Shown here: positions 1 through 64,000 of the stretch, in pieces
Position numbering within the stretch: position 1 is the stretch's first letter
Layout: the number at the start of each line of letters is the position of its first letter
Assembly (NCBI GenBank): GCA_022376925.1
Contig: JAIOJX010000028.1
Location: 67,917,001-67,981,000 of the forward strand
DNA: 64,000 nt
Reading direction: 5' to 3'
Source of the DNA: Tragulus kanchil
Lineage: Eukaryota; Chordata; Mammalia; Artiodactyla; Tragulidae
Program-made: the position numbers and the translations under genes
The notes under the pieces: model-generated
The model's input: the letters and a program-made list of their open reading frames with translations, nothing else
What the model was told of the DNA's origin: nothing
Databases searched by the model: none

Positions 1-12
1 GTTTGTTTGTTT

Positions 13-340
13 GTTTTTTAAAGATTTATTTATTTATTTATTTTGGGCGGGGGTTGGGTTGGGGAGGGAGGGGAGCGGGCAGGCCACTGCTATTGGTCTT
101 TCATTTCTCCATTTTCATCCGTCTTTGCTCTTTGGCTCCTGTGGGCCTCCCATCGCGGTGGCGTCTGTCGTTGCAGAGCGCTGGCTCTGGGTGCATGCGT
201 TCCAGAGCTCCGGCTCGGCGATTGGACACATCGGTCCAGCCACTCCGCTGCACGCGGGATCTTCCCAGGCCAGGGATTGAACCGGCGCCCCTTGCACTGC
301 AAGGTGGTGTCCTTACCCACTGGACCACCAGGGGAAGCCC
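13..340 (-). mobile_element. tRNA-derived SINE (CHR-like, young) copy 1
   Basis: Reverse-strand SINE. Its tRNA-like head ends at GGGGAAGCCC (331-340) and its (AAAT)n tail appears as repeated ATTT near 23-44. The body is GC-rich with many intact CpGs, which indicates youth. It lies inside the BovB reverse transcriptase. Flanks TGATACTGAGTTTT (341-354) and TGATGTTGAGTTTT (upstream of the D1 copy at 1118) look like a diverged target-site duplication. Confidence 0.9.
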
Positions 341-599
341 TGATACTGAGTTTTAAGCAGCTTTTTCACTCTCTCCTCTCTCATCCTCATCAAGAGGTTG
401 TTTAGTTCCTCTTCACTTTCTGCCATTAAAGCAGTATCATCTGCCTGTCTGAGGTTATTGATATTTATCCCAGAAATCTTGACTCCAGCTTGTGGTTTAT
501 CCACACAAGCATTTCACGTGATGTACTCTGCATATAAGTTAAATAAGCAAGATGACAACATACAGCCTTGTCATAATCCTTTCTCAATTTGAAACTGTC

Positions 600-1117
600 C
601 ATTGTTCCATGTCCTGTTCTAATCTTGGCTGGCATATTTTGGAGGTTTTTCTTACAGCATCAGGTGACCAAACTGTTGAAGGTTTAGCATCAGCATCAGT
701 CCTGCCAATGAATAGTCAGGGTTGATTTCTTTTAGGACTGACATTTTGATCTCCTTGTAGTCCAAGGACTCTCAAGAGTCTTCGGCAGCACCACAATTTA
801 GAGATATCAGGTCTTTGGCACTCAGCCTTCTTGATGGTCCAACTCTCACATGTGTATATGACTACTGGAAAAAACATAGCTTTGTCTATTCAGACCTTTG
901 TTGGCAAGCTGATGTCTCTGCTTCTTAATATGCTGTCTAGATTTGTGATAGCTTTCCTTCCAAGGAGCAAGTGTCTTCTAATTTCATGACTGTGGTCACC
1001 GTCCACAGTACTTTTGGAGCCCTGAAAAAGAAAAGATGTCACTGATTCCACTTTTTCCCCTTCTATTTGCCATGAAATGATGAGACTGGATCTTAGCTTT
1101 CTGATGTTGAGTTTTTT
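600..1117 (-). pseudogene. BovB reverse transcriptase, C-terminal part, broken
   Basis: On the reverse strand this stretch encodes the region after the catalytic domain of BovB reverse transcriptase, recognisable as a diverged translation around a YGCESWTIKKAE-like block seen here as YTCESWTIKKAE. The frame is interrupted by stops and shifts. It is separated from the catalytic block by the SINE at 1118-1457. It retains no function and serves only to identify the family and strand. Confidence 0.8.
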
Positions 1118-1457
1118 GTTTGTTTGTTTGTTTTTTAAAGATTTATTTATTTATTTATTTTGGGCGGGGGTTGGGTTGGGGAGGGAGGGGAGCGGGCGGG
1201 CCACTGCTATTGGTCTTTCATTTCTCCATTTTCATCCGTCTTTGCTCTTTGGCTCCTGTGGGCCTCCCATCGCGGTGACGTCTGTCGTTGCAGAGCGCCG
1301 GCTCTGGGCGCATGCGCTCCAGAGCTCCAGCTCGGCGATTGGACACATCGGTCCAGCTGCTCCGCGGCACGTGGGATCTTCCCAGGCCAGGGATTGAACC
1401 GGCGCCCCTTGCACTGCAAGGTGGTGTCCTTACCCACTGGACCACCAGGGGAAGCCC
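1107..1457 (-). mobile_element. tRNA-derived SINE (CHR-like), D1 copy
   Basis: Second copy of the 13-340 SINE, 1117 bases downstream. It differs at several substitutions, many at CpG sites, and has the same insertion point in BovB. It is the same insertion seen twice, not two insertions. Confidence 0.93.
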
Positions 1458-2600
1458 TGATACTGAGTTTTAAGCAGCTTTTTCACTCTCTCCTCTCTCA
1501 TCCTCATCAAGAGGTTGTTTAGTTCCTCTTCACTTTCTGCCATTAAAGCAGTATCATCTGCCTGTCTGAGGTTATTGATATTTATCCCAGAAATCTTGAC
1601 TCCAGCTTGTGGTTTATCCACACAAGCATTTCACGTGATGTACTCTGCATATAAGTTAAATAAGCAAGATGACAACATACAGCCTTGTCATAATCCTTTC
1701 TCAATTTGAAACTGTCCATTGTTCCATGTCCTGTTCTAACTGTTGATTCTTGGCTGGCATATAGGTTTCTTATGAGACAGGTAAGGTGGTCTGGTATCCC
1801 CTTCTCTCTAAGACTTTTCCACAGGTTGTTGTAGTCCACACAGTCAAAGGTTCTAGAGTAGTCAATGAAGCAGAAGTAGATGTTTTTTCTGGAATTCCCT
1901 TGCTTTCTCCATGATCCAAGGAATGTTGGCAATTTGATCTATAGTTCCTCTGTTTTTTCTAAACCCAGCTTGTACATCTGGAATTTTTCAGCTCATGTAC
2001 TGTTTAAGCCTGGCTTGAAGGATTTTGAGCATAACCTTGTTAGCATATGAAATAAGTGCAATTGTACGATAGTTTGAACATTATTTTGCATTGACCATTT
2101 TGTGATTGGTATTAAAAACTGACTTTTTCCAGTACTGACCTTTTCCCACCACTGCTGAGTTTTCCAAGTTTCCTAACATATTGAGTGCAGCTCTTTAACA
2201 GCATCATCTTTTAGGATTTGAAATAGCTCAGCTGGAATTCCCTCAGCTCCACTAACATTGTTTGTAGTATTGCTTCCCAAGGCCCACATAACTTCACACT
2301 CCAGGATAGCTGACTCTAGATAAGTGACCATACCATCATGGTTATACAGGTCATTTAGACATTTTTTTTGTATAGTTCTTCTGTGTATTCTTGCCACCTC
2401 TGCTTAATCTCTTCAGTTTCTATTAGGACCTTACCATTTCTATCCTTTATCGTACCCATGCTTGCATGAAGTGTTCCCTTGATATTTCATTTTCTTAAAG
2501 ACATCTCTAGGCTTTCCATTCTATTATTTTCTTCTGTTTCTTTGCACTGTCCTTTTAAGAAGGTCTTCTTATCTCTCCTTGCTATTCTATTTGCACAGTT
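1458..2600 (-). pseudogene. BovB reverse transcriptase core, broken (first copy)
   Basis: Reverse-strand fragments of the RT domain. At 2173-2397 a block includes GIPAELFQILKDDAVKELHS. At 1582-1932 a block includes IYFCFIDYSRTFDCVDYNNL, carrying the first catalytic aspartate region (FIDY, AFDCVD-like). At 1430-1621 a block carries the catalytic motif as QADDT instead of the family's usual YADDT; the substituted codon is at 1562-1564. The two aspartates are kept but the tyrosine is lost. The blocks lie in different frames and the stretch between them is eroded, so this is dead sequence. D2 repeats most of it at 2693-3740. Confidence 0.88.
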
Positions 2601-3846
2601 TGGCTTTTTTTTTAAATTTAATTTTTGAAACCTTTATTTTGCTTTTAACTTTTACAAAGTTTTGTTGTTTACAGATATGTTTCCTTCTTTTACATTAAAG
2701 CAGTATCATCTGCCTGTCTGAGGTTATTGATATTTATCCCAGAAATCTTGACTCCAGCTTGTGGTTTATCCACACAAGCATTTCACGTGATGTACTCTGC
2801 ATATAAGTTAAATAAGCAAGATGACAACATACAGCCTTGTCATAATCCTTTCTCAATTTGAAACTGTCCATTGTTCCATGTCCTGTTCTAACTGTTGATT
2901 CTTGGCTGGCATATAGGTTTCTTATGAGACAGGTAAGGTGGTCTGGTATCCCCTTCTCTCTAAGACTTTTCCACAGGTTGTTGTAGTCCACACAGTCAAA
3001 GGTTCTAGAGTAGTCAATGAAGCAGAAGTAGATGTTTTTTCTGGAATTCCCTTGCTTTCTCCATGATCCAAGGAATGTTGGCAATTTGATCTATAGTTCC
3101 TCTGTTTTTTCTAAACCCAGCTTGTACATCTGGAATTTTTCAGCTCATGTACTGTTTAAGCCTGGCTTGAAGGATTTTGAGCATAACCTTGTTAGCATAT
3201 GAAATAAGTGCAATTGTACGATAGTTTGAACATTATTTTGCATTGACCATTTTGTGATTGGTATTAAAAACTGACTTTTTCCAGTACTGACCTTTTCCCA
3301 CCACTGCTGAGTTTTCCAAGTTTCCTAACATATTGAGTGCAGCTCTTTAACAGCATCATCTTTTAGGATTTGAAATAGCTCAGCTGGAATTCCCTCAGCT
3401 CCACTAACATTGTTTGTAGTATTGCTTCCCAAGGCCCACATAACTTCACACTCCAGGATAGCTGACTCTAGATAAGTGACCATACCATCATGGTTATACA
3501 GGTCATTTAGACATTTTTTTTGTATAGTTCTTCTGTGTATTCTTGCCACCTCTGCTTAATCTCTTCAGTTTCTATTAGGACCTTACCATTTCTATCCTTT
3601 ATCGTACCCATGCTTGCATGAAGTGTTCCCTTGATATTTCATTTTCTTAAAGACATCTCTAGGCTTTCCATTCTATTATTTTCTTCTGTTTCTTTGCACT
3701 GTCCTTTTAAGAAGGTCTTCTTATCTCTCCTTGCTATTCTCTGGAACTTTGCATTCAGTTTGGCTTTTTTTTTTTTTTAAATTTAATTTTTTGAAACCTT
3801 TATTTTGCTTTTAACTTTTACAAAGTTTTGTTGTTTACAGATATGT
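1541..3846. repeat. Direct duplication D2 (shift about 1152)
   Basis: 1541-2692 recurs at 2693-3846. The left copy ends in a damaged version of the right one: near 2585 it reads ATTCTATTTGCACAGTTTGG where the right copy has an extra segment (3738-3758). The junction filler TTCCTTCTTTTA at about 2681-2692 belongs to neither flank. Confidence 0.97.
2693..3740 (-). pseudogene. BovB reverse transcriptase core, D2 copy
   Basis: Exact repetition of the reverse transcriptase remnant at 1541-2590; both peptide blocks recur identically at 2734-3084 and 3325-3549. The QADD block is not included as an open frame because the copy starts inside it. Its right-hand end preserves the BovB sequence that the left copy lost, so this is the more trustworthy version. 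Confidence 0.88.
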
Positions 3847-4165
3847 ATATTCCCAGATTAGTCATATGTATATCCCCTCCTTCCCACCCCTCCCAACCAT
3901 CACACAGCACCCCTGAAGGATCCCCTTTTCTCACAGAACAATGACTAGAGCATTTTCTTCACTTATGATAGTACAAGCCTTCATGCCACTTCCTTTATGC
4001 CTCCCACCTTCTGTTCCTTCCCCACAATATCCATATGTCCACTGTCCATGTCTGTCTTTCCATCGCTTCACTGCATGTGCCATCATCACCATCCTACTAG
4101 ATTCCATATATATGTGTTAATATACTGTATTTGTCCTTCTCTTTCTGACTGACTTCCCTTTCTCC
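3760..4165 (-). mobile_element. L1 3' end, 5'-truncated, inserted in BovB
   Basis: On the reverse strand the segment reads as a ruminant L1 3'UTR: it opens with a GAAGTCAGTCAGAAAG-type block near 4155, includes ATATATATGGAATCTAG, and ends in an A-rich tail at 3768-3782. BovB linker sequence lies to its right and BovB RT to its left, so it was inserted into BovB. Only about 400 bases are present, typical of 5' truncation. A partial second version of its tail lies at about 2605-2680 because of D2. Confidence 0.75.
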
Positions 4166-4189
4166 CTTGTCTTTTGCTTCTCTTCTTTC

Positions 4190-5500
4190 CTCAGCTATGT
4201 GTAAAGCCTCCTCAGACAATCACTTTGCTTCATGTATTTTTTTTTCTTTGGAATGTTTTTGGTCATTGTTGCCTCTATAGTGTTAACAAACTCTGCCCAT
4301 AGTTCTTCAGGCACTCTGCCAGATCTAGTCCCTTGAGTCTATTTGTCACTTCCACTGTACAGTCATAAGGGTTTTGATTTCGGTCAGACCTGAAATGCCT
4401 AGAAGTTTTCCCTACTTTCTTCAATTTAAACCTACATTTTGCATTAGGGAACTCATGATCAGAGCCACAGTCAGCTCCTGATCTTATTTTTGTTGACTAT
4501 ATAGAGCTTCTCCATCTTTGGCTGCAAGGAATATATAGTCAGTCTGATTTCAGTATTGCCCATTTGGTGATGTCCACTGTAGAGCTGTCTCTTGTGTTGC
4601 TGGAAGAGGATGTTTGCTATGACTAGTGTTTTCTACTGACAAAACTCTGTTAGCCTTTGCCATGCTTTGTTTTGTACTCCAAGGCCAAACTTGCCTGATT
4701 CTCCAGGTATCTCTTGACTTCCTACTTTTGCAATCCAATCCCCTATGATGGAAAGGACATCTCTTTTTTTGGCATTAGTTCTAGAAAGTCTCATAGGTCT
4801 TAATAAGACTGGTCACCTTCTGCCTCCTCAGCATTAGTGGTTGGGGCATAGGCTTATATTACTGTGATATTGAATGGTTTGCCTTGGAAATGAACTGAAA
4901 TCCTCCTGTCACTTTTGAGATTGAACCCAAGTACGCATTTCAGACTCTTTTGTTTACAGGAGGGCTACTCTATTTCTTCTAAGGGATTCTTGTCCACAGT
5001 AGTAGATATAATGGTCATCTGAATTAAATTTGACCCTTCCTGTCCATTTGAGCTCATTGATTTCTAAAATTTTGATGTTTGCTCTTGCTGTCTCCTGTTT
5101 AACCACTTGCAGTTTAGCTTGATTCAAAGGCCAAATATTTCAGGTTCTTATGCAATATCATTCTTTACAGCATTGGACTTTCACCACCAGACACATCCAC
5201 AACTGAATGCTGTTTCTGCTTTGGTCCACCTGCTTCATTCTTTCTGGAGCTTTTATTAATTGCCCAACACTTTTCCCCAGTAGCATGTTGGATAACTTCC
5301 AACCTGGGGAGAATCGTGGTTCATGTGGTTCTCATGGCAAGAATACTGCAGTGGTTTGCCATTTCCTTCTCCTGTGGACCACGTTTTATCAGAACTCTTC
5401 ACTATGACCCATCCATCTTGACTATCCCTGCATGGCATAGCTCACAGCTTCATTGAGTTACACTTTCACCACAACAAGGCTGTAATCAATGAAGGGATAA
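4190..5500 (-). pseudogene. BovB 5' region, endonuclease and linker, broken
   Basis: Reverse strand. The right end (5210-5500) matches the BovB 5' region. Further left, DNA corresponding to the APE-type endonuclease is recognisable (for example around 4480-4740), followed by the linker (4300-4400, with a VTNRLKGLDL-like block). Many frameshifts are present; no open frame longer than about 66 codons survives. No intact catalytic set can be read. Confidence 0.8.
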
Positions 5501-6127
5501 CTGTCATTTAAGTACTCTAAAATAATATGCATTGAATTTTTGTTGTTGTTGTTGTTGTTTCCCTTTCAACCAACTGACTTTATAATTCTAATGGCTATGA
5601 GCCACAGATTGTATAATCTAACACAACTACAAAATCATTTAAGAAAGTTCACGGAAAAAAATAGTTAAATTGTCAGTGACTTTGAACATATTCATGTAAG
5701 TATTATACCTCTGGCAAAGAATCAGGGATAGAATGCAATCTATTAAAAGAGATTTGTAAAGTAGTCCTTGAAATATTTCTTTGTAACTTATAATAGTAAG
5801 CAGAGATAACTGAGCTACTTGTCAGCTAGTTGGTGGTTTGTTTATTCTGATCAACTACTCAGACAATGGCTCTAAAGACTTTGAATATTCTAAATTGTTT
5901 TCTGAGTTTACTGAAAATCTAGGGCTATGCTAAAAAACAAACAAACAAACAAAAAACTGAATAAGAATAGATTTCCACTGTGGTTCTTGACATTGTCTTC
6001 CATGTTCCTTTTTGTCTGCTTTTTTTGAGTCTGTTTTTAAGTTTCTCCTTTGCTGTGTTAGCCTGTGTGTCCCCATTGCAGTTTCCTGCACTCGAAATTT
6101 CTTTGTTTTATTTTTCATGTGCTTTTG
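5501..6127. other. Unique AT-rich DNA, no gene seen
   Basis: AT-rich sequence with a (TTG)n run at about 5540-5560 and an AAAC-type run near 5935-5955. No coding, RNA or recognisable repeat beyond these simple tracts. The open frame on the reverse strand at 5930-6157 is compositionally biased and has no recognisable domain. Confidence 0.6.
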
Positions 6128-6129
6128 TT

Positions 6130-6397
6130 TTTTTGGGGGGGCTACTTCTATTGGCATTTTATTTATCCATTTTCATCCATCTTTGTTCTTTGGCTTGTGT
6201 GGGTCTCCCATCACAGTGGCCTCTCTGGTTGCAGAGCACCATCTCTGGGCACAAGCGCTCCAGAGCTCTGACTCGCTAGTTGGACACATCTGTCCAGCCA
6301 CTCCATGGTATGTGGGATCTTCCCCAGCCAAGGACCCAACTGCTACCCCTTGCACTACAAGGCAGACTCTTTACCCACTGGACCACCTGGGAAGCCC
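6130..6397 (-). mobile_element. tRNA-derived SINE (CHR-like), older copy
   Basis: Reverse-strand SINE ending in GGGAAGCCC at 6389-6397. Compared with the copy at 13-340 many CpGs have decayed to TG or CA, so it is older. The (AAAT)n tail is eroded to a T/G run. Confidence 0.88.
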
Positions 6398-6639
6398 TTC
6401 TATGTCTTTCTTAATCTCTCCTCTCCCTCTTCCTGTAGCTAGCTGTATTAAAATATCATAGTTAAGTGAATGCTTCCCTGTATCATATGTAACTCTCATT
6501 ACCCAGGTATTCCTAAACAAATTTGATATATATACCACTGTAATTAGCAACAAGAAAAGGAAATGTTTTTGTGACATAAAATATAGCTTTGAGAAGTTGT
6601 TCATATTATTTCCAAAGTCCCTCCATTTCTTTTTCCATC

Positions 6640-6838
6640 AAAGTGAAAGTAAAAGTCAAGTTGCTCAGTCCTGTCTGACTCTTTGTGACTACATGGACAA
6701 GTCATGGAGTTCTCCAGGCAAGAATACTGGAGGGGGGAACCTATCCCTTCTTCAGGGGATCTTCCCAACCCAGAGATTAAATACACATCTCCTACATTGC
6801 AGGTGCTTTCCTTGTCACCTGAGCCACCAGAGAAGCCC
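6640..6838 (-). mobile_element. Bov-tA-type SINE
   Basis: Reverse strand. It begins with the AAAGTGAAAGT tail-side block and ends in GAGAAGCCC; the body includes GGCAAGAATACTGGAG and GGGGATCTTCCCAACCC, diagnostic of ruminant Bov-tA/Bov-A elements. Confidence 0.9.
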
Positions 6839-6950
6839 AAGAATACCTGAATGAATAGCTTATCTCTTCTCCAGGGCTATTCCTGACACAGAAATCAAGC
6901 AAGGGTCTCTTGCATTGCAGGTGGATTCTTTACCAACTGAGCTATCAAAG
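6839..6950 (-). mobile_element. Partial Bov-tA SINE
   Basis: Fragment abutting the previous SINE. CTTGCATTGCAGGTGGATTC and TTTACCAACTGAGCT are the tRNA-head half of Bov-tA on the reverse strand; the rest is missing. Together with 6640-6838 it probably represents a dimeric Bov-tA. Confidence 0.75.
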
Positions 6951-7486
6951 GTAGAACCAAAAATACAGTCAATGTGTCAAGGGCATCTTGCTCCTTATTT
7001 ATGATAAAAAAGTACATCATTGAATTGTAGTTGCATCTCTTCTTGTGTGATGTAGTAAAGCAGTTTAATGTGAATATCAAAGGGTTAAAGATTATAATGA
7101 AATAATTTAGAGTTTTAGGAGTTCTGTCTCATTTAACTTCTTGCTTTGCTACTCTCTTTGATAGAGTGCAGGTTAAGCAAGTACAAACCAAAGACCCCAA
7201 AATATGAGCTATGGAAAGGCCTTTGTCTTTTTCTATATTACTAACCAAGAATAAGCAATCACAGTTGGTTGGATAATTGATAAACTTAATATGTTACTGC
7301 CATCTCTGTTCCAATTTTCAGTGACTCCTGGGCAGTCATAAAAGGGAAGGAACCAAAATAGAAGCGTGAATTTTTTTTCTTAGGACCTTGAGTTGGCACT
7401 TGTAGCTTTTTTTTAAGATAGACCATTTTTTTAAAAAAAAGTTTTTATTGAACCTGCTAAACATTGCTTCTGTTTTATGTTTTACA

Positions 7487-7594
7487 TTTTTTGGCTGCAA
7501 GGTATCTCAGGATCTTAGCTTCTTGACCAGGCATCAAGCCTGCACCCCTTACATTGGAATGCAAAGCGTTAGCCACTGGACTCAGGGAAGTCCC
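7487..7594 (-). mobile_element. Old tRNA-derived SINE fragment
   Basis: Reverse strand, from TTTTTTGGCTGC to CAGGGAAGTCCC, with a CTGGACTCAGGGAAGTCCC head. It resembles the CHR/ART2 SINE group in artiodactyls and is decayed. The second copy is at 8664-8771 through D3. Confidence 0.75.
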
Positions 7595-8663
7595 GGCACT
7601 TGTAGTTTTTGCTCACATCCTATCAGCTACTACTTAGTTACAAGTTGTGTAGTTTTGAGTCAATGGGGAGAAAGACATTTAAAGACCCATTAGCAGTTTC
7701 TGCCTCAGTTCAAAAATTTGATTGAAGACAAATTATTTCAACAAAGTTCTCTGGCATGCATTTAAATTTTAAATTCAGTTTGTTTCACTTTTATTATTGA
7801 TCTTGGTGATAATGAAGTATTTTTTTTTTAAGTCGGAGTTCAATGATAAGCCTTAGTGTACTACTAAGTGGACATTATTATACAATGTGTATGGAACAGT
7901 AGATAATTAAAATATTTCTCCAGACCTAATGAAGAGCTGAATCATACTCTATTTTACTCAGCTTTAATGGAAAAGTCCTGACAATAGACCTTCCTAGATC
8001 TGATGTTAGCAACCTCCGTCTACAGCTCTTATTTCTTTCTCTCTATTGACATAGCCATGCTTTTTCATCTCTTATGTTTACCCTTAATGACACAGAAATA
8101 AAGGTCGCATGGGATGAGCTATCAAAGGTAGAACCAAAAATACAGTCAATGTGTCAAGGGCATCTTGCTCCTTATTTATGATAAAAAAGTACATCATTGA
8201 ATTGTAGTTGCATCTCTTCTTGTGTGATGTAGTAAAGCAGTTTAATGTGAATATCAAAGGGTTAAAGATTATAATGAAATAATTTAGAGTTTTAGGAGTT
8301 CTGTCTCATTTAACTTCTTGCTTTGCTACTCTCTTTGATAGAGTGCAGGTTAAGCAAGTACAAACCAAAGACCCCAAAATATGAGCTATGGAAAGGCCTT
8401 TGTCTTTTTCTATATTACTAACCAAGAATAAGCAATCACAGTTGGTTGGATAATTGATAAACTTAATATGTTACTGCCATCTCTGTTCCAATTTTCAGTG
8501 ACTCCTGGGCAGTCATAAAAGGGAAGGAACCAAAATAGAAGCGTGAATTTTTTTTCTTAGGACCTTGAGTTGGCACTTGTAGCTTTTTTTTAAGATAGAC
8601 CATTTTTTTAAAAAAAAGTTTTTATTGAACCTGCTAAACATTGCTTCTGTTTTATGTTTTACA

Positions 8664-8771
8664 TTTTTTGGCTGCAAGGTATCTCAGGATCTTAGCTTCT
8701 TGACCAGGCATCAAGCCTGCACCCCTTACATTGGAATGCAAAGCGTTAGCCACTGGACTCAGGGAAGTCCC
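8664..8771 (-). mobile_element. Old tRNA-derived SINE fragment, D3 copy
   Basis: Identical to 7487-7594, displaced by 1177 bases. The surrounding 1.1 kb holds no gene. Confidence 0.75.
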
Positions 8772-9561
8772 GGCACTTGTAGTTTTTGCTCACATCCTAT
8801 CAGCTACTACTTAGTTACAAGTTGTGTAGTTTTGAGTCAATGGGGAGAAAGACATTTAAAGACCCATTAGCAGTTTCTGCCTCAGTTCAAAAATTTGATT
8901 GAAGACAAATTATTTCAACAAAGTTCTCTGGCATGCATTTAAATTTTAAATTCAGTTTGTTTCACTTTTATTATTGATCTTGGTGATAATGAAGTATTTT
9001 TTTTTTAAGTCGGAGTTCAATGATAAGCCTTAGTGTACTACTAAGTGGACATTATTATACAATGTGTATGGAACAGTAGATAATTAAAATATTTCTCCAG
9101 ACCTAATGAAGAGCTGAATCATACTCTATTTTACTCAGCTTTAATGGAAAAGTCCTGACAATAGACCTTCCTAGATCTGATGTTAGCAACCTCCGTCTAC
9201 AGCTCTTATTTCTTTCTCTCTATTGACATGCCAGCCATGTTTTCATTCTTGATTTTCCTCCTAAGTGCCAGTCACTTCTTTCACCTCTAAGCATTTACCC
9301 TTAATATTCCTTCTCTTTGAACCCTCTTTCCTCTAAAATTTCTGCAATATTTACTTCATTCTCTTGTTAGACGAAGTAAATCAAGAGAGGACATTGCCGC
9401 GGGCAGAGCATAGTTACTTATCTCTAATTAATAGAATTGGGGAAACACTCAATTGCCCTGGTACTATTATCAGAAAACTTCAACCTATGCCCTGTAGTTC
9501 CCTCTAATTTGAGACTAGAACTTCAACAGTAAAAAGGCATGGAGTTCAAATCAAGATAAGA

Positions 9562-9567
9562 TTTATT
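9562..9567 (-). terminator. Poly(A) signal of LTR candidate
   Basis: AATAAA on the reverse strand, about 245 bases downstream of the TATA box and about 197 bases before the LTR end. The order TATA, donor, poly(A) signal fits a U3-R-U5 arrangement. Confidence 0.4.
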
Positions 9568-9806
9568 GAAACTTAATATAAATCAATTCAACATTCATTA
9601 TAATGTGCATCAATGACTCTCAGCAATGTAACAATAATAATAACTTCAAGATTTTAAAATTATCTCAGAACTCTAAAGTTATCTCAGAACTTTAAAATTA
9701 TCTCAGAACTCAATCAACAATACAATATTCTTACCCCAGAGCTGAAGAGCTTCCCAAGCGTGGCTGAGCTGCATGAGCAAGCTCCCTGCAGTCTGTCCCC
9801 TGCCCC

Positions 9807-9813
9807 TTTTATA
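9807..9813 (-). promoter_or_regulatory. TATA box of LTR candidate
   Basis: TATAAAA on the reverse strand, followed by GGGGCAGGGG. Transcription would be expected to start about 25-31 bases downstream (near 9783-9788), putting the GTAAG at 9730-9734 roughly 50 bases into the transcript. Confidence 0.45.
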
Positions 9814-10258
9814 GCAAAACAATTTCATTAACTTCGAGCCCGAGTAGAATTTTGGCCCGAGTGTAGTTCGTATACACCAATCTCATCAAACTTCGAGCCT
9901 GAGTGTAGTTCATGTACACCAAGGCTTTTTGTATTTTTTTAAAGTGACAGTAACAATTTGGGCAATTAATTTTACTTCTCATTCAGCCATTATATTTATT
10001 CAGGCATTATCAAACTCAAGTGTAAATCTCTTGATTAGTTTTAACATTAGAGAAAGTTTAAGTAAAACTTAAAGAATCAAAAGAAACTTTCTTCCTAATT
10101 ACTCAAACTAGTGATTAAAGAAAAATCTAAACCTCGGAACTATCACACAGAGACTTTACCCTTTGTGCTAGACTAGAGCAGGCTATTTTGCTTATTATTT
10201 AAACTTCCTTATACTTAATAAGTAGCTACATATTACTTTGGGGAGTTTCCTTCTTATT

Positions 10259-10597
10259 TTATTTCTTTCCTCTCCTAACCTTACGGGGCAGTTGTGACTC
10301 AGGTTCACTTTTGTTTTCGCTAGAAAGGCTTTGTTCATGATTTCTTTTATTCCTTTCAGATACAATTCTCTTGCCTTTTGGGTCAACATATATCCCCCCT
10401 TTGGGTGTCATCATATTCACCCACTCTTCTTCTCCCTCTGAACTTATCTCACTTTCTAAAAGGTGAAGCATAGGTCTAAAAAACTTATCTGGGGTTCGAG
10501 GACTGTCTGAGCTATCCATATCATCATCACTCATTTCCTCATATCCAGGGGCCCAGTACCTTCCTAGGAATTCACCTGTAATAGTCCATGTCAACAT
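10259..10597 (-). CDS. 112-codon open frame across the LTR edge, unidentified
   Basis: Intact reverse-strand frame of 112 codons starting ATG at 10597. It is strongly polar: an acidic first half (EEMSDDDMDSSDS near residues 20-32; SEISSEGEEE near 50-59, encoded by the purine tract) and a basic C-terminus ending RKVRRGKK, a nuclear-localisation-like stretch. No membrane segment or signal peptide. I do not recognise the family. Its second half lies inside the LTR candidate, as in retroviral accessory genes that overlap the 3' LTR (foamy bel/bet, lentiviral nef, MMTV sag). A splice acceptor-like TATTACAG sits at codons 6-8. A second frame of 64 codons overlaps at 10195-10389. It could equally be a chance frame. 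The identical copy at 11350-11688 is due to D4. Confidence 0.35.
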   Translation of the reverse strand: MLTWTITGEFLGRYWAPGYEEMSDDDMDSSDSPRTPDKFFRPMLHLLESEISSEGEEEWVNMMTPKGGIYVDPKGKRIVSERNKRNHEQSLSSENKSEPESQLPRKVRRGKK

Positions 10598-10960
10598 GAC
10601 ATGGGTTGACCCATGATCTTGACACAGGCAGCCAGAGGTCCCTCCTTGGAGTGTGTTCTCTACTGGCCTTCTTCTGCAAAACTTGCCAAAAGATGACTTT
10701 GAGAGAGCAATGAGTTGCTGAGAGTATCTGGATGGTATACATGACTGAACCCAGTAAAGAACTCTATGTAAACTTAAGATTCACACTGGTACCTGGGTGT
10801 GGAGGTCTACTCATCTTGTGTCTGCTGAAGACAAGTTTTATAAGGAAGTTCCCTCCTTTAATAAAATTGTCACCTAACAATCTGGAGAGACCTGCCTCTT
10901 TCTTTTCTCTCTCTCCTCTTCAAGTATGGAGGAAGATTTCAGATTACACACAGGAGGTTC
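10598..10960 (+). mobile_element. Possible second LTR-like stretch (forward)
   Basis: Forward strand. A TATAAGG (about 10839-10845) is followed within 25 bases by AATAAAA (about 10860) and a pyrimidine-rich CTCTCTCTCC tract, the order seen in short gammaretrovirus-like LTRs. Ends are not defined and no internal region is seen. It may instead be part of the reverse-strand retroviral remnant next to it. Repeated at about 11689-12050 by D4. Confidence 0.25.
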
Positions 10961-11349
10961 CAAGAAGGCTGTGAACCAACAGCTCTCCTTCAACTTTTGT
11001 TTTGTGATCTTCTTAGTAAAGCTTACCCTGACTTTTCTCTTTAAAATTTCAAATCCATACATAGCATTTTATATTCCCTGTTTTTGCTTTATTTATTCCA
11101 TTACTTTCAAGAAAACACTTCCCTTTCCTAATTTACATTAGAGAAAGTTTAAGTAAAACTTAAAGAATCAAAAGAAACTTTCTTCCTAATTACTCAAACT
11201 AGTGATTAAAGAAAAATCTAAACCTCGGAACTATCACACAGAGACTTTACCCTTTGTGCTAGACTAGAGCAGGCTATTTTGCTTATTATTTAAACTTCCT
11301 TATACTTAATAAGTAGCTACATATTACTTTGGGGAGTTTCCTTCTTATT

Positions 11350-11688
11350 TTATTTCTTTCCTCTCCTAACCTTACGGGGCAGTTGTGACTCAGGTTCACT
11401 TTTGTTTTCGCTAGAAAGGCTTTGTTCATGATTTCTTTTATTCCTTTCAGATACAATTCTCTTGCCTTTTGGGTCAACATATATCCCCCCTTTGGGTGTC
11501 ATCATATTCACCCACTCTTCTTCTCCCTCTGAACTTATCTCACTTTCTAAAAGGTGAAGCATAGGTCTAAAAAACTTATCTGGGGTTCGAGGACTGTCTG
11601 AGCTATCCATATCATCATCACTCATTTCCTCATATCCAGGGGCCCAGTACCTTCCTAGGAATTCACCTGTAATAGTCCATGTCAACAT
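11350..11688 (-). CDS. 112-codon open frame, D4 copy
   Basis: The same 112-residue frame as 10259-10597 with no amino-acid difference, displaced 1091 bases. Identity here is not evidence of selection because the whole 1.1-kb block is repeated. The LTR U3 part next to it (11135-11514) is present, but the rest of the LTR is not, since this copy begins inside U3. Confidence 0.35.
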   Translation of the reverse strand: MLTWTITGEFLGRYWAPGYEEMSDDDMDSSDSPRTPDKFFRPMLHLLESEISSEGEEEWVNMMTPKGGIYVDPKGKRIVSERNKRNHEQSLSSENKSEPESQLPRKVRRGKK

Positions 11689-12179
11689 GACATGGGTTGA
11701 CCCATGATCTTGACACAGGCAGCCAGAGGTCCCTCCTTGGAGTGTGTTCTCTACTGGCCTTCTTCTGCAAAACTTGCCAAAAGATGACTTTGAGAGAGCA
11801 ATGAGTTGCTGAGAGTATCTGGATGGTATACATGACTGAACCCAGTAAAGAACTCTATGTAAACTTAAGATTCACACTGGTACCTGGGTGTGGAGGTCTA
11901 CTCATCTTGTGTCTGCTGAAGACAAGTTTTATAAGGAAGTTCCCTCCTTTAATAAAATTGTCACCTAACAATCTGGAGAGACCTGCCTCTTTCTTTTCTC
12001 TCTCTCTCCTCTTCAAGTATGGAGGAAGATTTCAGATTACACACAGGAGGTTCCAAGAAGGCTGTGAACCAACAGCTCTCCTTCAACTTTTTGTTTTGTG
12101 ATCTTCTTAGTAAAGCTTACCCTGACTTTTCTCTTTAAAATTTCAAATCCATACATAGCATTTTATATTCCCTGTTATT

Positions 12180-12425
12180 GCTTTATTTATTCCATTGGCA
12201 TTATTGCCATCTAATTTTCTATACATTTTGCTTATTTATTCTGTTTATTGGCCATCTTACACAACCAACTAGAATGGATGGTCTTTGAGGGCATTAATTT
12301 TTGTTTGTTTTATGTTTGTTTCCCATGCCTATAATACAGCCTGAAACATAATAAAATCATCAATAAATTTTCTATAACTAACTGAATGACAAACAAATGA
12401 ATGAGTGATTGAATAAACAAATCAC
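12180..12425 (+). mobile_element. L2 LINE 3' end
   Basis: Old forward-strand fragment. The GGTCTTTGAGGGCATTAATTT block and the CAATAAATTTTC-to-GAATGAGTGATTGAATAAAC end follow the L2 3' end pattern (gain of GAATGA-type repeats). The duplicate is at 13276-13521. Confidence 0.75.
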
Positions 12426-13275
12426 AAAACTAGAATGGTATTAACTCCAGTAGCCACTTTCTGAAAATATGATTCATGCCTTGACATCTTTCAATGTCTC
12501 TGACTATACTTAGCCAATCATGTTTTGTTTTGCATTGTGAAAATAACTGAGTTTTTAATTTTATGAGCCCAAATAAAGTCTTTTGTAAGAAAGAATATTT
12601 CATAAAAGTATGAGTGCTTATTGTTTATAAAATCTATTCCTAGGGTTACAAATGTTCAAGCATTGGTTTTAGTTATTCCATTCACATTTAAAGCTCTTTA
12701 AAAGTAATAAAATTACATTTCTTTGCAGTATACTTCCAATAGTAAAACTATTATTTATGGTTTTCTTACATAATGAAGAGAATTCTTGAGGCTAAGAGCA
12801 AAGCTCTAAATTTCATGACTCCTCATAGCCTTATATTTAATGCAGTGAATATAGTTCAAATGATAGTTTAAATCATTAGAGTGTTTCTGTATTGAAACAT
12901 AAGCTATAGGAGCTGGTTATTTAACAGAACTTATTTTTATATTAAATTGTGTCATGCACTTCTTTAATATATGCTATCTGAGTGCCAATTAATTCCCAAG
13001 CAGTAGTTAAGCACCCAGATTAATGTTTACACTCACCACATGAAGTGATTCTGAAAATCCCTGTGGAGGTAATTGCAGACTTGTTTTAGGTACAAATGCA
13101 CTGATTTAGTTTTACAGCCAGCAAAGTCAAATCTGAGTGTAGCCTAAACAAGGTGTGGCTGAGCAAATTGTTCTGAGCGTAACTGTCAGGAATGCTTCAA
13201 AGTGATAATTAGGATGATAATAAATGATTCCTGCTTTTTCTTAATTTTCTATAGCATTTTATATTCCCTGTTATT

Positions 13276-13521
13276 GCTTTATTTATTCCATTGGCATTAT
13301 TGCCATCTAATTTTCTATACATTTTGCTTATTTATTCTGTTTATTGGCCATCTTACACAACCAACTAGAATGGATGGTCTTTGAGGGCATTAATTTTTGT
13401 TTGTTTTATGTTTGTTTCCCATGCCTATAATACAGCCTGAAACATAATAAAATCATCAATAAATTTTCTATAACTAACTGAATGACAAACAAATGAATGA
13501 GTGATTGAATAAACAAATCAC
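13276..13521 (+). mobile_element. L2 LINE 3' end, D5 copy
   Basis: Identical to 12180-12425, displaced 1096 bases. The rest of the unit (13522-14325) is AT-rich unique DNA without a gene. Confidence 0.75.
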
Positions 13522-14762
13522 AAAACTAGAATGGTATTAACTCCAGTAGCCACTTTCTGAAAATATGATTCATGCCTTGACATCTTTCAATGTCTCTGAC
13601 TATACTTAGCCAATCATGTTTTGTTTTGCATTGTGAAAATAACTGAGTTTTTAATTTTATGAGCCCAAATAAAGTCTTTTGTAAGAAAGAATATTTCATA
13701 AAAGTATGAGTGCTTATTGTTTATAAAATCTATTCCTAGGGTTACAAATGTTCAAGCATTGGTTTTAGTTATTCCATTCACATTTAAAGCTCTTTAAAAG
13801 TAATAAAATTACATTTCTTTGCAGTATACTTCCAATAGTAAAACTATTATTTATGGTTTTCTTACATAATGAAGAGAATTCTTGAGGCTAAGAGCAAAGC
13901 TCTAAATTTCATGACTCCTCATAGCCTTATATTTAATGCAGTGAATATAGTTCAAATGATAGTTTAAATCATTAGAGTGTTTCTGTATTGAAACATAAGC
14001 TATAGGAGCTGGTTATTTAACAGAACTTATTTTTATATTAAATTGTGTCATGCACTTCTTTAATATATGCTATCTGAGTGCCAATTAATTCCCAAGCAGT
14101 AGTTAAGCACCCAGATTAATGTTTACACTCACCACATGAAGTGATTCTGAAAATCCCTGTGGAGGTAATTGCAGACTTGTTTTAGGTACAAATGCACTGA
14201 TTTAGTTTTACAGCCAGCAAAGTCAAATCTGAGTGTAGCCTAAACAAGGTGTGGCTGAGCAAATTGTTCTGAGCGTAACTGTCAGGAATGCTTCAAAGTG
14301 ATAATTAGGATGATAATAAATGATATCCCCAAGGGAGAAAATTGTCAGGTAGCATAAAATAAAAGTGGAACCTTTTGGTGGAAACTAAGACCTAGGCTAT
14401 ATATATAAAACAACTTCAAAAAAATGAAAGTAAACTTTGTTTTTTTGCATGACCACATGCTTGCAAATGACAGTAAGTGTATGTAAATGAGAAAGATCTA
14501 TTACACAATATCAAGTGACTTTTTTTCAGAGTAAGGATTTTTTTCAGTCTTGATAAATAATAGAGGGCAAATGTGCTATTATGTAGAATTCTCACAGACA
14601 GGGTAGAGTGCTCCTCCAGCATGGTTGCAAGGAATCTCCTCACCTCCCATCAACATATAGGATGTAGCCTGTGAACTTTCATAGATGGAAGCTAAAATTT
14701 CTGGTCTTACAGTGGCAGGCAACTCAAGCTAATGACAACAATAATATTAATAATAATTGCAT

Positions 14763-14985
14763 GATAAAATTAGTATTTATTGAATATTTACTACGTGTCA
14801 CACATTGTGTTAACCAAATACCTAATTTACTTTTCACACCAATGTTGGGAGATGAAATTGTTATATTCATTTCACAGATGAGAAAATGACTTGAAAGTTC
14901 CCAATAATGGCGCATGGATTAAAACTCAAGTCTGCCTTATTCTACAGTTCTTAATCTTAGCTATAACATTATACTGGTATAGTTA
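14763..14985 (-). mobile_element. MIR SINE
   Basis: Ancient MIR on the reverse strand: TATTTATTGAATATTTACTA and TTTCACAGATGAGAAAATGA are the reverse complements of the conserved MIR core and tail. Duplicate at 15883-16105. Confidence 0.8.
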
Positions 14986-15882
14986 TATGGATTGTATGGC
15001 AGGGTTAACATCCTTTATTTGTGTTAGTACACTGTGCTGTGTCTCTAGAGTTCTCTTGATCACACACTTCATCTGTTAGGTGTTAATTGAATGTCTGTGC
15101 CCCACACTTATATTTAATGCAGTGCCAATTTTAAAATTCCAGAACTTATTTTTATATTAAATTGTGTCATGCACTTCTTTAATATATGCTATCTGAGTGC
15201 CAATTAATTCCCAAGCAGTAGTTAAGCACCCAGATTAATGTTTACACTCACCACATGAAGTGATTCTGAAAATCCCTGTGGAGGTAATTGCAGACTTGTT
15301 TTAGGTACAAATGCACTGATTTAGTTTTACAGCCAGCAAAGTCAAATCTGAGTGTAGCCTAAACAAGGTGTGGCTGAGCAAATTGTTCTGAGCGTAACTG
15401 TCAGGAATGCTTCAAAGTGATAATTAGGATGATAATAAATGATATCCCCAAGGGAGAAAATTGTCAGGTAGCATAAAATAAAAGTGGAACCTTTTGGTGG
15501 AAACTAAGACCTAGGCTATATATATAAAACAACTTCAAAAAAATGAAAGTAAACTTTGTTTTTTTGCATGACCACATGCTTGCAAATGACAGTAAGTGTA
15601 TGTAAATGAGAAAGATCTATTACACAATATCAAGTGACTTTTTTTCAGAGTAAGGATTTTTTTCAGTCTTGATAAATAATAGAGGGGCAAATGTGCTATT
15701 ATGTAGAATTCTCACAGACAGGGTAGAGTGCTCCTCCAGCATGGTTGCAAGGAATCTCCTCACCTCCCATCAACATATAGGATGTAGCCTGTGAACTTTC
15801 ATAGATGGAAGCTAAAATTTCTGGTCTTACAGTGGCAGGCAACTCAAGCTAATGACAACAATAATATTAATAATAATTGCAT

Positions 15883-16105
15883 GATAAAATTAGTATTTAT
15901 TGAATATTTACTACGTGTCACACATTGTGTTAACCAAATACCTAATTTACTTTTCACACCAATGTTGGGAGATGAAATTGTTATATTCATTTCACAGATG
16001 AGAAAATGACTTGAAAGTTCCCAATAATGGCGCATGGATTAAAACTCAAGTCTGCCTTATTCTACAGTTCTTAATCTTAGCTATAACATTATACTGGTAT
16101 AGTTA
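15883..16105 (-). mobile_element. MIR SINE, D6 copy
   Basis: Same as 14763-14985, displaced 1120 bases. Confidence 0.8.
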
Positions 16106-16429
16106 TATGGATTGTATGGCAGGGTTAACATCCTTTATTTGTGTTAGTACACTGTGCTGTGTCTCTAGAGTTCTCTTGATCACACACTTCATCTGTTAGG
16201 TGTTAATTGAATGTCTGTGCCCCACACTTACTTAGAAGGATGACCCCATACTTTTTATCATGCTACATTTCCTGAACTTGATTCAGGGATGATGTGATAC
16301 TGCTACACTAAAGAATCAAGCTAATGGCAATGTCCTTTAAAATAATATTTATACAACATGTGTCTCATGGCTTGCTACTATGCTCAAAATACTTATATAA
16401 CTTTATATTTTGGCACTATCATTTCTAAA

Positions 16430-16570
16430 CCTTTTGGGAAAATCACATAACTACTATGCATTGCTTTCTTCTCTGTATATAGAATGAGTATTAGATGACA
16501 TTGTTGTGTTGATGATTAAATGAGGTAGTAGGAAGTGTATTTCAAGGTCATGGCACAATGCTGGGGAGGC
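16430..16570 (+). mobile_element. MIR SINE fragment
   Basis: Forward strand: CTTTCTTCTCTGTATATAGA and GATTAAATGAGGTAGTAGGA follow the MIR core (tail of the 'ctcatctgtaaaatg ... attaaatgag' pattern). Eroded. The following 16571-16900 holds a T-run and no recognisable gene. Confidence 0.65.
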
Positions 16571-16901
16571 AGTTCATATTACTGGTGGAAAATGGGGCAA
16601 CCTCTTAATCAGTTTTTTTTTTTTTAATGTAATAGGTACTTAATAAAAAGAACTCTGCTAAAATCAAGTGTTATTCATAAAGGGCAACTTTTACACTGGA
16701 CTAGGTATAGTACTAGGTATTGATATAATGGTGAGTAAAACAGACTTCTTTTCCAAATTTTATGAACAAGTAAATAGAAAATGTCAAATTGTGATAAAGA
16801 AGGACCAGACCAGGAAGTGACGAGGGGTAGTAATGTGCTGGGAATCTAATTTGAAGTCCACACTTTGGGAAGGCTTCTCTTGGAAAGGGTTATGTTTACG
16901 A

Positions 16902-17072
16902 GGGCTTCACTAGTAGCGCAACTGGTAAGGAATCTACCAGCAATGCAGGAGCCTTGGGTTTGAAAGATCCCCTGGAGCAGGGGAACAGCAACCTCCTCCA
17001 GCATTCTCACCTGGAGAATTCCATGACTCCTCCATGAGGTTGCTAAGAGTCAGACCCCACTGAGAGACTAAA
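16902..17072 (+). mobile_element. Bov-tA-type SINE
   Basis: Forward copy from AGGGCTTCACTAGTAGC to GAGAGACTAAAG, with AAAGATCCCCTGGAGCAGG and ACCTGGAGAATTCCATG. Diverged from consensus. Confidence 0.88.
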
Positions 17073-17980
17073 GAAAAAAAGTTTCTGATGAAAACCAAAC
17101 AATATAAAGGAAACAGAACAAAGAGACTTTAAGGCAAAAGGAACAATGTATCCAAAAACCCTGATGTGAACAGTTTGGCAAATTGATGAAACTGAGAGGG
17201 CAGTGACAAAAAATGCTGGCCTTGGCTGCCTTTGGAATGAAAGAAAGATGTGGAGAAAGAATGTGGCCTAAGAGGCACAGTGGAGGCGGGGCAGTGAATG
17301 GTGGCATGAAGGTGCCATAGAACACTGGAACAGAGCTGAGGACAGATCTGGGAAAAGTTCCAGTTCTTTTCCGGGGCAAGGCCCATGGGCCATGTTGACC
17401 TGTGGCCTGCAGAGCATCTGCAGGGGAGGAACCTGCACTAGGCTGTACCTCTCAATCACCCACCCATCCTCTTGCCTCCCAGCCCCTCCTATTTCCAATG
17501 AGCCCTGGGCATTTTTATAACCCAGTCACTAAAGCAGACACCAAGCAAACAGCCTTGTGGAGTGCTCTGTCAGAACATGTTTCCCATATAGGCCACTGAT
17601 GCTTGATGAGATTACCTGTTCTTGATCTCACAGGCCTACAAACTTGCTTTGCTCAGTCAGTTTTAAGTCTCTTAAAATGGAGCAGGTCAGTGGAAGGTTA
17701 TATTTGCAGTCTTTGTTGTTTAAAGGTGAACATAAACATTGCTGATAGCTGGGGGAAGAGGATTTTAAAACTGTGTGTTGAACTGAGCACTGACTTCGAA
17801 GAACTTGGAAAATTAAGGTAATTAGGCAGAGCTAAATGAAAGGCCCTAATGAAAGGCCTGCAGATTTGCTTCTGTCATACTTCTGACCTCTGCTAGTGAC
17901 AGAATTTAAACTATTTGTTATTCTTTTGGCCCGAGTAAGTGCTGTGACCCAGATAAGTACTATGGTTCCTTGTTTATTTT
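17073..17980. other. Unique DNA, no gene recognised
   Basis: Purine-rich on the forward strand at 17090-17350. The longest reverse frames (103 codons at 17068-17379 and 85 codons at 17129-17386) are Phe/Pro/Ser/Cys-rich translations of that strand bias, overlap each other in different frames, and show no domain. Confidence 0.6.
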
Positions 17981-17981
17981 C

Positions 17982-18236
17982 TCGCTTCCCTAGTAGCTCT
18001 GCTGGTAAACAATCTGCCTGCAATGCAGGAGACTCCAGTTCAATTCCTGGGTCAGGAAGTCCCCAGGAGAAGGGATAGGCTACCCAGTCCATTATTCTTG
18101 GGCTTCCCTGGTGACTCAGATGGTAAAGAATCCATCTGCAATGTGGGAGACTTGGGTTCATTCCCTGGGTTGGGAAGATCCCCTGGAGGAGGGCATGGCA
18201 ACCCACTTCAGTGTTCTTGCCTGGAGAATTCCACAA
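17982..18236 (+). mobile_element. Bov-tA SINE dimer
   Basis: Two tRNA-like heads in tandem: the first at about 17989 (GCTTCCCTAGTAGCTC), the second at about 18101 (GGGCTTCCCTGGTGACTCAG). Each is followed by a Bov-A body with AAGATCCCCTGGAG and GCCTGGAGAATTCC. This is the dimeric form common in ruminants. Confidence 0.9.
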
Positions 18237-18239
18237 CTT

Positions 18240-19456
18240 GTTTATTTTCTGGCATAGGTGGGGTGTTGATTTAGAACTGAGAGAGAAAGGTGGGGTGGAG
18301 GGGTAAGGGACTGGGGAGGCAGAGAGAAAGAAAGAGGGAGTGTGAAACTTGAGTCTATTGAAACAGATCAAGCTGGTTCAACAAATTACTGTGATAGTTT
18401 TCTGTTTCCCAAGAAGCTATTGTTTCTTGTTACCTGTAACCAGACTTCATGCCAGAAATTCACTTTAAACAAATGACATTAATTAGAACGATACCTAGCT
18501 TCCAACCTCTTTAAAAGCAGAGGCACCAATGAAATGGTGCTGACCACTCTGTTTTCAACAACAGACAATCCATCAGGCTGGGCGGGCTGCACCAACAAGA
18601 GGTGGAAATGTCTCTGAGCTGAGTCGCTGCTTCTGTGTCCTTTCCCCAGAGCCTCTAAGATACCGTATTTGTACTCGTCCAAGTGACAGCCTGCTTTGTG
18701 AAATCACAGACACACCGATTGTCTGAGACACACCACACAACCCTGAGTTGTTTCATAGGCTGTGGTCTCTGGCCCAGGAATATCCACTGGGCTATTCTGC
18801 TTCAAATTCATTATGTGGGAGGAGCTGCAAAGCTTCTGTGCCTTCACACCCAAGCCGAATGAGTCAGGAAAATGAAAATTTGCACAGAAGCCTTTAACCA
18901 GACTTCTCTTTCCCTGACGTGATATTCAGATCTGACAGATGGAAAAATAGCAACGGTTTATCAGAATGGCTGAGTAGGGTAAGGTATGAATGTTTTATAA
19001 AAGAGAGGGAAAGGCCTACACATATTCAAATGGCTGGAGACATTGAAATACAGTAGCTGAGGCAACTGACTAAAGATAGCGCCACCCTTCCTTGGAATAA
19101 ACGGCAGCGTTCAGTGCCCAGCGTCAGCACTGCAGTGGACCGGGGAGTCACCACTGCAGTGCCTCAATGGGATTTTCAGGGTGCAGGTTAACAGTGACGA
19201 GAAACAGGATTGGATTTCTCTTTATAATTCAAGGCATCCTGTCACTATCTCTTAAGCTGCTTGCATGTACAGAGCATCCATTGGCTATAATGTGCTTCAC
19301 TCATATTTTTTTAAAGCAAAGCCAAATACAGCTTTTCAAACTCTAGGTTTTTATTTATTCTTCTCATTTCTCCTCTGCCTACCTCAAGTCATTAGCCCTT
19401 CTGCATTTTCTGCACCTGCATCATGCAGTTGAATGAGGCGGGAGAAAAGCACAGCC
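18240..19456. other. Repeat-poor, GC-richer block; candidate non-coding regulatory DNA
   Basis: This stretch has no recognisable transposon and no 1.1-kb duplication. It is richer in GC and CpG than its neighbours. It contains an AP-1-type TGAGTCA (18860-18866) and a CRE-like TGACGTGA (18915-18922), and a palindrome pair at 19127-19162. The 67-codon reverse frame at 18479-18682 has no recognisable domain. The site matches are short and expected by chance at some rate; a regulatory role is inference only. Confidence 0.35.
19127..19162. repeat. Inverted repeat of a self-palindromic 10-mer
   Basis: GCACTGCAGTGG (19127-19138) and CCACTGCAGTGC (19151-19162) are perfect reverse complements around a 12-base spacer. 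Each arm contains CACTGCAGTG, itself a perfect palindrome. It could form a hairpin or be a paired dimeric-protein site. Confidence 0.9.
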
Positions 19457-19867
19457 ATGCTGGATACTTTGACTTTGAATTCAGGATTATTCTCTTCTTG
19501 GGCCATTCGTGCCACAGCATAACATCGACATCTCTCTGATCTCTTTACTCTCTATTCAGATGCTTATTGAATGCATTTTCTTTCTCTCCTTCAACCTGCC
19601 ACAACATTTACTTTTAGCTGATGACCTTGCTCGCTTATTTATTTAGAAAGGTGAAGCCATTGGGAAAGAACTTCCACAGGTTCTCTCCCCAGAACACCCA
19701 TTTGGTTGCATTTTTTCCCATCAACTCTGACTTCCTAAACTTCACTTTGGATGAATGTCCCTGGTTTCTGCTTGAACCCTATGTTCTACATGCTTACCCA
19801 AAGACATTGCTCCCCTAATTTCACTCTCTTCTGCACCATCAAGCTCCCCCTCTTAAAAAAGTGTTTA

Positions 19868-20465
19868 TTATTTTTGGTTGCATTGGGTCTTCATTTCTGT
19901 GAGCAGGCTTTCTTTTTTTTTTTTTTAAACATTTATTTATTTATTTATTTGGGGGGCAGCGGGTTGGGGAGGGAGGTGGTGGGCGGGCTACTTCTATTGG
20001 TTTTTCATTTGTCTATTTTCATCCATCTTTGTTCTTTGGCCCCTGTGGGCCTCCCATCGCGGTTGCCTCTGTTGTCACAGAGCACCAGCTCTGGGCGCAT
20101 GTGCTCCAGAGCTCCGGCTCGGTAACAGGACACATCAGTCCAACCGCTCCGTGGCACATTGGATCTTCCCAGGCCAGGGATCAAACTGGCGCCCCTTGCA
20201 CTGCAAGGCAGTGTCCTTACCCACTGGACCACCAGGGAAGCCCAGGCTTTCTTTAGTTGTGGTGAGCAGGGGCTGCTCTCTAGTTATGGTGAGCAGGCTT
20301 CTCATTGTAGTGGCTTCTCTTGTTGCAGAGCATGGGCCCTCTAGCAAGAGCTCAGTAGTTGGGGATCCTGGGCTGTAGAGCATAGGCTTAGGAGTTGTGG
20401 TGCATGGGCTTAGTTGCCCCTTGAAATGTAGGGTCATCTAGAACCAGGGATCAAATTTGTGTTCT
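19868..20465 (-). mobile_element. Older SINE (ART2/CHR type) hosting a younger SINE
   Basis: Reverse-strand sequence with repeated GTTGTGGTGAGCAGG / GTTATGGTGAGCAGG blocks and a head ending GGACTCCC in the intact D7 copy (about 21580). It is split at 19914-20243 by the younger SINE. The left copy is truncated at the D7 joint. Confidence 0.7.
19914..20243 (-). mobile_element. tRNA-derived SINE (CHR-like), nested
   Basis: Reverse-strand SINE with an (AAAT)n tail and GGGAAGCCC head. CAGGCTTTCT occurs on both sides (19904-19913 and 20243-20252), a clear target-site duplication inside the older SINE. Confidence 0.93.
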
Positions 20466-20941
20466 GCATGGGCTTAAGTTTTTGCCCCTTGAAATGTAGG
20501 TCATACTGCACCTGCATCAGCATGAAAAAAATGCTGGATACTTTGACTTTGAATTCAGGATTATTCTCTTCTTGGGCCATTCGTGCCACAGCATAACATC
20601 GACATCTCTCTGATCTCTTTACTCTCTATTCAGATGCTTATTGAATGCATTTTCTTTCTCTCCTTCAACCTGCCACAACATTTACTTTTAGCTGATGACC
20701 TTGCTCGCTTATTTATTTAGAAAGGTGAAGCCATTGGGAAAGAACTTCCACAGGTTCTCTCCCCAGAACACCCATTTGGTTGCATTTTTTCCCATCAACT
20801 CTGACTTCCTAAACTTCACTTTGGATGAATGTCCCTGGTTTCTGCTTGAACCCTATGTTCTACATGCTTACCCAAAGACATTGCTCCCCTAATTTCACTC
20901 TCTTCTGCACCATCAAGCTCCCCCTCTTAAAAAAGTGTTTA

Positions 20942-21580
20942 TTATTTTTGGTTGCATTGGGTCTTCATTTCTGTGAGCAGGCTTTCTTTTTTTTTTTTTT
21001 AAACATTTATTTATTTATTTATTTGGGGGGCAGCGGGTTGGGGAGGGAGGAGAGTGGGCGGGCCACTTCTTTTGGGTTTTTTCATTTGTCTATTTTCATC
21101 CATCTTTGTTCTTTGGCCCCTGTGGGCCTCCCATCGCGGTTGCCTCTGTTGTCACAGAGCACCAGCTCTGGGCGCATGTGCTCCAGAGCTCCGGCTCGGT
21201 AACAGGACACATCAGTCCAACCGCTCCGTGGCACATTGGATCTTCCCAGGCCAGGGATCAAACTGGCGCCCCTTGCACTGCAAGGCAGTGTCCTTACCCA
21301 CTGGACCACCAGGGAAGCCCAGGCTTTCTTTAGTTGTGGTGAGCAGGGGCTGCTCTCTAGTTATGGTGAGCAGGCTTCTCATTGTAGTGGCTTCTCTTGT
21401 TGCAGAGCATGGGCCCTCTAGCAAGAGCTCAGTAGTTGGGGATCCTGGGCTGTAGAGCATAGGCTTAGGAGTTGTGGTGCATGGGCTTAGTTGCCCCTTG
21501 AAATGTAGGGTCATCTAGAACCAGGGATCAAATTTGTGTTCCCTGCATTGGCAGGCAGATTCTTAACCACTGGACTCCCT
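20942..21580 (-). mobile_element. Older SINE hosting a younger SINE, D7 copy
   Basis: Second copy of 19868-20465, here complete to the head at about 21580 (CCACTGGACTCCC). The nested SINE is at 20991-21320. Confidence 0.7.
20991..21320 (-). mobile_element. tRNA-derived SINE (CHR-like), D7 copy
   Basis: Copy of 19914-20243. It differs mainly in the G-rich stretch at 21040-21086, where substitutions and extra G/T bases appear. Confidence 0.93.
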
Positions 21581-21599
21581 TCTTTTACTAGATGATTTC

Positions 21600-21990
21600 T
21601 TCAACATACCAATATTCCTGAAGTGTCTTACAACTGGTAAATGGTTAAATAAATGGTTTTACATCCTTACCATGTACAATAAAGTGGATCAAATAATTGA
21701 TCCAGCCAACAACTTGGATGGCTCTCAAGGGTATGCACAGTGAGAAAATGCAAATATCAGAAGGTCATATACTGTATGATTCCATTTACATAGCACTTTA
21801 GTAAAGGAAAATTATAGAGATGGCAAACAAGTTAATGGATGCCAGTAGTGAGGAATAGTATCAGGTAGAAATGAGTTCATGGCCATAAATATGGAGTACA
21901 AGAGAAATCTCTGAGTAGTGGAGTACTAGGTCTTGTATTTGACTGTGGTGGCAGTTACGTGGATCTGCACAAGTGATAAGATGACTTAGA
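21600..21990 (+). mobile_element. L1 3' end fragment, old
   Basis: Forward strand: ATACTGTATGATTCCATTTA and a following GTTAATGGATGCCAGTAG region fit the L1 ORF2 end and 3'UTR. Diverged, with no open frame. Confidence 0.7.
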
Positions 21991-22429
21991 ACTCTGCCTG
22001 CACAGTATACCAATGTCAGCTTCCTGTTATGTCCATCTGCAACTCCTCTCTCCCTATTCTACCATAATCAGTAGTTAATGTCCATCATTCCAGGGATGCC
22101 CTCATCTGAGCCACCATTGATCATGATGCTAAATTGAATATCCAATCTTCTCTCCTCATGTGAGTAAACCTACCAACATCATTTGAGAGGTATATTACCC
22201 CCTCCTTTAAATACTTTTTAAAAAGTGATCTCCAGGATATTATGCTCTCCTGGCTTTCCTCCTTATGCCTAACTATTCCTTCTCAAATTTCATGGCTTGT
22301 TCTTCCTTGTCTCTTAGACATTCATAGTCCTAAGCATCAGAGTTTGGACTACATCTTTTCTATTTCTATACTCACTTCCATACTTAGGTACCATGTGCTT
22401 ACTAATAAATAGCACTTCAGTATTAACAT

Positions 22430-22905
22430 TCAGTTCAGTTCAGTTGCTCAGTCATGTTCAACTCTGCAATGCCATGGACTGAGGCGCTCCAGGCTTCCCT
22501 CTTTTTCATCTCCCGGAGCCTGCTCAAACTCATGTCCATTGACTCAGGGATGCCATTCAACCATCTCGTCCTCTGTCATCCCTTTCTCCTTTGGCCTTCT
22601 CTTTTCCCCAGCATTGGGATCTTTTCCAATGAGGCAGCTCTTTGCATCAGGTGGCCAAAGTACTAGAGTTTCAGCTTTAGCGTTAGTCCTTCCAACGAAT
22701 ATTCAGGATTGATTTCCTTTATGACTGACTGGTTTGATCTCCTTGCAGTCCAGAGGACTCTCAAGAGTCTTCTCCAACATCACAGTTCAAAGGCATCAAT
22801 TCCATGGTGCTCAGCCTTCTTTATGGTCCAGCCCCGCCATCCATACATGACTACTGGGAACGCACTCTCCCCAAGCTTGTTCCTCCTGATGTTTTATCTG
22901 TTCAG
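22430..22905 (-). mobile_element. BovB LINE 3' end
   Basis: Reverse-strand 3' part of BovB: it opens with the TTCAGTTCAGTTCAGTTGCT repeat that marks the BovB 3' end and continues through the C-terminal RT coding region (GACTCTCAAGAGTCTTCTCC; CCATCCATACATGACTACTG). 5'-truncated; frames are broken. D8 copy at 23462-23937. Confidence 0.88.
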
Positions 22906-22929
22906 TTAACAGCATTTCCATTTTCCAGT

Positions 22930-23220
22930 CACTTAGGGCAGATGTCTAGGAGACATCCTTGACTCCTGTGTGTTTCCTATGCCACGCATCCAGTATTTCA
23001 GAAAATGCAGTAATGTCTGTCTAAAAATTTAATTAGAATCTGCCTGCTTTTTACCACTTTAGCACATCACACTGGTTAAGCCACTGTTATCCCAATCCAT
23101 ATTATTGTAATAGCTTTCTAATTGTTCTCCCTTCTTCTGCGCTTCAGTTTTCTGGAGTCTAGTCCTAATTTAAGGTTCAGAAGGATCTCTTTGAAACATA
23201 AATACTATGAACATTATGCA
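22930..23220 (+). mobile_element. L2-like ancient LINE fragment
   Basis: Forward strand: CATCCTTGACTCCTGTGTG, CCATATTATTGTAATAGCTT and GGATCTCTTTGAAACATAAA follow the pattern of an old LINE-2 3' region. Duplicate at 23962-24254. Assignment is from pattern memory. Confidence 0.5.
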
Positions 23221-23461
23221 CAAGTCTTAGGATCTCATTTAAATACTTTTTAAAAAGTGATCTCCAGGATATTATGCTCTCCTGGCTTTCCTCCTTATGC
23301 CTAACTATTCCTTCTCAAATTTCATGGCTTGTTCTTCCTTGTCTCTTAGACATTCATAGTCCTAAGCATCAGAGTTTGGACTACATCTTTTCTATTTCTA
23401 TACTCACTTCCATACTTAGGTACCATGTGCTTACTAATAAATAGCACTTCAGTATTAACAT

Positions 23462-23937
23462 TCAGTTCAGTTCAGTTGCTCAGTCATGTTCAACTCTGCA
23501 ATGCCATGGACTGAGGCGCTCCAGGCTTCCCTCTTTTTCATCTCCCGGAGCCTGCTCAAACTCATGTCCATTGACTCAGGGATGCCATTCAACCATCTCG
23601 TCCTCTGTCATCCCTTTCTCCTTTGGCCTTCTCTTTTCCCCAGCATTGGGATCTTTTCCAATGAGGCAGCTCTTTGCATCAGGTGGCCAAAGTACTAGAG
23701 TTTCAGCTTTAGCGTTAGTCCTTCCAACGAATATTCAGGATTGATTTCCTTTATGACTGACTGGTTTGATCTCCTTGCAGTCCAGAGGACTCTCAAGAGT
23801 CTTCTCCAACATCACAGTTCAAAGGCATCAATTCCATGGTGCTCAGCCTTCTTTATGGTCCAGCCCCGCCATCCATACATGACTACTGGGAACGCACTCT
23901 CCCCAAGCTTGTTCCTCCTGATGTTTTATCTGTTCAG
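23462..23937 (-). mobile_element. BovB LINE 3' end, D8 copy
   Basis: Identical to 22430-22905, displaced 1032 bases. Confidence 0.88.
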
Positions 23938-24265
23938 TTAACAGCATTTCCATTTTTCCAGTCACTTAGGGCAGATGTCTAGGAGACATCCTTGACTCCT
24001 GTGTGTTTCCTATGCCACGCATCCAGTATTTCAGAAAATGCAGTAATGTCTGTCTAAAAATTTAATTAGAATCTGCCTGCTTTTTACCACTTTAGCACAT
24101 CACACTGGTTAAGCCACTGTTATCCCAATCCATATTATTGTAATAGCTTTCTAATTGTTCTCCCTTCTTCTGCGCTTCAGTTTTCTGGAGTCTAGTCCTA
24201 ATTTAAGGTTCAGAAGGATCTCTTTGAAACATAAATACTATGAACATTATGCACAAGTCTTTCTA

Positions 24266-24680
24266 GAGACATGTGCCTCTATTTATCTTGGATAAATACC
24301 TAGGAATAAAATATGTAGGTCACATTGTAGCAGTATGTTTAACTTTTAAAGAAACTGCCAAAAATATTTTCCAAAATACGTACACTATTTTATGTCTCCA
24401 TCAGCAGTGTATGAGGATTCAAGTTCCTCTACATTATAATGTATAATGACAGGAAGCAGGTCAGTGGTTGTCTGATGAAAGGAAAAATGATAGAGTTGAG
24501 ATGGAAAGGCATATGTGGATTATAGTGAGTGCTAGGAAGCTTTTGAGGGTGATGGTTATATCCATTATCCTGAGTCTGGTTATGATTTCACTGGTATATA
24601 TATATTTTTAAACTTATTAAATAGTATGCTTTAAATATATAGTTTATTGAATATAAATTATACCTCATAATGTCATTGTG
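24266..24680. mobile_element. Old L1 fragments in both orientations
   Basis: 24266-24445 reads as L1 on the reverse strand (ATAAATACCTAGGAATAAAA, AAACTGCCAAAAATATTTTC). 24446-24680 reads as an L1 3'UTR on the forward strand (GGTCAGTGGTTGTCTGATG, AAATTATACCTCATAAT). D9 copy at 25363-25777. Contains a (TA)n run at 24595-24607. Confidence 0.55.
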
Positions 24681-24940
24681 TTTATGAGAAGGATAATAAT
24701 GTTTTATCTAGAGATTGTAAGTACTATATGAGATAATATACACACTAAGTGCAAATCTGGCTTATGCTAAGTGTTCAATAAATGGTAACTATTATAATTT
24801 TATTATTGGTAATGAAAAACTAATCTTGTATTTACTGATCTATAGGTGTATGTCATTACTTTAAGTCAGAGAGAAAAATAATCTTTTCCAAGTATAGTTA
24901 GCATAGTGTATTTTTGAGAAAATGTTTGACATTTCTTATT

Positions 24941-25251
24941 TCCTGATAGCTCAGCTGGCAAAGAATCCACCTGCAATGTAGGAGACCTTGGTTTAATTCT
25001 TAGATCAGGAAGATCCCCTGGAGAATGGATAGGCTACCCACTCCAGTATTCTTGAGCTTTCCTGGTAGCTCAGAGAGTAAAGAATCTGCCTCCAATGCGT
25101 GAGACCTGGGTTTGATACCTGAGTTGGGAAGATCCCATTCCAGTGTTCTTACCTGGAGAATTCCCATGGACAGAGGAGCCTGGGGGGACCAAGTCCGTGG
25201 GGTTGCAAAGAGTTGGACATGCCTGAGTGAGTAAGCAAAGCAGAGCACAAC
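24941..25251 (+). mobile_element. Bov-tA SINE dimer, first of three copies
   Basis: Two tRNA-like heads (GATAGCTCAGCTGGCAAAGA and GGTAGCTCAGAGAGTAAAGA) each followed by a Bov-A body ending near GAGTTGGACATGCCTGAG. The single insertion appears three times through D9 and D10. Confidence 0.9.
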
Positions 25252-26037
25252 GTATGGTGAGACTTCTAGCGCTTCAGTTTTCTGGAGTCTAGTCCTAATT
25301 TAAGGTTCAGAAGGATCTCTTTGAAACATAAATACTATGAACATTATGCACAAGTCTTTCTAGAGACATGTGCCTCTATTTATCTTGGATAAATACCTAG
25401 GAATAAAATATGTAGGTCACATTGTAGCAGTATGTTTAACTTTTAAAGAAACTGCCAAAAATATTTTCCAAAATACGTACACTATTTTATGTCTCCATCA
25501 GCAGTGTATGAGGATTCAAGTTCCTCTACATTATAATGTATAATGACAGGAAGCAGGTCAGTGGTTGTCTGATGAAAGGAAAAATGATAGAGTTGAGATG
25601 GAAAGGCATATGTGGATTATAGTGAGTGCTAGGAAGCTTTTGAGGGTGATGGTTATATCCATTATCCTGAGTCTGGTTATGATTTCACTGGTATATATAT
25701 ATTTTTAAACTTATTAAATAGTATGCTTTAAATATATAGTTTATTGAATATAAATTATACCTCATAATGTCATTGTGTTTATGAGAAGGATAATAATGTT
25801 TTATCTAGAGATTGTAAGTACTATATGAGATAATATACACACTAAGTGCAAATCTGGCTTATGCTAAGTGTTCAATAAATGGTAACTATTATAATTTTAT
25901 TATTGGTAATGAAAAACTAATCTTGTATTTACTGATCTATAGGTGTATGTCATTACTTTAAGTCAGAGAGAAAAATAATCTTTTCCAAGTATAGTTAGCA
26001 TAGTGTATTTTTGAGAAAAATGTTTGACATTTCTTAT

Positions 26038-26349
26038 TTCCTGATAGCTCAGCTGGCAAAGAATCCACCTGCAATGTAGGAGACCTTGGTTTAATTCTTA
26101 GATCAGGAAGATCCCCTGGAGAATGGATAGGCTACCCACTCCAGTATTCTTGAGCTTTCCTGGTAGCTCAGAGAGTAAAGAATCTGCCTCCAATGCGTGA
26201 GACCTGGGTTTGATACCTGAGTTGGGAAGATCCCATTCCAGTGTTCTTACCTGGAGAATTCCCATGGACAGAGGAGCCTGGGGGGACCAAGTCCGTGGGG
26301 TTGCAAAGAGTTGGACATGACTGAGTGAGTAAGCACAGCAGAGCACAAC
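26038..26349 (+). mobile_element. Bov-tA SINE dimer, second copy (D9/D10)
   Basis: Same insertion as 24941-25251, with GACATGACTGAG where the first copy has GACATGCCTGAG. Confidence 0.9.
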
Positions 26350-27180
26350 GTATGTGGACTTCTAAAATATTCCCTCCAATATGAATGAACATGTTTACTA
26401 ATAACTCATTCACAAAACCCCACGAAACCAGAATAAATTTTACAAAACATGGTGAATGTGGATATAACTCTCTTGTTTAGTCCTCTAATCTGGTTGGAAC
26501 CATGGGACATTACCCAGGGTATTAAGCACTGGCCATAGAACAGAGTAGATCTAAGTGGTCAACTCTGAATTGCCTTACTGGGAAGTTTTGTACTGAGTCA
26601 GTGCTGTTTCATTTAATAATACTTCCAAAACACCCCACTTTTTTTATTCACTGACACCCTTCTCTAATTGACTTATTGCTAGATTTCATGGTTATTCTAT
26701 GATTCAGAAAGCTTATTATATTGTTTGGTGTTTGGGTTTCCATTTCAGGGAAATACACTTTTGGCCTCTGCCATGTTGCTTCATTTGTAAGAGCATGTTT
26801 CGTTTAAGGGAAAAAGTTAAACAGAAAGAAAGCAATAGCAAAATATCCTGACTATAACTTTCTGATACTTTCCTCAGCAGTTAGATCAAATAATACCACT
26901 TTTAGTTAAGCACATTTATTTTAACTAAATAAATGTGCTGAAAATAATCAAGATTGCCCTAGTGCAGTGGAGAAAAATACAGTTAGGCTTCACATGATAG
27001 AAATAGAACATCATTAAGGATGCTGATTTTCTAGACAAAAAATCTTACTGTTTTTTTTTTTCCTTTAAATATTTTGCTCTAATTTTTTTTTTTCATTTTT
27101 CTATCTAAACTTTATTTGCCTAATTTTTTGTGTGTTTGAAAATAAAACAAGGAAATTTGAGCATAGTTTTTTTTCTTCAT

Positions 27181-27486
27181 TTCCTGATAGCTCAGCTGGC
27201 AAAGAATCCACCTGCAATGTAGGAGACCTTGGTTTAATTCTTAGAAAAATCCCTGGAGAATGGATAGGCTACCCACTCCAGTATTCTTGAGCTTTCCTGG
27301 TAGCTCAGAGAGTAAAGAATCTGCCTCCAATGCGTGAGACCTGGGTTTGATACCTGAGTTGGGAAGATCCCATTCCAGTGTTCTTACCTGGAGAATTCCC
27401 ATGGACAGAGGAGCCTGGGGGGACCAAGTCCGTGGGGTTGCAAAGAGTTGGACATGACTGAGTGAGTAAGCACAGCAGAGCACAAC
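27181..27486 (+). mobile_element. Bov-tA SINE dimer, third copy (D10)
   Basis: Same insertion again with a short deletion at about 27245, close to the joint. The rest matches the second copy. Confidence 0.9.
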
Positions 27487-28290
27487 GTATGTGGACTTCT
27501 AAAATATTCCCTCCAATATGAATGAACATGTTTACTAATAACTCATTCACAAAACCCCACGAAACCAGAATAAATTTTACAAAACATGGTGAATGTGGAT
27601 ATAACTCTCTTGTTTAGTCCTCTAATCTGGTTGGAACCATGGGACATTACCCAGGGTATTAAGCACTGGCCATAGAACAGAGTAGATCTAAGTGGTCAAC
27701 TCTGAATTGCCTTACTGGGAAGTTTTGTACTGAGTCAGTGCTGTTTCATTTAATAATACTTCCAAAACACCCCACTTTTTTTATTCACTGACACCCTTCT
27801 CTAATTGACTTATTGCTAGATTTCATGGTTATTCTATGATTCAGAAAGCTTATTATATTGTTTGGTGTTTGGGTTTCCATTTCAGGGAAATACACTTTTG
27901 GCCTCTGCCATGTTGCTTCATTTGTAAGAGCATGTTTCGTTTAAGGGAAAAAGTTAAACAGAAAGAAAGCAATAGCAAAATATCCTGACTATAACTTTCT
28001 GATACTTTCCTCAGCAGTTAGATCAAATAATACCACTTTTAGTTAAGCACATTTATTTTAACTAAATAAATGTGCTGAAAATAATCAAGATTGCCCTAGT
28101 GCAGTGGAGAAAAATACAGTTAGGCTTCACATGATAGAAATAGAACATCATTAAGGATGCTGATTTTCTAGACAAAAAATCTTACTGTTTTTTTTTTTCC
28201 TTTAAATATTTTGCTCTAATTTTTTATGTTCAGTTATCTAGCTAAACTTTATTTGCCTAATTTTTGTGTGTTTGAAAATAAAACAAGGAA

Positions 28291-28938
28291 AATACACACA
28301 GCACACCATTCTTAACTGACTATAATAATGACCACTGAATGTATTAAGAAACTTTGTATAAACCACCTTTATAGTGGTTTCTTAAAGAGGCTTTCTTTCT
28401 GCAAGAGAACAATATTTTGTTGTGAAGAAAACCTGACTCACAATATTAATAGCATTTTGGATGCTAAGTATGAGGGACATTTTGGACAGGGGTTTCTGCC
28501 TATTGTTCAAGTTGGTTTGGCTATTCTTTATGTCTGGCCTTTCTAATGTAACCATTCCATGGTTATATAGTTTACTTAGAGTATTTGTTCTTATTATTGC
28601 TTTCAGTTATCCAGATATTTACAGGATATCTGTAGGTGTTGACTGCAAGAGCTTTTGGCTGCCAGAATTAACTAACACAATGCAATGTAGTAGAGAGATG
28701 CTAGTCAGAGAGCATGGTTATCACACACACACAAAAAATATGAGCTTCGTCAGGTGGAACATATGAGATGTTTTCTCAGATATAAATATGAGCTTGCCTT
28801 AATAGCTACTAAGGCCAATGAGCTTGTATATTCCTGTGGCAAAATCAAGAGTGCTGATTGACAGGACATATGAGGTAGGGCACTGATGGGCTGCTAAATA
28901 AAGAGGGACACAATGTATGAATTGCATTTTTTTCTTAA
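28291..28938. other. Unique DNA, no gene seen
   Basis: AT-rich, not duplicated. The forward frames at 28328-28546 and 28461-28766 overlap in different frames and show no domain. A short (AC)n run lies at about 28722-28733. Confidence 0.6.
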
Positions 28939-28939
28939 A

Positions 28940-29202
28940 TTTTTTGGCCTCTTTTATTGGTTATTTATTTATTTATTTTCATCCATCTTTATTCTTTAGC
29001 CTGTGTGGGCCTCCCATTGCAATGACCTCTCTCACTGCAGAGCACCAGCTCCAGGTGCATGCACTCCAGAGCACTGGCTTGTCATTGGACACACCAGTCC
29101 AGCATCTCCATGGCACATGGGATTCTTCCAGGCCAGGGATCAAACTGATGCCCCTTGCACTGCAAGGTGGAATCTCTATCCACTGGACCATCAGGAAAGC
29201 CC
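28940..29202 (-). mobile_element. tRNA-derived SINE (CHR-like)
   Basis: Reverse strand. The head ends CAGGAAAGCCC at 29192-29202 and the (AAAT)n tail is at about 28960-28980. TGAATTG flanks it on both sides (28917-28923 and 29203-29209), a probable target duplication. CpG-poor, so older than the 13-340 copy. Confidence 0.88.
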
Positions 29203-29394
29203 TGAATTGAGTTTCTTAAGTATGTACTTTGTCTTTGATGCTTCAGTGCTTCAGTCAAGCACTGAATGTGGAAAAGACAATGCCAGGTGTGGCTATTAAA
29301 AAAATGTTTCAGGTTCCCTGACATAATAGACATTCACGGTGGGTCTGCTGAACAGATGCCCAATATGGTGAATGTAGTTGGACATATGGCATAG

Positions 29395-29455
29395 TAAACA
29401 ATCTTTTGTTTATTGTTATTATTTATTATTATTACTTATTATTATTATTAACCTA
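29395..29455. repeat. (ATT)n simple repeat
   Basis: Imperfect TTATTA/TTATT run. The unique sequence around it (29203-29760) holds no recognisable gene. Confidence 0.8.
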
Positions 29456-29760
29456 TTTGAGATTGGCCAAGTGAATAGAAATACTGGATTTCTATTTATT
29501 GTGAGGTTTGCATTCATCATAGTAGTAGCAAAGGCAAAGAAAATTATAATTCAAGGACAGATGCTTTGTTGTGCAAGAATGCAGTGTCCACACAACTCAC
29601 AAGAGAAAGCTTGAAGAAACTTAACTACATCAGAATCACTTTATGACCAAAGTGCATGAAAAGCAAAGCTAAAAGAAGACAAATATGAGAAAATAGAAAG
29701 CAACGAAAGATTACACACATTTTTGACTCACTAAAAACCTGGATAATGTAATTTTTAAAA

Positions 29761-30016
29761 TTTTGCCCTCTTTTATTGATTTTTTATTTATTTATTTTCA
29801 TCCATCTTTATTCTTTGGCCTATATGGGCCTCCCATTGCAGTGACCTCTCTCACTGCAGAGTACCAGCTCTGGGGCACTCCAGAGCACTGGCTCATAATT
29901 GAACACACTGGTCCAGCCTCTCCACAGTACATAGGATCTTCCCAGGCCAGGGATCAAACTGATGCCCCTTGCACTGCAAGACAGATACTTTACCCAATGG
30001 ACCATCAGGGAATCCC
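29761..30016 (-). mobile_element. tRNA-derived SINE (CHR-like), left arm of a head-to-head pair
   Basis: Reverse strand. Flanked by CCTGGATAATGTAATTTTTA (29738-29757) and CCTGGATAGTGTAATTTTAA (30016-30035), a target duplication with one substitution and one indel. Its head faces the next SINE 36 bases away. Confidence 0.9.
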
Positions 30017-30052
30017 CTGGATAGTGTAATTTTAAAAAAAAAACAAACAACA

Positions 30053-30320
30053 GGGCTTCCCTGGTGGTCCAGTGGGTAAGGACACCGCCTTGCAGTGCAA
30101 GGGGCGCCGGTTCAATCCCTGGCTTGGGAAGATCCCACATGCGCCCAGGGCCAGTGCTCTGCGACAACAGACGCCACCACGATGGGAGGCCCACACGGGC
30201 CAAAGAACAAAGATGGATGAAACTGGACAAATGAAAGACCAGTGGAAGTGGCCTGCCCACCCCCCTCCCTCCCCACCCCTGCCAAAATAAATAAATAAAT
30301 AAATGTTTAAAAAAAAAAAA
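30053..30320 (+). mobile_element. tRNA-derived SINE (CHR-like), right arm of a head-to-head pair
   Basis: Forward strand, showing the family's own orientation: GGGCTTCCCTGGTGG head, (AAAT)n tail, then an A-run. AACAAACAAC flanks it at 30042-30051 and 30321-30330. About 50 bases of the middle are missing between GATCCCACATGC and GCCCAGGG; the deletion ends share CATGC. Confidence 0.92.
30065..30119 (+). promoter_or_regulatory. RNA polymerase III A and B boxes of a SINE
   Basis: A-box-like TGGTCCAGTGG (30065-30075) and B-box-like GGTTCAATCCC (30109-30119) are spaced as in tRNA genes. They explain the tRNA-like appearance. This is a SINE promoter, not a tRNA gene. Confidence 0.75.
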
Positions 30321-30945
30321 AACAAACAACAAAAAAAACCAATTCTAGCTCGTATTTCTTTTAAAAAAAACTTTGACTTTATAACATTCAGTGTAGATGA
30401 GGATGTGGGCAAAGGAGGATACTTGGGCATTGCCTTAAGGATGGATTAAAATTTGAAATTCATGTGCTACATGCCAAGTACTTTTATGTTTTATTTGTCT
30501 TCCATACGGGATCCTGAAAATGTTAATAAAATCTGAATGCTTATTCATATTCATTTAATCATTTAAATAAACATTTACCTTGCTTTCCATGTGGGAAAAA
30601 AAAAAGAGTTCAGTGTCCATATTTTACCTCATAGTTTTTAGTAAACAATATTGAAGGGTCCAATTGCAAACATGTTGCAATGGACTTGCACTTTTAGTAA
30701 TATTATCTAGGTTATCTTTGATTTTTGAAAAAATAGCTAAGCAATTGTTAGGTTCATCTACTTTAGTATAAGCACAATTTGGAGAAGGCATTATAAAGAA
30801 ACAGACTAATGGAGTCCACACATTTTTTTGGTGTGTACCTTATACTGTAGTTTCTTTGGGAAGCAGGAAGTACATTCAGTAAGTAGACATTTAGTGTACT
30901 TTCCCTCTACCTCCCAGACGTTTCATGATAGTTTCTTTCTACTTT

Positions 30946-31125
30946 GCAGTGACCTCTCTCACTGCAGAGTACCAGCTCTGGGGCACTCCAGAGCACTGGC
31001 TCATAATTGAACACACTGGTCCAGCCTCTCCACAGTACATAGGATCTTCCCAGGCCAGGGATCAAACTGATGCCCCTTGCACTGCAAGACAGATACTTTA
31101 CCCAATGGACCATCAGGGAATCCCC
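30946..31125 (-). mobile_element. SINE, partial D11 copy
   Basis: Head half of the 29761-30016 SINE; the tail half is missing because the D11 copy begins inside it. Confidence 0.9.
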
Positions 31126-31160
31126 TGGATAGTGTAATTTTAAAAAAAAAACAAACAACA

Positions 31161-31428
31161 GGGCTTCCCTGGTGGTCCAGTGGGTAAGGACACCGCCTTG
31201 CAGTGCAAGGGGCGCCGGTTCAATCCCTGGCCTGGGAAGATCCCACATGCGCCCAGGGCCAGTGCTCTGCGACAACAGACGCCACCACGATGGGAGGCCC
31301 ACACGGGCCAAAGAACAAAGATGGATGAAACTGGACAAATGAAAGACCAGTGGAAGTGGCCTGCCCACCCCCCTCCCTCCCCACCCCTGCCAAAATAAAT
31401 AAATAAATAAATGTTTAAAAAAAAAAAC
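31161..31428 (+). mobile_element. tRNA-derived SINE, D11 copy
   Basis: Copy of 30053-30320 with the same internal deletion. It reads GGCCTGGGAAG where the first copy has GGCTTGGGAAG. Confidence 0.92.
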
Positions 31429-31885
31429 AAACAACAAAAAAAACCAATTCTAGCTCGTATTTCTTTTAAAAAAAACTTTGACTTTATAACATTCAGTGTA
31501 GATGAGGATGTGGGCAAAGGAGGATACTTGGGCATTGCCTTAAGGATGGATTAAAATTTGAAATTCATGTGCTACATGCCAAGTACTTTTATGTTTTATT
31601 TGTCTTCCATACGGGATCCTGAAAATGTTAATAAAATCTGAATGCTTATTCATATTCATTTAATCATTTAAATAAACATTTACCTTGCTTTCCATGTGGG
31701 AAAAAAAAAAGAGTTCAGTGTCCATATTTTACCTCATAGTTTTTAGTAAACAATATTGAAGGGTCCAATTGCAAACATGTTGCAATGGACTTGCACTTTT
31801 AGTAATATTATCTAGGTTATCTTTGATTTTTGAAAAAATAGCTAAGCAATTGTTAGGTTCATCTACTTTAGTATAAGCACAATTT

Positions 31886-34123
31886 GGAGAAGGCATTATA
31901 AAGAAACAGACTAATGGAGTCCACACATTTTTTTGGTGTGTACCTTATACTGTAGTTTCTTTGGGAAGCAGGAAGTACATTCAGTAAGTAGACATTTAGT
32001 GTACTTCATTACTTCTACCTCCCAGACGTTTCATATGTTTCTTATTTAGCTATTTTCAATAGTGGTAATGATTCTGACAACACTCAGAAACTATGATGGA
32101 ATAGTTTCTATTCGTTTGAACAGTGATGTTGATAATTTTAATATTTTCTGGGGACAGGCTGGGGAGAGGGTTTATAATTTTCCAAAGGGGATAAAACTAG
32201 GTTTCTACTTTTTTAAAATCAGATTTTAACTGCTAGTTCTATCATGAAGCAGAGAATTTTCTTGTACAAAGAGATGCTTTGTATTTCTTTTAGACCATCA
32301 AGTACCATGAGGGAAGTGACTAGGTCATTTTCCTAGAGTCTGGTGTAGAAGCTGCCAATCTATTTTTATTCATGAGAAAAAAGGGAGAAAGGAAGGATGC
32401 AAGTAAGTTTACTATTGGCTTTTGAAATCAGTTGGCCACATTTTCTTAAGTGAACCACAGGTCATAAATTTTGGAACTAGGTTCTAATTTTTGGAAAAAG
32501 CATAAATAACATGTCTGAGGGACAAGTCATTGGACAAGACAGTTCTCTCTTTTTCGCAATATTCACTGAGAAAGAACCATATAGCAGACCTAACTGCTGA
32601 TTCACTATGTTATTTGCTTTGGTCAGTGAAATGTGAACAACAGTGACTCGTAAGTCACTTCTCATGAAATTGCCTGTTTCTTCCTTTTTCTTCTGTCATG
32701 GTATCCAGTGACATTCTATAAAATCTGGGTCTTGAATGAGAGTAACTTTGAGCTGTTACTCCATGGAACATAGGAGCAGCCAATCACAGATGTTTGCAAG
32801 GAATAATTATCTTTATTCTAGATCCCTGAACTATATTTTGCTGCCAATAAAGTTAAAGTTCTAATTATTGGTCCCAATTATCTTATTGTTATTATTATTA
32901 TTTTTGCCAGAGTGAGTCAAATGCAAGCAATTTAATGAGCCTAAGAAAATAAAGAATTATTCTGAATGGTTCAAAGTCTATTCGAGGAGTGCTGAGATTG
33001 AAAAGTTCTAATTATGGAGAAGGCATTATAAAGAAACAGACTAATGGAGTCCACACATTTTTTGGTGTGTACCTTATACTGTAGTTTCTTTGGGAAGCAG
33101 GAAGTACATTCAGTAAGTAGACATTTAGTGTACTTCATTACTTCTACCTCCCAGACGTTTCATATGTTTCTTATTTAGCTATTTTCAATAGTGGTAATGA
33201 TTCTGACAACACTCAGAAACTATGATGGAATAGTTTCTATTCGTTTGAACAGTGATGTTGATAATTTTAATATTTTCTGGGGACAGGCTGGGAGAGGGTT
33301 TATAATTTTCCAAAGGGGATAAAACTAGGTTTCTACTTTTTTAAAATCAGATTTTAACTGCTAGTTCTATCATGAAGCAGAGAATTTTCTTGTACAAAGA
33401 GATGCTTTGTATTTCTTTTAGACCATCAAGTACCATGAGGGAAGTGACTAGGTCATTTTCCTAGAGTCTGGTGTAGAAGCTGCCAATCTATTTTTATTCA
33501 TGAGAAAAAAGGGAGAAAGGAAGGATGCAAGTAAGTTTACTATTGGCTTTTGAAATCAGTTGGCCACATTTTCTTAAGTGAACCACAGGTCATAAATTTT
33601 GGAACTAGGTTCTAATTTTTGGAAAAAGCATAAATAACATGTCTGAGGGACAAGTCATTGGACAAGACAGTTCTCTCTTTTTCGCAATATTCACTGAGAA
33701 AGAACCATATAGCAGACCTAACTGCTGATTCACTATGTTATTTGCTTTGGTCAGTGAAATGTGAACAACAGTGACTCGTAAGTCACTTCTCATGAAATTG
33801 CCTGTTTCTTCCTTTTTCTTCTGTCATGGTATCCAGTGACATTCTATAAAATCTGGGTCTTGAATGAGAGTAACTTTGAGCTGTTACTCCATGGAACATA
33901 GGAGCAGCCAATCACAGATGTTTGCAAGGAATAATTATCTTTATTCTAGATCCCTGAACTATATTTTTGCTGCCAATAAAGTTAAAGTTCTAATTATTGG
34001 TCCCAATTATCTTATTGTTATTATTATTATTTTTGCCAGAGTGAGTCAAATGCAAGCAATTTAATGAGCCTAAGAAAATAAAGAATTATTCTGAATGGTT
34101 CAAAGTCTATTCGAGGAGTGCTG
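31886..34123. repeat. Direct duplication D12 (shift 1130 to 1128)
   Basis: 31886-32992 recurs at 33016-34123, with one-base changes in T and G runs. The joint 32993-33015 (AGATTGAAAAGTTCTAATTA) is filler. The unit is unique AT-rich DNA with a TTATTATTATTA run (32885-32900 and 34013-34030). The longest frame is 62 codons with no domain. Confidence 0.97.
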
Positions 34124-34200
34124 GATTGTTTATTCTGGAAAGAAATGTTTCTTTTTCTAAATAGATGTTTAGAATGCATTATCTTGGAGAATAGTTTTCT
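32030..34200. other. Unique AT-rich DNA, no gene seen
   Basis: No transposon or gene recognised apart from the simple TTA run. About half of it is the second copy of D12. Confidence 0.6.
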
Positions 34201-34209
34201 AAAGGCACT

Positions 34210-34360
34210 TTCAGAATAGTGGTTGAGACAAAAGGTTCTGAAATCATTCTACATGGGCAAGAATCAAAGGTTTCTTATGTACTGTGTCACCTTGGGCAAA
34301 CTGTATAACCTCTCTGTATCTATAGGTATAATAACTGAACCCATCTCATAGAAGTGTCAG
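34210..34360 (+). mobile_element. MIR SINE
   Basis: Forward strand: AATAGTGGTTGAGACAAAAG, TGTGTCACCTTGGGCAAACT and AACCTCTCTGTATCTATAGG match the MIR head and core. Confidence 0.8.
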
Positions 34361-35339
34361 AAGTAGAGACCAAAAACTGGCAGCCAGGATATGAGGACAT
34401 GCATTCACATCATTTAATGAGAGAGAATTAATTCTAAAGCTTATTCTGACTGTCAAAGTACTTTTTGAAATGGTATTTAAGAATGAACAATCCTGGCTAG
34501 AGAAATAATAGAAAAATGTTAGATTCTGATGAATTATTTTAATGACAACTTTAGGCAAAACCAATCCTTATTATTTAAGGCTGGTGAAAACTATGCATTC
34601 ATATCCCACGTCTACAGGGAAGATTTTAACCCAAGGGGAGAAATTTGGATCATGAGTGACAAACCTCAGGCTGGCATATTGGGGGAAAATGTTTCCTTTT
34701 TTCAGGGTTTGGGTAGCTGGAGCTTGGATCCCAAGGGGAGGGAGACATTTTTCTAGCACTTACTGTAGGAAGGGTGCACACCAGGTCATGGGGGAGAGCC
34801 AAATAAGAAGAAATGACTAATGAAGGGGTTAAGGCTGTAAGAATGCCACAGTTAGGGTCCAGGTTTAAATCCTCAGCTTTGTAATTCCTTTATACTATTA
34901 TGAAGCCTCTGAAAAATCCTTGTATATGTTGTAGCATGGACGACTGCCATTCTGAAGAATCAAAAAAAGGGTGGTGCCCCTGTGAGGAACTTTGTGGTAC
35001 AGGCTAAATAGCATGGTTTATGGGGCTCCAGTCTCAAGAAAATAGTCGGTGGACACTTGAAGGAGTGGTGGTGATCATGAACCTGATCCCCATCTAAGAT
35101 AGTCTGTGAAAAGCAGAGTGAATCTGGAAAACACGCAAGTATTCTTTACAAATCCTCACAAACACTTAGGTACTGGAATCTGGTAGAATATTACAAATCT
35201 GGTTTAAGATTAAGCAATCTTGATTCAGACACTAAAGAGAAATGGGAGCTTATAACTTAGTGAAGTCTGGAATATTTGTTTAACACTATCACCACCGCCG
35301 CTACCACTACCATCATCATTATTATCTGTATAAACTGGA
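34361..35339. other. Unique DNA, no gene seen
   Basis: No recognisable repeat or coding pattern. The forward 75-codon frame at 34529-34756 overlaps a reverse frame and has no domain. A short trinucleotide-like stretch (CACCACCGCCGCTACCACTA) is at 35290-35309. Confidence 0.55.
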
Positions 35340-35434
35340 CTCACCAATCTGTAATGAAAAATAGAATTTGATTTTATATCAGATTCTTTTGGTAACAGCA
35401 GTAGAATGATAGACAGAAATTGCATCTCTCAGAG

Positions 35435-35660
35435 ACTCTTCTAGCTTTTTTTTATCATTTTTTTCAGGTTTCCAATGCTCCTAATGTCTTCAGTTCTTCT
35501 GCTCCAGCCTCTTTGTCTAATCCCAGTTGTTGCCTCTTCTGCCTCTACTCCTGCTGCCCTCTTGGCATAGTTATCCTCAGTGGGTGGGTAGCACTGACCC
35601 TGGCCATCTGGCATCTGGAAGGAAAACAAGTTTCCTCTTATTCCTCAGAGCACCAGTGAG
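35435..35660 (-). pseudogene. Possible processed pseudogene fragment, unidentified
   Basis: Reverse frame at 35441-35629 (62 codons), rich in Glu, Arg and Ala (for example VEAEEATTGI, RQRGWSRRTED). It ends in an A-rich run interrupted by GATG, which could be an eroded poly(A) tail. I do not recognise a parent gene and the forward strand has an 80-codon frame over the same bases, so this may be chance. D13 copy at 36563-36788. Confidence 0.2.
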
Positions 35661-35895
35661 ACCAGGCTGTGACTTTTTATAAGCCATTAGAATGTTTCAG
35701 GTACAAATTTAAACTGTCATGTTTATTACTCTTGGAGCCATCAGAGCCCAGAATCAAAGACTGAATGCTTGCCTCACCCTAAGTAGGCCTCCAGATAGCT
35801 AAAGCTCACCCATTTGTCAGCACCAGTAGGATTCTTGAAAAAATCACTGTATTTCAGCTGTGCATGTTCCATCCCTGTCCTCACTCTCACATTTT

Positions 35896-36167
35896 TATTT
35901 TTTTCGGCCACTTCTATTGATCTTTCATTTATTTATCTTTGTTCTTTGGCCTGTGTGGGCCTCCCGTCACTATGGCCTCTCTCATCACAGAGCATTAGCT
36001 CATTAACATTAGCTCTGGGCACATGCGCTCCAGAGCTCCGGCTGGGTAGTTGGACACATCAGTCCAGCAGCTCCACAGCACGTGGGATCTTCCCAGGCCA
36101 GGGGTTGAACCAGTGCCCCTTGACCTGCAAGGTGGTGTCCTTACCCACTGCACCACCAGGGAAGCCC
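35896..36167 (-). mobile_element. tRNA-derived SINE (CHR-like)
   Basis: Reverse strand; head CCAGGGAAGCCC ends at 36167. It has a small internal duplication (CATTAGCTC at 35993-36001; ACATTAGCTC near 36006-36015) and an eroded tail. Confidence 0.9.
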
Positions 36168-37023
36168 CACCTTCACATCTTTTTCCTGCCATACCTAACT
36201 TGATGTCTTGCCTCAGGATTTAACATGTTCTAACAGGAGGGACAGTAAGTTATACCCCTCTCTTCAGAGGGAAATTCCTATTTTAGCACCAGGCACATGG
36301 CTGCAATAAAACAGTCACAATAGTTGATGGTATATGTACAATCATGTGGCATATTAAATCTTAAATAGCATTGCATGAAAAGTGCCAGCATCCAGTCAAG
36401 TTTCTTCTCAAAATCTGTGCTGCATTGTGGAACAGGCAGAGCATCGGTTCTGCCTGACAATTAATCATCTGGTCTCACCAATCTGTAATGAAAATAGAAT
36501 TTGATTTTATATCAGATTCTTTTGGTAACAACAGTAGAATGATAGACAGAAATCTCTCAGAGACTCTTCTAGCTTTTTTTTATCATTTTTTTCAGGTTTC
36601 CAATGCTCCTAATGTCTTCAGTTCTTCTGCTCCAGCCTCTTTGTCTAATCCCAGTTGTTGCCTCTTCTGCCTCTACTCCTGCTGCCCTCTTGGCATAGTT
36701 ATCCTCAGTGGGTGGGTAGCACTGACCCTGGCCATCTGGCATCTGGAAGGAAAACAAGTTTCCTCTTATTCCTCAGAGCACCAGTGAGACCAGGCTGTGA
36801 CTTTTTATAAGCCATTAGAATGTTTCAGGTACAAATTTAAACTGTCATGTTTATTACTCTTGGAGCCATCAGAGCCCAGAATCAAAGACTGAATGCTTGC
36901 CTCACCCTAAGTAGGCCTCCAGATAGCTAAAGCTCACCCATTTGTCAGCACCAGTAGGATTCTTGAAAAAATCACTGTATTTCAGCTGTGCATGTTCCAT
37001 CCCTGTCCTCACTCTCACATTTT

Positions 37024-37295
37024 TATTTTTTTCGGCCACTTCTATTGATCTTTCATTTATTTATCTTTGTTCTTTGGCCTGTGTGGGCCTCCCGTCACTA
37101 TGGCCTCTCTCATCACAGAGCATTAGCTCATTAACATTAGCTCTGGGCACATGCGCTCCAGAGCTCCGGCTGGGTAGTTGGACACATCAGTCCAGCAGCT
37201 CCACAGCACGTGGGATCTTCCCAGGCCAGGGGTTGAACCAGTGCCCCTTGACCTGCAAGGTGGTGTCCTTACCCACTGCACCACCAGGGAAGCCC
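37024..37295 (-). mobile_element. tRNA-derived SINE, D13 copy
   Basis: Copy of 35896-36167 including the same internal duplication, displaced 1128 bases. Confidence 0.9.
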
Positions 37296-37310
37296 CACCT
37301 TCACATCTTT

Positions 37311-39550
37311 TTCCTGCCATACCTAACTTGATGTCTTGCCTCAGGATTTAACATGTTCTAACAGGAGGGACAGTAAGTTATACCCCTCTCTTCAGAGGGA
37401 AATTCCTATTTTAGCACCAGGCACATGGCTGCAATAAAACAGTCACAATAGTTGATGGTATATGTACAATCATGTGGCATATTAAATCTTAAATAGCATT
37501 GCATGAAAAGTGCCAGCATCCAGTCAAGTTTCTTCTCAAAATCTGTGCTGCATTGTGGAACAGGCAGAGCATCGGTTCTGCCTGACAATTAATCAAGACT
37601 CTGGTCTCAGCAAAAGGCCAAGATGCATGCCAAATGCTAAATACTGTTTCTCTAGTTTTTCTATAGCTTAGTGTTGTGAAGCATTACTAAAATTTAGTGT
37701 GTCTTCTCATTGAGGAATCTTCACAAACTATAGGACTCCCCAGATGGTCCTTCTTAGTATAAAGGAAAGTTTACCCATTTCCACCCCAAAAGCATAAATT
37801 GCTACTGATCCTAAAATAGTAAATTTCTTATATGGGATGCTAAGAGCCAGACTTTGTTAGGTGGGTTTGATTCTAATATGTCCAAATTTAATAACTGGTT
37901 TCTGCATAGGCACTGACCAATTTCTGTTCCTATAGGATTAAAAAATGTGCATAGATTGCTATTTTATGTTGTTCTAAAGTTAGAATAAAAACACAAAGTT
38001 GTATTAACGACTAAGAAAATTCTAAAGCTAGAGTAAATATTTTTGAATCATTTATTTATATATTCTTTAGTAGACCTAAACTTTATATTATGTTAATATG
38101 GATTTCTGTAAGGGTTACTTAAATACCACTGATTTCACAAAATTTCTTTTAAATAGGAAGTTAGAAATACTTAAAATAGTTCATTGAGAGTACCTTCCCC
38201 AAATCCTGTAAAGGAAACTTTTATTTCCATCTCATGAACATTACATAGTGACTATAAATCCTGGTAATTGAAGGGTCAGTTTTGATTCTGGGCCAGTTTG
38301 GATTCCTTGTTGCATTGCTCTAGTTTCGATGATTAATTTTGTTCTCTCTTTAATGTCTTATCTCACAATATTCTGGCTAGGAGGTATTCTTTCAAAGCCC
38401 TTAATACAATTGTTTTTAAGTTGATCTTGAAAATTCTGAATATTGTACCCTCCCCCCCATCAATTTTCCTGCCATACCTAACTTGAGGGATTTAACATGT
38501 TCTAACAGGAGGGACAGTAAGTTATACCCCTCTCTTCAGAGGAAATTCCTATTTTAGCACCAGGCACATGGCTGCAATAAAACAGTCACAATAGTTGATG
38601 GTATATGTACAATCATGTGGCATATTAAATCTTAAATAGCATTGCATGAAAAGTGCCAGCATCCAGTCAAGTTTCTTCTCAAAATCTGTGCTGCATTGTG
38701 GAACAGGCAGAGCATCGGTTCTGCCTGACAATTAATCAAGACTCTGGTCTCAGCAAAAGGCCAAGATGCATGCCAAATGCTAAATACTGTTTCTCTAGTT
38801 TTTCTATAGCTTAGTGTTGTGAAGCATTACTAAAATTTAGTGTGTCTTCTCATTGAGGAATCTTCACAAACTATAGGACTCCCCAGATGGTCCTTCTTAG
38901 TATAAAGGAAAGTTTACCCATTTCCACCCCAAAAGCATAAATTGCTACTGATCCTAAAATAGTAAATTTCTTATATGGGATGCTAAGAGCCAGACTTTGT
39001 TAGGTGGGTTTGATTCTAATATGTCCAAATTTAATAACTGGTTTCTGCATAGGCACTGACCAATTTCTGTTCCTATAGGATTAAAAAATGTGCATAGATT
39101 GCTATTTTATGTTGTTCTAAAGTTAGAATAAAAACACAAAGTTGTATTAACGACTAAGAAAATTCTAAAGCTAGAGTAAATATTTTTGAATCATTTATTT
39201 ATATATTCTTTAGTAGACCTAAACTTTATATTATGTTAATATGGATTTCTGTAAGGGTTACTTAAATACCACTGATTTCACAAAATTTCTTTTAAATAGG
39301 AAGTTAGAAATACTTAAAATAGTTCATTGAGAGTACCTTCCCCAAATCCTGTAAAGGAAACTTTTATTTCCATCTCATGAACATTACATAGTGACTATAA
39401 ATCCTGGTAATTGAAGGGTCAGTTTTGATTCTGGGCCAGTTTGGATTCCTTGTTGCATTGCTCTAGTTTCGATGATTAATTTTGTTCTCTCTTTAATGTC
39501 TTATCTCACAATATTCTGGCTAGGAGGTATTCTTTCAAAGCCCTTAATAC
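37311..39550. repeat. Direct duplication D14 (shift 1155 to 1143)
   Basis: 37311-38407 recurs at about 38464-39550. The start of the right copy is damaged (ACTTGAGGGATTTAAC against a 10-base-longer left copy). The 56-base joint 38408-38463 includes a C-run and ends in a degraded form of 37291-37310. Confidence 0.97.
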
Positions 39551-39666
39551 TGATGGTAGATTTCATGAGTCTTTTCATGGCCAAATGTTGAAAGAATACG
39601 TTATGAAACTTCTGTGAATATATTTGAAAGATCTGCTTTGTTTCGATATGCTCTGATAAATGGCTA
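37600..39666. other. Unique AT-rich DNA, no gene seen
   Basis: No recognisable repeat or gene. About half is the second copy of D14. Confidence 0.6.
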
Positions 39667-39667
39667 T

Positions 39668-39890
39668 GTAAGAGCAGTGTCTACTTTGAAGTCAAATTAC
39701 CTAGATTTTTTTATCCTGACTCTGCCAGTTACAAGGTATGTGACTTTGCAGTGTTGCTTAGTATTCTAATGTCTCAGTTTCTTGACCTGTAATGTGATAA
39801 TAATAATAGCATCTACCTGATGGGGACATTATGAGAATTAAGTAGGATTCTATGTGTAGGTGTGTGTATCTTAAAACATTTTATGCATTA
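39668..39890 (+). mobile_element. MIR SINE
   Basis: Forward strand: AAGAGCAGTGTCTACTTTGA, CTCTGCCAGTTACAAGG and a (TAA)n stretch followed by ATTATGAGAATTAAG match MIR. D15 copy at 40806-41028. The following 40040-40730 is unique DNA without a gene. Confidence 0.85.
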
Positions 39891-40805
39891 AATAGATGTC
39901 ACCACTTAAAATTTTGGTCACAAAATGGTTTTCCAATGTAGTTGACAAAAAATATTGGTTGCCTGCCAATTTCTGCCTGCCATTCTAACCCTCTGTCTTT
40001 AATTTAGGTATTCTGTCCTGCATCTTTGCTCTGTAGGCTGTAACTGGTGTTTTGTTCTGAGATGAAGGAAAGAACAGGCTGAATTGGGAAATGTCAGTTA
40101 CAACCTGGAACCTAAACTGAAATCAGATCCCATTTGCATAACACTGTAATAACATCAGGCAAAGCTCCCTCCCCTTCCCATGGTGGTGTAGCACTTCCAA
40201 GAAATTATTCCTTAATCACTTCATGTCCAATATCCTGTGGGCTACAAGTGCCCTCCACAGCTAGGAGCATGGCCCTTTACCAGCAAGTTCTGGTAATTCA
40301 CTGATTTTGAACCTCTAATCATTTTTTGAAATAAAATCAACTATAAAAATCAACATTGTTACATAAAATATGGAAAAGTTAGAGGTCTTTACATGAGAGT
40401 CTTTTCTTTCAGACCACTCATGAAATCTGACATGTCTAACCTTCTGTAATCATGCTGTCAGTTCTAGACCACTGTTTCTAATTATAATATTTGACAGCTT
40501 TTCATCTCTTTGGCATTGACTAGATTATAAAAAAGATAGGAATAAAATATATCTTCTAACTGGCTTATTTCATGGGCTATGGTTTTTGGAACAGACTTTT
40601 GAAGTAGAATTTTGGAAGGAAGGAATATTGTACAAATACTGTAACAGTCTTAGAAGGGAATTGTTTTGTGAGCATTATGGCTGATAACAATGTGTTATCT
40701 TTCCTATAGACATGCTGAGGAACAGGATGTGTAGTATATAAAGCCATTTCTTTACCTTGGAGCCAAGCATCTTGAATTCAAATCTGACAATGTTGCATAC
40801 TGGTT

Positions 40806-41028
40806 GTAAGAGCAGTGTCTAGTTTGAAGTCAAATTACCTAGATTTTTTTATCCTGACTCTGCCAGTTACAAGGTATGTGACTTTGCAGTGTTGCTTAGT
40901 ATTCTAATGTCTCAGTTTCTTGACCTGTAATGTGATAATAATAATAGCATCTACCTGATGGGGACATTATGAGAATTAAGTAGGATTCTATGTGTAGGTG
41001 TGTGTATCTTAAAACATTTTATGCATTA
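40806..41028 (+). mobile_element. MIR SINE, D15 copy
   Basis: Same as 39668-39890, displaced 1138 bases. Confidence 0.85.
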
Positions 41029-41884
41029 AATAGATGTCACCACTTAAAATTTTGGTCACAAAATGGTTTTCCAATGTAGTTGACAAAAAATATTGGTTGC
41101 CTGCCAATTTCTGCCTGCCATTCTAACCCTCTGTCTTTAATTTAGGTATTCTGTCCTGCATCTTTGCTCTGTAGGCTGTAACTGGTGTTTTGTTCTGAGA
41201 TGAAGGAAAGAACAGGCTGAATTGGGAAATGTCAGTTACAACCTGGAACCTAAACTGAAATCAGATCCCATTTGCATAACACTGTAATAACATCAGGCAA
41301 AGCTCCCTCCCCTTCCCATGGTGGTGTAGCACTTCCAAGAAATTATTCCTTAATCACTTCATGTCCAATATCCTGTGGGCTACAAGTGCCCTCCACAGCT
41401 AGGAGCATGGCCCTTTACCAGCAAGTTCTGGTAATTCACTGATTTTGAACCTCTAATCATTTTTTGAAATAAAATCAACTATAAAAATCAACATTGTTAC
41501 ATAAAATATGGAAAAGTTAGAGGTCTTTACATGAGAGTCTTTTCTTTCAGACCACTCATGAAATCTGACATGTCTAACCTTCTGTAATCATGCTGTCAGT
41601 TCTAGACCACTGTTTCTAATTATAATATTTGACAGCTTTTCATCTCTTTGGCATTGACTAGATTATAAAAAAGATAGGAATAAAATATATCTTCTAACTG
41701 GCTTATTTCATGGGCTATGGTTTTTGGAACAGACTTTTGAAGTAGAATTTTGGAAGGAAGGAATATTGTACAAATACTGTAACAGTCTTAGAAGGGAATT
41801 GTTTTGTGAGCATTATGGCTGATAACAATGTGTTATCTTTCCTATAGACATGCTGAGGAACAGGATGTGTAGTATATAAAGCCA

Positions 41885-42110
41885 TTTCTTTACCTTGGAG
41901 CCAAGCATCTTGAATTCAAATCTGACAATGTTGCATACTGGTTGTAAGGTTTTAGTGTTTTTTCACTTAACCTCTTTCTTTGCTAGGTGGTAGCTAAAAC
42001 AGTGGTACAGTAATAATAACATTTAATTCATGGGATTGTTGTGAGTACTAAATAAGTTAATGTATGCGACAACTAGAAGGGTGTTGGGCATACAGTGACT
42101 GCTGGATGGT
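41885..42110 (+). mobile_element. MIR SINE
   Basis: Forward strand: GGAGCCAAGCATCTTGAATT, TTTTCACTTAACCTCTTTC, AATAATAACATTTAATTC and GGATTGTTGTGAGTACTAAA follow MIR from head to core. Its left end is also present at about 40747-40804 through D15. Confidence 0.8.
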
Positions 42111-42339
42111 GCTCTTACTGTATTTCCATCAAAGATCACCATATCTGAGTTGGCTTGTTCACATGGCACCTTAAGACAGTAGCAATCATCTTTTCTTTCT
42201 TTCTTTTCTCCAGATCTTGTCAGTCATTATGTTTATTGATTTTTAAAAAATAATCCTTCAGAAGTTTTTGTTCTGGTGGACACTAGCCTTTAGTCTTTTA
42301 TTATGTCCTCATTGGACTAATGCATTAGCTTTCTGTTTG

Positions 42340-42760
42340 ATTTCCACGGCTGCAGCCTTTACCCCTTTTACTGCCTGATCACTCTTCCTAAAAGTCAGAT
42401 CTAGCCCATCACTGTTCAGCTTTGGGTCTTTAGTAGTGCTCTATTTCTCTCAATATAAAATCCAGACCCTTAATCTTTATATTCAACTATGTAACTAGCC
42501 TCAACCTTGAAAATCCTTCAATTGTGCTGTTCTGCTCAGTATTCCTATAGCATTTTTTCCTTGATATCTGTTGCAAGTGTGTTCTTTCCTTTCTTTCTTT
42601 GGAATATTCCCTTGATTTCTTATCACTTGCATTTCAATTTTATATGTGCATATCACAATACATTATGTATGTTTTGAAGGAAAGGAGAAATTGCTGACAA
42701 CCTTCCCACACAAGACTCTGCATAAAGGAATTACTCAATAAATATTCATCAAGTGAATAC
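42340..42760 (+). mobile_element. L2 LINE 3' end
   Basis: Forward strand: a pyrimidine-rich early part (42360-42540), then ACTCAATAAATATTCATCAA near the end, the L2 pattern. Diverged. Confidence 0.65.
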
Positions 42761-43066
42761 TGCTCATGTTACACTGGGTGGAGTTTTCCTTCTTAAAGGA
42801 AGGTGGGTTTTCAAATTTCCTTAAATTTTCACATGAGTTGGTTGGGGACTGTCCCTTTTGGAACTGCTCAAACTCTCATCCTGTAATGTTAAATAACATC
42901 ATTCTAAAGACATACAGTTTTTACAGTATTTTTGGATGTCAACTTTTATATCTATTTCTTTCTGTTAATTAGTAATATTATTGTCCCCATCCTATGCCAG
43001 AGATTGTAGTAACTATTCTATATACATATTTCATTTCATTCTTACAACCCTGCACATCAAGACAAT
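42761..43066. other. Unique DNA, no gene seen
   Basis: The 68-codon forward frame at 42766-42972 has no recognisable domain. Confidence 0.55.
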
Positions 43067-43252
43067 GCTGTGCTGTGATTAGTCACTCAGTCTTTGCGGT
43101 CCCATGGACTGTAGCCCAACAGGCTCCTATGTCCATGGGGATTCTCCACGTAAAAATATTGGAGTGAGTTGCCATGCCCTCCTCCAGGGGATCTTCCCAA
43201 CCCAGGGACTGACAGGTCTCTGACATTGCAGGTGGATTCTTTACCTTGTGAG
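43067..43252 (-). mobile_element. Bov-tA-type SINE
   Basis: Reverse strand: AGTCACTCAGTCTTTGCGGT, GGGGATCTTCCCAACCCAGG and GGTGGATTCTTTACC. Confidence 0.88.
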
Positions 43253-43358
43253 CACTGGTAAAACCCGTGAAGACAATTTATTATAATCCTTATTTATGTA
43301 ACTGAAACCTAGATGGTTAAGTTACTTTCCCAAGATTTGTCAGCTTATATACAAATGG

Positions 43359-43580
43359 AGGCTTCACTGGTAGCTCAATGGTAAAGAATCGACTTACCAG
43401 CAAAAGAGATGCAGGTTCGATCCCTGAACCACTGAAAGACATGTGAGTTTGATCCCCTTGAGAAGGAAATGGCAACCCACTCCACTATTCTTGTTTGGAG
43501 CATCCCATGGACAGAAGGAACCTGGTGTGCTACCGTCCCTAGGATTATAAAAGGATCAGACACAAGTTAGAAACTAAACA
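43359..43580 (+). mobile_element. Bov-tA-type SINE
   Basis: Forward strand, starting GGAGGCTTCACTGGTAGCTC. It contains AGGAAATGGCAACCCACTCC and ends in the ATCAGACACAAGTTAG block. With 43067-43252 it forms an inverted pair about 106 bases apart. Confidence 0.88.
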
Positions 43581-43641
43581 TAAATTAGGACTTCTTGACT
43601 TTCAAACCATGGAGCTTCAAGCTAATGAAAATAAATAACAG

Positions 43642-45919
43642 CTAAATTTCCATTTAATAGTGGCTTGGGGATAAAAGTGAGTGTATGTGTAAGTAGAAAG
43701 GAGTTTCCTGATCTCTTGCCTATCACTCATCGAAAATACATGGATTCCAATTTCTAAAATCCCAACTGTATGTTGTATAAAATATCACTTTCTTATGAAA
43801 AATATATAGTTTAGTTGAGACAATTAGATTTATGTTGTCCAGATCAACTTTTCTGTGTGAATTAAATATACATTCTGGGTAGATAGAAAAGAGTACAGAG
43901 CATTTCCTCAGAAACACAGGAAATAATAATTCTTATATTAGAAATTTTATCTTGATTTATTCTTTTGGTTGAATTATTTTCCTCCTCATAATTGTCATGT
44001 TAATACATTTTTTCTTTTGTGAGTTTAAGAAGTACACTGAAAAATAAAGTGTCTGGTGTGTTAAATGAACTGTCATTAAAAACATTGAGGAGAGGAGGTC
44101 AAGATTTCACATAGACTCTGAACTCAACTCCTCCTAAGAACACACCAAAATTACAGCTACTTACAGAACAGCTTTGTATGAAAAAAGATTTTCTGCAACT
44201 AAAGACATAAAGAAGAAACCACAGTGCAATGGGTAGGAGGAACAGACATGCAGTATCACCAGGACCAAAATCTTCCAGGTTGATAACACACAAATGGAGC
44301 TTGTACAGGTCTTTCTCAAGGAGGTTTAAGCCTCATAGTTGACTCCTCAGCCTAGAGGATATCCCTGGAAGATCACCTGAACATCTGACTTTGCAAACCA
44401 TTAGGGCTTATGATGGGGAGAATAGAATGCTGTAGGAAATAGACACCCACCGCCATTAAAGCATGCATGTAAAATCTCACATGATCTGAGTCCAAGTACA
44501 GAGGCAGTGACTTAAAAGAAACCTCTGTCAGAGCTACTTACAGACCTTGGAGAGCCTCCTAAAGAGGTAGGAGGCAACTGCGACTCCCCTGAGGTTAGAG
44601 ACACTGGTTCATGCATTTGTGCATGTGTGCCCAGTCATGCCCAACTCTTTGTGACCTCTGGACTATAGCCTTCCAAAATTCTCTGTATATGGAGTTTTCC
44701 ATACTGGAGTGGGTTGTCATTTCCTACCCCAGGGATCCTCCCCAACCAGGCATTTAATGTAGATCTCCGATTCTTGAAACCATATTACTAGTCTAAATTT
44801 CCATTTAATAGTGGCTTGGGGATAAAAGTGAGTGTATGTGTAAGTAGAAAGGAGTTTCCTGATCTCTTGCCTATCACTCATCGAAAATACATGGATTCCA
44901 ATTTCTAAAATCCCAACTGTATGTTGTATAAAATATCACTTTCTTATGAAAAATATATAGTTTAGTTGAGACAATTAGATTTATGTTGTCCAGATCAACT
45001 TTTCTGTGTGAATTAAATATACATTCTGGGTAGATAGAAAAGAGTACAGAGCATTTCCTCAGAAACACAGGAAATAATAATTCTTATATTAGAAATTTTA
45101 TCTTGATTTATTCTTTTGGTTGAATTATTTTCCTCCTCATAATTGTCATGTTAATACATTTTTTCTTTTGTGAGTTTAAGAAGTACACTGAAAAATAAAG
45201 TGTCTGGTGTGTTAAATGAACTGTCATTAAAAACATTGAGGAGAGGAGGTCAAGATTTCACATAGACTCTGAACTCAACTCCTCCTAAGAACACACCAAA
45301 ATTACAGCTACTTACAGAACAGCTTTGTATGAAAAAAGATTTTCTGCAACTAAAGACATAAAGAAGAAACCACAGTGCAATGGGTAGGAGGAACAGACAT
45401 GCAGTATCACCAGGACCAAAATCTTCCAGGTTGATAACACACAAATGGAGCTTGTACAGGTCTTTCTCAAGGAGGTTTAAGCCTCATAGTTGACTCCTCA
45501 GCCTAGAGGATATCCCTGGAAGATCACCTGAACATCTGACTTTGCAAACCATTAGGGCTTATGATGGGGAGAATAGAATGCTGTAGGAAATAGACACCCA
45601 CCGCCATTAAAGCATGCATGTAAAATCTCACATGATCTGAGTCCAAGTACAGAGGCAGTGACTTAAAAGAAACCTCTGTCAGAGCTACTTACAGACCTTG
45701 GAGAGCCTCCTAAAGAGGTAGGAGGCAACTGCGACTCCCCTGAGGTTAGAGACACTGGTTCATGCATTTGTGCATGTGTGCCCAGTCATGCCCAACTCTT
45801 TGTGACCTCTGGACTATAGCCTTCCAAAATTCTCTGTATATGGAGTTTTCCATACTGGAGTGGGTTGTCATTTCCTACCCCAGGGGATCCTCCCCAACCA
45901 GGCATTTAATGTAGATCTC
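43642..45919. repeat. Direct duplication D16 (shift 1151)
   Basis: 43642-44768 recurs at 44793-45919. The joint 44769-44792 (GATTCTTGAAACCATATTAC then TAGT) is a shortened version of 43589-43641. The right copy has one extra G in a G-run near 45882. Confidence 0.97.
44614..44768 (-). mobile_element. Bov-tA SINE, truncated D16 copy
   Basis: Left copy of the SINE at 45764-45965, cut at the D16 joint after AGATCTCC. Confidence 0.85.
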
Positions 45920-45965
45920 CTGCATTGGCAGGCAGATTATTTACCACTGAGCCATCTGGAAGCCC
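45764..45965 (-). mobile_element. Bov-tA SINE in L1 5'UTR
   Basis: Complete reverse-strand SINE ending GGAAGCCC. TAGAGACACTG (before) and TAGACACTG (after) flank it, a probable target duplication, and L1 5'UTR sequence continues on both sides. Confidence 0.88.
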
Positions 45966-46005
45966 TGTAGACACTGAAGGCAGCCATTTTGGAAAACTCA
46001 TTTTA

Positions 46006-47175
46006 CCATAGCCCTACCCTTAAATGTAAGCTAAGGTCACATGTATGCCTAGCCTTTCCCAACTTAAACTGAACCCTAAAGCAAACAGTAGCTCTGCCCA
46101 TTTCCCCTTACTCTAAACTCAATCCTAATATTAAACCGAAGCGTTTTACAGTATAGCTTTTAATTTTTATGGTATAGCTAACCCTAATCTTAGCACGAGC
46201 TCTAGCCCTACCACTATGGCAAGATGACCTGTATGCATAGCCTTTCCCAACGTAAAGCAACGTATCCTAAAACTGGGGAAAAGTAGGCATACACCTGACC
46301 TTGGGTTATTGTTAAGCCTAGGGATACAAGGACTAGTCTTGGCTCTACTGAAAATGTTGGCTTCAGTTTAATTTTAGAATTGGGTTTAGAGTAGCGTGAT
46401 GTGTGTAGGGCTGGTGTTTGATTTAGGGTTTGCGTTAAGTAGGGATTGGATGTGCATACAGGTCACCTTGGGCTAGGATTAGGGCTAAGACTAAGTATAG
46501 AGTTAGACTTAGCTTTACTGTAAGAGGTGGGTTTGGTTTAATATTAGCATTGAGTCTAGAATAAGGTGGACTTAGCCTTACTGTAAGAGGTGGGTTTGGT
46601 TTAATATTAGCATTGAGTCTAGAATAAGGTGAAATGTGTAGGGCTGGTGTTTGCTTTAGGTTTCACTTTAAATTGGGAAAGAGTATGCATATAGGTGACC
46701 TTGGGGTAGTACTAGGGTTAGGGCTAGGATTAAGGTTAAATTTACCTAAGGTGACTTCGGTTCCGTTTTAGGATTGAGTTTAGAGTAAGGTGAAATGTGA
46801 AGGACTGGTGTTTACTTTAGTATTCACTTTAACTTGGGAAACGGTAGGCATAGATGAGACCTTGGTCTAAGGTTAAGGATAGAATTAGGGCTTGTGTTAG
46901 GGTTGGCTTTACCATAAGAGGTGGGTTCATTATAATCTTATGATTGAGTTTACAGTAAAATGAAATGCATAGAGTCCAAATTTCATGGTATAGGTAACCC
47001 TAACTCTATCCTGAGCCCTTGCCCTAATCCTAGCCCTTGGTGATCTGTTTGCATACCCTATCCCAACCTAAAGCACACCTTAAAGAAAACCCCAGCCCTT
47101 TGTATTCCACCTTTGTGAAGACTCAACCCTAGTATTAAACCAAAGCCACCTCTTATAGTAAAGGTGACCTTAAAA
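46006..47175. repeat. Telomere-like minisatellite array with alternating orientation
   Basis: Degenerate CCCTAA/TTAGGG-rich sequence in units of about 160-170 bases. The CATA...ACCTTGG block marks units at 46288, 46455, 46688 and 46849. The forward strand is C-rich (CCCTA) at 46006-46260, G-rich (TTAGGG, e.g. 46718-46723) at 46290-46970, and C-rich again at 46975-47170. Unit consensus carries AAGAGGTGGGTTTGGTTTAA and GTGTAGGGCTGGTGTTTG. Both flanks are L1 5'UTR, so the array sits inside that element. I do not recognise a named family. Confidence 0.85.
46506..46631 (+). repeat. 63-bp tandem duplication inside the minisatellite
   Basis: GACTTAGCTTTACTG... at 46506 recurs at 46569 with one substitution (AGCT to AGCC). 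It lengthens one unit from about 170 to 233 bases. Confidence 0.92.
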
Positions 47176-47209
47176 CTAACTCATCTCAAGGTCAATGATC
47201 AGTGCTGGC

Positions 47210-49450
47210 AAGCAACATTTTGGAATCTTCCTTCCAGTCTGTTAGTATTAGAGACTAATACCACCCACCAGTAAGACATCCACAGCCCTGAGCCCATCTA
47301 CGTCATGCAAACAACTGCATGGAAATGTGGCCTTAGTCTGCAAGAGACAGGTACCAGTATCATCTCCCCTTACTGGGCCACATAGGCAGTTATTTCAGGA
47401 ACTCCCCTGTCTCTGCCTGCAGTGGATTAACACCAATCCATAGCACCCATAAAGTGCATAGCATATGTGCAATGACCTGGTCACACCCTCCACCAGGCTA
47501 GTATCAGACCAAACCCTTCTAGGCCATGCAGACAGACACAGGGACCCAACTCACCTTCCAGTGATCTGGCACTAGCCCTCTGCCCCCATGGACCACATGG
47601 AGCTGAGCAGGGATTTGATGTTGACTACATTGGGCCACTAGCAGCCCCAAAGCTCCGAGGGAGCAGTGGGCCCACAACTACCATGCAGGACATTGGGCCT
47701 GCTCTGCCTATCACTGTGGCCACAGTAGTCAAATTTCCACAACAGAAGGGCTTATGCAGCTCACATAAGGGGAATCTCTAGAACATATATCTCTGGTGAT
47801 CTTAGGAGAGTGTGCTGATCAGTTCTATAAGACATCTCTTACATATAGCCATTCTCCAAGATGAGGAAACATAAGCAACCTATTGTGAATAGAAGCCATT
47901 GCCTACTACATCAATAAACAAATGATGTTGCAGTCATCAAGCCATCACATTACAGCTACCCTGATGGTGATCCCTGAGGGAATTCAGGATGAAGACAGGA
48001 TGGCTCCCCACCTCATCTAGCAGTCAGTTCACTGCAGTCACACCTGATGGTGCACCCTGAGGAAGCTCAGGATGAGAAGTACGGATACTGGCCCCAGATA
48101 ACTGAGGAACATATCAAAGGGATGATTTCAGTGAGTCCAGACTTTGCACCTTCCATAGATAGATAAGTGCTAAATTCTTTAACTTGGGATACCTTGCTTT
48201 CATTAATTAACAGTAATCTTCTAATGTTCTGACCACTTGATCTGTGTTGCAAAAATTACATATAACCTAACTCCCCTCCTTGCCAATTCACAGCAGTCTC
48301 TCAGAGTTATCTGAGATGCTGTGTCCCAAGCAACATTTTGGAATCTTCCTTCCAGTCTGTTAGTATTAGAGACTAATACCACCCACCAGTAAGACATCCA
48401 CAGCCCTGAGCCCATCTACGTCATGCAAACAACTGCATGGAAATGTGGCCTTAGTCTGCAAGAGACAGGTACCAGTATCATCTCCCCTTACTGGGCCACA
48501 TAGGCAGTTATTTCAGGAACTCCCCTGTCTCTGCCTGCAGTGGATTAACACCAATCCATAGCACCCATAAAGTGCATAGCATATGTGCAATGACCTGGTC
48601 ACACCCTCCACCAGGCTAGTATCAGACCAAACCCTTCTAGGCCATGCAGACAGACACAGGGACCCAACTCACCTTCCAGTGATCTGGCACTAGCCCTCTG
48701 CCCCCATGGACCACATGGAGCTGAGCAGGGATTTGATGTTGACTACATTGGGCCACTAGCAGCCCCAAAGCTCCGAGGGAGCAGTGGGCCCACAACTACC
48801 ATGCAGGACATTGGGCCTGCTCTGCCTATCACTGTGGCCACAGTAGTCAAATTTCCACAACAGAAGGGCTTATGCAGCTCACATAAGGGGAATCTCTAGA
48901 ACATATATCTCTGGTGATCTTAGGAGAGTGTGCTGATCAGTTCTATAAGACATCTCTTACATATAGCCATTCTCCAAGATGAGGAAACATAAGCAACCTA
49001 TTGTGAATAGAAGCCATTGCCTACTACATCAATAAACAAATGATGTTGCAGTCATCAAGCCATCACATTACAGCTACCCTGATGGTGATCCCTGAGGGAA
49101 TTCAGGATGAAGACAGGATGGCTCCCCACCTCATCTAGCAGTCAGTTCACTGCAGTCACACCTGATGGTGCACCCTGAGGAAGCTCAGGATGAGAAGTAC
49201 GGGATACTGGCCCCAGATAACTGAGGAACATATCAAAGGGATGATTTCAGTGAGTCCAGACTTTGCACCTTCCCATAGATAGATAAGTGCTAAATTCTTT
49301 AACTTGGGATACCTTGCTTTCATTAATTAACAGTAATCTTCTAATGTTCTGACCACTTGATCTGTGTTGCAAAAATTACATATAACCTAACTCCCCTCCT
49401 TGCCAATTCACAGCAGTCTCTCAGAGTTATCTGAGATGCTGTGTCCCAAG
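47210..49450. repeat. Direct duplication D17 (shift 1117 to 1120)
   Basis: 47210-48326 recurs at 48327-49446. The joint is clean, with CAAG shared. Small differences are in homopolymers (TACGGATAC against TACGGGATAC; CTTCCATAG against CTTCCCATAG). It repeats L1 5'UTR and the start of the LTR. Confidence 0.98.
47935..48326 (+). mobile_element. ERV LTR, truncated D17 copy
   Basis: Left copy of the LTR described at 49055-49803, cut at the joint after GATGCTGTGTCCCAAG. Confidence 0.7.
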
Positions 49451-49803
49451 CTTAAGTTCTCAGTTTTCTCTGTGGAGTAAAGCATAACTTTTAAGGTTTC
49501 CCTGGGGTCCAGTGGATTAAGAGTCCACCTTGCAGTGCAAAGAACACTGGTTCAGTCTCTAGCCTGGGAAGATCCCACGTGCCGTGGAGCAGCTGGACCA
49601 GTCCAGTTATGAGCCAGTGCCCTGGGGCACATGTGCTCAGAGCTGGTGCTCTGCAGTGGGGGAGGCCACTGCAGTGGGAGGCCCACACATACCAAAGAAT
49701 AAAAAAAAAAGGTGAATGAAAATAGATATAAATAAAAAGAGGCATGCTGGGGAAAAAGAAACATAACTTTTAATTTTTAGGTTGTACATTTTTTTTCAGT
49801 TGA
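49055..49803 (+). mobile_element. ERV LTR (gammaretrovirus-like) in L1
   Basis: Forward LTR: two related upstream blocks (CCTGATGGTG...CCCTGAGG at about 49078 and 49160), then CTGACCACTTGATCTG, a TATA-like ACATATAACC (49379-49388), CAGCAGTCTCTCAGAG, and a degraded poly(A) signal (GAGTAAAGCATAAC, 49477-49490). It ends near TTTTTTTTCAGTTGA (49803). The pattern matches ruminant class I ERV LTRs. L1 ORF1 follows, and L1 5'UTR precedes, so this is a solo LTR. A SINE splits it at 49496. The part from 49350 onward recurs at 50437-50890 through D18. The 5' boundary is approximate. Confidence 0.7.
49496..49745 (+). mobile_element. tRNA-derived SINE (CHR-like) in the LTR
   Basis: Forward strand with the head GGTTTCCCTGGGGTCC. 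CATAACTTTTAA flanks it at both ends (49484-49495 and about 49763-49774), a clear target duplication once the A-rich tail is included. Confidence 0.9.
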
Positions 49804-49814
49804 TGCTACCTTAA

Positions 49815-50212
49815 AAATAGAAATAAATACAGAATTAGGCAAAATAAAAGGACAGAGGAATTTATTCTCAATGAAGGAATAACACATAATCTCAGAAAAA
49901 AATGAAAGTAGAGATGAACAATCTATTCAATAAAGAGTGCAATATAATGATCATAAAGATGATCACTGAATTCAGGGGAAGGATGGAGGAAGACACTGAA
50001 AATTTCATCAAGGCGGTAGAAATTATAAAAAAACAAGCAAACTGAACTGAGTTGAAGAGTATAATAATTAAAATTAAAAAAATACACTATAAGGAATCAA
50101 TAGGAGACTGAATGATGCAAAGGAATAGATTAGTCAGCTGTAAGACAGAGTAGTGGAAATTACCCAAGTTGAAAAGAAAAAAATAATAATTTTAAAAACT
50201 GAAAATAGTACC
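49815..50212 (+). pseudogene. L1 ORF1 remnant
   Basis: Forward strand: the DNA follows the L1 ORF1 N-terminal and coiled-coil part (AATTAGGCAAAATAAAAGGA; ACACTATAAGGAATCAATAG; GACAGAGTAGTGGAAATTAC). It is 5'-leader-proximal only; the RNA-binding C-terminal half is absent. Frames are broken. Recurs at 50902-51300 and partly at 52247-52456. Confidence 0.8.
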
Positions 50213-51920
50213 AGTCTATGAAAAATGCTGTTAGAAATTTGATAAGGATTGCAGTAAATCTGTAAACTGCTTTAAGTAGCATAATCATTTTGACAATGTT
50301 GGTTCTTCCATTCCAAGAACACAGTGTGTCTTTCCATTTATTTATGTGGTCTTCAGTGTCTTTCATTAGTGTCTTGCAGTTTTTGGAGTACAGGTCTTTT
50401 GCCTCTTAGAAAGAATCATTCCAAATTACTATACCCTGACCACTTGATCTGTGTTGCAAAAATTACATATAACCTAACTCCCCTCCTTGCCAATTCACAG
50501 CAGTCTCTCAGAGTTATCTGAGATGCTGTGTCCCAAGCTTAAGTTCTCAGTTTTCTCTGTGGAGTAAAGCATAACTTTTAAGGTTTCCCTGGGGTCCAGT
50601 GGATTAAGAGTCCACCTTGCAGTGCAAAGAACACTGGTTCAGTCTCTAGCCTGGGAAGATCCCACGTGCCGTGGAGCAGCTGGACCAGTCCAGTTATGAG
50701 CCAGTGCCCTGGGGCACATGTGCTCAGAGCTGGTGCTCTGCAGTGGGGGAGGCCACTGCAGTGGGAGGCCCACACATACCAAAGAATAAAAAAAAAAGGT
50801 GAATGAAAATAGATATAAATAAAAAGAGGCATGCTGGGGAAAAAGAAACATAACTTTTAATTTTTAGGTTGTACATTTTTTTTCAGTTGATGCTACCTTA
50901 AAAATAGAAATAAATACAGAATTAGGCAAAATAAAAGGACAGAGGAATTTATTCTCAATGAAGGAATAACACATAATCTCAGAAAAAAATGAAAGTAGAG
51001 ATGAACAATCTATTCAATAAAGAGTGCAATATAATGATCATAAAGATGATCACTGAATTCAGGGGAAGGATGGAGGAAGACACTGAAAATTTCATCAAGG
51101 CGGTAGAAATTATAAAAAACAAGCAAACTGAACTGAGTTGAAGAGTATAATAATTAAAATTAAAAAAATACACTATAAGGAATCAATAGGAGACTGAATG
51201 ATGCAAAGGAATAGATTAGTCAGCTGTAAGACAGAGTAGTGGAAATTACCCAAGTTGAAAAGAAAAAAATAATAATTTTAAAAACTGAAAATAGTACCAG
51301 TCTATGAAAAATGCTGTTAGAAATTTGATAAGGATTGCAGTAAATCTGTAAACTGCTTTAAGTAGCATAATCATTTTGACAATGTTGGTTCTTCCATTCC
51401 AAGAACACAGTGTGTCTTTCCATTTATTTATGTGGTCTTCAGTGTCTTTCATTAGTGTCTTGCAGTTTTTGGAGTACAGGTCTTTTGCCTCTATAGAAAG
51501 AATCATTCCTTGATATGTTATTCTTTTTGATGTGATAGTAAATGGGATTATTTCCTTAAATTCTCTTTCTGATCTTTGTTGTTAAAAATGCAACAGATTT
51601 CTATATATTAATTTTGTGTTCTTCAACTATACAAAATTCAGTGATGAGCTCTGATAGTTTTGGTAGTGTTTTTAATATTTTCTATGTGTAGTATCATATC
51701 ATCTGCAAACAGTGGCAGTTTACTTCTTCCTTTCCAATTTGGATTCTTTTAATTTCATTTTTTTTCTCTCTGATTGCTATGGCTAGAACTTCTAAAATTA
51801 TGTAGAATAAAAGTAGCAAGAGTGTATATCCTCATTTTGTTCCTCATTTTAGAGGAAATGCTTTCAGCTTTTAATCATTGAATATGATATTAGCTGTAGG
51901 TCTGTCATAATTATAAGCAA
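50213..51920 (-). pseudogene. Inverted L1 ORF2 segment (RT region)
   Basis: Reverse strand. At 51246-51506 the peptide includes LYSKNCKTLMKDTEDHINKW, the conserved ORF2 block after the RT domain, and further right is DNA for the RT region. Both flanks carry the same L1 in forward orientation (ORF1 left, ORF2 right). Real length is about 0.6 kb: 50213-50422 is a partial copy (D18), 51303-51920 the full one, and 52459-53077 another copy (D19). Confidence 0.75.
50583..50832 (+). mobile_element. tRNA-derived SINE, D18 copy
   Basis: Copy of 49496-49745 in the same LTR context, displaced 1087 bases. Confidence 0.9.
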
Positions 51921-51929
51921 TGATAAAAT

Positions 51930-52098
51930 AAATTATAAATGACAAAAATATAGAAAGTTATACCATATTCATGGATTGAAATAATTAGTATTCTTAAAAT
52001 ATCCATAATTTCAAGGCATTCTATGGATTCAATGTAATTCTTATAAAATACCTAAAGCATTTCCTATAGAACTAGAACAAATAATTCTAAGTTTATAT
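51930..52098 (+). pseudogene. L1 ORF2 fragment, forward
   Basis: ATACCATATTCATGGATTGA and AGAACTAGAACAAATAATTC are the ORF2 DNA after the RT domain. The D19 copy is at 53086-53254. The same part of ORF2 is also present inverted just to the left, so two versions overlap by roughly 100 bases but are diverged. Confidence 0.75.
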
Positions 52099-52100
52099 GG

Positions 52101-52230
52101 GGCTTCCCTGGTAGCTCAGTAATAAAGAATCTGCATGTCAGTGTGGAAGATGCAGGTTTGATTGCTGGCCCAGGAAGATCTCTCATGGCCACAACTGTTG
52201 AACCTGTGCTCTAGAACTTACGACCTACAA
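52101..52230 (+). mobile_element. SINE (ART2/CHR type), truncated D19 copy
   Basis: Left copy of 53256-53580, cut at the D19 joint. Confidence 0.8.
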
Positions 52231-53255
52231 GGTTTGATTGCTGGGCTCATCAAGGCGGTAGAAATTATAAAAAAACAAGCAAACTGAACTGAGTTGAAGA
52301 GTATAATAATTAAAATTAAAAAAATACACTATAAGGAATCAATAGGAGACTGAATGATGCAAAGGAATAGATTAGTCAGCTGTAAGACAGAGTAGTGGAA
52401 ATTACCCAAGTTGAAAAGAAAAAAATAATAATTTTAAAAACTGAAAATAGTACCAGTCTATGAAAAATGCTGTTAGAAATTTGATAAGGATTGCAGTAAA
52501 TCTGTAAACTGCTTTAAGTAGCATAATCATTTTGACAATGTTGGTTCTTCCATTCCAAGAACACAGTGTGTCTTTCCATTTATTTATGTGGTCTTCAGTG
52601 TCTTTCATTAGTGTCTTGCAGTTTTTGGAGTACAGGTCTTTTGCCTCTATAGAAAGAATCATTCCTTGATATGTTATTCTTTTTGATGTGATAGTAAATG
52701 GGATTATTTCCTTAAATTCTCTTTCTGATCTTTGTTGTTAAAAATGCAACAGATTTCTATATATTAATTTTGTGTTCTTCAACTATACAAAATTCAGTGA
52801 TGAGCTCTGATAGTTTTGGTAGTGTTTTTAATATTTTCTATGTGTAGTATCATATCATCTGCAAACAGTGGCAGTTTACTTCTTCCTTTCCAATTTGGAT
52901 TCTTTTAATTTCATTTTTTTTCTCTCTGATTGCTATGGCTAGAACTTCTAAAATTATGTAGAATAAAAGTAGCAAGAGTGTATATCCTCATTTTGTTCCT
53001 CATTTTAGAGGAAATGCTTTCAGCTTTTAATCATTGAATATGATATTAGCTGTAGGTCTGTCATAATTATAAGCAATGATAAAATAAATTATAAATGACA
53101 AAAATATAGAAAGTTATACCATATTCATGGATTGAAATAATTAGTATTCTTAAAATATCCATAATTTCAAGGCATTCTATGGATTCAATGTAATTCTTAT
53201 AAAATACCTAAAGCATTTCCTATAGAACTAGAACAAATAATTCTAAGTTTATATG

Positions 53256-53580
53256 GGGCTTCCCTGGTAGCTCAGTAATAAAGAATCTGCATGTCAGTGT
53301 GGAAGATGCAGGTTTGATTGCTGGCCCAGGAAGATCTCTCATGGCCACAACTGTTGAACCTGTGCTCTAGAACTTACGACCTACAACTTCTGGGCCCATA
53401 TGCTACATCTACTGAAGCTCATACACCCTAGGGCCTGTGCTGCACAAAAGAAGCCATACCAACGAGAAGTCCATGCATAGCAACTAGAGAAGAGCCCCCA
53501 CTTGCTGCAACTAGAGGAAAGCCTGTGTGGCATCAATAACCTAGAACAGCCTGAAGTAAGTAATTCATTAATTCATAAAA
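53256..53580 (+). mobile_element. SINE (ART2/CHR type) in L1 ORF2
   Basis: Forward: GGGGCTTCCCTGGTAGCTC head, then an ART2-like body (TAGCAACTAGAGAAGAGCC; TTGCTGCAACTAGAGG). AACAAATA...GTTTATATGG before and AACAAATAGAAGTTATATGG after form a target duplication inside ORF2. D20 copy at 54328-54652. Confidence 0.82.
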
Positions 53581-53599
53581 GTCTGTGAGTTACATCTTT

Positions 53600-54022
53600 A
53601 TAAACAAATAGAAGTTATATGGAAACAGGAAAAATTACAAATAGCCAAAGCAATCTTGAGAAAGAAGCACAAATCAGAAGGTATCCTGCTCCCTAACTTC
53701 AAATAGTACTACAAAACTTCAGTAATTAAAACAGTATGATATTGACAGAAAAACAGACATTTAGTTTGATGGAACAGAATAGAGAGTCTGTAAATAAACC
53801 CACATTTATATGGTCAGTTATTCTTTGACAAAGCAGGTGAGAATATATAGTAAGGAAAAGATAACTTCTTATAAAATGTCAGGAAACTGGATAGCTACAT
53901 GTAAAAGAATCAAAGTGGATTATATTCTCACTCCATATGCAAACATGAAGTCAAAATGGATAAAAGACAAATGTAAGACACCATGAAACTTCTAGAAGAA
54001 AAGATAAGGAGTACATTTTTAA
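53600..54022 (+). pseudogene. L1 ORF2 C-terminal fragment
   Basis: Forward DNA of ORF2 after the RT domain (AGCCAAAGCAATCTTGAGAA; AAACCCACATTTATATGGTC; AATGGATAAAAGACAAATGT). Multiple stops. Ends where a Bov-tA was inserted. D20 copy at 54672-55095. Confidence 0.85.
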
Positions 54023-54240
54023 TGGGCTTCCCTAGGGCTCAGCAGTAAAGAATCCTCCTGCAATGCAGAAGTTACAGGAAACACAGGTTCAATCCCTGGG
54101 TTGGGAAGATCCCTTGGAGGAGGCCATGGCAGCCTACTCCAATATTCTTGTCTGGAGATTCCCAAGGACAGAAGAGCCTGGTGGACTGCAGCTCATAGGG
54201 TTGCAAAGAGTCAGACATGACTGTAGTGGCTTTGCATCCC
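54023..54240 (+). mobile_element. Bov-tA-type SINE in L1 ORF2
   Basis: Forward, from GGGCTTCCCTAGGGCTC to CAGACATGACTG, with AAGATCCCTTGGAGGAGG. D20 copy at 55096-55312. Confidence 0.9.
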
Positions 54241-55095
54241 TACATATCTTTAATATTGATCTTAGCAACATTTTTGGAGTGTGTCTCTTCAGGTAAGGGA
54301 ATGAAACAAAGACAGATAAATTTATATGGGGCTTCCTGGTAGCTCAGTAATAAAGAATCTGCATGTCAGTGTGGAAGATGCAGGTTTGATTGCTGGCCCA
54401 GGAAGATCTCTCATGGCCACAACTGTTGAACCTGTGCTCTAGAACTTACGACCTACAACTTCTGGGCCCATATGCTACATCTACTGAAGCTCATACACCC
54501 TAGGGCCTGTGCTGCACAAAAGAAGCCATACCAACGAGAAGTCCATGCATAGCAACTAGAGAAGAGCCCCCACTTGCTGCAACTAGAGGAAAGCCTGTGT
54601 GGCATCAATAACCTAGAACAGCCTGAAGTAAGTAATTCATTAATTCATAAAAGTCTGTGAGTTACATCTTTATAAACAAATAGAAGTTATATGGAAACAG
54701 GAAAAATTACAAATAGCCAAAGCAATCTTGAGAAAGAAGCACAAATCAGAAGGTATCCTGCTCCCTAACTTCAAATAGTACTACAAAACTTCAGTAATTA
54801 AAACAGTATGATATTGACAGAAAAACAGACATTTAGTTTGATGGAACAGAATAGAGAGTCTGTAAATAAACCCACATTTATATGGTCAGTTATTCTTTGA
54901 CAAAGCAGGTGAGAATATATAGTAAGGAAAAGATAACTTCTTATAAAATGTCAGGAAACTGGATAGCTACATGTAAAAGAATCAAAGTGGATTATATTCT
55001 CACTCCATATGCAAACATGAAGTCAAAATGGATAAAAGACAAATGTAAGACACCATGAAACTTCTAGAAGAAAAGATAAGGAGTACATTTTTAAT

Positions 55096-55312
55096 GGGCT
55101 TCCCTAGGGCTCAGCAGTAAAGAATCCTCCTGCAATGCAGAAGTTACAGGAAACACAGGTTCAATCCCTGGGTTGGGAAGATCCCTTGGAGGAGGCCATG
55201 GCAGCCTACTCCAATATTCTTGTCTGGAGATTCCCAAGGACAGAAGAGCCTGGTGGACTGCAGCTCATAGGGTTGCAAAGAGTCAGACATGACTGTAGTG
55301 GCTTTGCATCCC
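55096..55312 (+). mobile_element. Bov-tA-type SINE, D20 copy
   Basis: Copy of 54023-54240, displaced 1072 bases. Confidence 0.9.
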
Positions 55313-55319
55313 TACATAT

Positions 55320-57543
55320 CTTTAATATTGATCTTAGCAACATTTTTGGAGTGTGTCTCTTCAGGTAAGGGAAATGAAAGCAATAATAAAAAGTAGAACA
55401 GCATCAATCTAAAAAAATTTTCTATAGCAGAGGAAACCATCAACAAGTTGAAAAGACAGACCACTGAATGGAAGAAGATACTAGCAAACAATATACCCAA
55501 TAGGTATTAATATCCTAAATATACACAGAACTCAGAGTTCAACATCAAAAAAAAAAAGGAATAATTTGATTAATAATAGGCAGAGGACCTGTGTAGACAT
55601 TTTTTCAAGTTAAAAATACAGGTGACCAACAAGCACATGAAAACGTATTCAAAATCACTAATCATCAGAGAAATTCTAATTAAAATCACAATGAGATACC
55701 ACCTCACACATATCAGAATAAAAATAACCTCAAATAACAAGTGTTGGCAAGTATGTGGGAAAAGGGGATTCTTATGCACTGTAGTTGGGAATGTAAATTG
55801 ATGCAGCTACTATGGAAAACAGTATGCAAATTTCTAAAAATAATTAAAAATAGAACTGCTGTATGATCCAGCAATGTCATTTCTGGGTATTTACCATAAG
55901 AAAACAAAAACTCTAACTGGAAAATATATGTGCACAGCGATGTTTATTTTAATCTCATTTACAATGGTCAGGACATAGGAAGCAACCTAACTATCCATTG
56001 ATAGATGAATGGATAAAGAAGATGTGATATATATATAGGTATAGATATTATTCAACCATAAAAAATGAAATTTTGTCATTTGAAAGAATATGAATGGATC
56101 TAAAGAGTATTATGCTAAATGAAATGTTAACAGAGAATGAAAAATAGTCACTTATATGTGGAATCTGACAAAACAAACACAGCAAAATGAAAACAGATTT
56201 ATATTGATAGATACCAAGATTGTTGTGATTGCTGGAGGGAAGAGGGGTGGAGAGACAACATAATGAAGGAGACTAAGACATACACATTTCCAGTTATAAA
56301 ATAAATAAGCCAGTGGGTATAAGATACAACATAAAGTATGTTGTCCATAATATTGTAATCAATTTTATAGGGATAGATGGTTTCTAGACTTATTGTGGTG
56401 ATAATTTCATAATTTTTTCAAAAAATAAGTGTGCATCCCTACTTTTTACCCTTTAATATTGATCTTAGCAACATTTTTGGAGTGTGTCTCTTCAGGTAAG
56501 GGAAATGAAAGCAATAATAAAAAGTAGAACAGCATCAATCTAAAAAAATTTTCTATAGCAGAGGAAACCATCAACAAGTTGAAAAGACAGACCACTGAAT
56601 GGAAGAAGATACTAGCAAACAATATACCCAATAGGTATTAATATCCTAAATATACACAGAACTCAGAGTTCAACATCAAAAAAAAAAGGAATAATTTGAT
56701 TAATAATAGGCAGAGGACCTGTGTAGACATTTTTTCAAGTTAAAAATACAGGTGACCAACAAGCACATGAAAACGTATTCAAAATCACTAATCATCAGAG
56801 AAATTCTAATTAAAATCACAATGAGATACCACCTCACACATATCAGAATAAAAATAACCTCAAATAACAAGTGTTGGCAAGTATGTGGGAAAAGGGGATT
56901 CTTATGCACTGTAGTTGGGAATGTAAATTGATGCAGCTACTATGGAAAACAGTATGCAAATTTCTAAAAATAATTAAAAATAGAACTGCTGTATGATCCA
57001 GCAATGTCATTTCTGGGTATTTACCATAAGAAAACAAAAACTCTAACTGGAAAATATATGTGCACAGCGATGTTTATTTTAATCTCATTTACAATGGTCA
57101 GGACATAGGAAGCAACCTAACTATCCATTGATAGATGAATGGATAAAGAAGATGTGATATATATATAGGTATAGATATTATTCAACCATAAAAAATGAAA
57201 TTTTGTCATTTGAAAGAATATGAATGGATCTAAAGAGTATTATGCTAAATGAAATGTTAACAGAGAATGAAAAATAGTCACTTATATGTGGAATCTGACA
57301 AAACAAACACAGCAAAATGAAAACAGATTTATATTGATAGATACCAAGATTGTTGTGATTGCTGGAGGGAAGAGGGGTGGAGAGACAACATAATGAAGGA
57401 GACTAAGACATACACATTTCCAGTTATAAAATAAATAAGCCAGTGGGTATAAGATACAACATAAAGTATGTTGTCCATAATATTGTAATCAATTTTTATA
57501 GGGATAGATGGTTTCTAGACTTATTGTGGTGATAATTTCATAA
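55320..57543. repeat. Direct duplication D21 (shift 1131-1130)
   Basis: 55320-56412 recurs at 56451-57543. In the joint 56413-56450 the text TGCATCCCTACTTTTTACC is a damaged form of TGCATCCCTACATATC at 55306-55319. Confidence 0.97.
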
Positions 57544-57630
57544 TGTTTGCAAATGTCAAATATTATGTAATAACCTGAAACTAGTAATGCAATACTATAC
57601 ATGAACTATATTTCAATAACATTTTAAAAA
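55375..57630 (+). pseudogene. L1 ORF2 end and 3'UTR
   Basis: Forward strand: AATTAAAATCACAATGAGATACCA-like block (55678-55700), ATGTAAATTGATGCAGCTAC, ATGATCCAGCAATGTCATTT and AACCATAAAAAATG mark the last part of ORF2. The 3'UTR has CTTATTGTGGTGATAATTTC and ends TATATTTCAATAACATTTT. Stops and frameshifts throughout. The first part is repeated through D21. Confidence 0.85.
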
Positions 57631-58416
57631 TGCTAAGTCGATTGTATATGCAAATATGCAAAATTATTTTTCTTATAAGAGATATCTTTTATGCTGCCTT
57701 AAAGCAATTGGCTGTTGCAAATACAGTGTTTTAAAAGAACAACTCTAAAGGCACAAGTGCACCAACAAGCAGGGATATTCGGTATGCCCTTTTTCATGGG
57801 CTAGCCTGAGCAAATGGACTTTCAGTCTGAATTAAAGGTCAATTGATTTGTGCTTTTGCCAAATCAGTTTGGAAAAGACATTTAAAGTTCTGTCTCTCTA
57901 CTATGTGGCTCACCACGTATTTTCTGAGAATTCAGATTTAGCTGTGGTTGTTTCTAATTCCTCATAAAAAGTCTTGGCCAAACCTAATGCCTAAAAATGT
58001 CTGAACTTCTTAGCCTGAAATTTGGCGTTTACAACTTGCTTACTGATCCTGATTCCTCACGCCAGCATCAACATTTATTGTGTCCCTTCACAAATCCTTC
58101 CAATCCTATGAAATAGGTCTCTCAAGCAGATTGTGAATACATTATTTTCTGAATCTGCAATGTCACTCCTTTAAGCTGTGTTAACAAGAGTCAGTTTCCC
58201 TCATATGCTAGTCTGAGTCATCTCTCATATACAAAGCTTCCTTTATTTACTCTAATAAAATTATTTTTCTAAATTCCTTTAGTCCTTGCTGTGTATTTCT
58301 TTAATTTTCAACCTTAAAAAATTTAAATTTTCTTTTATACAACTCTCCTGTCTCTATGTGTAATCTATTAAAATTAGGACTGCAATTCCTATACTATAAT
58401 TCTTAGGGAGGAAAGT

Positions 58417-58490
58417 AACTGACTTACAAATATTATATTAATACTTAGTATATTAATACTTAGTATTAATATAATATTTGTAAGTCAGTT
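58417..58490. repeat. Near-perfect 74-bp inverted repeat (hairpin)
   Basis: Arms of 29 bases (58417-58445 and 58462-58490) are exact reverse complements around a 16-base AT-rich centre that is itself nearly palindromic. The outer arm begins AACTGACTTACAAATA. D22 copy at 59541-59614. Confidence 0.95.
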
Positions 58491-59540
58491 AAGACCTTTT
58501 CTGGCTTAATGAAGAAAAGACAACAAGCATGGGACTTTGGCCTTTTACTATCAGCTCTTACTCTTTTGGGGCGTTCTTTTACCACCAAACCTTCAGTTGT
58601 GTCTTCCTAAGTAATTGGAGAGATACTGGGAAGTTGTTCCTTGTTTTCCTGTGTCTTATGATGTTGGTTTGCAAACTGAAATGGAAATCAGGATGAACCC
58701 ACCGTCATCAGATTGGAATGTTTTTACATTGAACTATATTTCAATAACATTTTAAAATGCTAAGTCGATTGTATATGCAAATATGCAAAATTATTTTTCT
58801 TATAAGAGATATCTTTTATGCTGCCTTAAAGCAATTGGCTGTTGCAAATACAGTGTTTTAAAAGAACAACTCTAAAGGCACAAGTGCACCAACAAGCAGG
58901 GATATTCGGTATGCCCTTTTTCATGGGCTAGCCTGAGCAAATGGACTTTCAGTCTGAATTAAAGGTCAATTGATTTGTGCTTTTGCCAAATCAGTTTGGA
59001 AAAGACATTTAAAGTTCTGTCTCTCTACTATGTGGCTCACCACGTATTTTCTGAGAATTCAGATTTAGCTGTGGTTGTTTCTAATTCCTCATAAAAAGTC
59101 TTGGCCAAACCTAATGCCTAAAAATGTCTGAACTTCTTAGCCTGAAATTTGGCGTTTACAACTTGCTTACTGATCCTGATTCCTCACGCCAGCATCAACA
59201 TTTATTGTGTCCCTTCACAAATCCTTCCAATCCTATGAAATAGGTCTCTCAAGCAGATTGTGAATACATTATTTTCTGAATCTGCAATGTCACTCCTTTA
59301 AGCTGTGTTAACAAGAGTCAGTTTCCCTCATATGCTAGTCTGAGTCATCTCTCATATACAAAGCTTCCTTTATTTACTCTAATAAAATTATTTTTCTAAA
59401 TTCCTTTAGTCCTTGCTGTGTATTTCTTTAATTTTCAACCTTAAAAATTAATTCTCTTTTATACAACTCTCCTGTCTCTATGTGTAATCTATTAAAATTA
59501 GGACTGCAATTCCTATACTATAATTCTTAGGGAGGAAAGT

Positions 59541-59614
59541 AACTGACTTACAAATATTATATTAATACTTAGTATATTAATACTTAGTATTAATATAATA
59601 TTTGTAAGTCAGTT
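59541..59614. repeat. 74-bp inverted repeat, D22 copy
   Basis: Identical hairpin, displaced 1124 bases. The next duplication (D23) starts in its last four bases. Confidence 0.95.
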
Positions 59615-60000
59615 AAGACCTTTTCTGGCTTAATGAAGAAAAGACAACAAGCATGGGACTTTGGCCTTTTACTATCAGCTCTTACTCTTTTGGGGCGTTC
59701 TTTTACCACCAAACCTTCAGTTGTGTCTTCCTAAGTAATTGGAGAGATACTGGGAAGTTGTTCCTTGTTTTCCTGTGTCTTATGATGTTGGTTTGCAAAC
59801 TGAAATGGAAATCAGGATGAACCCACCGTCATCAGATTGGATCATTTTTTTTTTTTTGTCTTGCCTACATACCACTTCTAATATTTAAGATGTCTCTAAT
59901 ATAATTTTGCATTAAGCATAGATTATAGAAGATTCATATCAGTGTGAAAATCAAATTCTTATAAATGGTTTTATTCATACTTAAGGTTTTTCTTGTCCCT

Positions 60001-60024
60001 TGTGTGTGTGTGTGTGTGTGTGTG
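60001..60024. repeat. (TG)12 microsatellite in a SINE target duplication
   Basis: GTCCCTTGTGT occurs before (59995-60005) and after (60350-60360) the SINE. The TG run grows out of the first copy, next to the SINE tail. The D23 copy at 61124-61151 has 14 units. Confidence 0.92.
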
Positions 60025-60026
60025 TT

Positions 60027-60349
60027 TTAAAGATTTATTTATTTATTTATTTTGGGCGGGGGTCGGGTTGGGGAGGGAGGGGAGCGGGCGGGCCACTTCT
60101 ATTGATCTTTCATTTCTCTGTTTTCATCCGTCTTTGTTCTTTGGCTCCTGCGGGCCTCCCATCGCAGTGGCGTCTGTTGTCGCAGAGTGCCGGCTCTAGG
60201 TGCATGCACTCCAGAGCTCCGGCTCGCTGATTGGACACATCGGTCCAGCCGCTCCGCGGCACGTGGGATCTTCCCAGGCCAGGGATCGAACTGGCGCCCC
60301 TTGCACTGCAATGCAGTGTCCTTATCCACTGGACCACCAGGGGAAGCCC
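60027..60349 (-). mobile_element. tRNA-derived SINE (CHR-like), young
   Basis: Reverse strand, CpG-rich, over 90 % similar by eye to the 13-340 copy. Head ends GGGGAAGCCC. The (AAAT)n tail is intact. Frames seen in it on both strands are not genes. Confidence 0.93.
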
Positions 60350-61122
60350 GTCCCTTGTGTTTTACAACTAAAGGTTGTGGCACACAATTAAGGTTAATTC
60401 TAGGTCCAAGTAGAAACATCTGAAGAGAGCTATGAGTTACCATTAGCAAATGAATTGTAGTGGATTCTAGTGCCTATTTCAATAGCTCAGAGTTGATTTT
60501 GTAATATATTTCCTTTCTATATTCCTGAAGTGTTAGTTGTTTTTCCTCAGGGAAAAAGGACATGCTGAGGTGGATTCAGAAGGATGGAAAAAGAGATAGT
60601 ATTTGAAGAATAAAGGTGTAAAAGGAGGGAAAAATGTGAAGAGGAAATTTAAAAATTGTGAATTGTGATGCTCTCTAGTTGATGACCTGTACATTCTTTA
60701 GACCATAGATAAGACTCATTCACTTGTAGACTGAAGTTAAGACCTTTCTGGCTTAATGAAGAAAAGACAACAAGCATGGGACTTTGGCCTTTTACTATCA
60801 GCTCTTACTCTTTTGGGGCGTTCTTTTACCACCAAACCTTCAGTTGTGTCTTCCTAAGTAATTGGAGAGATACTGGGAAGTTGTTCCTTGTTTTCCTGTG
60901 TCTTATGATGTTGGTTTGCAAACTGAAATGGAAATCAGGATGAACCCACCGTCATCAGATTGGATCATTTTTTTTTTTTTGTCTTGCCTACATACCACTT
61001 CTAATATTTAAGATGTCTCTAATATAATTTTGCATTAAGCATAGATTATAGAAGATTCATATCAGTGTGAAAATCAAATTCTTATAAATGGTTTTATTCA
61101 TACTTAAGGTTTTTCTTGTCCC

Positions 61123-61123
<1 letters not shown>
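60350..61123. other. Unique DNA plus start of D23 copy, no gene seen
   Basis: 60361-60734 is purine-rich in part (60550-60660), with no coding pattern. 60735-61123 repeats 59611-60000. Confidence 0.6.
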
Positions 61124-61153
<30 letters not shown>

Positions 61154-61155
<2 letters not shown>

Positions 61156-61476
61156 AAAGATTTATTTATTTATTTATTTTGGGCGGGGGTCGGGTTGGGG
61201 AGGGAGGGGAGCGGGTGGGCCACTTCTATTGATCTTTCATTTCTCTGTTTTCATCCGTCTTTGTTCTTTGGCTCCTGCGGGCCTCCCATCGCAGTGGCGT
61301 CTGTTGTCGCAGAGTGCCGGCTCTAGGTGCATGCACTCCAGAGCTCCGGCTCGCTGATTGGACACATCGGTCCAGCCGCTCCGCGGCACGTGGGATCTTC
61401 CCAGGCCAGGGATCGAACTGGCGCCCCTTGCACTGCAATGCAGTGTCCTTATCCACTGGACCACCAGGGGAAGCCC
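61154..61476 (-). mobile_element. tRNA-derived SINE, D23 copy
   Basis: Copy of 60027-60349; one difference is visible (GGGTGGGCC against GGGCGGGCC). Confidence 0.93.
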
Positions 61477-61867
61477 GTCCCTTGTGTTTTACAACTAAAG
61501 GTTGTGGCACACAATTAAGGTTAATTCTAGGTCCAAGTAGAAACATCTGAAGAGAGCTATGAGTTACCATTAGCAAATGAATTGTAGTGGATTCTAGTGC
61601 CTATTTCAATAGCTCAGAGTTGATTTTGTAATATATTTCCTTTCTATATTCCTGAAGTGTTAGTTGTTTTTCCTCAGGGAAAAAGGACATGCTGAGGTGG
61701 ATTCAGAAGGATGGAAAAAGAGATAGTATTTGAAGAATAAAGGTGTAAAAGGAGGGAAAAATGTGAAGAGGAAATTTAAAAATTGTGAATTGTGATGCTC
61801 TCTAGTTGATGACCTGTACATTCTTTAGACCATAGATAAGACTCATTCACTTGTAGACTGAAGTTAA

Positions 61868-62546
61868 GTTTCCTTCAGCTGCATATGTGTTTCCTTTTGT
61901 TCTCATAACATTGTTCTGCATAGTGTTTTGAAAATCTTGATGTAGGTTCTGACACTGGAAAACTGAGAAATTTTAGGCAAAAATCATGTGGCTTCTTTTG
62001 GGAATTTTTTTTTTTTAATTCCTCTATAGAAACAGTATGCTTGAGTTAGTAATTTCCTCATTAGCTAGGGCAAGAGTCCTTCAGGTTTCAATAGGTCCTA
62101 CTTAGCATAAGCCCTCTTCTTTCCTATATGCAGCTGAATTGACCCTGAGAGAGTAAGTTCCTCACTCATCTATCCCAGATTCAAGTGGTTGTCCAGGGAC
62201 TAAAGGTCAGATGTTCTACAAATGTGCCTTGAGTAGTTTGAGTACAAAAAAAAAAACTATTTTTGTTGCTGCATTGATGAATAATCCCTGTGAGATATTA
62301 TGTAAATGAACAAGAAATTTACACATGTCCATGTTATTAAGCTGTCAAATGTATGAATTGCTTCCTGTCTTTGTAAAACTACTAATTGAAAAATGTCTAC
62401 GCATAACTATTTAAGAATGTAATTCATCAAAATTTTGGTTGATTGAAAAAATAGAATCAGCACTCAGTTTTAATCATTTGGGAAGCAATCTAATGTACTC
62501 AGTAAATTTAATTCCAAATACATGCCAATGCTTTGAAAGCCAAACA
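61868..62546. other. Unique AT-rich DNA, no gene seen
   Basis: Not duplicated. Contains T and A runs (62007-62017 and 62246-62257). No repeat or coding pattern recognised. Confidence 0.55.
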
Positions 62547-62748
62547 TGTTAGTTGCTTGGTTGCATTGGACTCTTTGTGACCTCTGGTCTATAGCCCACT
62601 AGGCCCCTTTGTTTTTGGGATTTCCCAGGCAAGAATGCTGAAGTGGGTTGCCATTTCCTTCTTTAGGGGATCTTCCAGCACCAGTGATCAAACCCAAGTC
62701 TCTTGCATTGGCAAGTGGATTCTTTACTGTCTGAGCTGGGAAAACCCT
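62547..62748 (-). mobile_element. Bov-tA-type SINE
   Basis: Reverse strand: TTGGACTCTTTGTGACCTC, CAGGCAAGAATGCTGAAGTG and TGCATTGGCAAGTGGATTC. The head is eroded (GGGAAAACCC). Confidence 0.88.
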
Positions 62749-63330
62749 GAGCCACTAGAGAAGGCCTTGAAAGCCAAAGGTATCATTTATTTGTACTTTT
62801 CCAGGAGTAACTCTTGGAGAGATTTCTTCTGATTTCATAAAATGGATACTAAAAATTTCCAGTAAACTGTTCTTGAGAAAGAAACTACTCCTTGCAGAAT
62901 GGCTCATGGGAGGTTAAGATGGCAATTTTTCTTCTTTTTGATTCTTATTATATCAGTTCTTCTGAAAGCAGGCAAAATTTGTAATAAACTACCTTAAATA
63001 ATTCACTTTTTATAAAATATGAAGTCTTTAAAGTTTTCTTCAAAAATTAGGAATGTTGTTTAATAATGGAGTCTACTGGTTTATTTCGTATACACTGTTA
63101 GAAAGCTTCCAAAGAGTAATGCCTTTTAGACATTATGCAGAAGCGCAGAAACAGGCAGTTTTAACTTAATGAAAACAGTGTAACTTTGAAAAAATTTGGT
63201 TATAGGAAAATTATGTAGTTTTATGGGAAATTCTTTCACATTTGTAGACTTAGGTTTTCCTCAGAATACCTTCAGTGTATTTTTTTTTTAAAGCCCTTTG
63301 CTATTTCTTTCTTTCTTTTCTTTTTTTTTT
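62749..63330. other. Unique AT-rich DNA, no gene seen
   Basis: No recognisable repeat or coding pattern. Pyrimidine tract at 63300-63335 leads into the next SINE. Confidence 0.55.
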
Positions 63331-63333
63331 TTT

Positions 63334-63598
63334 TAATTTTGGCCTCTTTTATTGGTCTTTCATTTATTTATTTTCAGCCATCGTTGTTTCTTTGGCCTGT
63401 GTGAGACTCCCACTGCAGTGGCCTCTCCTGTTGCAGAGCACCAGCTCAGGGTGCATGCGCTCCAGAGTACTGGCTCATAATTGGACACACTGGTCCAGCC
63501 GCTCCACAGCATGTTGGATCTTCCCAGGCCAGGGATTGAACTGGCGCCCCTTGCACTGCAAGGCAGATTTTTTACCCACTGGACCACCAGGGAAGCCC
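63334..63598 (-). mobile_element. tRNA-derived SINE (CHR-like)
   Basis: Reverse strand; head CCAGGGAAGCCC ends at 63598. It reads GGCCTCTTTTATTGG near the tail side, shared with the 28940 copy, so both belong to the same older subfamily. Not duplicated. Confidence 0.9.
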
Positions 63599-64000
63599 CT
63601 TTTTAAGATCTGTTGAAAAGGTGTGAGTAGTTCGTAGATACTTCAGATAAAGAGCTTTCAGTAGATGCTGCTTGGTGTAGGGAATATGTATTATAAATTA
63701 ATTTTGACTATTTATTCCAGTGAGGCTATTTTCCATGGATAAGAGTTTCATTTTCATTTAGTCTTACTGTCTAAATTTATGTAAAACTCTAACCTTTAGT
63801 GTTTGGTAGTTTTATCCCAGACAAAAGGAAGTACAGTACCACAAATTGATATTATGATTTTTTTTTTTTCTTTTTAAAAATAAAGGAGAAGAGCTGTTAA
63901 AAATCCATTCCAGATTAGTTGATCATAGTTAGAAAAACCAGAGAGGCCGGTGATTTCTCAAGGTGAATGCACTGCTATTAGAAATTATCTATTGCTCTCT
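63599..64000. other. Unique AT-rich DNA to window end
   Basis: No gene or repeat recognised. T/A runs at 63858-63880. Confidence 0.55.

What the first reader, a model, noticed from the sequence alone, without database searches (positions are those of the whole stretch)
1..61867. Twenty-three unrelated loci each duplicated in tandem with a near-constant 1.03-1.18 kb unit
Seen directly: shifts of 1117, 1152, 1177, 1091, 1096, 1119, 1074, 1032, 1097, 1143, 1108, 1130, 1134, 1155, 1138, 1151, 1117, 1087, 1155, 1073, 1131, 1128 and 1124 bases. The unit boundaries ignore sequence content (LINE, SINE, LTR, unique DNA), yet unit length is nearly constant and copy identity is near 100 %. True duplications would vary in length and age. 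I infer unmerged overlaps between consecutive consensus segments. To my knowledge wtdbg2-type assemblers use 4 x 256 = 1024-base nodes shared by neighbouring edges; failure to merge them would leave repeats just over 1 kb, as here. If it were real it would be an unprecedented mutational process.
Basis: partly seen in the sequence, partly recalled or inferred. Interest (0 to 1): 0.9.

Follow-up and report, generated by a model that had tools for sequence, protein, structure and literature searches.

The report
Unmerged assembly overlaps, not real duplications
The repeated 1.1-kb blocks in this stretch of animal DNA are almost certainly pieces that a genome-assembly program laid end to end without merging their shared ends, so they should be treated as an assembly error and not as biology.

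Summary
In detail: 23 head-to-tail pairs at shifts of about 1032-1177 bases. Copy 2 lengths sum to 25,746 of the first 61,868 bases. In 22 units (unit 1 is cut by the window), interiors differ by 20 indels and 6 substitutions in 20,272 bases, while the outermost 10 bases differ at 136-183 per kb. Filler between copies is a degraded copy of the outer flanks in 15 of 19 cases tested, three of them narrowly. No joint was re-copied, where random real duplications would re-copy 6.5 (P = 0.0013). Joints are never closer than 738 bases on the collapsed map. All shifts exceed 1024. A wtdbg2-type graph is the best guess for the program, but no 256-base rhythm was found and neighbouring units overlap by up to 417 bases. 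Unit 1 has ten unexplained substitutions. Reads, another assembly and the rest of this assembly could not be examined. Verdict: assembly artefact, low biological interest, useful as a warning.

The parts
1..1739 (.). unit 1: copy 1 1-622 (its left part lies outside the window), copy 2 about 623-1739 (start inferred from the shift)
   Evidence: shift 1117; ten substitutions at 81-255
1523..3846 (.). unit 2: copy 1 1523-2680, copy 2 2681-3846
   Evidence: shift 1152; the end of copy 1 lacks bases at five places, several in runs of T
6884..9264 (.). unit 3: 6884-8087 / 8088-9264
   Evidence: shift 1177
10014..12196 (.). unit 4: 10014-11102 / 11103-12196
   Evidence: shift 1091-1094
12121..14326 (.). 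unit 5: 12121-13229 / 13230-14326
   Evidence: shift 1096
14015..16257 (.). unit 6: 14015-15134 / 15135-16257
   Evidence: shift 1119-1120
19383..21551 (.). unit 7: 19383-20472 / 20473-21551
   Evidence: shift 1074-1077
22203..24269 (.). unit 8: 22203-23232 / 23233-24269
   Evidence: shift 1032-1033, the shortest
24172..26364 (.). unit 9: 24172-25268 / 25269-26364
   Evidence: shift 1097-1098
26010..28291 (.). unit 10: 26010-27155 / 27156-28291
   Evidence: shift 1137-1143
29836..32051 (.). unit 11: 29836-30943 / 30944-32051; copy 2 begins in the middle of a dispersed repeat
   Evidence: shift 1105-1108; repeat matches start at 30944-30946
31873..34128 (.). unit 12: 31873-33000 / 33001-34128
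   Evidence: shift 1128-1129
35335..37595 (.). unit 13: 35335-36467 / 36468-37595
   Evidence: shift 1128, 1134 at the noisy start
37293..39599 (.). unit 14: 37293-38448 / 38449-39599
   Evidence: shift 1143, 1155 at the noisy start
39673..41948 (.). unit 15: 39673-40810 / 40811-41948
   Evidence: shift 1138
43622..45926 (.). unit 16: 43622-44772 / 44773-45926
   Evidence: shift 1151
47209..49451 (.). unit 17: 47209-48331 / 48332-49451; the only joint of 22 without filler
   Evidence: shift 1118-1120
49331..51508 (.). unit 18: 49331-50421 / 50422-51508
   Evidence: shift 1086-1087
51092..53395 (.). unit 19: 51092-52246 / 52247-53395; overlaps unit 18 by 417 bases
   Evidence: shift 1156
53230..55383 (.). 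unit 20: 53230-54309 / 54310-55383
   Evidence: shift 1072
55297..57562 (.). unit 21: 55297-56427 / 56428-57562
   Evidence: shift 1130-1131
57598..59849 (.). unit 22: 57598-58724 / 58725-59849
   Evidence: shift 1124-1127
59618..61868 (.). unit 23: 59618-60741 / 60742-61868
   Evidence: shift 1123-1127

Best explanation
The sequence is a string of 24 consensus segments (22 complete ones of 1.8-5.4 kb, and one cut by each end of the window) set end to end by a long-read assembler. Each segment begins with the same roughly 1.1 kb of genome with which the previous one ended, because neighbouring segments share a graph node. The step that should have aligned and merged the shared ends did not do so here, so every shared end is written twice. 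Shown: the tandem pairs, their chain order, the error-rich ends and the indel-type differences inside. Inferred: that the shared piece is a 1024-base node of a wtdbg2-type graph (I give this part about 0.7), stretched to 1.03-1.18 kb by reads with net deletions and by ragged node borders. The real locus would then be about 36 kb long instead of 62 kb, with each unit present once.
For: (1) Length: all 23 listed shifts exceed 1024, with CV 2.9%. (2) Error profile in 22 units (unit 1 left out because the window cuts it): differences per kb fall from 183 and 136 in the terminal 10 bases (segment starts and ends) to 0.9-1.8 beyond 100 bases. (3) Terminal differences lean to lost bases: in the last 50 bases the terminal copy lacks 158 bp and has 67 bp extra over 2,068 aligned (summed). 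(4) Interiors: 20 indels and 6 substitutions in 20,272 aligned bases; 16 of 20 indels change the length of a run of one base or of a dinucleotide (my reading of the list). (5) Filler: 15 of 19 tested pieces match the expected outer flanks better than all 60 shuffles and all 60 random flank pairs, though those at 8052, 11082 and 50406 do so by one point only. (6) All 23 joint words occur once; 23 random tandem duplications would re-copy 6.5 joints on average, P(none) = 0.0013 in 20,000 runs. (7) The smallest step between joints on the collapsed map is 738 bases; 0 of 200,000 random placements had a minimum that large (threshold taken from the data). (8) Units overlap in a chain in 12 of 22 consecutive pairs.
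Against: Segment lengths show no significant 256-base rhythm (all 22, R = 0.30, p about 0.14; 14 short ones, p about 0.8). Overlap between neighbouring shared pieces reaches 417 bases, above the 256 that I recall as the wtdbg2 default, and the shortest step, 738, is below the 768 expected from it. Mean length 1119 is 9% over 1024. Filler in 4 of 19 cases did not pass both controls; one of these, at 36467, passed the shuffles and failed only against a random flank pair scoring 75, and I did not check where that pair lay. Unit 1 carries nine transitions and one transversion, which does not look like consensus error. No reads or second assembly were seen.
Confidence: 0.96

Rival explanations
1. 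Another assembly-software artefact of the same kind: overlapping chunks or contigs from a different assembler, polisher or scaffolder joined without trimming. (This shares the artefact verdict with the best explanation and differs only in the program, so its weight is part of the 0.96.)
For: The in-sequence evidence shows unmerged overlaps but does not name the program. The 256-base test was negative. False duplications at contig boundaries, and one set caused by a FALCON bug, are documented (PMC8081667, passages seen).
Against: Fixed-size polishing chunks would give near-constant spacing, but segments vary from 1825 to 5407 bases. Read-length overlaps would vary more than 2.9% (inference).
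Confidence: 0.25
2. Genuine tandem duplications by an unknown process that copies about 1.1 kb at a time.
For: The copies are contiguous with no N, and interiors are near identical, as young duplications would be. Unit 1 has real-looking substitutions. Filler at 3 of 19 joints (13228, 15110, 20464) matches the flanks no better than shuffled letters.
Against: Degraded ends and mostly flank-like filler, no re-copied joints and no short spacing, indel-dominated differences, and no diversity of lengths.
Confidence: 0.01
3. Two haplotypes retained side by side (heterotype false duplication).
For: Unit 1 has ten substitutions in 175 bases.
Against: In the other 22 units only 6 substitutions stand in 20,272 bases of interior, and a constant 1.1 kb length with chained overlaps has no reason under this reading.
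Confidence: 0.02

Closest known systems
Homotype false duplication (VGP terminology, PMC8081667; passages seen)
   Same: The same DNA is written twice because overlapping or under-collapsed assembled sequence was kept. That paper tells such cases from haplotype duplications partly by differing consensus quality, which is what the unit ends show here, and reports one set caused by an assembler bug (FALCON).
   Different: The published cases often sit at contig boundaries and are about as long as a read. Here 23 lie inside one gap-free stretch, each about 1.1 kb.
Shared nodes between neighbouring edge consensuses in wtdbg2 / wtpoa-cns (recalled; PMC12037172 passages confirm only that one program lays out overlapping read sequences and a second makes the consensus)
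   Same: Shared pieces just above 1024 bases; shortest segment 1825 bases, near the 1792 (2 x 1024 - 256) that I would expect from recalled defaults.
Real tandem segmental duplications of mammals (recalled)
   Same: Head-to-tail near-identical copies.
   Different: Real ones vary in length and age, have sharp borders, and differ mainly by substitutions.

Membership tests
Homotype false duplication (assembly artefact) | Adjacent copies of the same DNA with no allelic divergence | tested here: met
   22 units: 6 substitutions in 20,272 interior bases; unit 1 is an exception with ten
Homotype false duplication (assembly artefact) | Consensus quality differs between the copies | tested here: met
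   differences rise from about 1 per kb inside to 136-183 per kb in the terminal 10 bases; judged from the sequence, without reads
Homotype false duplication (assembly artefact) | k-mer copy number in reads is lower than in the assembly; reduced read depth | not testable with these tools
   no reads available
wtdbg2-type unmerged node overlap | Overlap about 1024 bases (node size recalled) | tested here: met
   1032-1177, all 23 above 1024
wtdbg2-type unmerged node overlap | Distances in multiples of 256 read bases (recalled) | tested here: inconclusive
   no significant rhythm; a local stretch of about 9% and ragged borders could hide it
wtdbg2-type unmerged node overlap | Neighbouring nodes overlap by at most 256 bases (default as recalled) | tested here: not met
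   five of 21 pairs exceed 256 (312, 355, 303, 417 and, only after scaling by 1.09, none of the rest: 232 is below); counted exactly, 4 of 21 exceed 256. Other settings or ragged borders could allow this, so the claim is 'works like', not 'is'.
wtdbg2-type unmerged node overlap | Pattern present throughout the assembly | not tested
   The genome search 'own' did not complete
Genuine tandem duplication | Sharp borders | tested here: not met
   21 of 22 joints carry 3-133 bases of filler; of 19 tested, 15 are degraded flank
Genuine tandem duplication | Independent events sometimes copy earlier joints | tested here: not met
   0 of 23 joints re-copied, 6.5 expected

The most novel reading that the evidence does not exclude
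A mutational process in this lineage has recently and repeatedly duplicated fixed-length stretches of about 1.1 kb at spaced-out sites, leaving error-prone copied flanks at each joint.
Probability: 0.01. Interest if true: 0.95.

Novelty: not a real feature. Interest (0 to 1): 0.07.

Why it matters
If this pattern runs through the assembly (not tested), duplicate counts, exon duplications, structural variants and repeat ages called from it will be wrong; the inflation in this window is about 1.7-fold (61,868 bases for about 36,122). Three marks visible without reads (constant shift just above 1024, errors concentrated at unit ends, filler that is degraded flank) could serve as a cheap screen for such assemblies. 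If it were real it would be a new mutational process, but the evidence is strongly against that.

Tried and rejected
A 256-base rhythm in segment lengths was tested and not found. Rfam gave no match at gathering scores. ARAGORN gave two tRNA-like hits of unclear anticodon, one in each copy of unit 23. Ten of 60 stop-to-stop frames of 90 aa or more were scanned with Pfam without a match, so no gene or element was identified. Eight literature searches listed no title or abstract start that announces 1.1-kb tandem repeats from unmerged wtdbg2 edges. I saw the listings only, apart from the four papers named next; one search listed 20 of 2,442 papers and one search listed 20 of 31; subscription papers and issue trackers are not covered. 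Passages only were read of PMC8228171 (its tandem duplications are real ones at the amylase locus), PMC8081667, PMC9848057 and PMC12037172. The BLAST list of dispersed repeats was considered as a test of elements cut at joints and dropped, since a real duplication can cut an element too. Prokaryote, phage, plasmid and viral collections were not searched for this locus because they are not expected to hold it.

Full report
What is there. The listed shifts have mean 1118.7 and s.d. 32.5. Repeated 16-mers at shifts up to 20 kb number 25,999 pairs (words occurring 2-6 times); 23,667 lie at shifts of 1000-1200, and at least 1,966 of the remaining 2,332 lie at 2100-2300, which is two successive shifts. 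No other tandem period competes.

How the units are arranged. I placed each joint by aligning the stretch between the two near-identical cores to the sequence after copy 2 and to the sequence before copy 1 (22 units, unit 1 being cut by the window). Joints lie at 622, 2680, 8087, 11102, 13229, 15134, 20472, 23232, 25268, 27155, 30943, 33000, 36467, 38448, 40810, 44772, 48331, 50421, 52246, 54309, 56427, 58724 and 60741 (the first is simply the end of the core). The stretches between joints are 1825 to 5407 bases long; 14 of 22 are under 2400. Each stretch starts with the 1.1 kb that ended the one before. In 11 of the 21 consecutive pairs listed, by 76 to 417 bases, and in the first pair (shift 2269), copy 2 of one unit runs into copy 1 of the next, so part of the DNA stands three times. 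Copy 2 lengths sum to 25,746 bases, which leaves 36,122 bases of single-copy sequence.

Why it is not biology. First, the copies differ mostly at their ends. Over 22 units the difference rate is 183 per kb in the first 10 bases of a segment and 136 per kb in the last 10, falls to 7-10 per kb at 50-100 bases, and is 0.9-1.8 per kb further in. The joints were themselves placed by alignment, so the rates at the ends are rough. Second, the interior differences are 20 indels and 6 substitutions in 20,272 aligned bases; three of the six substitutions stand within 20 bases of each other at 19977-19996. By my reading of the list, 16 of the 20 indels change the length of a run of one base or of a dinucleotide. 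Diverging duplicates would show the opposite balance (recalled). Third, 21 of 22 joints have 3-133 bases of extra sequence between the cores. In 15 of 19 cases long enough to test, it matches the expected outer flanks better than all 60 shuffles and all 60 random flank pairs; three of the 15 (8052, 11082, 50406) pass by one point only. The four that did not pass are at 13228, 15110, 20464 and 36467. The last of these passed the shuffles (72 against at most 24) but not the random flanks (one scored 75, place not checked). So the filler is mostly a poor-quality continuation of the same overlap. Fourth, all 23 joints are unique words. In a simulation of 23 real tandem duplications of these lengths at random places, 6.5 earlier joints are re-copied on average, and none in 0.13% of 20,000 runs. 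Fifth, on the collapsed map no two joints are nearer than 738 bases; none of 200,000 random placements had so large a minimum (the threshold was taken from the data).

How it most likely arose. A long-read assembler made one consensus for each edge of its graph, neighbouring edges share a node, and the step that should merge the shared node did not. As I recall, wtdbg2 uses 256-base bins, nodes of four bins (1024 bases) and by default at most one bin of overlap between nodes, and wtpoa-cns joins the edge consensuses; the paper itself is not held, and the passages I read of PMC12037172 confirm only that one program lays out overlapping read sequences and a second makes the consensus. Some numbers fit: every shift is above 1024, the shortest segment is 1825 (7 bins would be 1792), and the shortest step is 738 (3 bins would be 768, so slightly short). 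Lost bases outnumber gained ones at the ends, 158 against 67 bp in the terminal 50 bases (summed), so 1024 read bases would cover more than 1024 genome bases. Others do not fit well: segment lengths show no significant 256-base rhythm, and neighbouring shared pieces overlap by more than 256 bases in 4 of the 21 pairs (312, 355, 303, 417). I therefore hold the artefact at 0.96 and, within that, leave about a quarter for a different program.

What remains odd. Unit 1 differs between copies by ten substitutions at 81-255, nine of them transitions, inside a dispersed repeat. In 15 matched comparisons with other members, some of which are doubled copies of each other, copy 2 is nearer in 12, copy 1 in 2, with one tie. 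Polishing with reads from another repeat copy, or two alleles, would explain it; neither was tested. This unit was left out of the counts.

What could not be done. No reads or related animal genome were available. The host was not identified.

Relation to what is known. The vertebrate genome project describes homotype false duplications, near contig boundaries or in sequence left under-collapsed because of sequencing errors, tells them from haplotype duplications partly by consensus quality, and reports one set caused by a FALCON bug (PMC8081667, passages). The case here is of that kind, inside contiguous sequence and of nearly constant length. It is not a biological feature.

Noticed in passing
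window 81-255 and 1198-1372: Ten substitutions (nine transitions) between the two copies of unit 1, more than in any other unit; the region lies in a dispersed repeat and may be mis-polished or allelic.
   Followed up: partly
window 45973-47163: A stretch of about 1.2 kb with long weak self-complementarity and direct repetition, including a 63-base unit present twice at 46506-46631 with 98% match.
   Followed up: no
window 1-355, 6097-6412, 19851-20270, 28927-29219, 29752-30042, 35892-36183, 49495-49737, 60009-60372, 63303-63621, among others: A dispersed repeat family of about 250-400 bases with members on both strands, 63-90% alike in the matches listed; ARAGORN reports a tRNA-like fold in one member and its copy (60269-60345, 61396-61472), so it may be tRNA-derived.
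   Followed up: no
window 58416-58491: A 76-base palindrome (92% in the self-match), doubled with unit 22 at 59540-59615.
   Followed up: no
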